NCBI RefSeq assembly: GCF_018873765.1
Contig: NW_025317353.1
Span: forward strand, 186,001-250,000
Length of the DNA: 64,000 bases
Direction of reading: 5' to 3'
From: Telopea speciosissima
Lineage: Eukaryota > Streptophyta > Magnoliopsida > Proteales > Proteaceae
Under the pieces are notes generated by a model, which saw only the letters and a program-made list of their open reading frames with translations, was not told the DNA's origin and did not search any database. A program made the translations under genes and the position numbers. This document shows, piece by piece, positions 1-64,000 of this stretch. Positions within the stretch are counted from its first letter, which is position 1, and every line of letters starts with the position of its first letter.

Positions 1-1137
1 TCTATGCCTACGACTACTTGCTTGTATTGGCATCTAATATGCAAAACTAAATAACTAATAGTGAGAGCAAAATAGTATAATTACTGAGGAGAGAGAATGG
101 ACTCAGACATCTAATGAGAAGAGAGATTGTGAGAGGAAAGTACTTCATTATCCTTTATTTTTTGCACAAATATATTGTTTACTAGATTTCCACAGCTTTG
201 TTTTCTCAACCAAAACTTAACATGCGAATAGGGGATCTTGGGGTTTTATATATTCATAAAATTTCAACCCTATTCAATCTTCCATCTAGTAAATATTTAT
301 GCTTGGAGTAAAGATACCCTCTAACGTATTAGACAAAACACTTTCTCTGAAAACAATAAATGGTATTATAATTTACAATAGGCTTTGGTTAATCTTTCAT
401 TATTTTAAGATTCTTAAGTCTTAATTTAATATTTTATACAACACCTCATATTATAATGTTTTCATTAACACAATCAACACATTGCTCACTCCAATCTTCC
501 CCTTGAACACTCCTTCCTTCCCCCCCCCCCCCTCCCCAAAAAAAAAAAAACTCACAGATAACTAAAAAATATGCAAAGATACATGCGAGAAGAAATTTGA
601 ATGAATGTTAATGAAATTTGACATATAACTTATCCAACTGAGACTTATTTAACCAACAACCTATATCACCACGTCATCCTATTATGTGATTCAAATTAGT
701 GGATCAATAAATTATTTATATAGGCTGTGATAACCATTTTATTTTACCGTTTCCTATTAAAAAGGAAGGAAAAAATTTTTAACTCATGAAAATGTTATTA
801 ATTCTGATTGTCAAAAAGCTTATCTTTAAGACCAGTGTGCTCTTTTTCTTTCTTTACTTCCTTTACCCCTCAGTTTTTCCAACGTAGCCATGAAAAGGAC
901 GCAACATGTCAACGGTTAAGGCCACCCAACCAAGGCAGATTAGTGGCCTAAAATATATTTCAAAGGCTTGTGTTTGGATTTAGTAGATCAATATTTATAT
1001 ATTCCGTCAAGCTCAAAATGAATCCAGCTAAGGTTATCACCAACAAAGTTTCCTACATGAAAGAACGACGGTATTTTGTCCTTCTAACAAATATTGCATG
1101 ATATTGACACTGATATTTGTTTGGGATAAAGAACACT

Positions 1138-1312
1138 ATCTAGTCGTGTGCAGTACGTGGTTCCTGCACTCAGACATAGGATTGCGTAAAATGACCGTCA
1201 TATTTTTATGGAATTATAGAAATTCCTGAAGGCACAACGGTCATTTAGCACAGCCTTGTATCTGGGTGCAGTGCACTCCAGTGACAGTGCACTGCACGTG
1301 ACGAAGTACAAT
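1138..1312. mobile_element. Foldback MITE-like element
   Basis: The two halves are imperfect inverted repeats. The segment reading CACTCAGACATAGG..AATGACCGT on the left is matched by the reverse complement of the right half. The right arm also contains a perfect 12-bp palindrome pair, GTGCAGTGCACT and AGTGCACTGCAC, around 1267-1298. There is no coding capacity. I did not find a clear target-site duplication. Confidence 0.5.
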
Positions 1313-2790
1313 TCTTTTTCCTATTTATTTATAGTTTGGGTCCATATATTTCAGATTTTGCAATTGAGGGTATATATCAAATTACTCTTCCACTAAAAAA
1401 CAAGGGCAAAGTTTTCCTCCACCCATAGAGGACAGTTCACCCACCATCCTAGGATTCATAAACCCCTCCTAGGGTTTTTGTATGTTCTAAAATACCCTCC
1501 TAATACCCATTCTCGTCTTCTCCCACCCTTTGATGAATGGGATCTCATTCACCGTGGGTGAAGAGAAACTCGATCCCAAAAAAAAAAAATAATAATAATA
1601 ATAATCATCTGTCCATTTTAAGTTTATTAGTAGATGGAGCATGGCTTGTTGTTTAATAAAACTTAGTGGTTTTGGATGATGAGTCATAATATGTTTTGGC
1701 TTCAAATATTAGGAAACATTTTCTGCCACTGATTAGACTCAGCAATGATACTCTTTTAGGATTAAATCATTGTAATAAAACAGTCATGGTGAGATGTTCA
1801 CAAGTTAGGAAAAAGGATATTGAGTCACACTACCATTCTAGGAACCTTTCTTACATGCCCTCTAGCTAGTTTTTGCCATGATGAAAATATTAATTGTCAT
1901 TCTGATATTAGATAGATGAGGAAACCCATAATAGGATTTTTCAACTTATTTTTCAAAGTAAATGTTACTTCACACTTAGCTTGAAATTTGAGTCATGTTC
2001 TTTTGATTTTAATTATTTATTGGAGAAATGTTTCTTGTGGGGGAGTGTATTGTCCATGCCAACACAGAGATGGTGAAATGATCATCCCACCCCCATGAAG
2101 ATAGAAATGACTGCCCACCTAATGCTTCCATGCGCATTCTTGTTTCCTCTTATTTATTTATTTATTTACTTTCATAAAATCTATTAAAAGCCAAATTACC
2201 ACTAATGGCGTAGCTTACTAAACACACCTCATTGTCCACGTAGCGTTGGCTTAAGGCTTCAAGTGGGACAAGTGATAGGGCCTTCAACTTAAAGATTAGT
2301 AATATTACACTATCATTTTTTATTATAAAGTAATTATTTACCGAATAAAATAACAAAAATACCTATCAAAATTATAGATTTTAACATAATAATGTGTAGC
2401 TTTGGCTTGTAATTTAAGAATCAATTTAGTTAGTTTTTGTATTACGAGACAATTAATATGTATAGCGTCAGATATTAAAACAATTATTTTGGCATTAATT
2501 AGACTCAAATGCAATGATACTAATAGTATTAATTTCTAAAGACAACAAACGTCAGAATCAAAACTCAAAATTCGAGCACAAGTCCTTTTGGTTTCAATTT
2601 CATTTATTTATCTGTTTTGGTAGGACAAATTACAAGAAAATTGATAAATTTTTGGCTAATGATACCCGCTTCATTATCCATCGTTAGGTTAAATGGCTTC
2701 AAGGAGTGAAGTGTTTGGGATACAGACTTACAGGTTTTTGGTAGTCATCATCCATTTCAATTCCTGAAATAATCAAATAATTAAAGGGGC

Positions 2791-2914
2791 ATTGTTCTCT
2801 GTGCTACAGCACAGGCTGCACCCAGGCACATGGGGGTGGGCACAATGACCACCCTACCCCATGAGTGGCAGACCCATGTGCCTGGATGCAGCCTACGCTG
2901 CAGTACAGAGAACA
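2791..2914. mobile_element. Foldback MITE-like element (about 45-bp arms)
   Basis: A near-perfect hairpin. The left arm starts ATTGTTCTCTGTGCTACAG and the right arm is its reverse complement, ending ACAGAGAACATT, with only a few mismatches. A loop of about 34 bp separates the arms. The internal words resemble those in the foldback at 1138-1312, so the two may be related. Non-coding. Confidence 0.65.
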
Positions 2915-3826
2915 TTCTCCTATAGCTAAAATACCCAATAGTTTTATATAATATCAATATAACAATTGAAGCATTGGGGGTATCATGGACTTCATGCTAT
3001 AGGGTGGCAGAGCATTTATGACGGTTATTTTTGCTTATTCCAACAATTGATTTACTACATATAAAAAGAATCAAATTTAATCATATGTCTGCTCATATTG
3101 ACGTACACCCACTCAACAATCAAAGTAACGACGTGCACCTCTTAGCCATTTGGATTTTTCAATGATTTATTTTGTCATTTTGTCAACTCTATTTGTACTG
3201 AAACTTATCATTTGAGAAAGAGACATTGGGGTCCTCAGGCCACAAAATTTGAGGGCTCATAGAAGAACTAGGATTTTGATAGATAGATTTCATGTGGACC
3301 CAACATCAAAAAAATATCTCCATAAAAATATGTTGTCAACCATGGCTGATGAATTATTTTGCTTCAAATATTGAAAAAATTATTTCTTTAGAGCTAATTC
3401 TCAATTACAATGCCACTTTTATAACAATATTCCCAAAACAATTATGGCTTAGTCCTAAAATTTTTTTTATTGAAATTCAAGTTGAACTTCTTTTGGTTTC
3501 ATTTTCTTCATTTTCTACATCTGATCATATTTCGAAATCTAGGTTTAGGATATTTGGTGGCTGGTTTTTAATTGATTGTAGTTGATCTGGAACAAAATCG
3601 CATCGGAATCAGTTTGACCCAATTTGATTTCTGTTTTTTTTTTTTTCTTTTTGTTTTAATCCCTACACTATATGAGTTGACATCAGAGAACTGTTTCCTA
3701 TTATTACTGATGCCCATCTCGATTCCTTAGAAACTGCATGAAAGCTTCCATTAATGATTATAAGTAGATGAGAAGATGCAGGTATATTGGCAATAAATCT
3801 AATAGATTAACTAAGGTGAAAGACCG

Positions 3827-3965
3827 GATCATGTCTTTGTACAAGTACCGTCCAAGGCTTTCCAGGGTCACTCACATGGAATCCATTCCTCTTATGGGCC
3901 TCACATTGGATTTCATGTGAGTGGCCTTGGACGGCCTTTGACGGTATCTGTACAAGAACAAGATC
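3827..3965. mobile_element. Foldback MITE-like element
   Basis: Imperfect inverted repeat with arms of about 55 bp. The left arm carries GTACCGTCCAAGG and TCACTCACATGGAATCCA. The right arm carries the complements TGGATTTCATGTGAGTG and CCTTGGACGGCC. GATC occurs at both outer edges. Non-coding. Confidence 0.6.
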
Positions 3966-5264
3966 AGTAATTGACTTAATTAATATAGGTCCTCAAAGCT
4001 CAATTTTATGAGACTCGAGGATGGCGTTTCATACCCCATACTTCCCTTTAGTTTTCGTTAATAATTTTCCTTGCAATCAAATGGAATCTTCATATTTTGT
4101 AGCAATTAGGGGGAAAAAAATTCTCAAAGAAATTAGTTGGCATTAGAAATAGATAGTAAATTATTTAAACAGTGTTCTTTTATGAACCATTTCAAAAATT
4201 AGAATCAGATTAGTTGATTCGGTCATGAAAGATCTTGATTTTGAACATTCCTATTCTAGGGTTATTTTCATCGAATCGTTAAGGTCTCATCTAAATGACC
4301 AATTATAAGGTTTTTAAGATCGATTCCAACAAAGTTTGATCTATTTAAAATCAGAATCGATATTGGTTCATAACCCTGCTTTTATGGAAGGGGAATCTGA
4401 TGAATCTTTTGGAGATAAGATAGAATCATTATAGCATAAATCATGTCCAGATGCAATTCTCAGCGAGTGCCACAAGAAAGTGACACAGATGCGAAAAGAT
4501 TCTCTATGCAAGTAACTTGTTATATGGATTTTTCTGTGGAGCGTTATGGTTGAAGACAACATTATTATAATTAATGCTAGTAACGATTTGATAATGTTTT
4601 TTTTTTTTTTGGGTAAGAAGAATTTGATAATGATTTGATAATGATTTGACGTTGATATGTGGTGACGTTCATGATTTGAGTATGAGAGAGACAATTATGA
4701 AAATATTTTAATAAATATTTCAATTATGATGATAGAAAGGAAAAAGTTTGCATGGGAAACACTTATTAAAGGTTTATAAAATACTGGTCTACAGAATTGG
4801 TGAATTTTGTTAAAATTTAAACCGTTTGTTATGTGGCCAGAAGTTACAAGATAAATCTAAGTTATTATTTTTTATGTTTTTTTTTTAATTTAAATTGTCT
4901 ATTATTGCTCAAAGTAGAGAGAGCGTACAATAATAACTAGAGTGGTGGTACACATACATGGAGATACATGGATGCATGTCAATACACGTGGTATTTAATT
5001 AATTAAAGGGAAAAGGTTCTTTGAGCCGTTGGCGTAAGATACTCTAGTATTTATGTGTCTATCTCTCTCTCTTTCTCACATAAAATGTCTTTGTTGTCCT
5101 CTAATGTACGATATTATTTTACCTCATTTTATTTGTTGCAAGAATCTTCTCCCATGTTTTTTTTATCCAATAGTCAGAATATACACAGTATTTGTCCTTG
5201 TGGCAGAACCTGTCTTGTGAGATTTGAAAAATTAACAATCTTGTGAGTTGTGATAATAATATTT

Positions 5265-5442
5265 CGGGTGAAAGATCTCTTTCTGGGAGTGTGGTCTATA
5301 CCAACACTCCCATGAGTCTATCTCTCGCCTCCCCATTTGAAAAGACACATTTGCGCTTTGCCCTCTTGTTTTGAAGAGGAGAGAGATGGACATATTGGAG
5401 TGCAATCGTAGGCCACACTCTTGAACAGAAAACTACTTACCT
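5265..5442. mobile_element. Foldback MITE-like element
   Basis: Inverted repeat. TTTCTGGGAGTGTGG followed by CCAACACTCC on the left pairs with the right side reading GGAGTGCAATCG..CCACACTCTTGAACAG. The outer edges are GGGTGAAAG and CTACTTACC. It lies only about 40 bp from the next foldback. Confidence 0.5.
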
Positions 5443-5479
5443 AATATTTTATCAAATTTAAAAAAAAAAAAAACAATAC

Positions 5480-5650
5480 ATGGTCCTGCGCCTAGCATGG
5501 ATCCCACGCCTAGACACACAAAGCGCTTTGGGCACTTGGGAATTACCGCCGTGCTCCCATGTAAAGATGGAAACCCCAATCTTCCAAGGCACTTTGTGTG
5601 TCTAGACGTGGGAACCACGCTAGACGCATGACTGGATAGCGTTCTATTAC
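5480..5650. mobile_element. Foldback MITE-like element
   Basis: Strong hairpin. TAGCATGGATCCCACGCC through ACACACAAAGCGC on the left matches the reverse complement of the right arm over about 39 bp, with a weaker extension outwards. A short open frame on the minus strand (5433-5654) falls inside and is an artefact of the repeat. Confidence 0.6.
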
Positions 5651-7139
5651 CCAAAAAAATTATATGTTTTTTTTTCAGAGATTGGTTGGGTTGATGTTAT
5701 ATGGAGTCCCACTCCATTTTTTTTAAAATTTTTTTTTTTTAATGAAAGAAAAGAAAATTAATCATCAATCTTTTTTTGGTGAAAAAAAAAATTTTCATTT
5801 ACAAAGAGATGCTAAAATATCTACTACATCCTAAGAAGAGAAAATCCCAAGTCCACCTGCTATAGTCTCACAGCAAATATATGCATTAAATAGTTACAGT
5901 CATCTACAAGTGTCATCCAACTAACTGAATTAAATTGTTCAAGTAGAATAAAATTTAACACAATATGATCCTCACATGGTGGTAAAGTGATGCTATAAAA
6001 AAGGGACAACAAAGATTGTGTGTGTGTGGATCTTAGACAACACCTGAGATGAGGTCAAAAATTAAAATAAGGACAAATTGAGATCCACAAGCCATCGAGA
6101 TAAATTATTAAGCATTGTTTAAGGATTAAGGGAGGAGCAATGAAAGGCCACATGATTCCAATGATCCCATAATAAATATAAAGGTATGAAAAGAACAATA
6201 AAAAATCACTCACTATCCATAATAGAAGCAAACTCACCTAAAAGGGACCTAAATAAATTGAAGATTATGCCAAAATTCTGTCCCAATCCCCATCCAATCC
6301 AAGCTTCAAGATACAAAAAAAAATTGCCAACGAAGCTTTACCGCACAAGGCTCCTGTTTTCAAGACTTGAACTCGTGACCAAGTTTTCAACAAATAAGCA
6401 CTTGACCAACACGTCGAGCACGACCTTCAATAGTTCTAGAGTCAGTATAAGGATAAAACTAGGACTCATTACCATATACCTGGAATGAGCAATATTTTAG
6501 GGTTTGCTTTGTGTAAACACAACTGTTACTTTAAGTTCCATATAAATATAACATCGATGAACATTTTGAGTAGTTAAATGTCAACATCATTAATGATATT
6601 TTGTCTTATATGCGTAAGAAAGAAAAAAATTCTTTTTTCCTTTGAAAGTCATCTAAATGATGTTACGTATAACTAGGGTTTTTAGGTATCGATATCGATG
6701 ATCTTTGATATTAATACAATATCAATACGAATGAACTAGTTGGTATTGACCTGTATGAAACTCAAATTCAAATTTAAATTATTTTTTCATCAATTCTCAA
6801 TCTATATTGATATCATTGTATCATACTGACAATATAAATACATATCAACCAAAAAATACCGATACATATTGACCAATACATACCGATGTCTAAATCCATG
6901 GGTACAACGGTAATAATGTAATAATAACGGTGAGTAACGACCAAGGTTCGCAAGTCACAGATCACAGGCCATCTCGTCCGTCCAGCCGTGATCGCATAAC
7001 CATAACCAACTGTAGAGTGTAAACATGGTGAATCCGCTGTGATCGCGGACCTTTGGTACTCAATGCTGACTCACGCGGAAGGTATTTAATATTTTCGTTT
7101 CTAAATTCTTGTTCAGAAAGCGATCTGACGGTCCCACAT

Positions 7140-7440
7140 TACTGACGTTTAAAGAGTCTAAGTAAGCACGTGCTGACCTCGATTTGATAGTTATGGACGC
7201 GTACGGTAGAATCCTTCTCCGCTTTCTTTTGCTTCGGAGATACCAACAGCCCCTCTCTCTCTCTCTCTCCCCGTCTCTAATCTCCTTCCAATTAAGTCCA
7301 ATTTACATCTTATCCAATCCAACTTTTCAATTCAACAACTCCCAAAATCCCAAACAAGGACATGAGATTTTGGCACACACCGAAATATCTGCGACTTTGA
7401 TCTCCTATATAAACACAAGTTACGAGAGATAAATGGGATT
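7140..7440 (+). promoter_or_regulatory. Putative promoter of the choline kinase gene
   Basis: A canonical TATA box, TATATAAA, lies at 7406-7413, which puts transcription start near 7436-7445. Upstream are a palindromic G-box core, GCACGTGC (7166-7173), and a pyrimidine CT tract (about 7253-7276) of the Y-patch type common in plant core promoters. The coding ATG is 670 bp further on. The 5' leader very likely contains an intron ending at the acceptor TTCAACAG (8016-8023), with the donor not fixed. No experimental start is visible. Confidence 0.6.
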
Positions 7441-8112
7441 CTATGGGAATTCGCAGCTGTTGGTTTTCGCTGATTTTCTTGTAGTTTTCTTGCTCTTCGC
7501 AGATATTGTAAACCATTCTCTCTCTGTCCCATTTTGTAGTGCTTTTGATTTCTCTCTGCATCTTGTAATGGTGAGAAGATCTACCTTAATTGTCCTTCCT
7601 TGGGTTCCAGCGTAGTTTCTTTGTTAAACTTCTATGCAAGTTCTAGGATTCTTGGGAAGTTTCGAGAGTTATTGATACTCAGCTATTACTCATATTACCT
7701 TTCTTCGCTGAAGTTTTTATCAGTAAGCGTGGATTTTTTTGTTTTCTCTGTTCTTTCCTTTGCATTGGCGTCCAATTAGATACTATTTTTCTCCGAAAAA
7801 TTGAACAAGTAAACCACAGAAAGAGAGAGAGAGATAGAAATTGATGACTTCAATCTAAATTGAGGGATAAGTTCTTGTTCTTTTTTTTTTTTAAAAGATT
7901 GAGATTTTGATGACTGTAATCTAAAATGAGGTATTATTTCCTGTTCTTAATTTCTCGTTTTGTTGTTTTGGGTGATTGGAACAATTGGAGTTAATTACAT
8001 TGCTTTCTTGTTCTGTTCAACAGATTAAGGATCTCATACTAAGAGATTCATTAGCTTCGTTTCATCTTCGCCAATTACATTTTCCAGTCAGAGACTTCTT
8101 GGTTCTTTTAGG

Positions 8113-10618
8113 ATGGCTGTAACAGATGATATTGTCACGAACAACCCTGAAGATCATCTCCCTGTTGAAGTAGGGGAGATTTTGAACTCTTTGGTTTCTG
8201 GTTGGAATGATATTATTGATCCAAATTCCTTCCGAGTGACCGCATTAAAGGGTGCAATGACTAATAAAGTTTTTCAGATAAACTGGCTGAAAAAAACAGA
8301 GGAACTTGGACATAAAGTTCTTGTTCGCCTTTATGGTGAGGGCGTGGATGTCTTCTTTAACCGCGATGATGAGATCCAAACTTTTGAGTGCATGTCAAAG
8401 CATGGGCAGGGGCCTCTCCTTCTTGCGCGGTTTCCAAATGGTCGAATTGAGGAGTTCATTCATGCACGGGTATGCAACTGTAATCTCATTGTAAAGAATT
8501 GATTTATAGAATTTAGATATTTTAGTCTATTCTGTTAGAAATCATTCAAAACATTGGTTTAGAATTTCTTTACGAAATTTAGATGTTTTAGTCTGTTCTG
8601 TTAGAAATCAATCAATCAAACATTGGTTTTCATGATAAATAACCTTTATCATTTTCACTTCTAAATTGCAGACATTATTAGCTCGTGACATGAAGAACTC
8701 TGAAATATCTGCTCTAATAGCAGCTAAGTTGAGGGAGTTCAATGATCTTGATATGCCAGGTCCAAAGGAAGTCCAACTCTGGGACAGACTGAGGTAAACA
8801 CACTTTCCCCTCCTTTTATATTGGTAAGTGAGGACTTTGCATTAAAGATACTAAGCCCAACAGTTCCTTATGGTTTCAGAAATTGGATTAAAGAGGCTAA
8901 ACGTTTGTGTGACCCTGATGAAGCCAAGGAATTTCGTTTGGATGCTTTAGAGGAGGAAATCCTTGAACTGGAAACAAAATTGTCTGGGGACCATCAGTCT
9001 GTTGGATTTTGCCACAATGACTTGCAGTATGGCAACATAATGATCGACGAGGAGACAAGTTCGATCACTATAATTGTAAGTTTCCAAATTCCACATTCTT
9101 CTTCTTCTTCTTCATTTACTAATCCCACATATTCCTATTATTTCTGGCTTGTGTTCTGGGAGCAAATATATTGTGATGACTGATGAGTTTCGGAGGTACT
9201 GTCCTTGTTTTGTGATAGCATTCTTCTGGTCCTTTTCCCCAGAAATCCAGGCCTTCTGGTGAAACCATGAAAGCTTTCAATTGGATTTTCTTAAACATGG
9301 TTGCTGAAGTATCACAGCAAACTTGCACTAATTCCCTTAGTTTTCTCTATTTTGCAGGATTATGAGTATGCCGGTTTCAACCCTGTTGCTTATGATATTG
9401 CTAATCACTTCTGTGAGATGGCTGCAGATTATCATTCTAATGATCCTCACATTTTAGACTTTGATCGATATCCAGGTAGGTGACTTTTCAGATTCCATTG
9501 TTCCGTGTTTCAGTACCTCTTTTATTATTGTTGTTACTGTTATTATGCTACTAAGCCCTTACTAATGTTGCATTCTTGACCTGCCCTTTCAACAGATTTG
9601 GAGAACCGCAAAAGATTTGTCCATATATATCTTAGTTCTTCAGGTAAGACTGTTTTTCCCCCCTTAATTTTATGGTATAAAAGAGTATTGTTTCAAAACA
9701 TGGTTAGCCATAACCTGTCTAAAACTTAGTATAATTCAAAAGGATTAAGGTGTTGTCAGTTTATGAAGCAGAGAATTTCTAAAAATTATCTAAGATTGAT
9801 CTCAAGATAAACAATGCACCACATATGCTGAACACTGACCCTTAGCTCCATTCAAACCCCTTTTCATGTGGTTATCATTCAGAATATAAGTTCTATAGGT
9901 GTTGGTTGGATAATAAAGGTTCTGTCAATACAAAGGAAGTTTCCCTTACTCTTTCATCAATAGATCAGTAAATCTCCTAGGAGGAACATCAAATTCTTAA
10001 ATGGATTCGTTTAGAGTTTATTTAAAAGTCATGCTTTGCAGCATTGAAATAGTGATTTTATCTAATCAAACTTAATCTCTTGATTGCATAGGGGGTGAAC
10101 CCAGTGAGCTTGAGGTGGAGCAGTTACTCAATGACATTGAGAAGTATACTCTTGCGAGCCATTTGCTTTGGGGCTTATGGGGAATAATTTCGGTATCTAC
10201 TTCTGACCTATGCTTTTTATCCACACACACACATAGATTGATTTGGACTGAATCTTCCTTTGGATGATCAAAGGATTTTAAATTTTTTCTTGGAGGGAAG
10301 GGGAGAAGAACTGGGAAGAGTTTTAAAAGCAACATTGAAATATGCAAAAACAAACTAGGTAGGATAACTATAGTGGATCTCCTTCCCCACAGCTTGTAGA
10401 TGGTGAAACCTACTAAAATGTACATGAACCATATTTAGGATATAATTTTGGATTTCTAAATTTTAACCTCGTGGTTAATCCTTTATTGGTTTACAATGTA
10501 GGACCATGTCAATAAAATCGACTTTAATTACGCAGAGTTTGCAAGACAGAAGTTCAAGCAGTACTGGTTACAGAAATTCACAATCTTGGGAAATTCAGGA
10601 GCCTCTCCCCCTGTTTGA
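8113..10618 (+). CDS. CEK: Choline/ethanolamine kinase (seven exons)
   Basis: Predicted choline kinase. It phosphorylates choline (possibly ethanolamine) with ATP in the first step of the cytosolic CDP-choline (Kennedy) pathway to phosphatidylcholine. I read seven exons with GT..AG junctions: 8113-8469, 8672-8793, 8880-9075, 9358-9475, 9596-9643, 10092-10192 and 10502-10618. They join in frame to 352 codons plus TGA, the usual plant length. Residues near 48-53 read GAMTNK, and the nucleotide-binding strand [10 protein letters not shown] lies near 73. The kinase signature HNDLQYGN is at 205-212 with catalytic Asp207, and IDYEYAG at 225-231 supplies the Mg-binding Asp226. The C terminus is rich in Trp and aromatics, as in the family. 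No signal peptide or membrane segment is seen. The start is chosen because it is the first ATG after the leader-intron acceptor and the N terminus matches plant choline kinases. Assignment to a CEK subgroup is inference. Confidence 0.93.
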
Positions 10619-10763
10619 ATATACTAATAAGACTGTTGTTGCTTCATCTTATTTTCTACATCATGTAAATATATTCAATTACCACAATTTCCTGTAAAAA
10701 ATGCTGAAAATGGTCCTAGAATTTTGCTTTAATGAGAAATGTGTAAGAGTATTGTTGTAGAGC

Positions 10764-10769
10764 AATAAA
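10764..10769 (+). terminator. Likely poly(A) signal of the kinase gene
   Basis: AATAAA lies 146 bp after the kinase stop codon, in a T-rich 3' region. This is a typical spacing for a plant 3' UTR. Plant poly(A) signals are loose, so the exact cleavage site is not fixed. Confidence 0.45.
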
Positions 10770-11426
10770 TCACAGAACAATCAAAGTTCTCTTTCATGTT
10801 CATGGCTTATTGGCTTGGGTTAAAAACTTAAAATCCTTCCGTCTCTCTCTCTCTGTCACAACTAATTTAAATTCCTTTGCTTCTTCCAAAGAAACTCTAC
10901 AACTTCTCCCTTCAAAATCCTAGCTTGGACATTGGGTCTTCCCAGAATTAAGAAAAAAAAAAAAAAGCTAAATAATAAGAGCGGCCCAATTTGCTGTCTT
11001 ACTCGAAGCATTAAAGCTACCAGCAAAAATTATCATTGGAGAATTAATAGATCGTATGTCGATGGTGGTCAGGTCATCAATAGAAAATTGTATTGCATTC
11101 AGTTCACAATATTGAAATCGTAACAAATCGATTTTTAATTTGATTTGGCTCGGTACAATTTGATTCAGTTTCATATATTCTTGAATTTTTGTCATATTGC
11201 ATTCAACTGGCCATTTGGTTGGGTTCGATTTGTGACCGCATTCAGTTAACATTCTTGAATCATAACCAAACGGTTTAATGTGGTTTGGATATAAACGGTT
11301 GGTTCCCAATTTTTTGATAAGTCCTAGAAATACTTTACAAAAAATATAGCGACAGCATAAAAAAGGATGCCTTTATTTAAATAAACTAACAAATAAATAA
11401 ATAAATAAATATAAATTACCATCTAA
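10770..11426. other. Intergenic DNA between kinase and tRNA
   Basis: No gene is recognised. The stretch 11100-11310 is rich in GGTT, CGGTT and GATTTGG words that recur near 12520-12810 and 14570-15450. It is probably an old non-autonomous repeat. Confidence 0.5.
11385..11412. repeat. (AAAT)n microsatellite
   Basis: About seven tandem AAAT units lie immediately upstream of the tRNA gene. Confidence 0.8.
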
Positions 11427-11497
11427 GCACCAGTGGTCTAGTGGTAGAATAGTACCCTGCCACGGTACAGACCCGGGTTCGATTCCCGGCTGGTGCA
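11427..11497 (+). tRNA. tRNA-Gly (anticodon GCC)
   Basis: A 71-nt cloverleaf. The acceptor stem GCACCAG pairs with CTGGTGC and is followed by discriminator A. The D arm contains the box A-like TGGTCTAGTGGT. The anticodon GCC is at 11459-11461. The T arm is the box B sequence GGTTCGATTCC. There is no intron and no encoded CCA. A T-run follows a few bases downstream, as expected for Pol III termination. It decodes GGC/GGU glycine codons. Confidence 0.96.
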
Positions 11498-11566
11498 AAT
11501 TTTTTTAACTCCTCATGGTCTATGTAGAGTCAACTTCACTTTTCAAAAATTAATTTTGGGCAAATA

Positions 11567-11977
11567 TCACGGACACCCCCTGTATATGCCTCGTCCATTT
11601 GACCTAGTAAACAGTTCTATGACTCTTTGAACCACAAAATCTAATAGCTCATATGCTTCTTTGGCCATTCCTTCTCTATAAAGAGCATCGACATATACAC
11701 ACCGAAGGTAACTGCAATAGGTTGAAATTCGTCGTTTCAACATTTCATCTAACAACTTATTAGCCTCTTTCCACTGGCCACGTATCAAATAGTTGAAAAC
11801 AACAATGTCAGGCGTATGACCTCTTTGGAGCAATAAATCAAAAATGTAAAATGCATTGAGGAACAACTCTTTAGCCTGAGCCATTTTATCCACTGTACAC
11901 AGACCCTTAAGGTAGTCAAAGTAAGGACATTTGGCTCGAAACCAAGTTTCGTATGATACCAAATACAGATAAGCCAA
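11567..11977 (-). pseudogene. PPR (pentatricopeptide repeat) protein remnant
   Basis: The minus-strand frame of 136 codons carries PPR-style helical repeats. Readable pieces include YLKGLCTVDKMAQAKELF, then RGHTPDIVVFNYLI, QWKEANKLLDEML, and VDALYREGMAKEAYELLD. That is about three degenerate repeats. PPR proteins bind organellar RNA and normally have ten or more repeats and no introns, so this is a fragment. Spacing between the repeats is irregular and no targeting peptide is attached. The minus-strand sequence further upstream (to about 12230) has no PPR character that I can recognise. A short real PPR gene cannot be excluded, but decay is more likely. Confidence 0.6.
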
Positions 11978-12988
11978 AATCTGTCCGACCCAGTTACCGC
12001 ATTGGGATTATAGCTACGGAGCCCATCCGTTTGTAGAGAAAAAACACGGTGGAATAAATGTTTGGCTCTGGCGAGTGACCCAAGAAATCGATTGATAGCA
12101 CGGATCGATAGTTAAGGTTGCATTTGAAGCATCTGATCGAATAGAACCAATGCCCTCGACACCAACGGAAACAGAGGAGCCACATCCCGACTTCCAGGAA
12201 CCAGCAGGTTTTAGCAAAATCTCCATCAACGACGAATCATTCGCCCCTGATTGCTTCGCAGGAGCTTTAGAAGAAGATGGTGAGTAATGATGAGAAGACT
12301 GAGATACACCAAGCGGGGAATTCGACTACGATCTTGAGGTTTGCAACTCATGCTATAAACTTTGGACATCGGTTAGCAGATACCGTCAATCGGACATCAA
12401 AGACCCAAAGTCAGACTCCGATAACTTCCATTAAGCCCGCTGTTTATGTCTCTTCCATTTTTTAAATGACTCTTCTGCCCCTCATATATAATGATATTTG
12501 GTCCACCCGAATTGGTCGGATCAATTGAAACCAATCAGCTCAGCCCAAATTGAATCAAACTGAACTTTATCAGTTTGGGGTTTTATGAAACCGGTATGAA
12601 TTGAATTGGACCGACCGAATGGACAACCTGGTATGAAAACTGAATTGAACCAAAAAATCCATTATTTTCAAGTATATATAGGAAAAACCAAATTCAAACC
12701 GATAACTACCCGATAAATGACTGAACTAAACTTCGCTGAAACACAATTTTTAGATTAACGGTTTGGTTTCAGTTTAGCCCATTACAGCCCGAACCAATTC
12801 GTCCGGAAGGAAACCAAATTAGAGGGGTGGGGGGAGGGGAGGGATAATCAGCATTAGGGTAGGCATGTCTCATGCATTTTGCCCTTCATCAGGTCAATAA
12901 AATCTATAGACTTTATATGTTCCTGACCCACAAATGACAAAATAATTGATAATACTCTAAATTGAGGTGCTTCAAGAGGTTTTTTGGA
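11978..12988. other. No recognised gene
   Basis: Short unrelated open frames occur on both strands (12014-12229 minus, 12277-12465 plus) with no family I can name. 12520-12810 is a repeat rich in AACCGA, CCGAACC and GGTTTGG words, probably an eroded non-autonomous transposon. Confidence 0.45.
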
Positions 12989-13213
12989 TTAATTGCAGAA
13001 AAATTTTAGTTTGCCAAAATCAAGCTGGATCTGCTTTTCTATGGCATCAATAATCCTTTGTGCAGTGACTGCCTGAGGTGGTGGTGGACGAGGATGTCGG
13101 AGGCACTCAATCAACTTACGGACACAGTTAAAGACAGGCCGGCAGCGTAAGATGATGAACCCAATCTGTCCAATGACAGCCCCAGCGAATGTAGCAATGG
13201 CTAAAGGTTCCAT
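12989..13213 (-). CDS. Small hypothetical protein (74 aa)
   Basis: This is a minus-strand ORF. A hydrophobic N-terminal segment (residues about 4-24, IATFAGAVIGQIGFIIL) could be a membrane anchor. It is followed by a basic, proline-rich linker with a PPPP run and a short amphipathic C terminus. A TATA-like CTGTATAAGA lies about 75 bp upstream on the same strand. I recognise no family. The length is modest and chance is possible, but the balanced composition is better than that of neighbouring shadow ORFs. Confidence 0.25.
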   Translation of the reverse strand: MEPLAIATFAGAVIGQIGFIILRCRPVFNCVRKLIECLRHPRPPPPQAVTAQRIIDAIEKQIQLDFGKLKFFCN

Positions 13214-14141
13214 ATATACTTCAATCTTGGTTATGAGAGATATATGTCTAATGAGATTTGTTTTCTGTCCAAAATCTTATACAGAAATTTGTTGGAAAGA
13301 TGAGCACCGAGATGAGATTTGCAGTGGGATATGAGATGAGTTAGGGGGGAGCAAGCAATGGAAAAGTGATTTTGTTGGGTTAAGGATTTAACAGTTTCAG
13401 TTTTATTAGGGGGCTTTAATTTGTGATAAAGTTTTTTTTTGGGGAGATAATAAAGCCAGTGTCTGTTAGTTGGTAGTACTACATATGTTAGTTGGTAGTA
13501 CTACATATCTCTCTCTCAACAAGAAACAAAACATCAAGGGGGAAAAAGATGAGTTATCAAGTTGAAGTACAAAATATGGGGGAGGTTTTTTTTATTTTTA
13601 TTATTATTTTTATCTTTTAATGGAGTAGGGTTATTGTGTGCAGCTTCGGGTGAAGAAGGGGGTTAGTTATGAAAACGTCATCCAATAGGAGGTATTTAGG
13701 ACTCTTTAGAGGGGGAGTGCGTATGCAGTTTTAGCCAAAAACTGATGTGGTGGAAATTTGTAATCCATAAAATATGGGAGAGGATTCCTTACACTAACCA
13801 AGTGCAGTTTCGGGCCAATGAGGGAACCCCTTTTGAAGTCTAACAAAAGGAAAGAGACATTTATGACATATCACCCTCTCACATGAATGACGATAAGTGA
13901 AAGGGTGTGCAATTTAATTTTTGAGTTGGAGATGCCCTTTTTGATTTTCAGATTTATTGAATAGATAACTTGTGGGAAGTGGCCTATGAAAATTCAGGCA
14001 TATGAGTTGGGATCAAAGATATGGCAAACCAAAGGAGAAGAGCAATAAACACCGAAGAAAGATTTCATAGATGCTTGATATAGTTGGGAGGGGAGCTTGG
14101 TGACAAGCCTTACTTGGGGGTGGGGGAAAAAAGATTAATCT
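13214..14141. other. No recognised gene
   Basis: Purine-rich intergenic sequence without recognisable coding content, apart from the small tandem repeat listed next. Confidence 0.5.
13465..13508. repeat. Tandem repeat, 2 x 22 bp
   Basis: Two exact, adjacent copies of a 22-bp unit beginning GTTAGTTGGTAGTACTAC. The unit contains the palindrome GTAGTACTAC. Confidence 0.85.
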
Positions 14142-14273
14142 AGCAATATTAAAGAGTAACCGAAATCTGGAATCTCGAGCAATATTAAAGAGTAACTGAA
14201 ATTTGGAATCTAACAATATTAAAGAGTAATTGAAATCTGGAATCTCGAGCAATATTAAAGAGTAACTGAAATT
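14142..14273. repeat. Tandem repeat, about 3.8 x 35 bp
   Basis: Four head-to-tail units share the core AGCAATATTAAAGAGTAAC. They differ by a few substitutions and one base of length. Non-coding minisatellite. Confidence 0.85.
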
Positions 14274-15522
14274 TCTAATTTGGATTGCATCTTTTCTTTC
14301 TATGTCTACATAAAATGTGATTTAGTCAAATTCGAAAAGTTAAAATTTGAGGTAAATTTTGTCATTTCATTTTTTGGTTTGACTTAAGATAGCACCATCA
14401 CCGTAGAGGGGACGGATGAGTATTTTCCAATAGGAGGGGGTGACTTGACATTCGATCCGGTTTCAGAGGGTGTTTTGTAATTTACCCGAGACTAAATAAC
14501 ATAAGCGGAGAAGAGAAAGATAAGGATTTACCCCCCCCCCCCCAAAAAAAAAGAAGAAGAAGAAGGGTAAGGGTGTCAAAACCTAACCCGAACCGTTAAG
14601 ACCAATTAAAAAAAACACAGACCTAACCAAACCGATCCTTATTAGACTGGTTTTGGACTAGGGTATGATGAGACTGGCTAAAAACCAGACCACACCGGAC
14701 TGACCGATAAATCGAAAACGAACTGAATGAAATTGATAAAAATATCATTGAATATAAAGTTATGAATAAGTGAATTGATTTTTCGTTGATTTCAATATTA
14801 GTGAGTACATTTCTGATTGTAGTGAATTGTTACAAATCAATGGTCCTGGTTATGCAAAAAAGTAAATTGATTTATAACTGTGCTTCTTCCATTGATCTCC
14901 TTGTTTACTATACAAAATTAATTGGTTATCAAGTAAATGATTTAATAGTAGGGTTCATTTTGTGATTTCAATATTAATTATATTCTCAGTGATCGTTCAT
15001 TGATTTCAATTTTAATTATCTTCCCCTTACAATTAATAATTATATGATTTGTAACAATAATTTATCTACAAACTCTATTTATCCATTGATTTGAATATTA
15101 ATTATCTTCCATTCTTCCCCATATAATTTATTAATTTTTCTTTTTTCGGATTACAACATTAAGATATCAAATCAAATTTCTTATTTTCAGTTGTATACTT
15201 GTTTTGACTTGGGAAGGTAAATTGAAATGTTTTTTTTATGAAATCTTTCTTCATTACAAATTACTAATTTAAGATTTTATTGTAGCTCACAAGCGAAGCG
15301 ATCTAAACTGATATTGAAAAATAGAAATAAACTGAAACCATATTGGATCGAAACCTAAAGTTTCTTAACGGTTTGGTTTTGGTCTCACAATTTCAAGATT
15401 GAAACCGATTCAACCCAGCCCAAAACCGAATCCAACCGAGCATTTAACACTTGGGGAAGAGTAGCAGAAACATGGTGCCAAATAATATCATGAGATTGTA
15501 CGAAAATACAACTGGTGCCACC
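14274..15522. other. Possible eroded non-autonomous transposon
   Basis: No gene. The interval starts near 14566 with AGGGTGTCAAAACC and ends near 15455 with a loosely complementary CATTTAACACTT. Both flanks are rich in AACCGA/CCGGTT words, as in many plant hAT-like MITEs. I could not find a convincing 8-bp target duplication, so this is only a suggestion. Confidence 0.3.
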
Positions 15523-15527
15523 TCCTC

Positions 15528-18417
15528 TATCACACCCCGGCCCGGTTATTAAGGGCCAAGTGTGGTGGGATGTCTCTGACATCCAACCAATCTCCAAGGA
15601 TCTCAAGTGTAGTACCTTATTCACAATCATTGCTCACAGATACAATAATCAGAGGCAGCGGAAACAATTTAATTAATAGAGATAACATCATTAGTAAGAT
15701 AAGTCTAAATGATATTTCATTTATATAAATAATAAGGCTTGTGATACAACTATACAGTTCTCAAAGGTAGCACAGAGTAAAAGTATTCAAGAAACTATTC
15801 TATAAATATATAAAGCATTTGTAAAGCATAAAAGAGTGGGGAGGTAGCTTGGACTATCAGGCCAAGATCAGGAGGTTGCCCAATCATCACGTGCGCACGA
15901 AGTATCGTACACTTCAAACTCCAGCGCCGTAAATCCAATATTAGAAGTAACTAAATCACCTGAAAAATAAGGATATCCACAAGGGTGAGCTCTCAACTGA
16001 GCCCAGTAAGGGGGAGGGGAAGCACACATACACAGTAAATCATGATGCATGTCCTAACTAGTATGCTCCTAGCACAGTTCTAAGTCTCATGAGGTTTAAG
16101 TACTACGAGTAGTAGATGTTAGCCTCGAAGAGAACCCGCCAGAAAAGCATGACACAAGGCAGCTAACCCGACAAACCCCCAATGACCAACCGAAAAGCAT
16201 GACACAAGGCAGCTCCAGACGTCGGTCATCCGAGCGAAACCATTCTACTACGGTGAGGACCTGCCAGATCGGCATCACACCAGGCAGCGGACCCGACAAA
16301 CCCTCAATGACCAACCCTGTCTGTTTATTCCCACAGCGGAGCGGACACGCTAATATGGGACAGAAAATGGCACCCCGGCATGTCCCTTCGGCTGTACCAT
16401 AGGTTGTCCAACACTTTTCCCCCTGTTGGAAAGGGGCGTAGTACTGGGTTGTAAATAACAACCTAACCCAGTGCAATCTAATTATGATGTTACAATCATG
16501 GATTGAGTTATAGAGTACTGATTTCCATCATCAATAATTTCACATAAATAATATATCAGTGCAATGCAATGTAGCATGCTCATATGCAGCCTAGTTCACA
16601 GTGCATTCTAATGCATTAAAAACAAGCTAGGAAACTATATGTCTCAGATACAGTTATAATGATGCATGATATGACAATCAACACAATATAGAAATTAAGA
16701 TGACAAACACACATAAATTAAGGTCAAAGTCCCCTTACCTGTAGTTGTAGATAGCCTAGGTAAATAAACTCCAATAGGCAGGCAAGAACAGACCAAGACA
16801 GTCCTAAATATGAGACAAAAATATTATAGATTAGTTATAGAAGGAATTCTAGGTCAGCTACCCACCAACAATCCAACAAACCGACTAGAAAACAGTAGAA
16901 ACAACCCTAAACAACATACCAAACACCATGCAATAGGTTCTGGGATGGTCCAAGGTCAAGTCCCAAGGGGTCTAGGTCATAAGGGCACAAAAATGGGGGA
17001 GCCGGATGCAGACTTCCAAGGAGTCGGTCAACCGCCCCTGGGCCTGCAACTCCATCCGGGAGTGTGTCCGAATTTGGGGGTTTTCCTATTTTTGGGTAGA
17101 TCTTCACATGCAAGGAAGAAACTAAGTGTTTTAACATTATATAAAGGTGGGTCTACCTATATGGGAGTTCAATTTCATAAATAGCTTCATAATTTTGGTA
17201 ATTAATCAATTAAATCTAATTAATTAGTTTAGGGTTTATAAATTGCCATCAAGAACAGCAATACAACTTTCAGACTTGATAATTTTCCAAATTTCAGGTC
17301 TTAGAGAGTCAAAAACTGTTTCAAATCAGTCTAATTATGCTCAATTTCACAAACCCAAGCTTGGCCTCCAAGCTTTAATGGCAGAAATTCTTAGTGGGTG
17401 AACTAGAGATGGAGAAGAAGGGAAATAAAGAGGAAGACAGCAAGTATCCAAGGCTTACCTCAGTTATAGGAACAGATTTAGATTGCAGGCAGCTTTCTAA
17501 TGGAGATTCTTGGTTCAGCTCCAACTGTTGAAGACAAGCCCTAAGGTAAGCTACCCTTTTTTCCCTCTCTTCTTCTCTTCTTCTCTTCTCTTTTCCTCTT
17601 TTCCTCTTTCTTTCCTTCTCTCCTAAGCTGGAACGAATTTCTTTAGCTCCCTTAGACTTGTGAATAGTGATCAATTGAAAAGGCTTTTGATATTTATTTA
17701 ACTACTTAAGCACTAAGGGGTAAATCTGTCTTTTGGACAGAAATTAGATTTAAACTAATTTCTAAAATAGTTTATAAACCTGAATTCGTATTTATTGGTC
17801 TATTCTATCCATAACTTGATGCCGGTCGACATTAAAGGTCATCCGAACACGGGTAATTGTCTGGAACAGCATTCCCCACTGGGGAGCTAGGTCCCACAGT
17901 GACAATTTTACTAAAATACCATTTTAACTCTATTTAGTCGTACAAAACGTTATATAAATATATTTTAAATTATACTTACATTGAGTTTAATTAAGGGGGA
18001 GGTCCTGCAGCCTGTCCAGCCAGTAGACTCGACACAGGTAGCTCTGGTGCGGAGTCCCACAAGGTAAAAATTATAATTCTGCCCCTAATACACTAATTAA
18101 TTAAAAATACAACATACATACATATAAAATGGGATTCTTACCTGGGATTCGGCCTAAGACAGAGAGAGGCTTCGCAGGCCATCAATCCAGCATGCCAAGC
18201 TTATGTGTTGTCTTCCGCTAGACACCTCAGACTCATTTAAGGCCACGGTAGTTGGCTGATCGGAATGCCTTTACAGATGAGTCATGAGATAGGTATGAAT
18301 TTCTTAATCAAGACGGCCCACAACTTAGAGACTAGTATGGGCAAAGTTGAACTAGAACTTGAAATCACACAGATTTGAAAAATTCAAATTTATTCAAAAA
18401 TTTGACCGGGTTTCACA
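15528..18417 (+). mobile_element. Solo LTR (about 2.9 kb), family A copy 1
   Basis: The 5-bp direct repeat TCCTC flanks the element at 15523-15527 and 18418-18422. The left edge reads TATCACACCCCGGCCCGG and the right edge GACCGGGTTTCACA. The usual TG..CA termini appear as TA..CA, a single G-to-A change. Two further members are in the window, at 42880-44307 (truncated) and 55593-58153 (reverse). There is no gag or pol, so this is a solo LTR, probably of a Ty3/gypsy-type element. Inside, a unit containing GACACAAGGCAGC and ACCCGACAAACCC recurs about three times at 16140-16320. Open frames inside are not conserved between copies. Confidence 0.8.
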
Positions 18418-18569
18418 TCCTCTGTATATAATAAATAATTTTTTTGGAGGGTAAAGTTAAAATCCGGATGATGAGCATGCTATTAACCGCCTTACAGAGT
18501 TACAACTTACACTAATTGGCACGAAAGCACGCATGTATTTCTACAGCTGGCGCGTATCTTTGACGCCAC

Positions 18570-18720
18570 ACTTTCCTTATATAATAATAAATATCTCCTC
18601 TCGACCGTTATTGTTATTTCGGTCATCTGTTTCAAATCGGCTCTAATAGTTTCTATTTTCCCTCCCTCACTCGGCACTACGCGCCTGTATAAATTCTGAA
18701 TTGCTATAATCCTGACCGGA
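18570..18720 (+). promoter_or_regulatory. Possible promoter retained upstream of SFT2-like exon
   Basis: Two TATA-like sites, TTATATAATAAT (about 18577) and TGTATAAATTC (about 18686), lie 400-510 bp before the SFT2-like ATG. They are followed by a C/T-rich leader like a plant 5' UTR. The corresponding segment is missing from the second copy at 35.8 kb. Inference only. Confidence 0.25.
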
Positions 18721-19090
18721 AAATATCTAGAGTCATGAGACAATTAGACAAACTCTCTCCCATCTATACTCGCCGCAACCTGCTTTCTCCTTCGAATTGC
18801 ATAACCATCATCAATATCGCTTCCACTCCTTCTTCGAAGCTGAGGAGGTGATTCTTCTCATTCACACGGCTCATACCCGTTTCAGTTCCAGCAATTTTTT
18901 CCGATTCGAAAAATCAAACATCTCCAATAGGCTCTCACCGAGAGAGACGCCATTAATAACACTGAACGGTGCGAAAGGACCAGATCTCTCACTCGAGTTA
19001 GAACGCTTTCCACTCAGCTTCTTAATTTTCCGATTCGAAGCTGAGAATCGCTTTCTTCTTCTTCGTTGGCGTCGTCTCTTACTTCGAATT

Positions 19091-19281
19091 ATGCAGAATA
19101 CTTCACAAGCTTGGTTTATGGAGGGACCGAGTAATACTGATCAGAAGGAATCCTCGTCTCTGCTTGCCGATTGGAACTCTTGCGCGGTCTTGAAAGCTTC
19201 GGAAGAGACCGCATCCTCCAGATTCGGGTTTGATCTCGAAGCCGCTGTAAGAACTGCCAACGTCACCGGAAGTTTTAACGT
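19091..19281 (+). pseudogene. SFT2: SFT2-like vesicle transport protein, first-exon fragment
   Basis: The ATG opens a frame with MQNTSQAWFMEGPSNTDQ, then SSLLADWNS, then FDLEAAVRTANVTGSFNV. This matches the cytosolic N terminus of plant SFT2/Got1-like proteins, which are four-helix membrane proteins of Golgi traffic. A good donor, GTAAGC, starts at 19282. The membrane-spanning exons are not found downstream. Instead the next exons belong to an EFR3-like gene, so this is a captured fragment. If spliced to the exon at 19951 the frame would shift (phase 2 into phase 0) and end after about 30 codons. The copy at 35942 has lost the ATG. Family identity comes from remembered similarity. Confidence 0.6.
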
Positions 19282-19582
19282 GTAAGCGCAAATCTTAAAC
19301 CACCAATGATATTTGGCTTTTTAGTATATATATATTTCAGTTTTACTTCATGTTCTAGAGATATGACTTTGTCTCACTTTCCTGTTAGGAACTTTTTGTA
19401 TTCCGCTGGTCTCTACCTGCTTTTGCTCTAGATTCTGGATTTGTTTTCCTGGTAGGATGTGCCTGGTTGTTTGCTTCGTTTTTCTCCGGTGTCTGCAAAT
19501 CGCCACAGTAGCAGCAAATGGTTCAACAATGAAAGGGGTGGGTTGCAAGAGGAGGTGTGGTTGCAGTAAGAAGAAGAAGCAG

Positions 19583-19771
19583 GGTAAATAGGTAATTTTA
19601 ATTTCACTGTTTTCTATTGAATATGTGATAAGGATAAAATGGACTTTTCCATTCAACCACTAATAGCAGACTAACAACGTCAGGTTTCAGGGGTGTCAAG
19701 TAATTGTTTGAAAATTTGGGTATTTTAAGAAAAATGGCAATAGTCTAAGGGGTGTATAAGTAACCTTCCCC
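19583..19771. repeat. Orphan TIR of the Mutator-like family (copy in block alpha 1)
   Basis: About 190 bp, reverse-complementary to the left terminus of the TIR elements at 39820 and 47553. It contains GTCAAGTAATTGTTTGAAAA and GGCAATAGTCTA. No matching left terminus is nearby. Sister copies lie at 36437-36627 and 49493-49683. Confidence 0.75.
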
Positions 19772-19950
19772 ATAGCAAGTGCTGTTTGAGGGCATCAAGT
19801 TTGCAATGCCTTTCAGCCATGGTAGTTAGTGGATTTTTTTTTTTTTTTTGGTTGTAATGTTTTCTTGTTAGCGCAACATGAGCACAATCATTTTTTAAAT
19901 TTTCCTCCATCTAATTCCTCATCGAGTCAAATTGATTTTTCACATTTCAG

Positions 19951-20839
19951 GTGTGGTTTATGGCAGATTTGTCACATGTTCTTGATGGTTTTGATGAGGT
20001 GAGTGGTTTTCTAATGCTTTAGTATGTGTTGGCAATTGGACCCAGTGTTTTATGACTTGTTTCTTGGCACAATATGAAGAAATTGAGCTTTGGAGGTAGT
20101 AGCTGTACAAGGAAAACAGGTTAGAGTTAGAAGCAACAATGTGGAAATGTTTTAATAGAGGAATGATTAGGGGCTGTGGTGGGTACTTTCCACAGCGAGA
20201 GTAGTTTCTTCTGAAATAACTTTAGGTGTAGCTCATTTCTTGTTTCTAGGGCTGGCATTCCAAGACTTCAGACTCGTTAGATTTTTGACATGTTTACTCA
20301 TATTAATGCACGTTTGACATAGTATGGGTGTGTCTGTAGACTGCATTTAGTTCTAGGAGATCATTGAGTTTGATATGTATCCATTTAACATTATCTGCGT
20401 TTGCCGCTAACACATGTAATATTTGTTACATAGGATCAACAGTTGGTAAACCCGTAGCAAGTTATGATTAAAGCATGCGCAATTCATGTATATATGCGAG
20501 TCTGATAATCAAGTCTCTCTACATGTGAATATACTTCCGATTTAAGCTTCTGTTTGTACATCTCAAAATTTTGCTATTTTAAGTTTAATTGGGTTCCTCA
20601 ATCATGAATTTCTTTTGATTTAAGGATATATACTTTGCGCAGATTGTGCATGCCACACTGGATAACTACGAACCAGATATAAATCTTGTAGATGATGGTG
20701 AAAGGGGGGAACCAGATCACAATTGGGTTGATGAAGTAGTTAGATGTGAAGCAAGGGGTGGTGTTGGTGTTGGTAGTGATCTCAGCCTGGGCTACCTTAG
20801 GCCAAGACGAGAAAAAAAAGATTGCACTCTATCGACTCG
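19951..20839 (+). pseudogene. EFR3: EFR3/SRL2-like protein, two internal exons (copy 1)
   Basis: Exon 19951-19998 encodes VWFMADLSHVLDGFDE and exon 20643-20839 encodes IVHATLDNYEPDINLVDDGE.., HNWVDEVVRCEARGG and RPRREKKD. Both have AG acceptors and GT donors. They match consecutive internal exons of plant EFR3-like ARM-repeat proteins (SEMI-ROLLED LEAF 2 type). In yeast and animals this family anchors PI4-kinase at the plasma membrane. This is the only one of four copies whose long exon is free of stops and frameshifts. Upstream EFR3 exons are absent here, where an SFT2 fragment stands in their place, so it is a gene fragment and not a functional gene. Confidence 0.75.
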
Positions 20840-23800
20840 GTAATGATGTTTAGTTTTCTAACTGTTCATGGTGAATGGTTACTTGGTTTCTCTGCTCTAT
20901 TCCTTAAAATTATATGCAACTGTCTATTATAGATAAGTGTTCCTGTTATAGGTATTTCTAATTTCTTCATTTATGTTTATGTTCATTCAATTGGGGTAAA
21001 ATGTTTCAAAAGCATAAATTTTTGTTGTATATATTCACATTGTGATAGTATGTATTTGTTCACATCTTCATTTTTGTTTGGCTTGGGCACTTCCGCAAGT
21101 GAAATTGTTGGTTCCAGTACTTTTTCATGCCTTAAGTGCTTATCTTATTTTGGTTTCTCAAATTCAATTCTCTCTTATTTTTTAAAAATCTATCTCGTTT
21201 GCTTCTCTAGGAAATCTTGTTTATGAGTTATCCCCTTCTTTTTTGTTTTTTTTATTGGAGTAGTGCTTTATCAAAATTTTGTCTTTGGGCTTCTTGGTAC
21301 TTAACTCTATTTACTGTTTTAACTGGTAAAGGATTCTATTGCATTTTGTATTTATTTGTCTCAGAGTTTCACATTTTATGCCTGTAATTAATCCTGAAAT
21401 TGGTCAATTGTTATGTTTCTATACAACTCCGTGTCTCCCCACCTTTTTTTGGTTCTTATAGAGGTTTTCTAACGGGACATGGATAGCTTTTAATTTATTC
21501 TACAATGTGAACTGATAGATTTTTACCAAAAACAAGAACTGATAGATTGGGTGGGGGGGGGTTTCCTAACCACACTGATATGAGGTTATCATTTTGTTTT
21601 GACATTTTGGTAACAGGGGTATCAAAAAATAGGGGTCTGACCCCATAGAAACAACCTAATAGATTCATGATAGGGTACCTTTAGTCCAATTATGCCACTG
21701 TTATGGAATTCTTGATAATGGGTGTTGATATAATAGTATTGGGAGTCCGTTTGCTTCTGTGTTATATAGGTCATCTCTTGCCCCCCCACCCCACCCCCCC
21801 AAAATAGCTCCATAATATCGTCAAATCAATTTGATTATGATTTGTGTCACATTGTGCACAGGTGAAGCGATTGATGATCTTTGCAATGACAGACACAAGA
21901 CCTCACTGACTAAGCCAGCCGGTCTCTCCCTCTCTCTCAAGTTCCTAAGGTTAATGTTTTGTGGATGCCATCCTACATAGCATGGAAGCTTTATTTCCAA
22001 GAATTGGCTTCTCTTTGTTAATTTTTTTAAAAATATATCTCAAATGGTGTGCCATATTAGACACTCAATTCTTCTCTTTTTCCCTTTTCCTCATATCCCC
22101 AAAACAAAAATTCTGGAATCTCTGTATTTCTTCAGCTGATCTGCAGCCAAATGTTCCTTTGGGATACTACATCATGCCTCTGCACCTGTATTTCCTTCCA
22201 AATGTTGGCATTGCTTTGTCATGGACTGGTGAAGCGCAACATGAATTTTCCCATGAAATGAAGCTTGTACTACCTACAATTTTATTCATGAAAGTATTTC
22301 AGATCAAGATGAATTCGAGCTTGTAGGTATGACGTTATATTAAGATGTTAACAGCGATGCCTCTACTTGGTCTGTTGAGCCTACCATTGTAAATTCTGGA
22401 GAACTATAGTAGATGTCGGTTAGAGGGAAAAGCTTGCTTGAAGCTGTCTAGCCAAAGAGAATGTAGAACCGTAGGACATAAGTTTCTCTCTCTCTCTCTC
22501 TCTCTTCATAGAAGAAACAGATTAACCAGAGCTCAATTCCCTTTCAGAACTCCCTCTTAGTCAAACAGATAATGTAGAAGTAGAACCGTAGGTCATAAGG
22601 TTATATCTCTCTATCTTTCCATGGAAGAAACAGATTTATCAGAGCCCAATTTTCTTTCAGATCTCCCTCTTAGTCAATATATGTGACAGTTCCACAGCAA
22701 ATTCCCAACTGAATCTGTGGCCATGGAAACAAAGGTGAGAGAGGCTCTTGAAAGGTGGGTCAGAAGCAACCTGTTTCTAGGAAGTCCACTGACACATTTG
22801 GATAGAAAACCAGTCAGTATAGATAATGTGAGCCTAGAGTAGATAAAACGGCTCTAGAACCCTAGCATCTCTGCCAAGAAAGTTGGAATGTCTAAGCATG
22901 TGGAACTGATAAAGGGATCTTCTTGGTTTATTTTTGCTGATCACATTTAGCTTTTATCTATTGTGCTTCTTTTCGGCCTTATGCAATAATCAACCAAGTT
23001 GTGTCTTCTTTAGTTACGCTATATGAATGCTTCATGGAGGGAGAGATTACAAAGTAAATTTGAAATTAGGCCATTACGAATGTTGCCTTTACCAGCTAAA
23101 ATATAATGCAAGACTACCTCTTTGTCTGAAAGTATAGTAAGTTGTGGTTTCAATTTATATTTTGTGAATGCTATCGATGTATTATGGATGGAGGCACTCA
23201 AAAACTCTGATCAATGTTATCTGGTACATTGAAGCAGGAATGTCCATTGAAATGTGTACTTATATGGTTGTCAATTCACCTGTTTGTTGACCATGCATAT
23301 ATGTCTTACTAAAACATTGTCATTGTTTAAAAATGAATATAAAAAGAATGTTCTCTTTCGGATTTCTTGTGGGGTTCAAACTGTTCTAGATGTTTTCGAG
23401 CTTTTTTTTGTAATTCCTTAACTTTTAAATCATTTAAGCACTTTATGGTAGAAATGCAAACAATTTTCTCCATCAGAATTATTTTGCAATTAATGCTTTG
23501 CTTTGTTCTTTTATAATCAGACAGCAATATATGCTTCTAATTTTTTGACTGGGTGTTTCAAAATCACTGATTGAGAATTCCAGAACTCTTATTTTGCCTA
23601 CAAATATGCATGAAAGATTGAGAGTAATTCGAAATGCTTGGAAGGGAGAGGGGTAACCTAATCAGTAGCTGTAAGTCAGCATTCTTCTGTTTCAATTTTT
23701 TTATGCGGGGGGTGGGTTGTTCTGCAATTATGTTAATGCATATGTACCTATGCTTTTCTCTTTCTTCATCATTTCTGTAAATTACATATCATAGCTTAAT

Positions 23801-25229
23801 TTACAAAGCACATAAATTGTATGATTGTGCTTATTCAGGGGATTGGCCTCTGCCTTCCCCCAAGGAGGCACTGAACAGAAGAGATGGAGAGGGAGAGAGA
23901 GCTGACTACTTGATCTGTGATGAGACAGAAGATGGATTCTCTGGCTGCTCTTCCGTTTCCAGGTAATATACTTTTTCTCTTTCAGATAAATCAATGTATT
24001 TATTTTAATTATCAGATGAGGGACCTTTATTTGTATATTTCTACCATTACATCGCTACACGGGGAACACTCGTTTAATTTATGGATGGGAATATACTGTC
24101 TAGACACTCGTAAAATCTGCTGTCCTTTTTTTTTTTTATTTTTATTTTTTAAAGTATGTATATAGCTTAATGAAAAGTTTTATGTTCTATTCTGATTAAA
24201 TCTGGACGTTGTTATTGGTTTTTGATTTATACATACTGGGTTCTTCTGGGTTTTTGGTATATGTCATAAATGTCGTTACTATGATTGCAGCTTTCGAGTT
24301 TTCAATTTAGTTGATTTAATTGCTGATTCTTTTCTCAGACGGGATGTCTGCATTTGGGTTTCTCGTGGTTTTTGATAATTTAAGTTATTGGGTGTGTAAG
24401 TCTCGGCATCTGGACATTGATCTAATTTATTTATTTTGTGTGTTCCTCTGAATTTTTTTTTTTCCTTTAAATTCTATACAAATGTCTATACCTTGATTGC
24501 AGCTTTGGGGTTTTCAGTTTGGTTGATTATTGGATTGATTTTGATCTACGTTAGTGCAGTTTTGTTGGTTTTTAGATTATTCTCTCAGACGGGATCTTTG
24601 TATTTGGGTTTCTTTGTTTTTGAAAAATTTTAAGTTATCGGTTGACTTGGAAAGATGGGGCAGTGGAAACTTCAATCACTGCCTGTAGATTGGTAATCAC
24701 TATTCATTTTGAACGAATTCTGGGTTTTCAAAAGGTTGTGGTTTGCATATATACTCTGACTGCATCTTTGGTTTTGAATTTTATAGATTTTTTTAGATTG
24801 ATTTTGTTCTCTGGGTTGGATTCATAGGCTCTCTGATTCTTCTGTCAGTTGAATCTCTGCAGTTTGGGTTTTCCTTTCTGAAAATTTTAAGTGTTTGGGT
24901 AATAATGATAATGAAAGATAGTGTTTTGGTTATTATCACTGCATGGGTGAAAGATAGTGTTTTGCCCGGTGATCATACAGTAGGGTTGAGCATTGGGCTT
25001 CCTGGTTCTATTTGGTCTTGTTCCTTGTGAGTCTTATATTCTAATTTCTAAGCATTGATTTTTAGGTTTAACAACATTTATATTCTCATTTGAAATTCTC
25101 ACATTTCATGTTTATACATCTCTGTACCCGACTTATTCCCCCTCCAAATATTTCTTCCTTATCTGAATCTTGTAATATTTGTTTATTTTTACTCCAATTT
25201 TGGTTGTCTCAGCATTGCTTACATACAAG
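20840..25229. other. Intron-like and unassigned sequence of unit 1
   Basis: 20840-21865 is the EFR3-type intron shared with the other copies. 21866-25229 is unique to unit 1. It contains exon-like islands I cannot identify: 22138-22326, open frame with NVPLGYYIMPLHLYFLP, and 23840-23961, open frame before a GTAATA donor. It also has a (TC)n run at 22485-22505. The rest is T-rich intron-like DNA. Confidence 0.45.
22485..22505. repeat. (TC)n microsatellite
   Basis: About ten TC units. Confidence 0.85.
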
Positions 25230-25512
25230 AAATGAGCAGTTGATTCTAGCTGTTGTCATTCGACATGTGGATCACAAAAATGTTGCACATGATCCACAAA
25301 TTAAATTTGATATTGTTCAGATTGCTAATGCTTTGGCTCGGCAACTCAGAACAGGAGCTGTAGTCTCCGAAATTGGGATTATCAGTGATCTAAACAGGCA
25401 TTTGAGGAAGTCTCTTCAGGCAACAATTGAATTGGTAGGACAGCAAGAGTCAAACTTGAACATTTCACTCCTGACCTTCGTTGAAGACTGCTTATTGGAA
25501 ATTGCTAAAGGA
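25230..25512 (+). pseudogene. EFR3: EFR3/SRL2-like protein, later ARM-repeat exon
   Basis: This exon is open throughout. It follows an ACAAG acceptor and precedes a GTAAGTG donor. It encodes NEQLILAVVIRHVDHKNV, HDPQIKFDIVQIANALARQL, SDLNRHLRKSLQAT and NISLLTFVEDCLLEIAKG. This matches the exon that follows the DNYEPD region in plant EFR3-like proteins, apart from the exon encoding the intervening segment, which I could not find. It is thus collinear with 19951-20839 but incomplete. Only one copy is present in the window. Confidence 0.75.
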
Positions 25513-25947
25513 GTAAGTGCTATGCATATTCGCCGCAACCTGCTCTCTCCTCCAAATTGCAAACTCTGTTAAGATTCGCTTCCCTCTATACTCCCCGCAA
25601 CCTGCTATCCCCTCCGAATTGCAGAAGACCAAAACCCTTTTTCTGCTTCCATCATCAATGTCACTTCAACTCCTCCTTCGAAGCTAAGGAGGTGGTTCTT
25701 CTCATCCACCAACGAAGGCCCTCCTCCTGTTTCCGAGACCAGGTTAACCCAACCACAGAAGAAGATAGAAGTTCCGCTCAATTTTGAAAACACCAGAACC
25801 AAAGGTAGAAGAAATTGATTCAGGAAAACAGGCCTGTCCTGCGCATCTTCTTCTACCGCAATCCCTCCTTTACTATAGCAGCCATCACAGTGCTTTCTTC
25901 TATGTTTAACTGCTTGCAATTTAATAATCTTTGTTCTTTCCTATGGC
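25513..25947. other. Repeat of the SFT2 5' leader region
   Basis: 25570-25720 (CCCGCAACCTGCTATCCCC.., CTTCGAAGCTAAGGAGGTGG) repeats the sequence just upstream of the SFT2-like exon at 18755-18860. It is followed by C/T-rich sequence with no SFT2 exon, so this is a partial duplication of a 5' flank. Confidence 0.6.
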
Positions 25948-26012
25948 ACAGAGTTCAAAGTTCTTGTTTCAGTCCCAAGGGAAATTACTTAGTCGCTACT
26001 TCTTGGGACAAC
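25948..26012 (+). pseudogene. RAE1: RAE1 (WD40 mRNA-export factor) exon remnant, copy 1
   Basis: FSPKGNYLVATSWDN is readable in one frame. It matches the first WD repeat of RAE1/Gle2-type proteins, usually SFSP..LVATSWDN. The 5' part of the exon (VVQPPTNSV) is missing. It is followed at 26123-26230 by another exon-like stretch (frame PKGLAPPGAFHLIQPIKAQT) with a TTAACAG acceptor, of unknown origin, which recurs at 52673-52780. Confidence 0.55.
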
Positions 26013-26470
26013 CGGGATTTTTGCTTGCCGCCTCAATTAAATTTCTTCCTTCTTCCTCTTTTCTCTTCGTTGCTTACTCGTTGAGGATGTTTTCTGATGT
26101 TTTTTTGTTGAATTTTTAACAGGCCCAAGACCAACCCCAAAGGTCTGGCTCCACCTGGTGCTTTTCACCTAATTCAACCAATCAAAGCTCAAACTTGCAG
26201 CCCCGCACTGCAAAAAAAATTTCAGGCGGAGAAGCCATCAACTACATCGTCAAAACGCTGAGGTTTTCTCGTTGAGGTACTCTACTTCACTCGGACCTGT
26301 ATCTCTAGCCACCGCCATTTTCATTTCATTCAAGACTGCTTCACTGTAACTCGAACTAATCACTAACTTCTTATTTGTTTTTAAATTTTTGGTATTCTTT
26401 TTATTTCCTTCTCGACGCTTGGCACCTCATAACCGCTTCTCAAATTTTCCCTTATCATCCGGGACATAAC

Positions 26471-26888
26471 TATGATATCTGGTTTTGTTTCATGATCTTC
26501 ATCCTCGTTTACTACACTGCCATCTCTGGTGGGTAATCCATTTTCTTGCTTCTTTTTCTGTTTTCTGTTTTCTGTTGTTTACAATTTGATTATAAACAGT
26601 TGTGTGCGTTTGTGTTTACAGGAGGGCATATTAACCTAGCAGTGACGTTTGTGCTTTTTTTAGCCCATAAAGTGTCACTAATCCGTGCTGTGATGTACAT
26701 TGTGGTAGAGTGCTTTGGTGCAATGTGTGGTGTAGGGCTAGTAGAGGCCTTCCAAAAGTCTTACTATATGCAGTATGGTGGTGGGGCGAAGGAGATCGCC
26801 GATGGCTACAGAAAAGGTGTGGGTTTGGCAGCTCATATTATTGGCACCTTCATCCTTGTCTACATTGTTTTATGTGTGAAACTTGATA
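26471..26888 (+). pseudogene. PIP: PIP-type aquaporin fragment, copy 1
   Basis: Exon 26471-26528 ends FMIFILVYYTAISG at a GTGGGT donor. Exon 2 starts at 26622 with [10 protein letters not shown], then [36 protein letters not shown] and IIGTFILVY. This is the first half of a plasma-membrane intrinsic protein water channel (helices 2-4). The first NPA motif has become NLA. The [14 protein letters not shown] stretch is lost to a frameshift, and the second half of the channel is missing. A pseudogene fragment. Confidence 0.85.
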
Positions 26889-27816
26889 GGTTTTTAGAAC
26901 CAATTTGAGATTAAAATCCTTAGTTGGCCTGGCAAGATGTGTGTAAAATTGTGCGTGGTGATTATGCAGCTTACGTAGTTGTACGGAACTACAGTTGGCA
27001 TGTATCTCAGTTGTCACCTCCTCTATATAAATATTTGCCATTGACTGTTTTTGTTTTGCTCCCTCTCAAATCAACTCTATTTTCTCTTCTCCCTCTCTTT
27101 CTTTGTTCATTTGAGGCAATATAGGAAGGATCAGATTTTGGAAATATCAATTTTGAAGGTGCAGAAAGGGCTGAAAAAAGATGAGTGTTCTTTATAGCCA
27201 TTACTCTTTTCCAAGGCAAATGTGACCAAAATAAGGCTGGAGCTGTATCCATATAACAATGATTAACTTCTAATTTGCTAGAATAATGAAGAAGCTTAAT
27301 TCTATTCATGTGGTAAGCTAGGGTGATTCTAACAATGTTTTTAGGCTGGAGGCCATGGGTAAGAGATTCCTTGACAATATGTGACATTTTAGAGAAACTA
27401 GAAGGGCAGACTCCCTAGGCATGGATGGATTTTTTTTATTTTTTTAAATATTTTTTATTATTGTTATGATTCGAGTTTTCATTGTTATTACTATCAGAAA
27501 AACTGTTGTTATCGGCCTATATCCTCTTCTTTAATAAACTCACTAGTACTTTAAAGCAACAACCGATCACTGGTTTACTCAGTATCTTTTTCTTATTAAA
27601 AGAATTATATGCCATATGTTTGCCTATTATATTAGGTCTCAATAGCAGCTCTATGTGAAATTTTATTTTCGAATTCTTTCTATATAAGCTCTGAAGCATG
27701 ATGGAACTGTTCAATTCTTTCTCTCTAATATTAATTATGAGTTATAGTTCTTTTTATGTATGTCTCATTTGAGGGCAAGTTAAGTGCAAATTGTGCTATA
27801 TTTTCTCAATTGACAG
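26889..27816. other. Intron-like, no recognised exon
   Basis: T-rich sequence. 27340-27480 (GGCTGGAGGCCATGGGTAAG..) and 27500-27780 recur at 38590-39090, marking the second duplicated block. Confidence 0.55.
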
Positions 27817-28117
27817 GTTGAAACAGCTGCATCTGAAAGGGAGCAGTTCTTGCTTGTGAAAATTTCAGAGGTTGAAGCCAGGTCGATCATATTGTGAATC
27901 AAGTAACTGGGTTGAACCTTCTGTAGGACTTCGTGTTTGCTTGGCCAAATGGACCAAGAATCTGAATTAATACAAGACATAAAAGTGATTCTGAAATCCT
28001 TTTACAAAAGAAAAAGGAATCTCTGTTTCCTCTTATATTTTTACTTTCCTTTTCCTTTGATGTAGAATGATTAATCCAACAGAGGAGGTAGCTGAGGCAA
28101 GGTTGAAATATCTGCAG
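27817..28117 (+). pseudogene. Two unidentified exons of one gene, copy 1
   Basis: Exon 27817-27881 (acceptor TTGACAG, donor GTCGAT) encodes VETAASEREQFLLVKISEVE. Exon 28066-28117 (acceptor GATGTAG, donor GTAAGT) encodes MINPTEEVAEARLKYLQ, with an Arg codon split across the junction. The joined peptide is charged and helical, coiled-coil-like. I do not recognise the gene. Both exons recur, damaged, at 39107-39632. Confidence 0.5.
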
Positions 28118-28206
28118 GTAAGTGGTTGAGGAAGGTTCCTTCTGAGCTCTTCTGAATAGAAAGGTACCACATGATTTTGTGATAGAAACATTGACTTTCC
28201 CAGATA

Positions 28207-28224
28207 AGAGAGAGAGAGAGAGAG
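28207..28224. repeat. (AG)n microsatellite
   Basis: Nine AG units. Confidence 0.8.
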
Positions 28225-28389
28225 TACATATACAGATGTGTTTTCCTATCTAGTTTGTAGGGTTGTCATGTATCCTTGTTTGAGATAAACTCATCTATCT
28301 TCTTGTTACAGGGTGTTAATAAAAACAGAGTAGTCCTACTTATCTTTTTAACATCCAGGGTAATGATGTCTTGCTGTGTAATTTTGTAG

Positions 28390-28464
28390 AAGGGTGCTCC
28401 AAATAAACGGAAAATTATTAAATTGTGTGAATATGAGGCCAAGAACCCCCTCCGAATTCCAAAG
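28390..28464 (+). pseudogene. EFR3: EFR3/SRL2-like N-terminal exon, copy 1
   Basis: The exon follows a TTTTGTAG acceptor and encodes KGAPNKRKIIKLCEYEAKN plus PLRIPK, the conserved second-exon region of plant EFR3-like proteins. The donor is damaged: the sister copy reads AAAG|GTACTC, while here one G is missing. The copia element begins 20 bp downstream, in the intron. Confidence 0.75.
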
Positions 28465-28484
28465 TTAATCCCTTCTTTCAACAT

Positions 28485-28711
28485 TGTTAAGAGTACTTAG
28501 TTTCAGGGGTATATTTGTACTTAGACACTTACTTATGTATTTTATGTGCTATTTGTATTAGGCTAAGGGCACGAGTGTAATTAGATATTCTTCTCAATAT
28601 AAGGTTGTTTGTCTCAAGTTGAGAGACATAACACATTACACCAAATCGTGTTTGAACTTTGCCTCCTTGGAGCTTTTCTCCTCTCTTCTCTTTCTCCTCT
28701 AAAACCTAACA
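28485..28711 (+). repeat. 5' LTR of the copia element
   Basis: 227 bp, TG..CA termini, matched by 33506-33733. Confidence 0.95.
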
Positions 28712-28723
28712 TGGTATCAAAGC
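28712..28723 (+). other. Primer-binding site (initiator Met tRNA)
   Basis: TGGTATCAAAGC lies directly after the 5' LTR. It differs by one base from the usual copia iMet-tRNA complement, TGGTATCAGAGC. Confidence 0.85.
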
Positions 28724-29231
28724 ACTTTCTTCCGGAGTTTGAAGGTTGTGTGGAAGGCTGGAGTGAGCTGCAATCCCCTTGTTCTTCTTTGGTTTGCAAA
28801 GGAAACCTTGGGGTATCTTCACCAAGCTTCTCCTTCCTTGTTTGACAACCAAATAGGGAGCAACCAGATGCTCTAGCATCGTTTGGAAGTCTTCTTCCCT
28901 ATCATTTGGTCCTCTCAGTCGCTGGTAGCATCGAGAGGAGAGAATCGAGTTTCGGCCGGCAGTTTTTCTCCCGGTTCCGCAGCCGAGCTCTTGAGTGATC
29001 CAGCTCTTAGTGTGAGCTTTGTTTGCTGCTTTCTTTGGGCCATACAGCATCGTTTTGGGTAAGGAAGACTTACCCTTGTTGCTCGCGCTGCTGTTCGCTT
29101 CGTTTGGGTTTTACAAGCCTTTTTTCAGTTTTTCTGGTCTCTGTACTGTTTTCTTTTTGTGTTCAAGGAGCAGATGGCTGTGGTTGAAATACTGTTGTTT
29201 GGACTTATTAAGCATTTGATTTGAGTTAAAT

Positions 29232-32200
29232 ATGGGTGACAAAAATGAGGAAACAGCCTTGCCTTTGTCGTAGACCCACTTCTTGCATCATCCTCTGTCC
29301 CTTCATATGAGAACACCAATGTGCAGCTTCCCATTGTCAAGTTGGACAATACCAATTACCTAGATTGGTCTCGATCCATGAAAGCGATCCTTAGGTGTAA
29401 GGGAAAGATGGGGTACATAAATGGCGACATCAAGGCACCTCTTCCTACCGAAGCAGGGTATTCCAAATGGGACACGAGAACTCATGGTGATGGCTCGCTT
29501 CTTTTCTCAATGGCCCGAGATTGGACGGAGGTTTATGGGTAAAGAGCGCCAAAGATATTTGGAACAGTGTAGCCCGTATCTTTGATCGTGTTGGAGACTC
29601 TACAAAGGTGTACCAACTTCTCCAACAGATTGTTAGCCTACGCCGGGTGATAGAAGCATCTCTCGACTACTATTGTCTTGTTGTGGGCTGTGGGAGGAGT
29701 ATGATCACTATAGAGATCTTCGATTGTGTCCGATGATGAAGTCAAGGTACACAGGTTGTTTGAGAAGGAGAGGGTACTATTTCTTCTTGGTGGCCTGAAT
29801 CCTGAATTTGAGCCTCTAAGGGTACAAATCCTGGCCGACCTAGTCTTCCCTCATGGAGGAGGTGTGTGGATATCTACAGAGCGAGGAAACCCGTAGGGGT
29901 GCCATGGAGACTAGTATCAACACCACTATGAGCGCCCGCTCTTGTTTCTTCCATCCTCGGACTCCACTAAGGGAGCCGATAAGGGGGCTGCTAAGGGGTC
30001 TTCGAAGAGCCGATTCTTATGTGACCATTGTGGTAAACCCGGACATACAAAGGACTTGTTGGGATCTCCAGGAAGCCCCACGTGGTTCCACTCGGGGATG
30101 AAGGGACAATGGAAAAAGGGGCCTAAGGCTCAGTTGGGGTCATCAAGCTGATTCATCCTCCCTTTCCCCGTACATCGACATTCTTGCCTCGTCAGGTTGT
30201 AGCCCACGACGGTTCACTGCAGCTCCTACTTCTCAGTACTACAGGCCTCTTCCTCCTCCGCATCACACCTTGGGTTATTGACTCGGGCGCCACGGATCAT
30301 ACGACCGGTAGGTCCCACTGTATAATTCCTACTCGTTTGTTCTCGGGAAAGATAAAGTAAAAATTGCCGATGGTACATTCTCTTCCATCTCACGGTAAGG
30401 GAGATATCCAGGTTACACCTTGCTTACCCTCAAGTCTGTTTTTCATGTTCCCAACTTTGCTACTAACCTTCTTTCCGTTAGCCAATTGACTAAATCTTTG
30501 AACCGCTTTGTCACCTTCTTTCCTACCCATTGTCTTTTTCGGGATTTGGTGACGAGGAAGGTGATTAGCGGTGGTCCTGAAGCGATGGCTTATATGTTTT
30601 GGAAGCGGTGCTTCCTCCGTTGTACAACCTCAATCCTATGTTTGTGGGCTAGAAGGTGGACGTACTCAAGAGGATATTTTGCTTTGGCATCGTCGGTTGG
30701 GACACCCTTCTTTTTTGTTATGAGGAAACATTACCTCACTTGTTTACTTCCTTTCCAGCCTCTCATGTTTTTCATTGTGAACCTTGTCTATTGCCAAAAG
30801 TTGTAAAACAGTTTATACATCCAATGGTAATAGATCGACTTCACCTTTTCATCTTACTACATACCGATGTTTGGGGCCTTCCCCTGTTACCTCTTTCGTG
30901 GCTTCCGCTACTTTGTCTCTTTTATTGATGATTATTCTCGGGTTACTTGGGTGTACTTGTTGAAACATAAAAGTGATGTATATGTTGCATTTACAAATTC
31001 TATGAGTTAGTGTATACCCAATTTCAAACCCGGATCCAAATTGTTCGTTCGAAAGGTGGGGAGTATATGTATAGTGGTTTGGAAACCTTTTTTCGACCAT
31101 GGCATTATTCATCAGTGGTTCGTGTTGATACCCCACAACAAAATGGGGTGGCTGAAAGAAAAATCGCCACCTTCGAAGTGGCTAGGTCCCTTTGGTTTAC
31201 CATGCATGTTCCCAAAACTTTTGGTCCGATGCTCTACTCACCTTGTCTTTCTTATTAATCGCATGCCGTCTAGTGTCTTACAATTTCAAGTTCCTCTTGC
31301 TGTCCTACCCTCACGGTCTTCTTCATTCTCTCTCCCTCCAAAGGTGTTTGGTTGTATTTGTTATGTACATGTTAGCAAATCTGCCCGCACTAAATGGATC
31401 CTAAGGCTCAAGCGCATCTTTCTCGGTATTCCTCCACCTCCAAAGGATATAAATGCTATCATCCTCCCACTCGTCGGTGGCTTCTCTCAGAGATGTCCGT
31501 TTCTTTGAAACCATACCTTTTTTTCATCACCTCTTCGGGGGAGTGTTTATCGCTTGGTAGTGGTATTCGGTGAAGAGGTTCCCAGTCTGCCTCACTTCCT
31601 ATCTCCTATCCTGTTCCTATTTCACCTTTTCGATTGACAAGGAAAGAGAAGTTCTGCTGAGGGGGCCTTGTATAGAGAATGTAGTTGAGGGGGAGCACCC
31701 AGGTGTACAGAGGAACAGAGAACAAGGGGAGCTACTGGTGTATACGAAGGAAAGGAGAAATCCCGCTTCACGGCTGCCTATAAAGAAGACCCGCCAAAAT
31801 CCTTCTTCATCACCTCATCCCGAGTCTCCATCCATCGAGACAGTATACCTTCTTCTACCCCTATATCCTCGGACTTGGACCTTCCTATTGCCACCGTAGG
31901 GAACTCGGGCATGTACTAATCCCATGCAAGTTTGTTTCCTATGATTCTATTTCCCTTACAGGTATAGCCTTCTCTGTGGCTATCTCCTCCATATCTATTC
32001 CCAAGAATGTAGGCGAGGCTATGGCAGATCCAAAATGGAGAGAAGCAATGAACACAGAGATGTTGGCACTGAGAAGAATCATACTTGGGACCTTGTTGAG
32101 CTCCCTAAAGGGAGAGTCCCGTTGGGTGCAGATGGGTATTCACAGTCAAGTTCAAGTCTGATGGTACCGTGGAGAGATATAAGGCAAGACTTGTCGCTAA

Positions 32201-33470
32201 GGGTTATACACGGTGTATGGCATCGACTTTCGGAAACCTTTGCTCCTGGCCAGCACAACTCCATCCGGGTACTTCTCTCAATGGCAGCAAATCTTGATTG
32301 GCCTTTGTACCAACTGGATGTGAAGAATGCATTCTTACATGGTGACCTAGAAGAAGAAGTGTATATGCATCCTCCTCCAGGTTCAAGCATCGGTGACAGT
32401 GGGAAAGTGTGTCGTCTTAGAAGGCTCTTTATGGACTCAAACAGTCTCCTAAGGCTTGGTTTGAAAGATTTAGACAAGCTCTCCGCAAAACGGATATACT
32501 CAAAGTCAAGCTGATCACACATTGTTTATACAAAGGAAGGACAGCACTATTACGGCTCTCATTGTTTATGTTGATGACATTGTGGTCACGGGAAATAGTG
32601 AAGCCGAAATCTCAAAGCTTAAACTTTACTTGTCTCGACAGTTTGAGATCAAGGACCTCGGTCCATCAAGTATTTCCGGGATTGAGGTTTCTAGATCCAA
32701 GCAAGGATCAATGTTTGTCAAAGGAAGTTTGTTCTTGATCTCCTTACAGAGACAGCTACTTGGGATGTAAACCAGCCTCCTCCCCATTGAGCGAATCACG
32801 ATAGGGGAAGATTGTGGTAAACCGCTTGTGGATGCTGAAAAATACCAGAGATTAGTAGGCAAGTTAATCTTTTCCCTCACCGGACTGACATTACCTATCT
32901 GTAGGAGTGGTGAGTCGGTTTATGCATGCACCCAAGGTGGGACATCTTGATGCAGTTACAGGATCCTCGTGTACTTGAAGTCATGTCCCGGAAAGGGTCT
33001 TCTCTTTTCTAGGAATGGTAACTTGAGAATTGAAGTATATACAGATGCGATTGGGCCGGGTCTATTTCGATAAGGTCCACCTCCGGATCATGTACATTTG
33101 TTGGGGAAACTTAGTCACCTGGAGAAGCAAGAAGCAACTGTGGTAGCTAGGTCAAGGCTGAAGCGAATTTAGGGCCATGGCTCATGGTGTGTGTGAAATC
33201 TTGTGGTTGAAGAAACTTGTCCAAGAATTGGGGTTTGAGACGACAGAACCCATGAGTCTATACTTGTGACAACAAGGCAGCCATAAGTATTGCACATAAT
33301 CCGGTCCAACATGACCGGACAAAGCATGTTGAGGTTGACAGCACTTCATCAAGGAGAAAATAGAGTCTAAGACTATTTGTACCCTTTTGTGAAGACAAGT
33401 GAACAAGTGGCAGACATATTCACCAAAGGACTTAGTTCTCATCACTTCAGTTTTATGTTAGACAAGCTGG
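29232..33470 (+). pseudogene. Copia gag-pol polyprotein, frameshifted
   Basis: gag begins MGDKNEETALP at 29232 and soon shifts frame. LDNTNYLDWSRSMKAIL is at about 29343. The zinc knuckle CDHCGKPGHTKDL (30020-30058) has its last Cys replaced by Leu. Protease WVIDSGATDHTTG is at 30271-30309. The integrase HRRLGHP motif is near 30690, FIDDYSRVTWVYLL near 30920, and DTPQQNGVAERK near 31123. RT motifs are [20 protein letters not shown] near 32310 and the catalytic IVYVDDIVVTG at 32562-32594. RNase H TDA..WAGS near 33040 has lost a base, and the tail reads SEQVADIFTKGL near 33400. Multiple indels and stops make it non-functional as read. Confidence 0.9.
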
Positions 33471-33505
33471 GTATGTATGACATATACCACCCACTTGAGG
33501 GGGAG

Positions 33506-33733
33506 TGTTAAGAGTACTTAGTTTCAGGGGTATATTTGTACTTAGACACTTACTTATGTATTTTATGTGCTATTTGTATTAGGCTAAGGGCCTGAGTGTA
33601 ATTAGATATTCTTCTCAATATAAGGCTGTTTGTCTCAAGTTGAGAGACATAACACATTACACCAAATCGTGTTTGAACTTTGCCTCCCTTGGAGCTTTTC
33701 TCCTCTCTTCTCTTTCTCCTCTAAAACCTAACA
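33506..33733 (+). repeat. 3' LTR of the copia element, preceded by polypurine tract
   Basis: 228 bp. The polypurine tract GAGGGGGAG ends at 33505, immediately before TGTTAAG. It is nearly identical to the 5' LTR. Confidence 0.95.
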
Positions 33734-33781
33734 AATTTAACCTACTTGGAGGTTATTTTGGTCTCCTTTTCTTCGCTGTAG

Positions 33782-35732
33782 ATTGCCAAGTATCTTTAAC
33801 AAAGGTGCTTGAAAGAATTGAGGTTTGAGCATATCAAATATATTAGTATTATCAGAGAGGCATACCATAAACTGCTGTGCATATCCAAGGAGCAGATGTA
33901 AGTGTAATGGTTTCTTTTCCCCTCTTATCTTTCTTTCTTTTTTACTTTAATTTGGTTGTGGAATAAATTTTTTTTTATTTAAAAAAAGAAAAAGAAAATA
34001 AGTTTATTTAGGACTTAATGTTCTTATGAAACTAGTCTCATTTCCTATTTTTTTAGAACTTTCAACTACTGTTAGTTCCGTTTCTTGCTCAAGGCGACTC
34101 AAGAAGTGAATTCAGTCTCATTTGCTTGACCCAGATTTGGAGTCATTTAAATATTCCCCTCATTTGAACTTATAGAGTAGTTTTCAAGATTTTCTTTTCT
34201 TTCCTTTTTGTTCTTACTACTTTATTTAGGGAAGATTTTGTCCATAAGTTCTTGATACTGTATCTATTTTAGTAGCTGGAAGGTGGGTCTGTTTGCATTC
34301 TTTTGCTGCTAGGCCATAGGTGGTAGTTCTTTGGCATTATCTCAAATATATTTCTCATGTATGCATTTTGTTCTATAGGGCATACTTCGCTCTCAGTCTA
34401 CTGATTGTTGTTATTTAACTGTTGGACTTTGGGACTACACAAAGCAAGACAGTGTTCGTATTTTAGGATGCAAAACCTTGACCAGATTCATTCATAGTCA
34501 GGTGATTTTGGGATGTAATTGGCATCGTTTTCTAGTAAGTTACTTATATATCTTGCTACTTTTTCTTTGCATTATACAAACTGGTTAATCCCTTCAAGAC
34601 TTCAATGTAAGTGTTGTGTTTGCTCTTAACAATCTGTTGTTGAGAAATCAAGAGATTTTTCTGTTTGGTGAAACATCCAATCATTGGAGAAACTGATCTT
34701 AAATTATATTTTTCACCCATTGTTGGTAGACTGTGTTGACTTTTTTCTTGTTCTTATTGGTTGTGGTGGAATACATGGAGATTCCTCGTATTGAAGGGAA
34801 GTGCAAAGATCGAGTAATTGGAACAAAAGATATAAACTTTGAAAAACTAACAGCTTGATAGGCATTCTGCACTTATAGATGCACATATTTATTTTTCTTT
34901 TTCTTCCATTCTTTGAGTCAAATTGATTTTTCACATTTCAGGTGTGGTTTATGGCAGATTTTTCACATGTTCTTGATCGTTTTGATGAGGTGAGTGGTTT
35001 TCTAATACTTTAGTATGTGTTGGCAATTGGGCCCAGTGTTTTATGACTTGTTTCCTGGCACAATACGAAGAAATTGAGCTTTGGAGCTAGTAGCTGCACA
35101 AGGAAAACAGGTTAACATTAGAAGCAACAATGTGGAAATGTTTAATAGAGGAATGATTAGGGGCTGTGGTGGATACTTTCCACAACAAGATTAGTTTCTT
35201 CTGAAATAGCTTTAGGTGTAGCTCATACCTTGTTTCTTGGGCTGGCATTCCAAGACTTCGCACTCTTGTTAGATTTTTGATATGTTTACTTATATTGATG
35301 CACGTTGGACATAGTATGGGCCGACCACATTTAATTCTAGGAGATCATTGTGTTTGATATGTATCCATCTGACATTATCTGAGTCTGACGCTAACACATG
35401 TATAGTAGTTACATAGGATCAACAGTTTGTAAACCCGTAGCAAGTTATGATTAAAGCATGCGCATTCATATATGTGAGTCTGATAATCAAGTCTCTCTAC
35501 TTGTGAATATACTTCCAATTTAAACTTCTGTTTGAACATCTCAAAATTTTGCTATTTTAAGTTTAATTGGGTTCCTCAATCATGAATTTCTTTTGATTTA
35601 AGGATTTATACTTTGCGCAGATTGTGCATGCCACACTGGATAACTACGAACCTGATATAAATTTTGTAGATGATGGTGAAAAGGAGGTAGCGAGATCACA
35701 ATTGGGTTGATGAAGTAGTTAGATGTGAGGCA
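33782..35732 (+). pseudogene. EFR3: EFR3/SRL2-like exons continuing after the copia insertion
   Basis: Four exons run in true gene order. 33782-33897 reads IAKYL, then a TAA stop, then ELRFEHIKY and AYHKLLCISKEQM. 34379-34501 reads AYFALSLLIVVI, a stop, then after one frameshift KQDSVRILGCKTLTRFIH. 34942-34989 reads VWFMADFSHVLDRFDE. 35621-35732 reads IVHATLDNYEPDINFVDDGE, then a frameshift. With 28390-28464 this is a collinear run of five exons of one EFR3-like gene, interrupted by the copia element. Stops and frameshifts make it a pseudogene. The sequence ends abruptly at about 35740, where unrelated DNA joins it to an SFT2 fragment. Confidence 0.8.
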
Positions 35733-35941
35733 ATGAACAACCCCACATGTTTAACTCCAAAATTGAGGTCCTTCAGTATCATATTCTTGATTCTTTATGC
35801 ATTATAATGACACTGAACGGTGCATAAGGACCAGATCTCTCACTCGATTTGGAACGCTTTCCACTCAGCTTCTTAATTTTCTGATTCGAAGCTGAGGATC
35901 ACTTTCTTCTTCTTCCTTGGCATCGTCTCTTACTTCGAATT

Positions 35942-36133
35942 TTGCAGAATACTGCACAAGCTTGGTTTATAGAAGGGACCGAGTAACACTGATCAGAAGG
36001 AATCCTTGTCTCTGCTTGCCGATTGGAACTCTTACGCGGCCTTGAAAGCTTCGGAAGAGACTGAATCCTCCAGCTTAGGGTTTGATCTCGAAGCAGCTAT
36101 AAGAACTGCCAATGTCACCGGAACTTTTAACGT
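35942..36133 (+). pseudogene. SFT2: SFT2-like first-exon fragment, copy 2
   Basis: Same exon as 19091-19281, but the ATG is TTG. An extra base early in the exon shifts the frame before the ADWNS and GFDLEAAIRTANVTGTFNV stretches. The GTAAGC donor is kept. Confidence 0.65.
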
Positions 36134-36436
36134 GTAAGCGTAAATCTTAAACCACCAATGATATTTGGCTTTTTAGTATATATATCTATATTTTTTTCAG
36201 TTTTACTTCTCTTTCATGGTCTATCTCACTTTCCTGTTAGGGACTTTTTGAATTCCGCTGGTCTCTACTTGCTTTTGCTCTAGATTCTGGATTTGTTTTC
36301 CTGGTAGGATGTTCCTGGTTGTTTGCTTCGTTTTTCTCCGGTGTCTGCAAATTGCCACAGCAGCAGCAAATGGTTCAACAATGAAAGGGGTGGGTTACAG
36401 CAGGAAGTGTGGTTGCAGTTAGAAGAAGAAGAGGAA

Positions 36437-36627
36437 GGGTAAATAGGTAATTTTAATTTCACTGTTTTCTATTGAATATGTGATAAGGTTAAAATGGACT
36501 TTTCCATTCAACCACTGACAGCAGACTAACAACGTCAGGTTTCAGGGAGTGTCAAGTAATTGTTTGAAAATTTGGGTATTTTAAGAAAAATGGCAATAGT
36601 CTAGCGGGTGTACTAGTAATTTTCCTT
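36437..36627. repeat. Orphan TIR of the Mutator-like family (block alpha 2)
   Basis: Same position and orientation as 19583-19771, ending TAATTTTCC. Confidence 0.75.
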
Positions 36628-36805
36628 ATAGCAAGTGCTGTTTGAGGGCATCAAGTTTGCAATGCCTTTGAACCATGGTAGTTGGTGGATTTTTTTTTTT
36701 TTTTGGTTGTAATGTTTTCTTGTTAGCGCAACATCAGCACAATCATTTTTGAAATTTACCTCCATCTAATTCCTCATTGAGTCAAATTCATTTTTCACAT
36801 TTCAG

Positions 36806-37378
36806 GTGTGGTTTATGGCAGATTTTTCACATGTTCTTGATGTTTTTGATGAGGTTAGTGGTTTTCTAATGCTTTAGTATGTGTTGTCTGCAGACTGCAT
36901 TTAGTTCTAGGGCTGGCATTCCAAGACTTCACACTCTTGTTAGATTTTTGACATGTTTACTCATATTCATGCACGTTTGACATAGTATGGGTGTGTCTGC
37001 AGACTGCATTTAGTTCTAGGAGATCATTGAGTTTGATATGTGTCCATCTAACATTATCTGCGTTTGCCGCTAACACATGTAATAGTAGTTACATAGGATC
37101 AACAGTTTGTAAACCCGTAGCAAGTTATGATTAAAGCATGCACATTCATGTATACATGCGAGTCTGATAATCAAGTCTCTCTACTTGTGAATATACTTCC
37201 AATTTAAGCTTCTGTTGGCTATTTTAAGTTTAATTGGGTTCCTCAATCATGAATTTCTTTTGATTTAAGGAATTATACTTTGCGCAGATTGTGCATGCCA
37301 CACTGGATGACTACGAACCAGATATAAATCTTGTAGATGATGGTGAAAGGGGGGAGCCAGATCACAACTGGGTTGATT
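36806..37378 (+). pseudogene. EFR3: EFR3/SRL2-like two exons, copy in block alpha 2
   Basis: Exon 36806-36853 encodes VWFMADFSHVLDVFDE (donor GTTAGT). The exon from 37288 encodes IVHATLDDYEPDINLVDDGE.. and HNWVD, then TAA where the sister copy has GAA. The reading frame is truncated. Confidence 0.75.
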
Positions 37379-38498
37379 AAGTAGTTAGATGTGAAGCAAG
37401 GGGTGGTGTTGTGTTGGTAGTGATCTCAACCTGAGGTACCTTAGGCCAAGATGAGAAAAAAAAGATTACACTCTATTGACTCGGTAATAATGATTAGTTT
37501 TCTAACGGTTCATGGTGAATGGTTACTTGGTTTCTCTGCTCTATTCCTTAAAATTATATGTAAATGTCTATTATAGATAAGTGTTCCTATTATAGGTATT
37601 TCTAATTTCTTCATTTATGTTTATGTTCATTCAATTGGGGTAAAATGTTTCAATAGCATAAATTTTTGTTGTATATGTTCACATTGTGATAGTATGTATT
37701 TGTTCACATCTTCATTTTTGTTTGGCTTGGGCACTTCCGCAAGTGAAATTGTTGGTTCCACTACTTTTTTGTGCCTTGAGTGCTTATCTTATTTTGGTTT
37801 CTCAAGTTCAATATTCTCTTTTAATCTTTTAAAACCTATCTCGTTTGCTTCTCTAGGAAATCTTGTTTATGAGTTATCCACTTCTTTTTTGTTTTTTTTT
37901 TGGAGGGTAGTGCTTTGTCAAAATTTTGTCTTTGGGCTTCTTGGTACTGAACTCTATTTACTGTTTTAACTGGTAAAGGATTCTATTGCATTTTGTATTT
38001 ATTTGTCTCAGATTTTCACATTGTATGCCTGTAATTAATCCTGAAATTGGTCAATTGTTATGTGCTCATACAACTCTGCATCTCCCCACCTTTTTTTGGT
38101 TCTTATAGAGGTTTCTAACGGGACATGGATAGCTTTTAATTTATTCTACAATGTGAACTGATAGATTTTTACCAAAAAAAAAACTGATAGATTGGGTGAG
38201 GGGTTTTACTAACCACACTGATATGAGGTTATCATTTTGTTTTGACATTTTGGTAACGGGGGTGTCAAAAAATAGGGGTCTAACCCCATAGAAACAACCT
38301 AATAGGTTCAAGATAGGATACCTTTAGTCCAATTATGCCACGGTTATGGAATTCTTGATAATGGGTGTTGATATAATAGTATTGGGAGTCCATTTGCTTC
38401 TGTGTTACATAGGTCATCTCTTGCCCCCCCAAATATAGCTCCATAATATCGTCAAACCAGTTTGTTTATGATTTGTGTCACATTGTGCACAGGTGAAA

Positions 38499-38560
38499 CT
38501 ATGATATTTGGTTTTGTTTCATGATCTTCATCCTCGTTTACTGCACCACCATCTCTAGTG
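38499..38560 (+). pseudogene. PIP: PIP aquaporin exon-1 remnant, copy 2
   Basis: YDIWFCFMIFILVYCTTISS is readable before a GTGGGT donor, as at 26471-26528. The second exon is absent, and the sequence jumps to the GGCTGGAGGTCATGGG segment (sister 27340). Confidence 0.7.
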
Positions 38561-39106
38561 GGTAGTCCATTTTTTTGAGGTCATGTTTTAGGCTGGAGGT
38601 CATGGGTAAGAGATTCCTTGACAATATGTGACATTTTAGAGAAACCAGGGGTGTAGGCGGCTGCATCAGGTGCATCATTCTTGGGTTTCCCAACTTCAAC
38701 TAATGATTTGGTGGACTCCCTAGGCATGGATGGGTTTTTTTTTTTATTATTATTATGATCAGAGTTTTCATCATTATTCCTATCAGAAAACTGCTGTTAT
38801 CAGCCTGTTTCCTCTTTGTTAATAAACTCACTAGTACTTTAAAGCAACAGCCGATCACTGTTTTACTCAGCCAATCAGAAAACTGCTGTTATCAGCCTAT
38901 ATGCGTTATGTTTGCCTATTATATTAGGTCTGAATAGCAGCTTTATGTGAAATTTTATTTTCCAATGCTCTCTATAAGCTCTGAAGCATGATGGAACTGT
39001 TCATTTCTTTCTTTCTAATATTAATTCAGTGTTGTAGTTCTTTTTATGTATGTCTCATTTGAGGGCAAGTTAAGTGCAAATTGTTCTATATTTTCTCAAT
39101 TGACAG

Positions 39107-39632
39107 GTTGAAACAGCTGCGTCTAAACTCTGAAAAGGGGAGCAGTTATTGGTTGTGAAAATTTCAGAGCTTGAAGCCAGGTAGATCATATTGTGAATCA
39201 AGTAACTGGGTTGAACCTTCTGTAGGACAAGCAACAGCCGATCACTGTTTTACTCAGCCAATCAGAAAACTGCTGTTATCAGCCTATATGCCTTATGTTT
39301 GCCTATTAGAAACAGCTGGCGTCTAAACTCTGAAAAGGGGAGCAGTTATTGATTGTGAAAATTTCAAAGCTTGAAGCCAGGTAGATCATATTGTGAATCA
39401 AGCTGAACCTTGAACGTAGGACTTCGTGGTTTGCTTGGCCAAATGGACCAAGAATCTGAATTAATACAAGACATACGAGTGATTTCGACATCCTTTTACA
39501 AAAGAAAAAGGAATCTCTGTTTCCTCTGATATTTTTACTTTCCTTTTCCTTTGATGTAGGATGATTAATCCTGATGTAGGATGATTAATCCAACTGAGGA
39601 GATAGCTGAGGCAAGGTTGAAATATCTGCAGG
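39107..39632 (+). pseudogene. Unidentified exons, copy 2 (with local duplication)
   Basis: Damaged copy of 27817-28117. The first exon has an insertion (CTAAACTCTGAAAAGG) and is itself partly repeated at 39308-39400, together with the GCAACAGCCGATCACTG segment (38844 and 39228). The second exon (MINPTEEIAEARLKYLQ, donor GTAAGT) is intact. Confidence 0.5.
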
Positions 39633-39785
39633 TAAGTAGCTGAGGAAGGTTTCTTCTGAGCTCTTGTATCCTTGTTTGAGATAGACTCATTTATCTTCTT
39701 GTTACATGGTGTTTATAAAAACAGAGTAGCCCTACTTATCTTTTTAACATCCTGGATAATGATATCTTGCTGTGTAATTTTTTAG

Positions 39786-42007
39786 AAGGGTGCTCCATAT
39801 GAACGGAAAATTGTTAAATGAGAAAATTACTTGAACACCCCCTAGACTATTGCCTGTTTTCTTACTATCCCCAACTTTTCAAACAATTACGTGACACCCC
39901 CTGAAATCTGATGGTGTTAGTTTTCTGTTAGTGGTTGAATGAAAAAGTCCATTTTACCCTTATCACATATTCAATTGAAAACAGTGAAATTGACAGATTT
40001 ACCCCACCACCCTACCCCCTAAATGGAAAATTGTTAAATGAGAAAATTACTTGGACACCCCCTAGACTATTGCCTGTTTTCTTACTATCCCCAACTTTTC
40101 AAACAATTACTTGACATCGCCTGAAATCTGACGGTGTTAGTTTGCTGTTAGTGGTTGAATGAGGAAGTCCATTTTACCCTTATCACATATTCAATAGAAA
40201 ACAGTGAAATTGACAAATTTACCCCACAGCCCGTACCCCGTACTGCATTACATCTGCAAATCAGCAACATGACTGTTCAAACAATTACTTGACACCCTAA
40301 TCGATTTCAGGAAAAAAATCCTCTTTTCTTAAACAAATTTCAAATCAAAATAACCCAAAACTGTTCATAGATTTTTTTTTTCTTCTTTGTTAAATCCTTA
40401 TACTGTGCTTAGGTCTCAATTTTGCCTTTTTCCTCTTTACATTCCTCACGAGTATTGCGTTCCTTGAATTTCAAAGTCATTGATAAACCATTATTTAGTG
40501 TCTTACATTCCTCAAATTTCTGCTGCACATGATTGGCATAATTGATGAAAGATATTAGCCAGAGCGTTGGTTTTAAGCTTTGGTTTCTTCGTTCCTTGAA
40601 TTTGAGGAGTGAACCTGTGTCATGTGCAGTTCAGAAATGTTGATATAAGATGGGCAGAACATTTTGCGTGGGAGATCCTTGGATCCAATTTTTAGGGGTA
40701 GCACGCCTCATCCATCCCAGGGCTCTCTGCTCCAACAATTCCACTGTCTTCGAAAGAAACAACAATGAAAACGATAACAAGATGCTGCAATAAGGGATGA
40801 TGAGGTATATCATCAATTAGAGAAACTGGATTTCATGACTGCTGCTAAAATTCTTTTCACCATGCCTCCAAAGAAAAAGAATTTGCATATGATACTTTGG
40901 AAGGTTGAATCGGCTCCAGAGACGGATGCGAGAGTACAGGCGGTGTCGGCTCCATTTCGGGCTTAATCTTCGAGGATGCCCTATTGGTTTTTGAAACAGC
41001 AGAAGTGGCTGCTGGTTTTTTTTTTTTGGATGCAGGAAGAAGAAGAAAATCTGTCCAAGTAATTGTTTGAAAAATTGGGGATAGTAAGAAAACGAGCAAT
41101 AGTCTAGGGGTTGTCCAAGCAATTTTCTCTTGTTAAATTGTGTGAATATGCTGCCAAGAACCCCCTCTGAATTGCAAAGGTACTCCCTTTTTTCAACATA
41201 ATTTAACCTCCTTTCGTTATTTCCGTATCAATGGTTTCTACTTGGAGGTTATTTTGGACTTCTTTTCTTCGCTGTAGATTGCCAAGTATCTTGAACAAAG
41301 GTGCTCAAAAGAATTGAGGTCTGAGCATATCAAATATGTCAGTATTATCACAGAGGCATACCATAAACTGCTTCGCATATGCAAGGAGCAGATGTAAGTT
41401 TAATGCTTTTCTCTTCCCCTCTTATCTTTCTTGATGTTTACTTCAATTTTAGTTGTGGAATACAGTTTTTTTTAATTAAAAAAAGAAAAAAGAAAAAAAG
41501 TTTATTTAGGACTTAATGTTCTTATGAAACTAGTCTCATTTCTTTTTTACTTAGAACTTCCAAGTCCAACTACTGTTAGTTCCGTTTCTGGCTCAAGGCA
41601 ACTCAAGAAGTGAATTTAGTCTCATTTGCTTGACCCGGATTTGGTGTCATTTAAATATTCCCCTCATTTGGACTTATCGAGTAGTTTTCAATATTTTTTT
41701 TCTTTCCTTTTTGTTCTTACTACTTTATTTAGGGAAGATTTTATCCATAAATGCTTGATACTGTATCTATTTTAGTTGCCGGAAGGTGGGTCTGTTTGCA
41801 TTCTTTTGCTGCTAGGCCATGGGTGGTAGTTCTTTGGCATTATCTCAAGTATATTTCTCATGTATGCATTTTGTTCTATAGGACATACTTCGCTCTCAGT
41901 CTACTGATTGTTGTAATTGAACTCTTGGACTTTGAGACTCCACAAAGCAGCAAGAGAGTGTTCGTATTCTAGGATGCAAAACCTTGACCAGATTCATTCA
42001 TAGACAG
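39786..42007 (+). pseudogene. EFR3: EFR3/SRL2-like exons, copy 2, with TIR element in an exon
   Basis: Exon 39786-39819 plus 41139-41179 encodes KGAPYERKIVK / LCEYAAKNPL, then TGA, interrupted by a TIR element after KIVK. Exon 41278-41393 encodes IAKYLEQRCSKELRSEHIKY, then VSIITEAYHKLLRICKEQM, with no stop. Exon 41882-42007 encodes TYFALSLLIVVIELLDFE, then shifts frame where the sister copy reads KQDSVRILG. Homology with unit 1 ends near 42325. Confidence 0.8.
39820..41129. mobile_element. Mutator-like TIR element (1.3 kb), non-autonomous
   Basis: A perfect 9-bp target duplication, TTGTTAAAT, lies at 39811-39819 and 41130-41138. The left end GAGAAAATTACTTGAACACC mirrors the right end CCAAGCAATTTTCTC, with TIRs of about 70 bp. 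The sister exon at 28390 is unoccupied. The left terminus is repeated at about 40034-40240, and that repeat is preceded by a second copy of the host-flank sequence GGAAAATTGTTAAAT. There is no transposase. A minus-strand frame (40857-41099) with KKKKPAATSAVSKTN could be a captured gene piece, not identified. Confidence 0.85.
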
Positions 42008-42325
42008 GTGATTTTGGGATGTAATTGGCATCGTTTTCTAATAAGTTACTTATATATCTTGCTAATTTTTCTTTGCATTATACAGACTGGTTAATCCCTT
42101 CAAGACTTCAATGTAAGTGTTGTGTTTGCTCTTAACAATCTGTAATTGGTAAATCAGGAGATTTTTCTGCTTGGTGAAACATCCATTCAGTGGAGAAACA
42201 TTTTTCTTGTTCTTATTAGTTGTGGTGGAAAACCTAGAGTTTCCTTGTATTGAAGGGAAGTGCAAAGGTCAAGCAATTGGAAGAAAAAGATATAAACTTT
42301 TAAGATTTAACAGCTTGATTGGCAT

Positions 42326-42571
42326 AACTTAATCACTCATATCGCTGGAGTATAACTATAATACAGTTGTGAGAGAAGAAAATATGATTAGTTTTAGAAA
42401 GTCTAATCAAGAGTTACGAGATTATGTCCAATTTGGAAGCACCATGTTTGACTTGCCATTTCATACATGGAAACCTCTTAACCATGTTTACAAATTAATT
42501 CCTTAACTCTTTGTCTCCACAAGCTCCCCTCCTATTTTGCCACTCGTGTATTTGCACATGCACGCTTAGTA

Positions 42572-42607
<36 letters not shown>

Positions 42608-42879
42608 AGGGGGATGGTTTGGATTGGTTTACAATTGTTATAAAGGATCCTCTTCAATCACTTGATCTAAAAGTGGAGCATTCTGTTGAGCATCTGATTG
42701 GATTTGGGATGATGCTTGGATTGTGAATTTTTTCTAACAGTTTGTGAAGCGCTTGCTTACTTGGATCAGATGCCATCAAGTTATGGATTTGGTTTTTGTC
42801 CTTAACAAAGTTTCTGAATTTTGTTTTACTTCTCTCATTTGAGATAGTCGATAAACCTAGTCAGTTAGAATCCCAAAAG
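42326..42879. other. Junction sequence without recognised gene
   Basis: Separates the EFR3 copy from a truncated LTR. It holds an (AT)n run at about 42574-42602 and an exon-like open stretch (42605-42726, GLDWFTIVIKDPLQSLDLKV) that I cannot identify. Confidence 0.45.
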
Positions 42880-44307
42880 GCCAAGTAATCCTCACCAAAA
42901 ATGGAGTAAAACAGTCCTAAATAAACATCAAAACATCATATATCAGTGAGGGCAATAGTCTAGGTCAAACCTTAAGGAATCAATCCAACAATCACACAAA
43001 AAGGGGCAGCCGGATGCAGACTTCCAGTGAGCCGGTCGACCACCCCTAGGCCTGCAACAGCATCCGGGTCAGTGTCCGAATTTGGGGGTTTTGCTTCAGT
43101 TGGCCAGATCTTCGCATCCATGGCCCAAATTAGGAGTTTTAACATTAATTCAAGGTGGGTCAATCTATTTTGGGTTCCAATTTCATAATTAGTTAGTTAA
43201 TTTAGGAATTTCTTCGATTAAACCTAAATTTCTTATCTAAGGTTCATGGACTAGTCATTGGGGACAGAAATTGGGCTTATTAGAGGTACTGTCATGGAAA
43301 TTCAGGCATAATTGAGCCTAAATAGCATTAGGACAGCAAGCAATTGGGTAAGATTCTTATTACTTGAGCTCAAACTTAGTGCTTTAATGGCAGAATTTTT
43401 ATTTCAGGTACACTTGGACTGAAATCTAGTAAATTAAGAGGAGAAAGAGAAGGAAACAGCAAGAGTTTTTAGGGCTTACCAGAAATTAGAGGCAGAACAG
43501 ATGCTGAAATCACTTCTAATGGAGATTCAAGTTCAAGTTCAGTTGTAGGTGGTAAGCCTTCAAGAACAGCCTCTAATCCCTCTTCTTCTCTTCTCTTTTC
43601 CCTTTTCTTTCTTCCTTCTCCAAGCTGGAACGGATTTTTCAGCTTCTCTAACTTGTAATGTGGTTTGTAAATAACTTAAGAGAAGTTATATATATATAGG
43701 ATACTTAACCACTAAGGGGCAGAATGGTCATTTGGTTATAAATTACTTCTAAAATTGATTCTTTTGTATTTATTACCTTATTCCAGCTACAGAATGATGT
43801 CATGCGACATTAGGGATGATCTGGATATGGGTAACTGTCCGGAATTACATTCCCCACTGGGGAACTGGGTCCCACAAAGGCAATTTTACTGAAATACCCT
43901 TTTAACTCTATTTGGTTGTACAAAACATTATAGCAATATATTTTAAATTATACTTACATTGAGTTTAATTAAGGGGGAGGTCTTGCAGCCTGTCCAGCCA
44001 GCAGACCCGACACAGGTAGCTCTGGTACGGGGTCCCACTAGGTAAGAATTACTATTCTGCCCCTAATACACTAATTAATTAAAAATACAACATATATACA
44101 TATAAAATGGGATTCTTACCTGGGATTCGGCCTAAGATAGAGAGAGGCTTCGCAGGCCATCAAACCAGCATGCCAAGCACAGGAAAAAGATGTGATGCTG
44201 CCTATAGCTTGAGGTTAGCATGGGAAATATTGAACCAAAATCTAAAATCACTCGGGTTTCAAAAGTTCAATTTATTTTTTTATTTTTTATTTTTTGCCGG
44301 TTTCAGA
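42880..44307 (+). mobile_element. Truncated LTR, family A copy 2
   Basis: Matches 16800-18417 of the solo LTR in the same orientation. Shared anchors are CAGCCGGATGCAGACTTCCA, GTCCGAATTTGGGGGTTTT, CCTGTCCAGCCAG and the terminal CCGGTTTCA. The first 1.3 kb of the LTR is missing. Its right edge abuts copia gag sequence. Confidence 0.75.
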
Positions 44308-44374
44308 GTACCACCACTACTAGCCCCACTGTTGGGCCCACGGTTGGATGGAAAGGAAGCTAGGGCTGAAGTAT

Positions 44375-46078
44375 TGATGAGCACATTTATGTGTGAAATT
44401 TTAGGGCATAAATTATACATTTTACCACATTGGACAGAGTTACTCGGTGCTTTCTTGTGCTTTTCAGGGTTTAGGTGAATTCATGTGAAAATGAAGGAGA
44501 TGATGCTAAGGAGATGTTTTTAAGCTTTTTAGAAGTATAAATGGATGCATAGCCCATCGAGTCAGCTTCGCAATGGTTCAAACGATACTTAATTCGGAGT
44601 TGAAACGAAGAAGTTATGGCCGTTTCCGTAACGACGCGTGAAAATGGTCTGCAGGGGTTTATTTATAATTATTGACAGTCGGATGGGGACAAAGTGAAGC
44701 GGAAGTTCGGATTTTAGGGGCCTTAATGCAATTATCAGAAGTTACTTTACTGTACCCGAAAGATTCCATTTGGAAGGCTCGAGACAGTCCAACTTCAACT
44801 TGAGATATCTTTGGCTCCCCAACTCCGAATTGGATGAAATTTGGGTCTATTTTGTGTGATTTTTCGAAAGGAACACAATGGTGAGACCTATATAAATACC
44901 CCATGCTCCACGTTTTCTGAAGGACAGAATGGGTATTTTATTTATTATTCAAGGAATCCTAGTCATCACCCTTACTCTCTCTCTCCTCCAACTTCTCAAG
45001 GGCACTTCTGGAATTCTATTTGGGATAGATTTATTTTGAAAGATATTCTCTCACCTATGGAAAGTTGAAAAATCAAAGATGCTTTGATTTTATTGCTTGA
45101 GAAGATATCTACAAAGAAAAGGAAGCACTTGTTAGAATTGGAAGTTTACTTTTCTAGAAATAGAAGGTCTATGTAAACAATTTTCTCTTCTTCTTCTTTC
45201 TATTTTTTTCTTTTTTCTTAGGATTCAAGGCATTGTAAAAGAGGAAGGAGAAGAGAATATTCTCTTTTCTTAGGGAATATTTCTCCTACACTTCCCTCTT
45301 CTCTCTTCTCCTCTCTTCCTCTTATAAATACCCCTTACCCTCCGGGTTGTAAGGAGTTAGTAGTTTTTAGTTCAGTTTTTAGTTAGTTTCTAGTTCAATT
45401 TTAATTCAGTTTTTTAGTGTAATTTTTATTTCATTCACTTAGTGAAATTTTCTCTTCTTTTCCTATTTTTGGCTTAAGTTCTTAGTTTTGATTTCAAGTT
45501 CTTAGTTTTGATTTCATAAGTCTAGTTTAATGGTTGTAATAGTTTTAGTTTAAAGCTTCCTAGTCTAAGTTCCTATGTTGATGACAAGACATGGAGATTT
45601 AGAAGAGGAAGCACATGGTGAGTTTATTCAAGTATTCAAGCACATCAAGGTATCTCATTCCCTAAACCCTTAATCTCATTCTCCCTTTCCTCTATCTCTC
45701 TCTATCTTCTTCTTCTTACCGCCTCTATTTTTTTATTTTTTTATATGGTTGTGGTATGTGGATGCACTTTTATTCCCTTATTTCTTTTTATGTGATTATG
45801 AAGTGTGGCTACGTTTTTGTTATTCCTTTCAATTCGCTTTAGTTTGATAGGTTAGATGCTCATGTGTTAGGATGCCAATTTAATCCCTTAATTTTGTTAG
45901 ATGCTTATGAGTTATGATGCATTAATTTTCATTAGTTTAATTAGTTTAATTTAACACTTTAATTTGGTCCACTTTGCATTACTTTTAAGTTAATTAAATA
46001 GAGTGGCGTATATCTCCTCGTGTTCGACCCGTAGCTACGATTGACCCGTACGCTTGCGGTATTATTTTAACTCAAACA
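44375..46078 (+). mobile_element. Solo LTR, Ty3/gypsy type (1.7 kb)
   Basis: The 5-bp target duplication AGTAT lies at 44370-44374 and 46079-46083. Termini are TGATGAGCACATTTATG and ACTCAAACA. It contains the motif TTGAAACGAAGAAGTTATGG, common in plant gypsy LTRs. There are two TATA-like sites (CTATATAAATACC near 44888 and CTTATAAATACC near 45321) and a 3' end of the CCCGTACGCTTGCGG type. There is no internal domain. It interrupts the copia gag of the second element. Confidence 0.85.
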
Positions 46079-46083
46079 AGTAT

Positions 46084-46729
46084 CACCATCAGTAGTAGTC
46101 TCACGAGAAACACGAAGAACCCTGGAAAAGGTTTCAGATAACGTGGCAACTTTGTCACCCCCAAGAATCTGGGACCGAACAGAATCAAACTCTTTCCCAA
46201 GACCTCCTAAAAATCCCATAACAGCCAGTTGTTCCCGCTGGTTCTGCATCTGTTCCACATCAGCAGTGATAGGAAGTAATGAATTGAGCTCTTCATACAT
46301 CCTCTTAAAATCAGCAAAGTATTGGGTCAAAGAACGACCCTTTCGATCAACCTTGTAGAACTCCTGGGACAAGTCATAAATGTGGGACAGATTGTTTTGG
46401 CCAGAGTACAAAACATGAAGATACTCCCACAATTCTTTCACTGTATCAATGTGTGTTACCAAATCAACAATTTGGTGATCCATGGAATTCAACATCTGTC
46501 CCAAGATACGTGCATCAACTGTCTCCCAAGAAGAGTCATTCTCAGGCTTAGTTTTGAAGAGATGTTGATGCTAATCACGGCTAGTCAATACTAGCTTAAC
46601 AATTTTCTTCCATTGTAAAAAATTTGTAACTCCCTCCAACTTCTTCTCGGTAATCCGATTTGAAGAGGAAGAAAAGATTTCAGTTGTGACTGATTTGGAA
46701 CCTTCGGCAGACTTTATTTCATCACCCAT
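46084..46729 (-). pseudogene. Copia gag (UBN2-type) with one stop
   Basis: Starts MGDEIKSAEGSKS. It continues KLEGVTNFLQWKKIV, one TAG stop (LTSRD*HQHLF), then DARILGQMLNSMDHQI, KELWEYLHVLYSGQNN, FADFKRMYEELNSLLP and MGFLGGLGKEFDSVRSQILG. This is the capsid-like Gag region of copia elements. Apart from the stop the frame is open to the solo-LTR junction. Confidence 0.9.
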
Positions 46730-47236
46730 TGTGTGTGGGATGAAGTGAAGGATGAAAAGAATAAAAAATATTGGCAGCAGGGACAGAAATCGATAAGGGA
46801 TAGAAAACCCTGATAAATATTGACAAAGGCAGCAAGGGCTGCAATTAATCTCCCCAAAATATGCAGCAAAAAATTATAATCGATCCCCTCAAAGAAATCC
46901 CTGACACAGTCGATACAGATAGCAGAGACAGCAGCAATCGAACCTTCAATCAAAACCCTGACAAACCCTTCACTTCATCGAAAAACCCCTTCAAATATTC
47001 TTCAGACAACGAGATAGACCTAGTTCTTAATTTAAATCATGAACTAGTCTCTAAACAGTCCCACAAACAACTCCAAAATACAGCATAGGGTGCTGCACCC
47101 CTTCAAGCAGAAAATAGAAGAAACCGCAGGTCTTTAAACCCTAAAAAAAAATAATAATAGATCTGCAATTGAATGTTGCAGATAATAGAAGCAAAAATCT
47201 TCGAAGGTTGTAGCAGACCTTACAGCTCTGATACCA

Positions 47237-47495
47237 TGTGAATTAATGGAGAAAAAGAAGAAGAAGAAGAAGAGAATACGAGAGAGAAGAGAGAAGTTGA
47301 GAATGTGACTTGGGGAGCCACACGATGTGTGTGTCTCTCCTCTAAACTTCAAATATATATCTGTCCACTTAAGGGTAAAACAGGAAAACAAATAAAAATT
47401 AAAAGAAATAACTTAAACACCTAAAACTACCAATCTACCCTCTCACATCTATTCTCGGTATTAGCCATCTGCGCTAATACCAAGTCACGATAACA
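47237..47495 (-). repeat. 5' LTR of the second copia element
   Basis: 259 bp. TG..CA termini on the minus strand, abutting the primer-binding site on its inner side. Confidence 0.8.
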
Positions 47496-47552
47496 GCGTG
47501 TAAGCGCAAATCTTAAACCACCAATGATATTTTGGCTTTTTAGTATATATAT

Positions 47553-49276
47553 GAGAAAATTACTTGACACCCCCTGTACTATGGCCTAATTACTTAGTCT
47601 CCCCAACGTTTGAAACAATTACTTGAACACCCCTTGTAGTTTACCATATCTTTCAAGTAGCCCTGTCCGTTAGTCAGTCACCGTTAGCATGAGTTAAATA
47701 TTTTGTAAATACCTAAACTACCCTTAAGGTGTAGTGAAGTGACATATTTACCCCTTCTCCTTCTTCTTCCTGTAACCCCAACATCCATCAGATACGGATT
47801 GGTGGATCCTTTAAGGGATCCCATCCTTCTGTCTCCTCTGGCAAAACAAAGTTCTGTAAACCACATCCATCAGATACGGGTTGGTGGATCCTTCAAGGGA
47901 TCCCATCCTTCCTGTCTCCTCCGGCAAAACAAAGTTCAACAATAAAAGATAGGTGGGTGAAACAGCAACACTAATGAACAATATGAAAGGAATTGCACAA
48001 TTTCTATGAAATTGGCATTCCCAAAACCTTGATATAGAAATTGTTTCAATGTGTACTTTCAGGAGAATGATGTACCTGACTTAAATTTACCAACCTAGAC
48101 TCAATTGACTCTGGCATTAAAGCCTCACATGCCACAGAACTCTTAGAAAAGAAACCCACAACCACTTAAAACACCCCAAACACCCATCAATTTGAAATGG
48201 CAATAACACCAGCGAAGAAACCCACAACCACTTCTTCACCAATGACCTTTCCATGCCGAGAAACCAAGTATGAAGAAACACTTAAAAGTTAAAAGGAAGA
48301 GTAATCTTCTCCCACCTCTATTACTTCTGTATTAATGGCACTAAATGAAGGTTTAGATAAGGGAGTCTCTGGTAACCTCCATCTCAGATTCTACTCCAAC
48401 CCCAGCCTCTGCTTCAGCCCAAGCCCCAACCGGAGCCCTAGAAATTTGAGGTGGTAGATCGAAATTCCAAACCCTTCTGGATGCAATCAGCTTCAGGTCC
48501 CACAACCAACAATAAGTGAAATAAAGCTGCTGAGATTGATAATGGCGGAAGGGGCAGATTCAATTCAAGTTGCAAGTCTTTATCTCCCAACCAGAAAAGG
48601 GTTTAGGAGTTGAAAACATAGGGTTTAGGGTTGCCAATGGAAGGATTTCCTTAGCCCAAAATCTCAGGATGAACTGTTAAAGGAAGATTGTGGAGTTCAA
48701 GTCAGAATTGACTAGTTGCAGGTATCGCTGGAAACAGAGGATAGCAGGGGAATCTTCAGGGAGCTCAAAGAGCTAGGACGGATGTGAAGAAAAAGAAGAA
48801 ACAAAGAGGGATAGATGAGGGAGAACGAGAGATGCACACCACAGTTCTTGGCAGCACGTTCAACAAACGAAGAGGGAAAGATGAGGGAGAATGAGAGAGC
48901 GACAAAGAGAGAGTGAGCAAGAGAGAGAGAGTTGCAGGCTACAGGCCTAAGGTGCAGAAAACTCACTGACCTCCGTCCCTCGAACGGTCTCCCTTCTACA
49001 AGAAGACCTATGGTTGCTTCTTCTCCGGCAACGACAACATCCTCGATTTGGGGTTTTTAGGGTTTTTCAAAGGTAAAACATGTAAAGGGTAAATGTGTAA
49101 TTTAAACTTGGCAAGTTTCAATAGAAATGGTTATAAGGGTAAAATGGATATTTCTAATTAAACACTAACAGCAAACTAACACTGTGAGGTTTGGGGGGGT
49201 GTCAAGTAATTGTTTCAAACGTTGGTAATCGTAAGTAATTAGGCCATAGTACAGGGGGTGTCCAAGTAATTTTCTC
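47553..49276. mobile_element. Mutator-like TIR element (1.7 kb), non-autonomous
   Basis: The ends are inverted repeats of about 80 bp. The left end is GAGAAAATTACTTGACACC.., containing CTGTACTATGGCCTAATTAC, and the right end is its complement, closing TCCAAGTAATTTTCTC. A 9-bp duplication TATATATAT flanks it (47544-47552, 49277-49285). In sister copies (19335, 36180) the same intron position is unoccupied. Inside are two tandem copies of an 80-bp unit (about 47775-47940, ATCCATCAGATACGG..) and no transposase. Confidence 0.8.
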
Positions 49277-49492
49277 TATATATATCTATATTTTTTTCAG
49301 TTTTACTTTTCTTTCTTGGTCAGTTCTAGAGATATGACTTTGTCTCACTTTCCTGTTAGGGACTTTTTGAATTCCGCTGGTCTCTACTTGCTTTTGCTCT
49401 AGATTCTGGATTTGTTTTCCTGGTAGGATGTTCAACAATGAAAGGGGTGGGTTACAACAGGAGGTGTGGTTGCAGTAACAAGAAGAAGGAGA

Positions 49493-49683
49493 AGGGTAAA
49501 TAGGTAATTTTAATTTCAGTGTTTTCTATTGAATATGTGATAAGGGTAAAATGAACTTTTCCATTTAACCACTGACAGCAGACTAACAACGTCAGGTTTC
49601 AGGGGGTGTCAAGTAATTGTTTGAAAATTTGGGTATTTTAAGAAAAATGGCAATAGTCTAGGGGGTGTAAAAGTAATTTTCCC
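49493..49683. repeat. Orphan TIR of the Mutator-like family (block alpha 3)
   Basis: Third copy of the isolated right terminus, ending AGTAATTTTCCC, followed by TATAGCAAG as in block alpha 2. Confidence 0.75.
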
Positions 49684-49844
49684 TATAGCAAGTGCTGTTT
49701 GAGGGCATCAAGTTTGCAATGCCTTTGGACCATGGTAGTTGGTGGTTTTTTTTTTTTTTGGTTGTAATGTTTTCTTGTTAGCGCAACATGAGCACAATAA
49801 TTTTTGAAATTTACCTCCATCTAATTCCTCATTGAGTCAAATTG

Positions 49845-50717
49845 ATTTTTCACATGTTCTTGATGGTTTTGATGAGGTGAGTGGTTTTCTAATGCTTTAG
49901 TATGTGTTGGCAATTGGACCCAGTGTTTTATGACTTGTTTCCTGGCACAATATGAAGAAATTGAGCTTTGGAGCTAGTAGCTGCACAAGGAAAACAGGTT
50001 AAAGTTAGAAGCAACATTGTGGAAATGTTTTAATAGAGGAATGATTAGGGGCTGTGGTGGGTACTTTCCACAACGAGAGTAGTTTCTTCTGAAATAACTT
50101 TAGGTGTTACTCATTTCTTGTTTCTAGGGCTGGCATTCCAAGACTTCACACTCTTGTTAGATTTTTGACATGTTTACTCATATTGATGCACATTTGACAT
50201 AGTATGGGTGTGTCTGCAGACTGCATTTAGTTCTAGGAGATCATTGAGTTTGATATGTATCCATCTAACATTATCTGCATCTGCCACTAACACATGTAAT
50301 AGTAGTTACATAGGATCAACAGTTTGTAAACCCGTAGCAAGTTATGATTAAAGCATGCGCATTCATGTATATATGCGAGTCTGATAATCAAGTCTCTCTA
50401 CTTGTGAATATACTTCCGATTTAAGCTTCTGTTTGTACATCTCAAAATTTTGGCTATTTTAAGTTTAATTGGGTTACTCAATCATGAATTTCTTTTGATT
50501 TAAGGATTTATACTTTGTGCAGATTGTGCATGCCACACTGGATAACTACGAACCAGATATAAATCTTGTAGATGATGGTGAAAGCGGGGGAGCCAGATCA
50601 CAATTGGGTTGATGAAGTAGTTAGATGTGAAGCAAGGGGTGGTGTTGGTGTTGGTAGTGATCTCAGCCTGAGGTACCTTAGGCCAAGATGAGAAAAAAAA
50701 GATTGCACTCTATTGAC
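49845..50717 (+). pseudogene. EFR3: EFR3/SRL2-like two exons, copy in block alpha 3
   Basis: The first exon has lost its acceptor and VWFMA part. Only DFSHVLDGFDE remains, before GTGAGT. The second exon, from 50523, encodes IVHATLDNYEPDINLVDDGE, then an inserted G shifts the frame before HNWVDEVVRCEARGG. Confidence 0.75.
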
Positions 50718-51855
50718 TCAGTAATAATGATTAGTTTTCTAACTGTTCATGGTGAATGGTTACTTCGTTTCTCTGCTCTATTTCTTAAAATTATATGCAA
50801 CTGTCTATTATACATAAGTGTTCCTGTTATAGGTATTTCTAATTCATCATTTATGTTTATGTTCATTCAATTGGGGTAAAATGTTTCAGAAGCATAAATT
50901 TTTGTTGTATATATTCACATTGTGATAGTATGTATGTGCTCACATCTTCATTTTTGTTTGGCTTGGGCACTTCCACAAGTGAAATTGTTGGTTCCAGTAC
51001 TTTTTCATGCCTTAAGTGCTTATCTTATTTTTGTTTCTCAAGTTCAATTGTCTTTTTTATTTTTTTACTTGTTTGCTTCTCTAGGAAATCTTGTTTTTGA
51101 GTTATCCCCTTCTTTTTTGTTTCTGTTTTGGAGGGTAGTGCTTTATCAAAATTCTGTCTTTGGGCTTCTTGGTACTTAACTCTATTTACTGTTTTAACTG
51201 TTAAAGGATTCTATTGCATTTTGTATTTATTTGTCTCAGATTTTCACATTGCATGCCTGTAATTAATCCTGAAATTGGTCAATTGTTATGTTCTCATACA
51301 ACTCCGCGTCTCCCCACCTTTTTTTTGGTTCTTATAGAGTTTTTCTAATGGGACATGGATAGCTTTTAATTTATTCTACATTGTGAACTGATAAAGTTTT
51401 TCCAAAAAAAGAACTGATAGATTGGGTGGGGGGTTTTACTAAACTCACTGATATGAGGTTATCATTTTGTTTTGACATTTTGGTAACGGGGGTATCAAAA
51501 AATAGGAGGTTATCTTCCTTATTTTTTACTTATTCTAATTTGTGCTATTTTTTAGTGAAGATCGTAATCTAATCTGTTCGCGTTTCCTTCTTCTTCTTTT
51601 CTCTCCTTTATCTTCATTGAGCTCCAGAAGCAAGCATATTATGGACCGGTTTCATCAGAATCCGTTTTCTCTCCCTTCGTTGAAAGCATTTATGCTTTGC
51701 AGTTGCGGAAGCCAACTCCAGAGCCGCTAAGAATAATCCACCTCTGCGGAGCCTTTTGTTCTCACAACGCCTCTTTATTATGTAAATGCCCCTCCCCACA
51801 TGGGAAGCGCCTATACTACCATTGCCGCCGCCAAGAACAATCCGCCTCTAGTTTT

Positions 51856-52395
51856 GTTTCATGATCTTCATCTTCATTTACTGCACCGCCGGTATCTGCG
51901 GTGGGTAATCCATTTTTTTGCTTCCTTTTCTGTTTTCTGTTGTTTACAATTTGATTATAAACAATTGTGTGTGTGTGTACAGTGTCACTAATCCATGCTC
52001 TGATGTACATGGTGGCACAATGCTTTTGTGCAATGTGTGAAGTAGGGCTAGTAAAGGCCTTCCAAAAGTCTTACTATGTGCTGTATGGTGGTGGGGCGAA
52101 CGAGATCGCCGATAGCTACAGCAAAGATGTGGGCTTTGCAGCTGAAATTATTGGTACCTTCATCCTTGTCTACAGTGTTTTCTCTGCTACTGATCCCAAG
52201 AGAAATGCCAGAGACTCCCATGTCCCTGTAAATTCACTCATTTTACTTGGAAAACAGAGTATTATTAGAAGTGATATAGAAATCATTCTCAATTCTCTTG
52301 TTAACACTACGTGGAAAACGTTCTAATTGAGAACTTTTGCTTGGGATTTACAGGTATAGGCACCACTTCCAATTGGGTTTGCAGTTTTGTTCCCC
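51856..52395 (+). pseudogene. PIP: PIP-type aquaporin fragment, copy 3
   Basis: Exon-1 remnant 51856-51902 (CFMIFIFIYCTAGICG in a shifted frame). Exon 2 at 51983-52227 lacks the GGHINPAV part but is open: [20 protein letters not shown], then [38 protein letters not shown] and NARDSHVP, with a GTAAAT donor. Exon 3 starts at 52354 with a TAG in place of Leu, then APLPIGFAV. The second NPA half is absent. It keeps the [12 protein letters not shown] loop that copy 1 lost. Confidence 0.85.
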
Positions 52396-52614
52396 CCCTC
52401 CCCTTGGTGGGTGGCACAACCAGGTTTTTTGATCGCTGCCACAATTGAATTTCTTCCTTCTTCCTCTTTTCTCTTCTTTATTTTTTAGTCATTCCCTCAT
52501 AATGCTCATTCTAATTTGCGCTATTTTGAAGTGAAGATCGTAATCTACTGCCAATAGTTTTTCTATGCTTTGCTTACTGGTTTTGAATGTTTTCTATTGT
52601 TTTGCTTGATACAG

Positions 52615-52780
52615 GTTGTTCAACCTCCTACAAATTCGGTTTCAGTCCCGAGGGTTTTTTTAAACTTTTTAACAGGCCCAAGCCCAACCCTAAAGGTCCG
52701 GCTCCACCTGGTACACTTCACCTTATTCAAGCAGTCAAAGCTCAAACCTGCAGTCTTGCACTGCAAAAAAATTTCAGATA
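52615..52780 (+). pseudogene. RAE1: RAE1 exon remnant plus unidentified exon, copy 2
   Basis: After a GATACAG acceptor the frame reads VVQPPTNSV. A short deletion then removes TSLSF, and the reading frame is lost. From 52673 the unidentified exon (PKGPAPPGTLHLIQAVKAQT) recurs, as at 26123. Confidence 0.6.
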
Positions 52781-52789
52781 GAGATGGTG

Positions 52790-53398
52790 TTTTCAATAGG
52801 AATTTGAACTGGGCAGATGCAAAGGAGGAACTTTGGGAGTACTATTTGATGACTGTATTCCATTCAAGCTGAAGGTGAACATTCATGGATTTAAGACCAG
52901 CATTGCTTTTCGGAGTTCATTGTTAGGAGATGAAAAAAAAACATGTGCATAATTGAGTGTAGCAGAGATAATGATCTTGTGTTAGATACTATTATTATGA
53001 TTGGGAATGTGAATTAGATAATTTTCAACATGCTTCAACATGCTTTACCATGGATGAAATCGATGAAGATACGGTTAGGAGAAAACGAAGTGCACAATCC
53101 ATTGAGCTGAAGCATCCTCAGTTCTTTTATAGGAGAAGTCACCGGATTCAGGTGGGGCATTGATGTCTCCTGGAGCTGATTCACATCAGAACCGGTGTTG
53201 TCCCAAGACCACTTTGAGGGTGAAAAACAGATTGTGATGGTGGGAACAAGTGAGTGATTCTCTATATCTTTTATATGTGAGCTCTTTTTTTCCTGTTTCT
53301 CGTTTCTGGAATCAAACTCTTTTTTTCTTCCTCCATCTTTCTTCCTATCTGACAAGAAATTTTTTTCCCTATATTTTTTCCCATTTGAAAATTTACAG
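52790..53398. other. No recognised exon
   Basis: T-rich, intron-like sequence just upstream of the ARF exons. The minus-strand open frame at 53035-53355 shows no family I know. Confidence 0.45.
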
Positions 53399-54520
53399 CT
53401 AGAAGCATCGACGAACCAGGAATTGAATCAGCAAATTCCAGTGTTTAATCTTCCTTCGAAGATCCTTTGTCGTGTTATACACATTGAGTTGGTGGCATTC
53501 CTCTTTGTAAATTTGCCTCTCTTTCTCTCATTGGGTGTTTTGTATTTTTGTTGATTTCTACTATTTCCAGGCTGAACAAGAAACAAATGAAGTTTATGCG
53601 CAAATTACCTTACAACCTGAAGCAGATGTAAGACTTACTTTTCAAATTTCAACCCGTTCAATTGTGAAGTTGCAAGTGGAGAAAATTTAATTTAAAGTTT
53701 TCTGATATAATTTGTACAGCAAAGTGAGCCCAGGAGTCCTGATCCAAGCACTCCTGAACCTCCACGACCTACCGTTCACTCTTTCTGCAAGATTTTAACT
53801 GCATCTGATACAAGTACTCATGGCGGCTTCTCTGTTCTTCGGAAACATGTTAACGAATGCCTTCCTCCATTTGTATTTGTCATTCTATTTTGTTGTTTCT
53901 TTGTACTTCACTTCCTTTAGTGGTTTTCTTTCTTGAAGGATATGAACCAGTCAACTCCAACCCCAGAATTGACTGCAAAGGATCTTCATGGTTACGAATT
54001 TAAGCACATCTTCAGAGGTACCTGCAGTTGCGTTTTTCTGTTTTCCTTTATGGCAAAATTACATTTTGGTTGGTTGTAGTTATTGATGTCCAAGTTATTT
54101 CACATACATTGTCAAACAAATCAAAGCTAAACTTTCCATTCCACATAGTATTAAACATGGAGGTATGCGGACATGTAAATGACTGAGGAGTCCTACCTCT
54201 TTCAAATTGAATGTACCAGGTCAACCCTGCAGGCATTTGCTTACAACGGGATGGAGTACGTTTGTCACTTCTAAGAGATTGGTTGCAGGGGATGCTTTTG
54301 TTTTCCTGAGGTATTTGAGCAGAGGGCTTTATTAATATGATCACATCTTCTCTCCGCTTTCCGTTTTTCAGGATTTTGAGTAGTTATGCTTCGTATTTTA
54401 CTGACTGATTATGTAGTGGGAGAATGCAGAATTAAGTACGTGTTGGAGTTGGGCGTCTTGGTCGTCAACAAAGTACCATGCCATCGTCTGTGATATCAAG
54501 CCAAAGCATGGACCTCTGGT
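53399..54520 (+). pseudogene. ARF: Auxin response factor (ARF) DNA-binding region fragment
   Basis: Six exons are in gene order. 53399-53500: LEASTNQELNQQIPVFNLPS, KILCRVIHIEL. 53571-53627: AEQETNEVYAQITLQPEAD. 53720-53872: [38 protein letters not shown]. 53939-54017: DMNQSTPTPELTAKDLHGYE, FKHIFR. 54220-54310: [31 protein letters not shown]. From 54417: GVGRLGRQQSTMPSSVISSQ after a frameshift. This is the B3 DNA-binding domain of a plant auxin-responsive transcription factor. HGYEWRFKHIFR has lost its Trp-Arg pair (6-bp deletion) and the first donor is degraded. Start, middle region and PB1 domain are absent. A LINE lies about 35 bp downstream. Confidence 0.9.
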
Positions 54521-54589
54521 TTTTCTGTCAAATAAACGTCAGAGGGATGTTCTGCTTACTGTTTTGTTTTTTTTGTTTTTTCTTTGGAT

Positions 54590-55592
54590 GAAAAAGAAAA
54601 TAAATTACGAGGAAAGAAGCAGGAATATACAAGCCCGAAGGCAAACAGCCGAAGCCAAAGGCTAGCTAGGATGCAAAATGGAAAGAGGAAGACCCCAGGA
54701 GACAACAATGAGCCTGTTCGTTGGGGTATCCGCAACACTAGAGAGGGGGAGGGTGCTAGCTTTAGAAGAGACATAAAAAAAGATGGCATTCCAAATCTTG
54801 TCAAGAGAGCGGGAGTTGGACGCCCATCTTCTAAGATTGCGTTCCATCCAAATGTGGGAGATAGCGGCACAAAAAGCAAGCTTGCCAACCGAATCACAAA
54901 CCGTCTTGCCTCCAAAGGTCATATCTAAACAGATCCATTCTCTGTAGAGAGGGAGAGGGCTGCGGCGGTTAGGCCAGCAATGCCAGAGAACTCGGGTCCA
55001 ATTGGAAGAAGCAAAGGGGCAAGAGAAATGCCGTTCTAGAAGAGGCAGCAGCTGGAAGAGACTTGCATATGGCCGTGAATGAGGAAGGCCTGAGTGCGGA
55101 GGCAGTTCGCTAGGGCTCGCCAGGCGGTGAGACTATGACGAGGGATGTGCCCTTTAAACCAAACAACTCTGTGCCAAGGACAGGGGGTACCTCTATGTCT
55201 AACCATATCCCAAGCGGAATGGGAGCTGAATTTGCCCGAACGGGAAGGGGGCCACAAGATGGTGTCTCCTCTACCACGATGGCCAGGGGGGATAGGGGGG
55301 ACGGAGCTTTAAAGGTCAGCCAAAGGGGGGGAAGGGGGGAGGGGACCAAGTACCACTGGTGATGATGGAGGCAACTAGGGAAGATCTGTCCAAGCTAGAG
55401 GTATAAATGTCTCGGGGGCTGACAAGGGTAGAGAGAACACCAGAGGGGTGCCACTTATCCAGCCAGAGAGAGGTAGACATAACATCATCGATCTTGCTAG
55501 AAATAGCCTCTCTGGCGATATGCCTCACTTGGAGGATCCTGCGCCACACCCAGGAGGAGTCCGTCACTGGGGAAACCGTCCAAATAGAGTCC
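54590..55592 (-). pseudogene. LINE ORF2 C-terminal part (zf-RVT domain)
   Basis: Directly after the LTR insertion it reads DSIWTVSPVTDSSWVWRRIL, then QVRHIAREAISSKIDDV and TSLWLDKWHPSG. Further on come the zinc-binding region WHRVVWFKGHIPRHSLTAWR, ALANCLRTQAFLIHGH, and the terminal AAISHIWMERNLRRW. This is the typical tail of plant L1 reverse transcriptase proteins. Several frames are needed to read it. Confidence 0.85.
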
Positions 55593-58153
55593 CTGTGAAA
55601 CCCGGTCAAATTTCCGAATAAATTTGAACTTTTGAAATCTGTGTGATTTCAGGTTCTGGTTCAATATTTGGCCATGCTGGCCTCTAAGTTGTGGGCCGCC
55701 TGATTAAGAAATTCAGACCTGTCTTGCGACTCCGTCGAAATGCAAAGGCATTCCGATCACCCAACTACCGTGGCCTTAAATGAGTCCGAGGTGTCAGCGC
55801 TTGAAGACACACATGTCAGCGTGGCCGGATTGATGGCCAAGGCTCTCCTACTGTCTTAAGCCGAATCTCGGGTAAGAATCCCATTTTATATGTATATATG
55901 TTGTATTTTTAATTAATTAGTGTACAGGGCAGAATAGTAATTTTTACTCATGTGGGACCCTCGCACTGCAGCTGGCTACAGTCGTGCAGTCTGCTGGAGC
56001 CGTGAGACCTCCCCTTAATTAAACTCAATGCAAGTATAATTTAAAATATATTTATATACCATTTTTGACGACCAAATAGGGTTAAGGGTATTTTAGTAAA
56101 ATTGACCCCGTGGGACCCAGCTTCCCAGTTGGGAATGTGGTTCCGGACGAGCTTACAGCGTGTCCCCGGATCATCCACGATGTCGCATGACATCATCTCA
56201 ATAGCTGGAATAAGGTAATAAATACAAAAGAATCAATTTTAGAAATAATTTATAACCAAATGACCATTCCCCTTAGTGGTTAAGTATCCTATATATATAT
56301 ATATAACTTCTCTTATACTATTTACAAATCACTTACAAAGTTAGAGAAGCTGAAAAATCGTTTCTGACTTGGAGAAGGAAGAAAGAAAAGGAAAGAGAAG
56401 AAGAGAAGAGAAACAGAACAAGGGTCGCTTCTCAAGGCTTACCTCTCCCACAACCGAACCGGAACTTGAATCTCCATTAAAGTGCTTCAAAGACCTGTCG
56501 CCTCTAATTTCTGGTAAGCCCCGAGAACCCTTGCAGGTCCTTCTCCTTCTCCTCTAAGTTTAGTTTATGCTTAGTCTAAATACACCTAAGATGGTTAACT
56601 CTATTAAAGCTTCAAAGTTAAGCTTGAATAATTAGATTTTGTTGTGAGATCGGGCTGTTCTAACTAATTCCAGCCCAATCAGACCTGAAATTGAGTGTTA
56701 AACTCTAATCAAACCTTCAATGTTTAGCTATTACTTGTAGTAAACCCTAACCTAGCTAATTTAGGTTTAATCAAGAAATTCCTAAATTAACTAACTATTT
56801 AGCTTGAAATCAACACCCAAAAATAGATCGACCCACCTCAATTAATGTTAAAACTCCTAATTTGGGCCATACATGCAAAGATCCGCCAATCAAGCAAACC
56901 CCTGGGCCCGGGACACCGACCTGATGTTGCCTGCAGCCCAGCGGCCGACCGGCTCCCTCGAAGTCTCCCGCATTCGGCCTCCTATTTTTGTGCCCTTATA
57001 ACCTATACCCCCTCGGGATTTCGACTCGACCATCCCTAACCTATCGTACGGTGTCGTATGTTGTTTAAAAAGGTCGCTTTATGCTTTCTACGGCTTTGTT
57101 GGATTGTTCATGGGTAATCGACTCCAGATTCCTTCTATAACTAATCTATAATATCTCTTGCCCTCATATTTAGACTCCGTTCGATCGGTCTTCGCCTCGC
57201 CTATTGGAGTTTATTCACCTAGGCTAGCTACAATTACGTGTGGTGGATTCGACCCTAATTTCCTACGTGTTTATCACATTAATTTCAACTTTATGTCGAA
57301 TGCCACGCTCACGCATCATTACCTGTGAGTTGTGAGCCTAGCGAGGATAAGGGGAAGGCGAGGTAGCGGACAAGGGGAGGGTGCGAGGGTAAAACGGTGA
57401 GAGGGCGAGAGATGGAGGCTTTAGTGATATCTAAAACCCCCGATGATAGGAAAAGATTGGGATTTGAGAAGGTTGATCTACGGAGGCAGGAGAGGGGTCT
57501 TGGAAAAGGCGGAGGGAGGACATGATGATGGACTGATGGAGACCAAGGGTGTCGGGACCTTGGAGAAGATCGTGAGTCTTATACCCCACGAGACTTAGTA
57601 TCTCCTTAGAACATGTTAGGTTTAGCAGCACGCATCGTGGATTTATTGTGTTTGTATGCTTGCCCCCTTCTGGGCTCACTTGAGAGCTCACCCCGTGGAT
57701 ATCCTTATTTTTCAAAGGTGATTTAGTTACTTAATGTTGGATTTTACTTGGCGCCGGAGTTTGAAGTGCACGATACCTTGTCTTGCACGTGATGATTGGG
57801 CTGACCTCGTCTTGCCTGATAGTCCAGGCTACCTCCCACTCTTTTATGCTTTATAAATGCTTTATATATTTATAGAATAGTTTTTTGTATACTTTTGCTC
57901 CGTCTTTACCTTTGAGAACCGTATAGTTGTATCACAAGCCTTATCATTTATATAAATGAAATATCATTTAGACTTCTCTTACTAATGATGTTATCTCTAT
58001 TAATTAAATTGTTTCACGCTTGCCCTCGACATCACGTATCTCATTGAAGCAATGATTGTGAATAAGTCAATGCGCACTTATGATCCTTGGGGATTGGTTG
58101 GATGTCGAGACATCCACCACTGTGCGCCCTTAATAACCGGGCCGGGTGTGGCA
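55593..58153 (-). mobile_element. Solo LTR, family A copy 3 (reverse), nested in the LINE
   Basis: Reverse complement of the family-A LTR, 2.56 kb. Edges are TGTGAAACCCGGTCAAATTT and GGGCCGGGTGTGGCA. The direct repeat AGTCC lies at 55588-55592 and 58154-58158, with one extra C at the left inner edge. It splits LINE ORF2 between the RT thumb region and the zf-RVT domain. No internal coding domain. Confidence 0.8.
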
Positions 58154-60110
58154 AGTCCTGCGAAGAGGCCCATCATACACCCAATAAGACTAAATGCTGG
58201 TTTTGATGGAGAGAAGCTTCCAAATAAGCTTGATCGAACCGGCAATGTTGACATCTTTTATCCTTCGAAGCCCAAGACCTCCTTCAGATTTGGGGAAGCA
58301 AAGGAAAGACCAGCTCTCGGGGTGAAGAAATCTGCCTGAGTGCACACCTTTCCAGAGGAAAGTACACAATAGATTTCACAGCCCTGATGGTAGGAAAGAA
58401 TCCAGTTAACGAAGATGGGAGGGAAGGACATTTTGAGAAGGACTTTGGAGATGAAATCCCAGCAGATGGAGTCGAAAGCCCTGTGGATATCAATTTTCAG
58501 AAGGGCAGACGAGGAGTGGGATTTGCGGTCGAAACCTCGGACAATTTCCTGACAAAGGTTGATATTGTCCGCGATGCTTCACCCAGAGATGAAGGCGGAC
58601 TGGTTGGGGCTAACAAGCGAGTCGATGACAAGGTGGAGGCGGTTGGCAAGGACTTTAGCAATAAACTTATAGAGGAGATTACAGAGGGAGATGGGCCTGA
58701 ACTCGGCTATGGAAGAGGCTCCAGGAGACTTGGGGATGAGTCAAAGAAAGGTATGGTTGATGCTATGGATCTGATAGGGATTGAAGAAGAAGCTTTTGAT
58801 GGCTTTGATAAGCTTGTCACCAATGATGTCCCAGCAAGCGGTGAAGCTAAGGGGGAGGGATGAATTTGTTTAGGAGATCCTCGGGAAAGATGGGTTGGGA
58901 GGGGGGAGAGGGGCTGAAGATGCCCTTGAAAATGTCCACGGCTTTTGATTTGATGGCATCCATAAAGGAGAGGGTGGAGCCATCAGAGGAGGTAAGGGAC
59001 AGGATGGAATTGGAATTGGAGCGGGCTTTAAGGGAGCGATGAAAGAAGGCGGTGTTTGAGTCACCAAGATCGAGCCATTTGATGCGGGATTTTTGTTTAA
59101 GGAAGCTTTCTTCTTGGGACAGCGCAGAGGATAGCTCGGTAGCAGCACAGATCTCTTCCTTCCCGAGGGAGGAGTTGAGAGGGTCAGACTGAAGGCGGGA
59201 TTGGATGGAGGAGAAGGTGTCGCGACAGGAGGAGACGCGAGAGGAAATGTTGCCAAAAGTGGAGGCGTTCCAGTGTTTGAGGGCAGCTTTGACATTCTTG
59301 AGCTTTAGGTAGAAGGTAAGGAGGGGGGAGGAGAAGGAATGGACAGGAATGTCCCAAGTAGCTTGAACAACTGGGAGAAACTCAGGGTAAGAGATCCACA
59401 TGTCAAAAAATTTAAAGGGCTCAAGGCCAAAGGATAACAAGGGGAGGACAAAAAGAAAGATGGGGGAGTGGTCGGATAAGCCTGGGAGATCAAAGGAGGC
59501 ATAGGAGGAGGGAAGGGAGGAGAGCCAAGGTTCATTTATGAGAACTCTGTCAAGCTTACAGGCAATTCTGTTGGGACCAAAACCCTTATTGTGCCAAGAG
59601 AAGTCAGCACCCGACCATCTGAGGTCGTTAAGCCCAGAGTCCAAACTTTTCATGACTATATCTGACGACGTTGAAGTCGCCCCCAATGCCCCAGGGAGAG
59701 GAGCCAACAAACGAGGAAAGAATACGAATGTTGTCCCATAAGGGGAGCCGATCCGGATAACGATTGAAGGCATAAACCAAGGTGAAGAAGAAGAGGTGTT
59801 TGTCAAGGTGGTCGGAGATGTTGAGGTGGAGGAGTTGGGGGGAGGAGGAGATGACCGAAATATGGAATTTGGAGGGGTCCCAAAGAACCTAAATACGGCC
59901 ACAGGGAGAATGGTTATTTTTGGAAAGAAGGGACCAAGAGGGAGCAAAGGAAGAGGTAATGAGAGAAGAGTTAGGCTCAAGAACCTTAGTTTCAGGGAGG
60001 TAGCAGAGGGGAGACTTGGTGGATTTGAGGGGGGAACGAAGTTTAGCTTGTTTGGCCGGGGCATTAAGGCCACAGACATTCCAAATGGTCCAAGGGATCA
60101 TAAGCAAGGG
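58154..60110 (-). pseudogene. LINE ORF2 N-terminal part (endonuclease and deleted RT)
   Basis: The endonuclease starts WTIWNVCGLNAPAKQAKL. It continues in another frame with LRWSGADFSWHNKGFG, KLDRVLINEPWL and the conserved LSDHSPI, then IKWLDLGDSNTAFFHRSLKA. RT blocks include LANRLHLVIDSLVSPNQSAF and LLKIDIHRAFDSICWDFISK. The sequence then jumps to VYFLWKGVHSGRFLHPESW and CFPKSEGGLGLRRIKDVN. The palm segment with the catalytic Asp-Asp box, and the GPDGF block upstream, are missing. This copy cannot encode an active enzyme. Confidence 0.85.
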
Positions 60111-62090
60111 GGGGAGGTGGCAGCCAACCCGTGGTAGGACTAACTCGGGAGCCCGGGGGGACACTGCGGGCCCGAAGGCGATACTCTCTCAAGGGGGGAA
60201 CCTGACCATAGGGGAAGAAGGTGCAAGAAACAGAAAGGGGGCCGAAGGGTGTACCAACAGGGGGTGAGGTCGGGTCAGGTCGAGATGGTAAAACGTGGCT
60301 GAGGGGTAAAACTTGGGAAAGAAGTTGGACACAAGGAAAGGTAGTGGGGGTAGGTGAACACGTGGAAAGGGTGTTTGCCTGGGGGGCAGGGTTGACTATG
60401 GGAGACCTCGATAAAAGCGAGGGAAGGGAGGGACAAAAGCTTGAAATGGTGCGACAAAGGGTGGTAGCAGAGGGGGAGGTTTGCCTTTGGTTGACAAAAG
60501 GGGAAGTGGTGAACTTCGAAGGCAAAGAGGAAGCAGCAAGTATGACTGCAGGGGTAGGGGAGGCCACAGGGAAATCTACAGGGTGAGGCTGCAGCTCAGC
60601 AACAGGGTACCTCCATGACTTAGATGGAGCAGGCGGAGAGGCGAAGTCGTAATCGGCGTCGTGCTCGAGAGAGAGAAGTACAGCGAATCTGTTTTGTTCA
60701 AGATCTGCAGATCTGCAAGCTTGATGGGCATCGGGTGGCTCGCCACAGATAGGAGCCTCGTCAGAGGCCAGGGGAAATTTCCGGTGACGGTGATGATTCT
60801 TTCTTCCACCACGAGAGGGGACACGAGGGGCAGCTGAGTGGAGAGCCGTGAGAGTGGCAGAAGATGTAATCTCTTCAGGCAGTTGAGAATCAGTAGCAAC
60901 AGTAATGGCAGGCATAAGAACCGCGGCAGCTTCAACCAACGACATCTGTCCTCCAGAAGACCCATCGAGAGCAAGGTCATCGATTAAGGGAGAGACCTCG
61001 GTAGCCAGGGACGACGCCGCTGTAGAGTCATCCGAAGTTGTAGCAGCGGCAACGGCTGGAACGAGAGTCACAGCAGCTTCATCTATCAAAGTCTTTCATC
61101 TAGAAGATCCCTCGAGGGCAGAGTCTTCGATTAAGGGAGAGTCCTCGGCAGTAGGGCTGGGCGCTGCTGTTGAGCCACCTGAAGCAGGGCTGTAGATCTT
61201 CGAGGGATGACCAAACATCTTACAATGGGAGCAGTGGGGGGGGGAGCCCCTCGTAGATGATCCTTTGAGGGAAGCAGTGGCCTCCATTCCATGATAGTGA
61301 CAAAGTCAGGAGGAGGATCATCCGCGTTGAGTTCAATACAGATTCTGGCGAAATAGAGTCTGTCCATCCTCTTTGTTCTCTCGTCGGAGAAGAGAGGGGT
61401 TCCGATGGTCGATCCAACGATACTGAGGCCAGAGGAGCACCAATAGTGAAGGGGAAGACCAGGTAGGTTGACCTAGATGGGGATGGCCTTCAAGTCGATT
61501 CTGTTGAGAAAAGAGTGAGGGTTCCATTGCCTGAGAAAAATTTGCTTCTTGCCAATTTGCCATGGTCCACCCTCCAGAGCTCTAGCCTTGTCAGACTCAT
61601 CTGAGAACCGGAAAATGAAGATGCCACTGGAGAGCAGGTAAGTGTAGACAGCTCTGGCGGCATGCCATTGTTTCAGTAGGGAAGATTTGACCGCATGGAA
61701 GGGAGGTCAAGTGCCGAGGAAGTGACCAACAAGGCAGCACTGCCATTTCAAAATTTCTTCATCCAGTAAGCCCTTTGGACAGATGCCAACACGGGAATCA
61801 TCAAGGATGGAGGGAGGAACGAAATGGAGAGTATGTCTGTCAGAGGTGGAAGAGAGATTGACTGGAAAAAGGGAGGTCCAAGAAGATGCAGGGGAGTTTG
61901 AGTGTTCAGGAGCTGAACTGGGGTGGCTTGAGGGGGGGGGTGGAAGGTTTAGAGGAAGTTGGTATGATGGAAGCAGGGGCAGTAGCAGAGACTGCCAAAG
62001 GGATGGAGGAGATGGTGGAAGCAGGGGCGCAGGCGGAGTCTGCCGGAGGAGGGGAGCATGGTGGCTGCCTGAGGCTACCGGAGGGATTGA
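60064..62090 (-). pseudogene. LINE ORF1 (DUF4283, zinc knuckle)
   Basis: N-terminal low-complexity Pro/Ser/Ala region, then a DUF4283-like domain: FHAVKSSLLKQWHAARAVYT, FRFSDESDKARALEGGPWQI, LRQWNPHSFLNRIDLKAIPI, a TAG where Trp is expected, then VNLPGLPLHYW and RLYFARICIELNADDP. The knuckle CSHCKMFGHPSKIY has Tyr for the last Cys. The C-terminal region holds two tandem copies of a unit of about 155 bp (60899-61195). In LINEs ORF1 binds the RNA template. The start codon is not clear. Confidence 0.8.
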
Positions 62091-62163
62091 GAACTAACTC
62101 CTTGATATCCAGTAAGTTCTTCTTCTCTAATCGTATTACTCAATTTTCGCTTACTGTTTTGTT

Positions 62164-63145
62164 GTTACTATATCCCCATTCGAATATCTCTCTGTCCTCC
62201 TTTTACTCTACACATGTCATGGAGAAGCGAGGGGTTAGTGTGTTGGTTGCAGTCCTGATATGCACCACCGTTCCAAGTTGCAGAGTGAGAGAGGGAAAGG
62301 AAGAAAGACAGTGAGATCTATTTGTAACAGAGGGGTGGGAGGACAGAGGGTAGAGATGGGAGTGGGTGAAATGTTAAAAAGCCAAATTTGGGAAAATATT
62401 CAATTTGGGCAGAAACCCCAAACATCCCTTTTAAGACTTGAGGTATCTCATAGGTACTTTAATCAAATATTGGGCACCTTACATGTAATTTACCCTTACT
62501 TTTATGGATGATTTGTATACACTACTTCCATTTGCAACAACAGCTAAATGTTGCATATGGCCGGAAGAAGAAAGGGGCACAGTGGGGGAAAGGCACAGCT
62601 TAAAAAAAGGAAAAATCGGAATTGTAAAAAAGGAGAGAAAGTTTCATGTACTCAGGTAACACAGTACATTCCTGTCAAACTTTTTCTTAAAAAGAAATAT
62701 TTCTTTCTATTGACTTGTGGCTATTCTTCATTAGCAGCACCTGTGGAGAGCAGCAGAGGCAGACACGGTAGTTTCAAAATCATGCTTCTCAACAATAAAA
62801 ATAAGGTCCTCCAGGATTTGTGCACTGCTGTTGAGAAGTAGGTAAAATAGTTTTAAAAAAGGGTTTTTTTTTTGTCTGACTATTTACCCCTTTTTTCCGT
62901 ACTGATACGGTAGTTTCAAAATCATGCTTCTCCACAATTATCGCTTTGTTTTATATTTGAGTAGTATAATCTGAGGTTTTCATTTGACCAACAATGTCTA
63001 ATATTGCATTTGTAGAGGATCGCTCCATTTTTGTCTAACTTTTTCCCTTTCTTGAATATTGATCTTGGACCTTATCGACTGCCACCAGTATTTCGATGCT
63101 TTGCTTACTCGTTTTGGTTGTTTTCTAATGTTTTACTTGATACAG
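62164..63145. other. No identified gene, one exon-like segment
   Basis: DNA resuming after the LINE. 62735-62840 (acceptor TTCATTAG, donor GTAGGT) has an open frame with AAPVESSRGRHGSFKIMLL, which looks like a real exon but which I cannot name. From about 63070 the RAE1-flanking repeat begins. Confidence 0.45.
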
Positions 63146-63232
63146 GTTGTTCAACCTCCTACAAATTCGGTTACGAGCCTTAGTTTCAGTCCTGATGGAA
63201 ATTACCTCGTCGCTACTTCTTTGGACAAGCAG
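63146..63232 (+). pseudogene. RAE1: RAE1 exon fragment, copy 3 (complete exon)
   Basis: An 87-bp exon after the acceptor TTGATACAG. It encodes VVQPPTNSVTSLSFSPDGNY, LVATSLDKQ, the N-terminal strand and first WD repeat of the nuclear-pore mRNA export factor RAE1. The donor is degraded to GTTGTT. No other RAE1 exon is present, so it is an isolated fragment. Confidence 0.75.
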
Positions 63233-63666
63233 GTTGTTTGAACGCCGCCACAACTGAATTTCTTCCTCCTTTCTCTTCTTTATTTTTAGTCATTCGCTTG
63301 CAGTGCTCATTCTAATTTGTGCTAATTTGAAGTGAAGATCGTAATTTATTCTTTTCGCATTGCCTTTTATGTGTGAAACTTTACTATTTCTTAGGATTTC
63401 AGGACTTGAGGCAGTCACTCCAGTCAGTCATACATGCCCATTTCATTCCTTCCTAAGTCAGAAATGCTCTCTCCCCCTCTCCCTCTCCTCACAGATACCT
63501 CATCTAGGTGCTTAACATGTTGAGTTACGCTACCATCAGAGGCCACTGTCCAAATTCTTTGAACAGGTAAGGGGAAATTTTTGGTTGGTTGAAGAAGTGC
63601 ACCGATAAGTAAAACGTTCGCTATCCAAAAACACTGGATAACTTGATTCTACTTCGTCAAGGTACA

Positions 63667-63691
63667 CCTCTCTCTCTCTCTCTCTCTCTCT
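63667..63691. repeat. (TC)n microsatellite
   Basis: About twelve TC units between two RAE1 exon copies. Confidence 0.85.
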
Positions 63692-63758
63692 AGAGAACCC
63701 ATATGGGATAAATTTTTCATGCATCGCTTACTCTTTTAGCTTGTTTTGCTTGATGCAG

Positions 63759-63845
63759 GTTGTTCAACCTCCTACAAATTCGGTTACGAGCCTTAGTTTC
63801 AGTCCCGAGGGAAATTTCCTCGTTGCTATTTCTTGGGACAACTGG
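63759..63845 (+). pseudogene. RAE1: RAE1 exon fragment, copy 4 (complete exon)
   Basis: Same 87-bp exon as 63146-63232 after a GATGCAG acceptor: VVQPPTNSVTSLSFSPEGNF, LVAISWDNW. The following 150 bp (to the window edge, ending TCTTCATTGAGCT) repeat 51500-51625, so the duplicated unit continues beyond the window. Confidence 0.75.
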
Positions 63846-64000
63846 GTTTTTTATCGCCGCCTCAATTGAATTTCTTCTGTTTCTTTTATCTTCCTTATTC
63901 TTTAAGCTATTCTAATTTGTGCTATTTTTAAGTGAAGATCGTAATCTAATCAGTTCGCATTTCCTTCCTCCTCTTTTCTGTCCTTTATCTTCATTGAGCT

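Follow-up and report, generated by a model that had tools for sequence, protein, structure and literature searches.

How did pieces of several unrelated genes come to lie side by side, introns included, and repeatedly, in one stretch of the Telopea speciosissima genome? The question is raised by the window analyzed here, the 64,000 nucleotides at C17:186001-250000 of an 823-Mb assembly. Self-BLAST of the window confirmed the same-orientation duplications proposed in the sequence-only reading (Table 1), and DNA-level duplication with introns retained was likewise borne out. The three to four repeats counted there stand as repetition, but the array proved far larger than the window had shown; the window is one slice of a larger array system. 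That interpretation was thus supported in part: duplication and multi-gene origin held, whereas the way the pieces were captured is explained only in part. We think it likely that a composite unit made from gene pieces became a tandem array, which grew and shrank and in which mobile elements were copied along.

The array was read over 160 kb of C1 (an 87.8-Mb contig) and at smaller loci; other copies are first-look candidates, of which the genome-wide searches gave 76, 108, 49, 40 and 182, with 40 scored in each set. An identical module order runs along C1:8.385-8.465 Mb (minus strand) and 8.735-8.815 Mb (plus strand), and these two 80-kb blocks hold 4 and 6 copies of module X, which elsewhere is represented by scored matches and first-look candidates. 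The simplest neighbors in C1 are 93% identical over 5735 aligned columns at an offset of 6938 bp (6.94 kb). A second unit type of 4.1 kb (offset 4105 bp) has the RAE1-PIP core and lacks the EFR3 modules. Outlying candidate copies lie at C2:23.69, C4:25.45 and C6:40.89 Mb. Both offsets reflect head-to-tail units on the kilobase scale, and the tandem amplification suggested from the window is borne out by the C1 arrays. Successive copies of module X are 6955, 9985, 12776, 19219 and 7418 bp apart in block C1b and 15198, 23516 and 16628 bp apart in C1a; the spacing varies from 7 to 23.5 kb, and the array is therefore irregular.

Table 1. Features and self-BLAST block pairs of the window (L025, EFR3-like gene on C4; L039, a RAE1 locus)
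Feature	Position	Strand or orientation	Support
SFT2 5' end (5'UTR, exon 1, intron 1 start), element A cargo, unit 1	18954..19450	+	C9 source match over query 1-497 of 821
Right subterminal region and TIR of element A (TIR 19591-19768)	19451..19774	+	TIR match; stretch alone matches many other genome places
EFR3-like, unit 1, exons VWFMADLSHV.. and IVHATLDNYEPD..	19772..20848	+	91.7% to L025 4564-5642
Segment replacing EFR3 sequence	20849..24961	+	no L025 match at E 1e-6
Part of replacing segment	22680-23835	+	relative C10:63089069-63090218 (63.089 Mb), 84%
EFR3-like, unit 1, exon NEQLILAVVIRHVDHK..	24962..25531	+	94.7% to L025 6585-7154
Modules m5b and X, between EFR3 and RAE1	25526..25960	+	108 first-look candidates genome-wide, 40 scored
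RAE1 exon 2 and intron 2 piece	25966..26071	+	82% to L039 over 97 bp
Modules Y and Z (unnamed)	26103..26467	+	equal position in C1 and C11 units; Z absent from some
PIP aquaporin exon 1 end, intron, exon 2	26468..26880	+	Pfam MIP 1.8e-19; plant PIP2-4 6.9e-34
Module PIPd	26881..27338	+	26986-27104 similar to RAE1 5' sequence
Module W, unnamed exons VETAASEREQF.., MINPTEEVAEAR..	27339..28206	+	182 first-look candidates, 40 scored
EFR3-like, exon ..RKIIKLCEYEAKNP..	28207..28484	+	87.6% to L025 2341-2630
Copia retrotransposon in unit 1	28485..33733	+	227/228-bp LTRs, 98.2%; RVT_2 6e-19
EFR3-like, broken exons IAKYL*QRC.., TKQDSVRILGC..	33742..34918	+	89.9% to L025 2669-3847
EFR3-like without element A, lacks L025 3848-4706	34913..35803	+	L025 comparison, array modules
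Unit 2 SFT2 piece and right TIR of element A	35805..36624	+	self-BLAST, TIR match
Unit 2 EFR3-like	36627..37493	+	L025 comparison
Unit 2 PIP stub	38497..38577	+	91% to 26468-26548
Unit 2 module W and EFR3-like exon	38586..39819	+	self-BLAST, L025 comparison
MULE-B, Mutator-type, in EFR3 exon	39820..41129	+	TSD TTGTTAAAT at 39811-39819 and 41130-41138
Unit 2 EFR3-like	41130..42842	+	80.8% to L025 2561-4258
Unit 3 SFT2 intron remnant	47497..47552	+	98% to 19279-19333
MULE-C nested in unit 3 SFT2 piece	47553..49276	+	TSD TATATATAT (simple repeat)
Unit 3 remaining SFT2 piece and right TIR of element A	49277..49681	+	self-comparison, TIR match
Unit 3 EFR3-like	49684..50730	+	90% to L025 4563-5643
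RAE1 intron piece	51510..51640	+	51510-51623 91% to 63886-64000
PIP pieces (exon 1 end, exon 2, exon 3 start)	51847..52411	+	Pfam MIP 5e-18; exon limits by eye
RAE1 pieces and module Y	52412..52784	+	self-BLAST, RAE1 loci comparison
Auxin response factor (ARF) piece, several exons and introns	53381..54330	+	PDB ARF1 3.4e-20; Pfam B3 2.9e-16 on composite
RAE1 pieces in tandem	62978..64000	+	self-BLAST, RAE1 loci comparison
Block pair	18954-20031 = 35805-36886	same	92%
Block pair	19521-21633 = 49430-51506	same	93%
Block pair	20244-21866 = 36905-38497	same	93%
Block pair	33742-34865 = 41238-42325	same	88%
Block pair	19924-20754 = 34915-35733	same	92%
Short RAE1 blocks	at 25966, 52412, 63183, 63796	same	self-BLAST

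The multi-gene origin was upheld by source or related loci of EFR3, SFT2, RAE1 and ARF located elsewhere in the genome. PIP and ARF pieces were named from the matches in Table 1. The EFR3 name comes from a Pfam EFR3_ARM match (3.7e-17) to a composite of window exons; a PDB sequence search with EFR3 gave no relative and one match at chance level only. The RAE1 exon alone had only generic WD40 matches and is homologous to loci at C1:7.23 and C7:4.82 Mb, which were found with a RAE1 query. The ARF piece has 49 first-look candidates genome-wide; beyond the clusters, relatives are located at C6:67.08 Mb (89%) and C6:56.50 Mb (88%). For PIP, no source was singled out among 26 first-exon matches.

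The EFR3 parts of the unit correspond to a single 4.8-kb stretch of an EFR3-like gene at C4:66.66 Mb (locus L025), in which the exons are open; a C1 unit matches its positions 2336-3847 and 4707-7154. The EFR3 identity proposed earlier holds, but the material is several kilobases of a gene and not single captured exons. In exon 4, an identical 8-bp frameshift insertion was found in 14 of 14 copies read (C1, C17, C15) and is absent from the C4 gene; the copies therefore descend from one broken founder. Intact coding copies, as expected of a functional tandem gene cluster, were not found for this exon among those read, and stops and frameshifts were lacking in 9 of 17 copies of Qb and 6 of 12 of R. 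For four exons, pN/pS was 0.37, 1.09, 0.64 and 0.58 between copies and 0.32, 0.58, 0.22 and 0.88 between source and copy. Values below 1 would not be expected of fully neutral copies and count against our main explanation, although the pairs are not independent. The array most likely codes for no EFR3-like protein and is satellite-like in its behavior.

Sequence comparison showed that the SFT2 piece arrived in a Mutator-type element, element A, which landed in an EFR3 exon and was then copied with the array. Element A has long TIRs, a 9-bp TSD (TATAGCAAG) and SFT2 5' sequence inside. Its right TIR, about 180 bp, is present in all three window units; the left TIR (GGGAAAATTACTTG..) is absent within the window and was found in array copies. 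Exact copies of TATAGCAAG flank both sides at 4 of the 10 best loci (L031-L034), and at a fifth (L038) once the longer left side was read from the C1 block; 3 have the right copy only (L030, L036, L037), and in 2 neither copy is exact (L035 and L029, which is window unit 1). The C4 gene preserves the exact empty site, with TATAGCAAG present once and uninterrupted. The SFT2 source lies at C9:1371810-1372337(-) (1.37 Mb), and Got1-domain matches follow 2.2-2.5 kb downstream of it on that strand; SFT2 exon 1 alone had no Pfam match. Element A combines long TIRs, a TSD with an empty site and a host gene fragment with a separate source, three features of a Pack-MULE. Capture by such elements, which the sequence-only reading had mentioned, is shown for the SFT2 piece only. 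In a tree of 21 EFR3 copies, whose forks are mostly weak (4 of 18 starred), presence of element A required 2 changes (shuffle mean 7.1; 0 of 500 shuffles as low).

Other mobile elements landed in the array. MULE-B, which has a doubled left TIR, has an empty site at 28415-28423 with one mismatch; its insertion point, with the 9-bp overlap, recurs in 5 further C1 units and one partial unit, so that this element too was copied along with the array. The empty site of MULE-C is present in unit 2. The region at 28.5-33.7 kb is a Copia element, which corrects the first reading. Judged by eye, the repeated sequence at 42.9-44.2 and 55.6-58.2 kb is LTR-like, and 54.6-62 kb resembles a minus-strand LINE; the one large ORF tested there had no Pfam match.

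Multi-gene capture is known from maize Helitrons. The whole composite might be one transposable element, a Helitron or a giant Pack-TYPE element, which took up all the genes before inserting in tandem, as the common orientation of the named pieces would allow; a passage of PMC8903248 reports Pack-TYPE elements that combine material from several loci. In addition, single units exist away from the main clusters, for example at C11:22.24 Mb, where the unit is flanked on both sides by ends of a dispersed TIR element. However, the C11 ends face the unit, so that neighboring elements stop there instead of enclosing it. Helitron-like 3' ends (hairpin plus CTRR, strict hairpin rule, shuffles as control) numbered 1 on the plus strand of the C1 unit (control mean 0.1, range 0-1), a point in favor of such an element, and 0 on its minus strand, and 0 and 2 on the plus and minus strands of 18.7-64 kb (control mean 0.9 each); the Helitron origin raised earlier thus finds no clear excess over shuffles in these two sequences. 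A TIR/TSD scan of 15-64 kb, which covered elements up to 6.5 kb and skipped simple-repeat TSDs such as that of MULE-C, recovered MULE-B alone at 9 bp, nothing at 10 and 11 bp, and one pair at 8 bp, the control level (0-1). No convincing TIR/TSD pairs surrounded the RAE1, PIP and ARF pieces, with inverted pairs of 14-19 nt only in four stretches, and no TIRs turned up around the whole unit. We regard a single large element as unlikely. Less probable again is that a local cluster of EFR3 genes was simply duplicated in tandem and received unrelated insertions: much of the unit is EFR3 sequence, which matches the C4 gene over a 4.8-kb stretch, but the shared exon 4 lesion speaks against such a cluster, the RAE1-PIP core is part of the repeat and is found in the 4.1-kb unit as well, and module W outnumbers the EFR3 segment among first-look candidates genome-wide (182 vs 76; 40 scored each).

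An assembly artefact or unmerged haplotypes might be suspected, as C17 is small (494,616 bp) and arrays of such kind are hard to assemble. We consider this very improbable, as the arrays are also present in C1, where the 160 kb read contain no Ns, and insertions and empty sites differ from unit to unit. Among the copies read, those nearest to the four EFR3 rows of the window show 95-98% identity; the heterozygosity of T. speciosissima given in a passage of PMC13080361, 0.76%, was counted against unmerged haplotypes, and allelic duplicates were rejected on the divergence among copies read. The artefact alternative allowed for in the sequence-only reading is thus unlikely for repeats several per cent apart and with different insertions.

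Under the preferred reading, a composite that became an array, the founding step would have been fusion of a segment from the 4.8-kb EFR3-like stretch to RAE1, PIP and unnamed pieces, all named pieces lying in one orientation. The right EFR3 fusion point of unit 1 is at about 25525, and the left fusion of the segment at 28207..28484 is at a GA microsatellite. The joining of RAE1, PIP and ARF was probably by repair or template switching, because one of the EFR3 fusions falls within a microsatellite and enclosing transposon ends were not found. The composite would then have become an irregular, macrosatellite-like tandem array, growing and shrinking by deletion and by unequal exchange as its presumed engine, and mobile elements landing in it would have been copied along, one of them a Pack-MULE carrying the SFT2 5' end in an EFR3 exon. 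The copy that stands alone on C11 comprises one unit, and its two ends are 3-7 bp apart on array units spanning the point. Ends that are adjacent on the array and both abut ends of a dispersed transposon are expected if a one-unit circle, or an array segment, bearing that transposon was copied there. We suggest, very tentatively, that scraps of at least five genes gave rise to several related macrosatellite families, concentrated on C1 and small contigs, that spread as single units between sites, perhaps via circular DNA.

Passages of PMC8903248 and PMC13317346 describe Pack-MULEs as non-autonomous Mutator-like elements bearing gene fragments. On that description, element A, with its intron-retaining SFT2 fragment, resembles them, but it explains one module, whereas the whole unit is amplified in tandem without TIRs found around it. 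Maize Helitrons, which according to a passage of PMC13317346 carry captured gene pieces, are similar in having several intron-bearing pieces in one orientation; however, the Telopea unit is tandem and Helitron termini are not supported. Some plant satellites are derived from retrotransposon tandem repeats, as part of PMC7004042 describes, and like these the array is new tandem DNA from non-satellite DNA, but its source is largely genic. Human macrosatellites (D4Z4, DXZ4, RNU2) share the kilobase-scale head-to-tail units; the Telopea unit differs in being pieced together from broken parts of several genes, and its array is irregularly spaced, with more than one unit type around a common RAE1-PIP core. 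A literature search, judged mostly by titles among the matches listed, found no description of an array like that of Telopea.

These arrays indicate that gene fragments can become satellite-like DNA by a readable route, whose steps can be put in order within a single genome, from the source gene through the broken founder, the entry of a Pack-MULE (with its empty site) and tandem growth to later insertions. The interplay of transduplication and tandem amplification thereby becomes testable, and annotation pipelines could call many pseudogene exons in such arrays.

The sequence-only reading had described an array of direct duplications, and this observation holds and understates the array. Self-comparison of the window gave same-orientation repeats at the sites it had named, with 88-93% identity in the long blocks and insertions and deletions that vary from unit to unit. 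The PIP, ARF and EFR3 identities were upheld by profile or structure-library matches, and those of SFT2 and RAE1 through source loci; the exon-level gene names in the window are partly putative.

Features of the window (plain positions) and related loci on other contigs or regions (contig:position)
Feature	Location	Strand	Remarks
Choline kinase-like exon	8029-8499	+	left of array; Pfam 2.5e-22
Direct repeat blocks	~18.95-21.9, 34.9-38.5, 49.1-51.5, 63.1-64.0 kb
Solo-LTR-like repeat, ~2.8 kb	15531-18417; 42.9-44.2 kb; 55.6-58.2 kb		TGTCACACCCC..CACA
Segment with partial match at C10:63.09 Mb	20.85-24.96 kb		84%
Copia element	28485-33733		TG..CA LTRs (98.2%); PBS-like TGGTATCAAAGC
8-bp insertion, EFR3 exon 4 (example)	from 34380
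MULE-B	39820-41129
MULE-B left TIR doubled with flanking target sequence	39802-40242		220-bp tandem, 93%
MULE-C	47553-49276
EFR3-like gene (L025)	C4:66.656-66.666 Mb		exons open as recognised by eye
SFT2 source	C9:1371810-1372337		matched by query bases 1-497 of 821; Got1-domain matches 2.2-2.5 kb downstream
RAE1 matches	C1:7.23 Mb; C7:4.82 Mb
Apparent tandem PIP cluster	C2:9.09-9.16 Mb		six PIP first exons in 66 kb
Second unit type, 4105 bp	C1:8.638-8.647 Mb		neighbours 95% identical
Solitary unit (L026)	C11:22.24 Mb		internal deletions

Genome searches covered 1287 assembled contigs with a total of 822,943,500 bases, whose sizes step from chromosome-size (C11, 57 Mb) to small (C15, 0.76 Mb); the window is C17:186001-250000. 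One EFR3 segment of the window had 76 first-look candidates genome-wide, and the 40 scored gave 44 matches of 87-100% identity, mostly on C17, C15 and C1 (8.4-8.8, 10.1, 14.3-14.7 and 83.6-83.9 Mb); C4, C11, C69 and C915 had a few. Genome-wide first-look candidates numbered 108 for the adjoining modules m5b-X and 182 for module W (40 scored in each case). Across 160 kb of C1, read in two blocks, the modules recur in the order m5b, X, RAE1, Y, Z, PIP, RAE1 again, PIPd, W, EFR3 segment and m5b again, and insertions, deletions and an extended EFR3 variant set the units apart. One adjacent pair, offset by 6938 bp, is 93% identical across 5735 alignment columns. The array is nevertheless irregular, since the spacing of module X is uneven in both blocks (6955, 9985, 12776, 19219 and 7418 bp in one; 15198, 23516 and 16628 bp in the other). 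On C1, the block at 8.39-8.46 Mb is oriented opposite to the one at 8.74-8.81 Mb, and array copies at 14.2-14.3 Mb opposite to those at 14.5-14.7 Mb; large inversions may account for both. The second unit type (40 first-look candidates genome-wide) has the PIP-RAE1 core in common with the main unit, with an extra RAE1 piece and without the EFR3 module. The ARF piece had 49 first-look candidates (40 scored), many about 4.5-5.4 kb apart on C15 and C17, a spacing that suggests, short of proof, a third unit type.

The sequence-only reading left the mechanism of capture open; a Helitron may have captured the gene pieces, but this is not supported. The SFT2 piece of the window terminates in a TIR, the outer end of which lies towards EFR3 sequence. 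This piece belongs to element A, a Mutator-type element (Pack-MULE) that in array copies has both TIRs and TATAGCAAG on its flanks; in the C4 gene the TATAGCAAG site is single and lies inside an exon. Among the 10 best loci, exact TATAGCAAG was found on both sides in L031-L034 and in L038 (with a longer left side from the C1 block), on the right only in L030, L036 and L037, and on neither side in L029 (unit 1 of the window) and L035. On a tree of 21 EFR3 copies, presence of element A required two changes, where shuffled labels averaged 7.1. C17:440287 was scored as lacking it, yet has the SFT2 piece about 820 bp upstream, outside the 500 bp that scoring covered. The simplest reading is one insertion of element A, multiplied together with the array.

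Among the EFR3 copies read, scored against the C4 reading frame, a stop or net frameshift was present in exon 4 of 14/14, exon 3 of 10/14, exon Qb of 8/17 and exon R of 6/12. All 14 exon 4 copies, from C1, C17 and C15, have the same 8-bp insertion at alignment positions 41-49, which C4 lacks, and the arrays thus descend from one already broken founder; the length is one that a hAT footprint could leave. Pooled pN/pS was 0.22-0.88 between source and copy and 0.37-1.09 between copies; the constrained source gene partly explains values below 1, but those between copies are not fully accounted for. C17 and C1 copies are intermixed in the EFR3 tree, in which most forks are weak (4/18 starred).

Source or related loci elsewhere were found for EFR3, SFT2, RAE1 and ARF, the last with 88-89% identity to C6 sequences outside the clusters; for PIP, no single source stood out among 26 first-exon matches genome-wide. 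A C1 unit matches L025 over 2336-3847 and 4707-7154, the intervening 0.86 kb being absent from that unit. The left EFR3 fusion lies in a GA microsatellite and the right one after GCTATGCATATTC.

Other mobile elements entered the array. MULE-B is flanked by the target duplication TTGTTAAAT (such pairs occurred in 0/8 shuffled controls), and unit 1 has the empty site with one mismatch. It occupies the identical insertion point in five more C1 units and one partial unit, again with the 9-bp overlap, and was therefore copied along with the array. Unit 2 shows the empty site of MULE-C, and the target duplication of this element, TATATATAT, is weaker evidence because it is a simple repeat; beyond the first 86 bases of MULE-C, the interior had no match in the array loci mapped with window modules. 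Comparison of the Copia insertion with unit 2 revealed no target duplication. Three solo-LTR-like copies in the C1 array have apparent 5-bp target duplications by eye.

Of all observations, the arrangement of the single C11 unit is the least explained. In reverse complement, its array homology runs from 2674 to 9216 (alignments of 76-93%); on those C1 units that continue across the corresponding position, its start and end lie 3-7 bp apart. At either end it adjoins a dispersed TIR element (1659 first-look candidates genome-wide, 40 scored), with the element terminus inward, towards the unit; the flanks, read over 4.7 and 3.3 kb, had no second TIR copy. Copying from an array or circle already bearing the TIR element fits this arrangement, and so do two independent insertions of the element at the unit edges.

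None of the literature titles searched describes such an array (most subscription journals lay outside coverage). Repair-type events would have joined the RAE1, PIP and ARF pieces, and unequal exchange would have driven growth. The whole is best seen as an array of gene fragments that is irregular and macrosatellite-like and carries Pack-MULE passengers.
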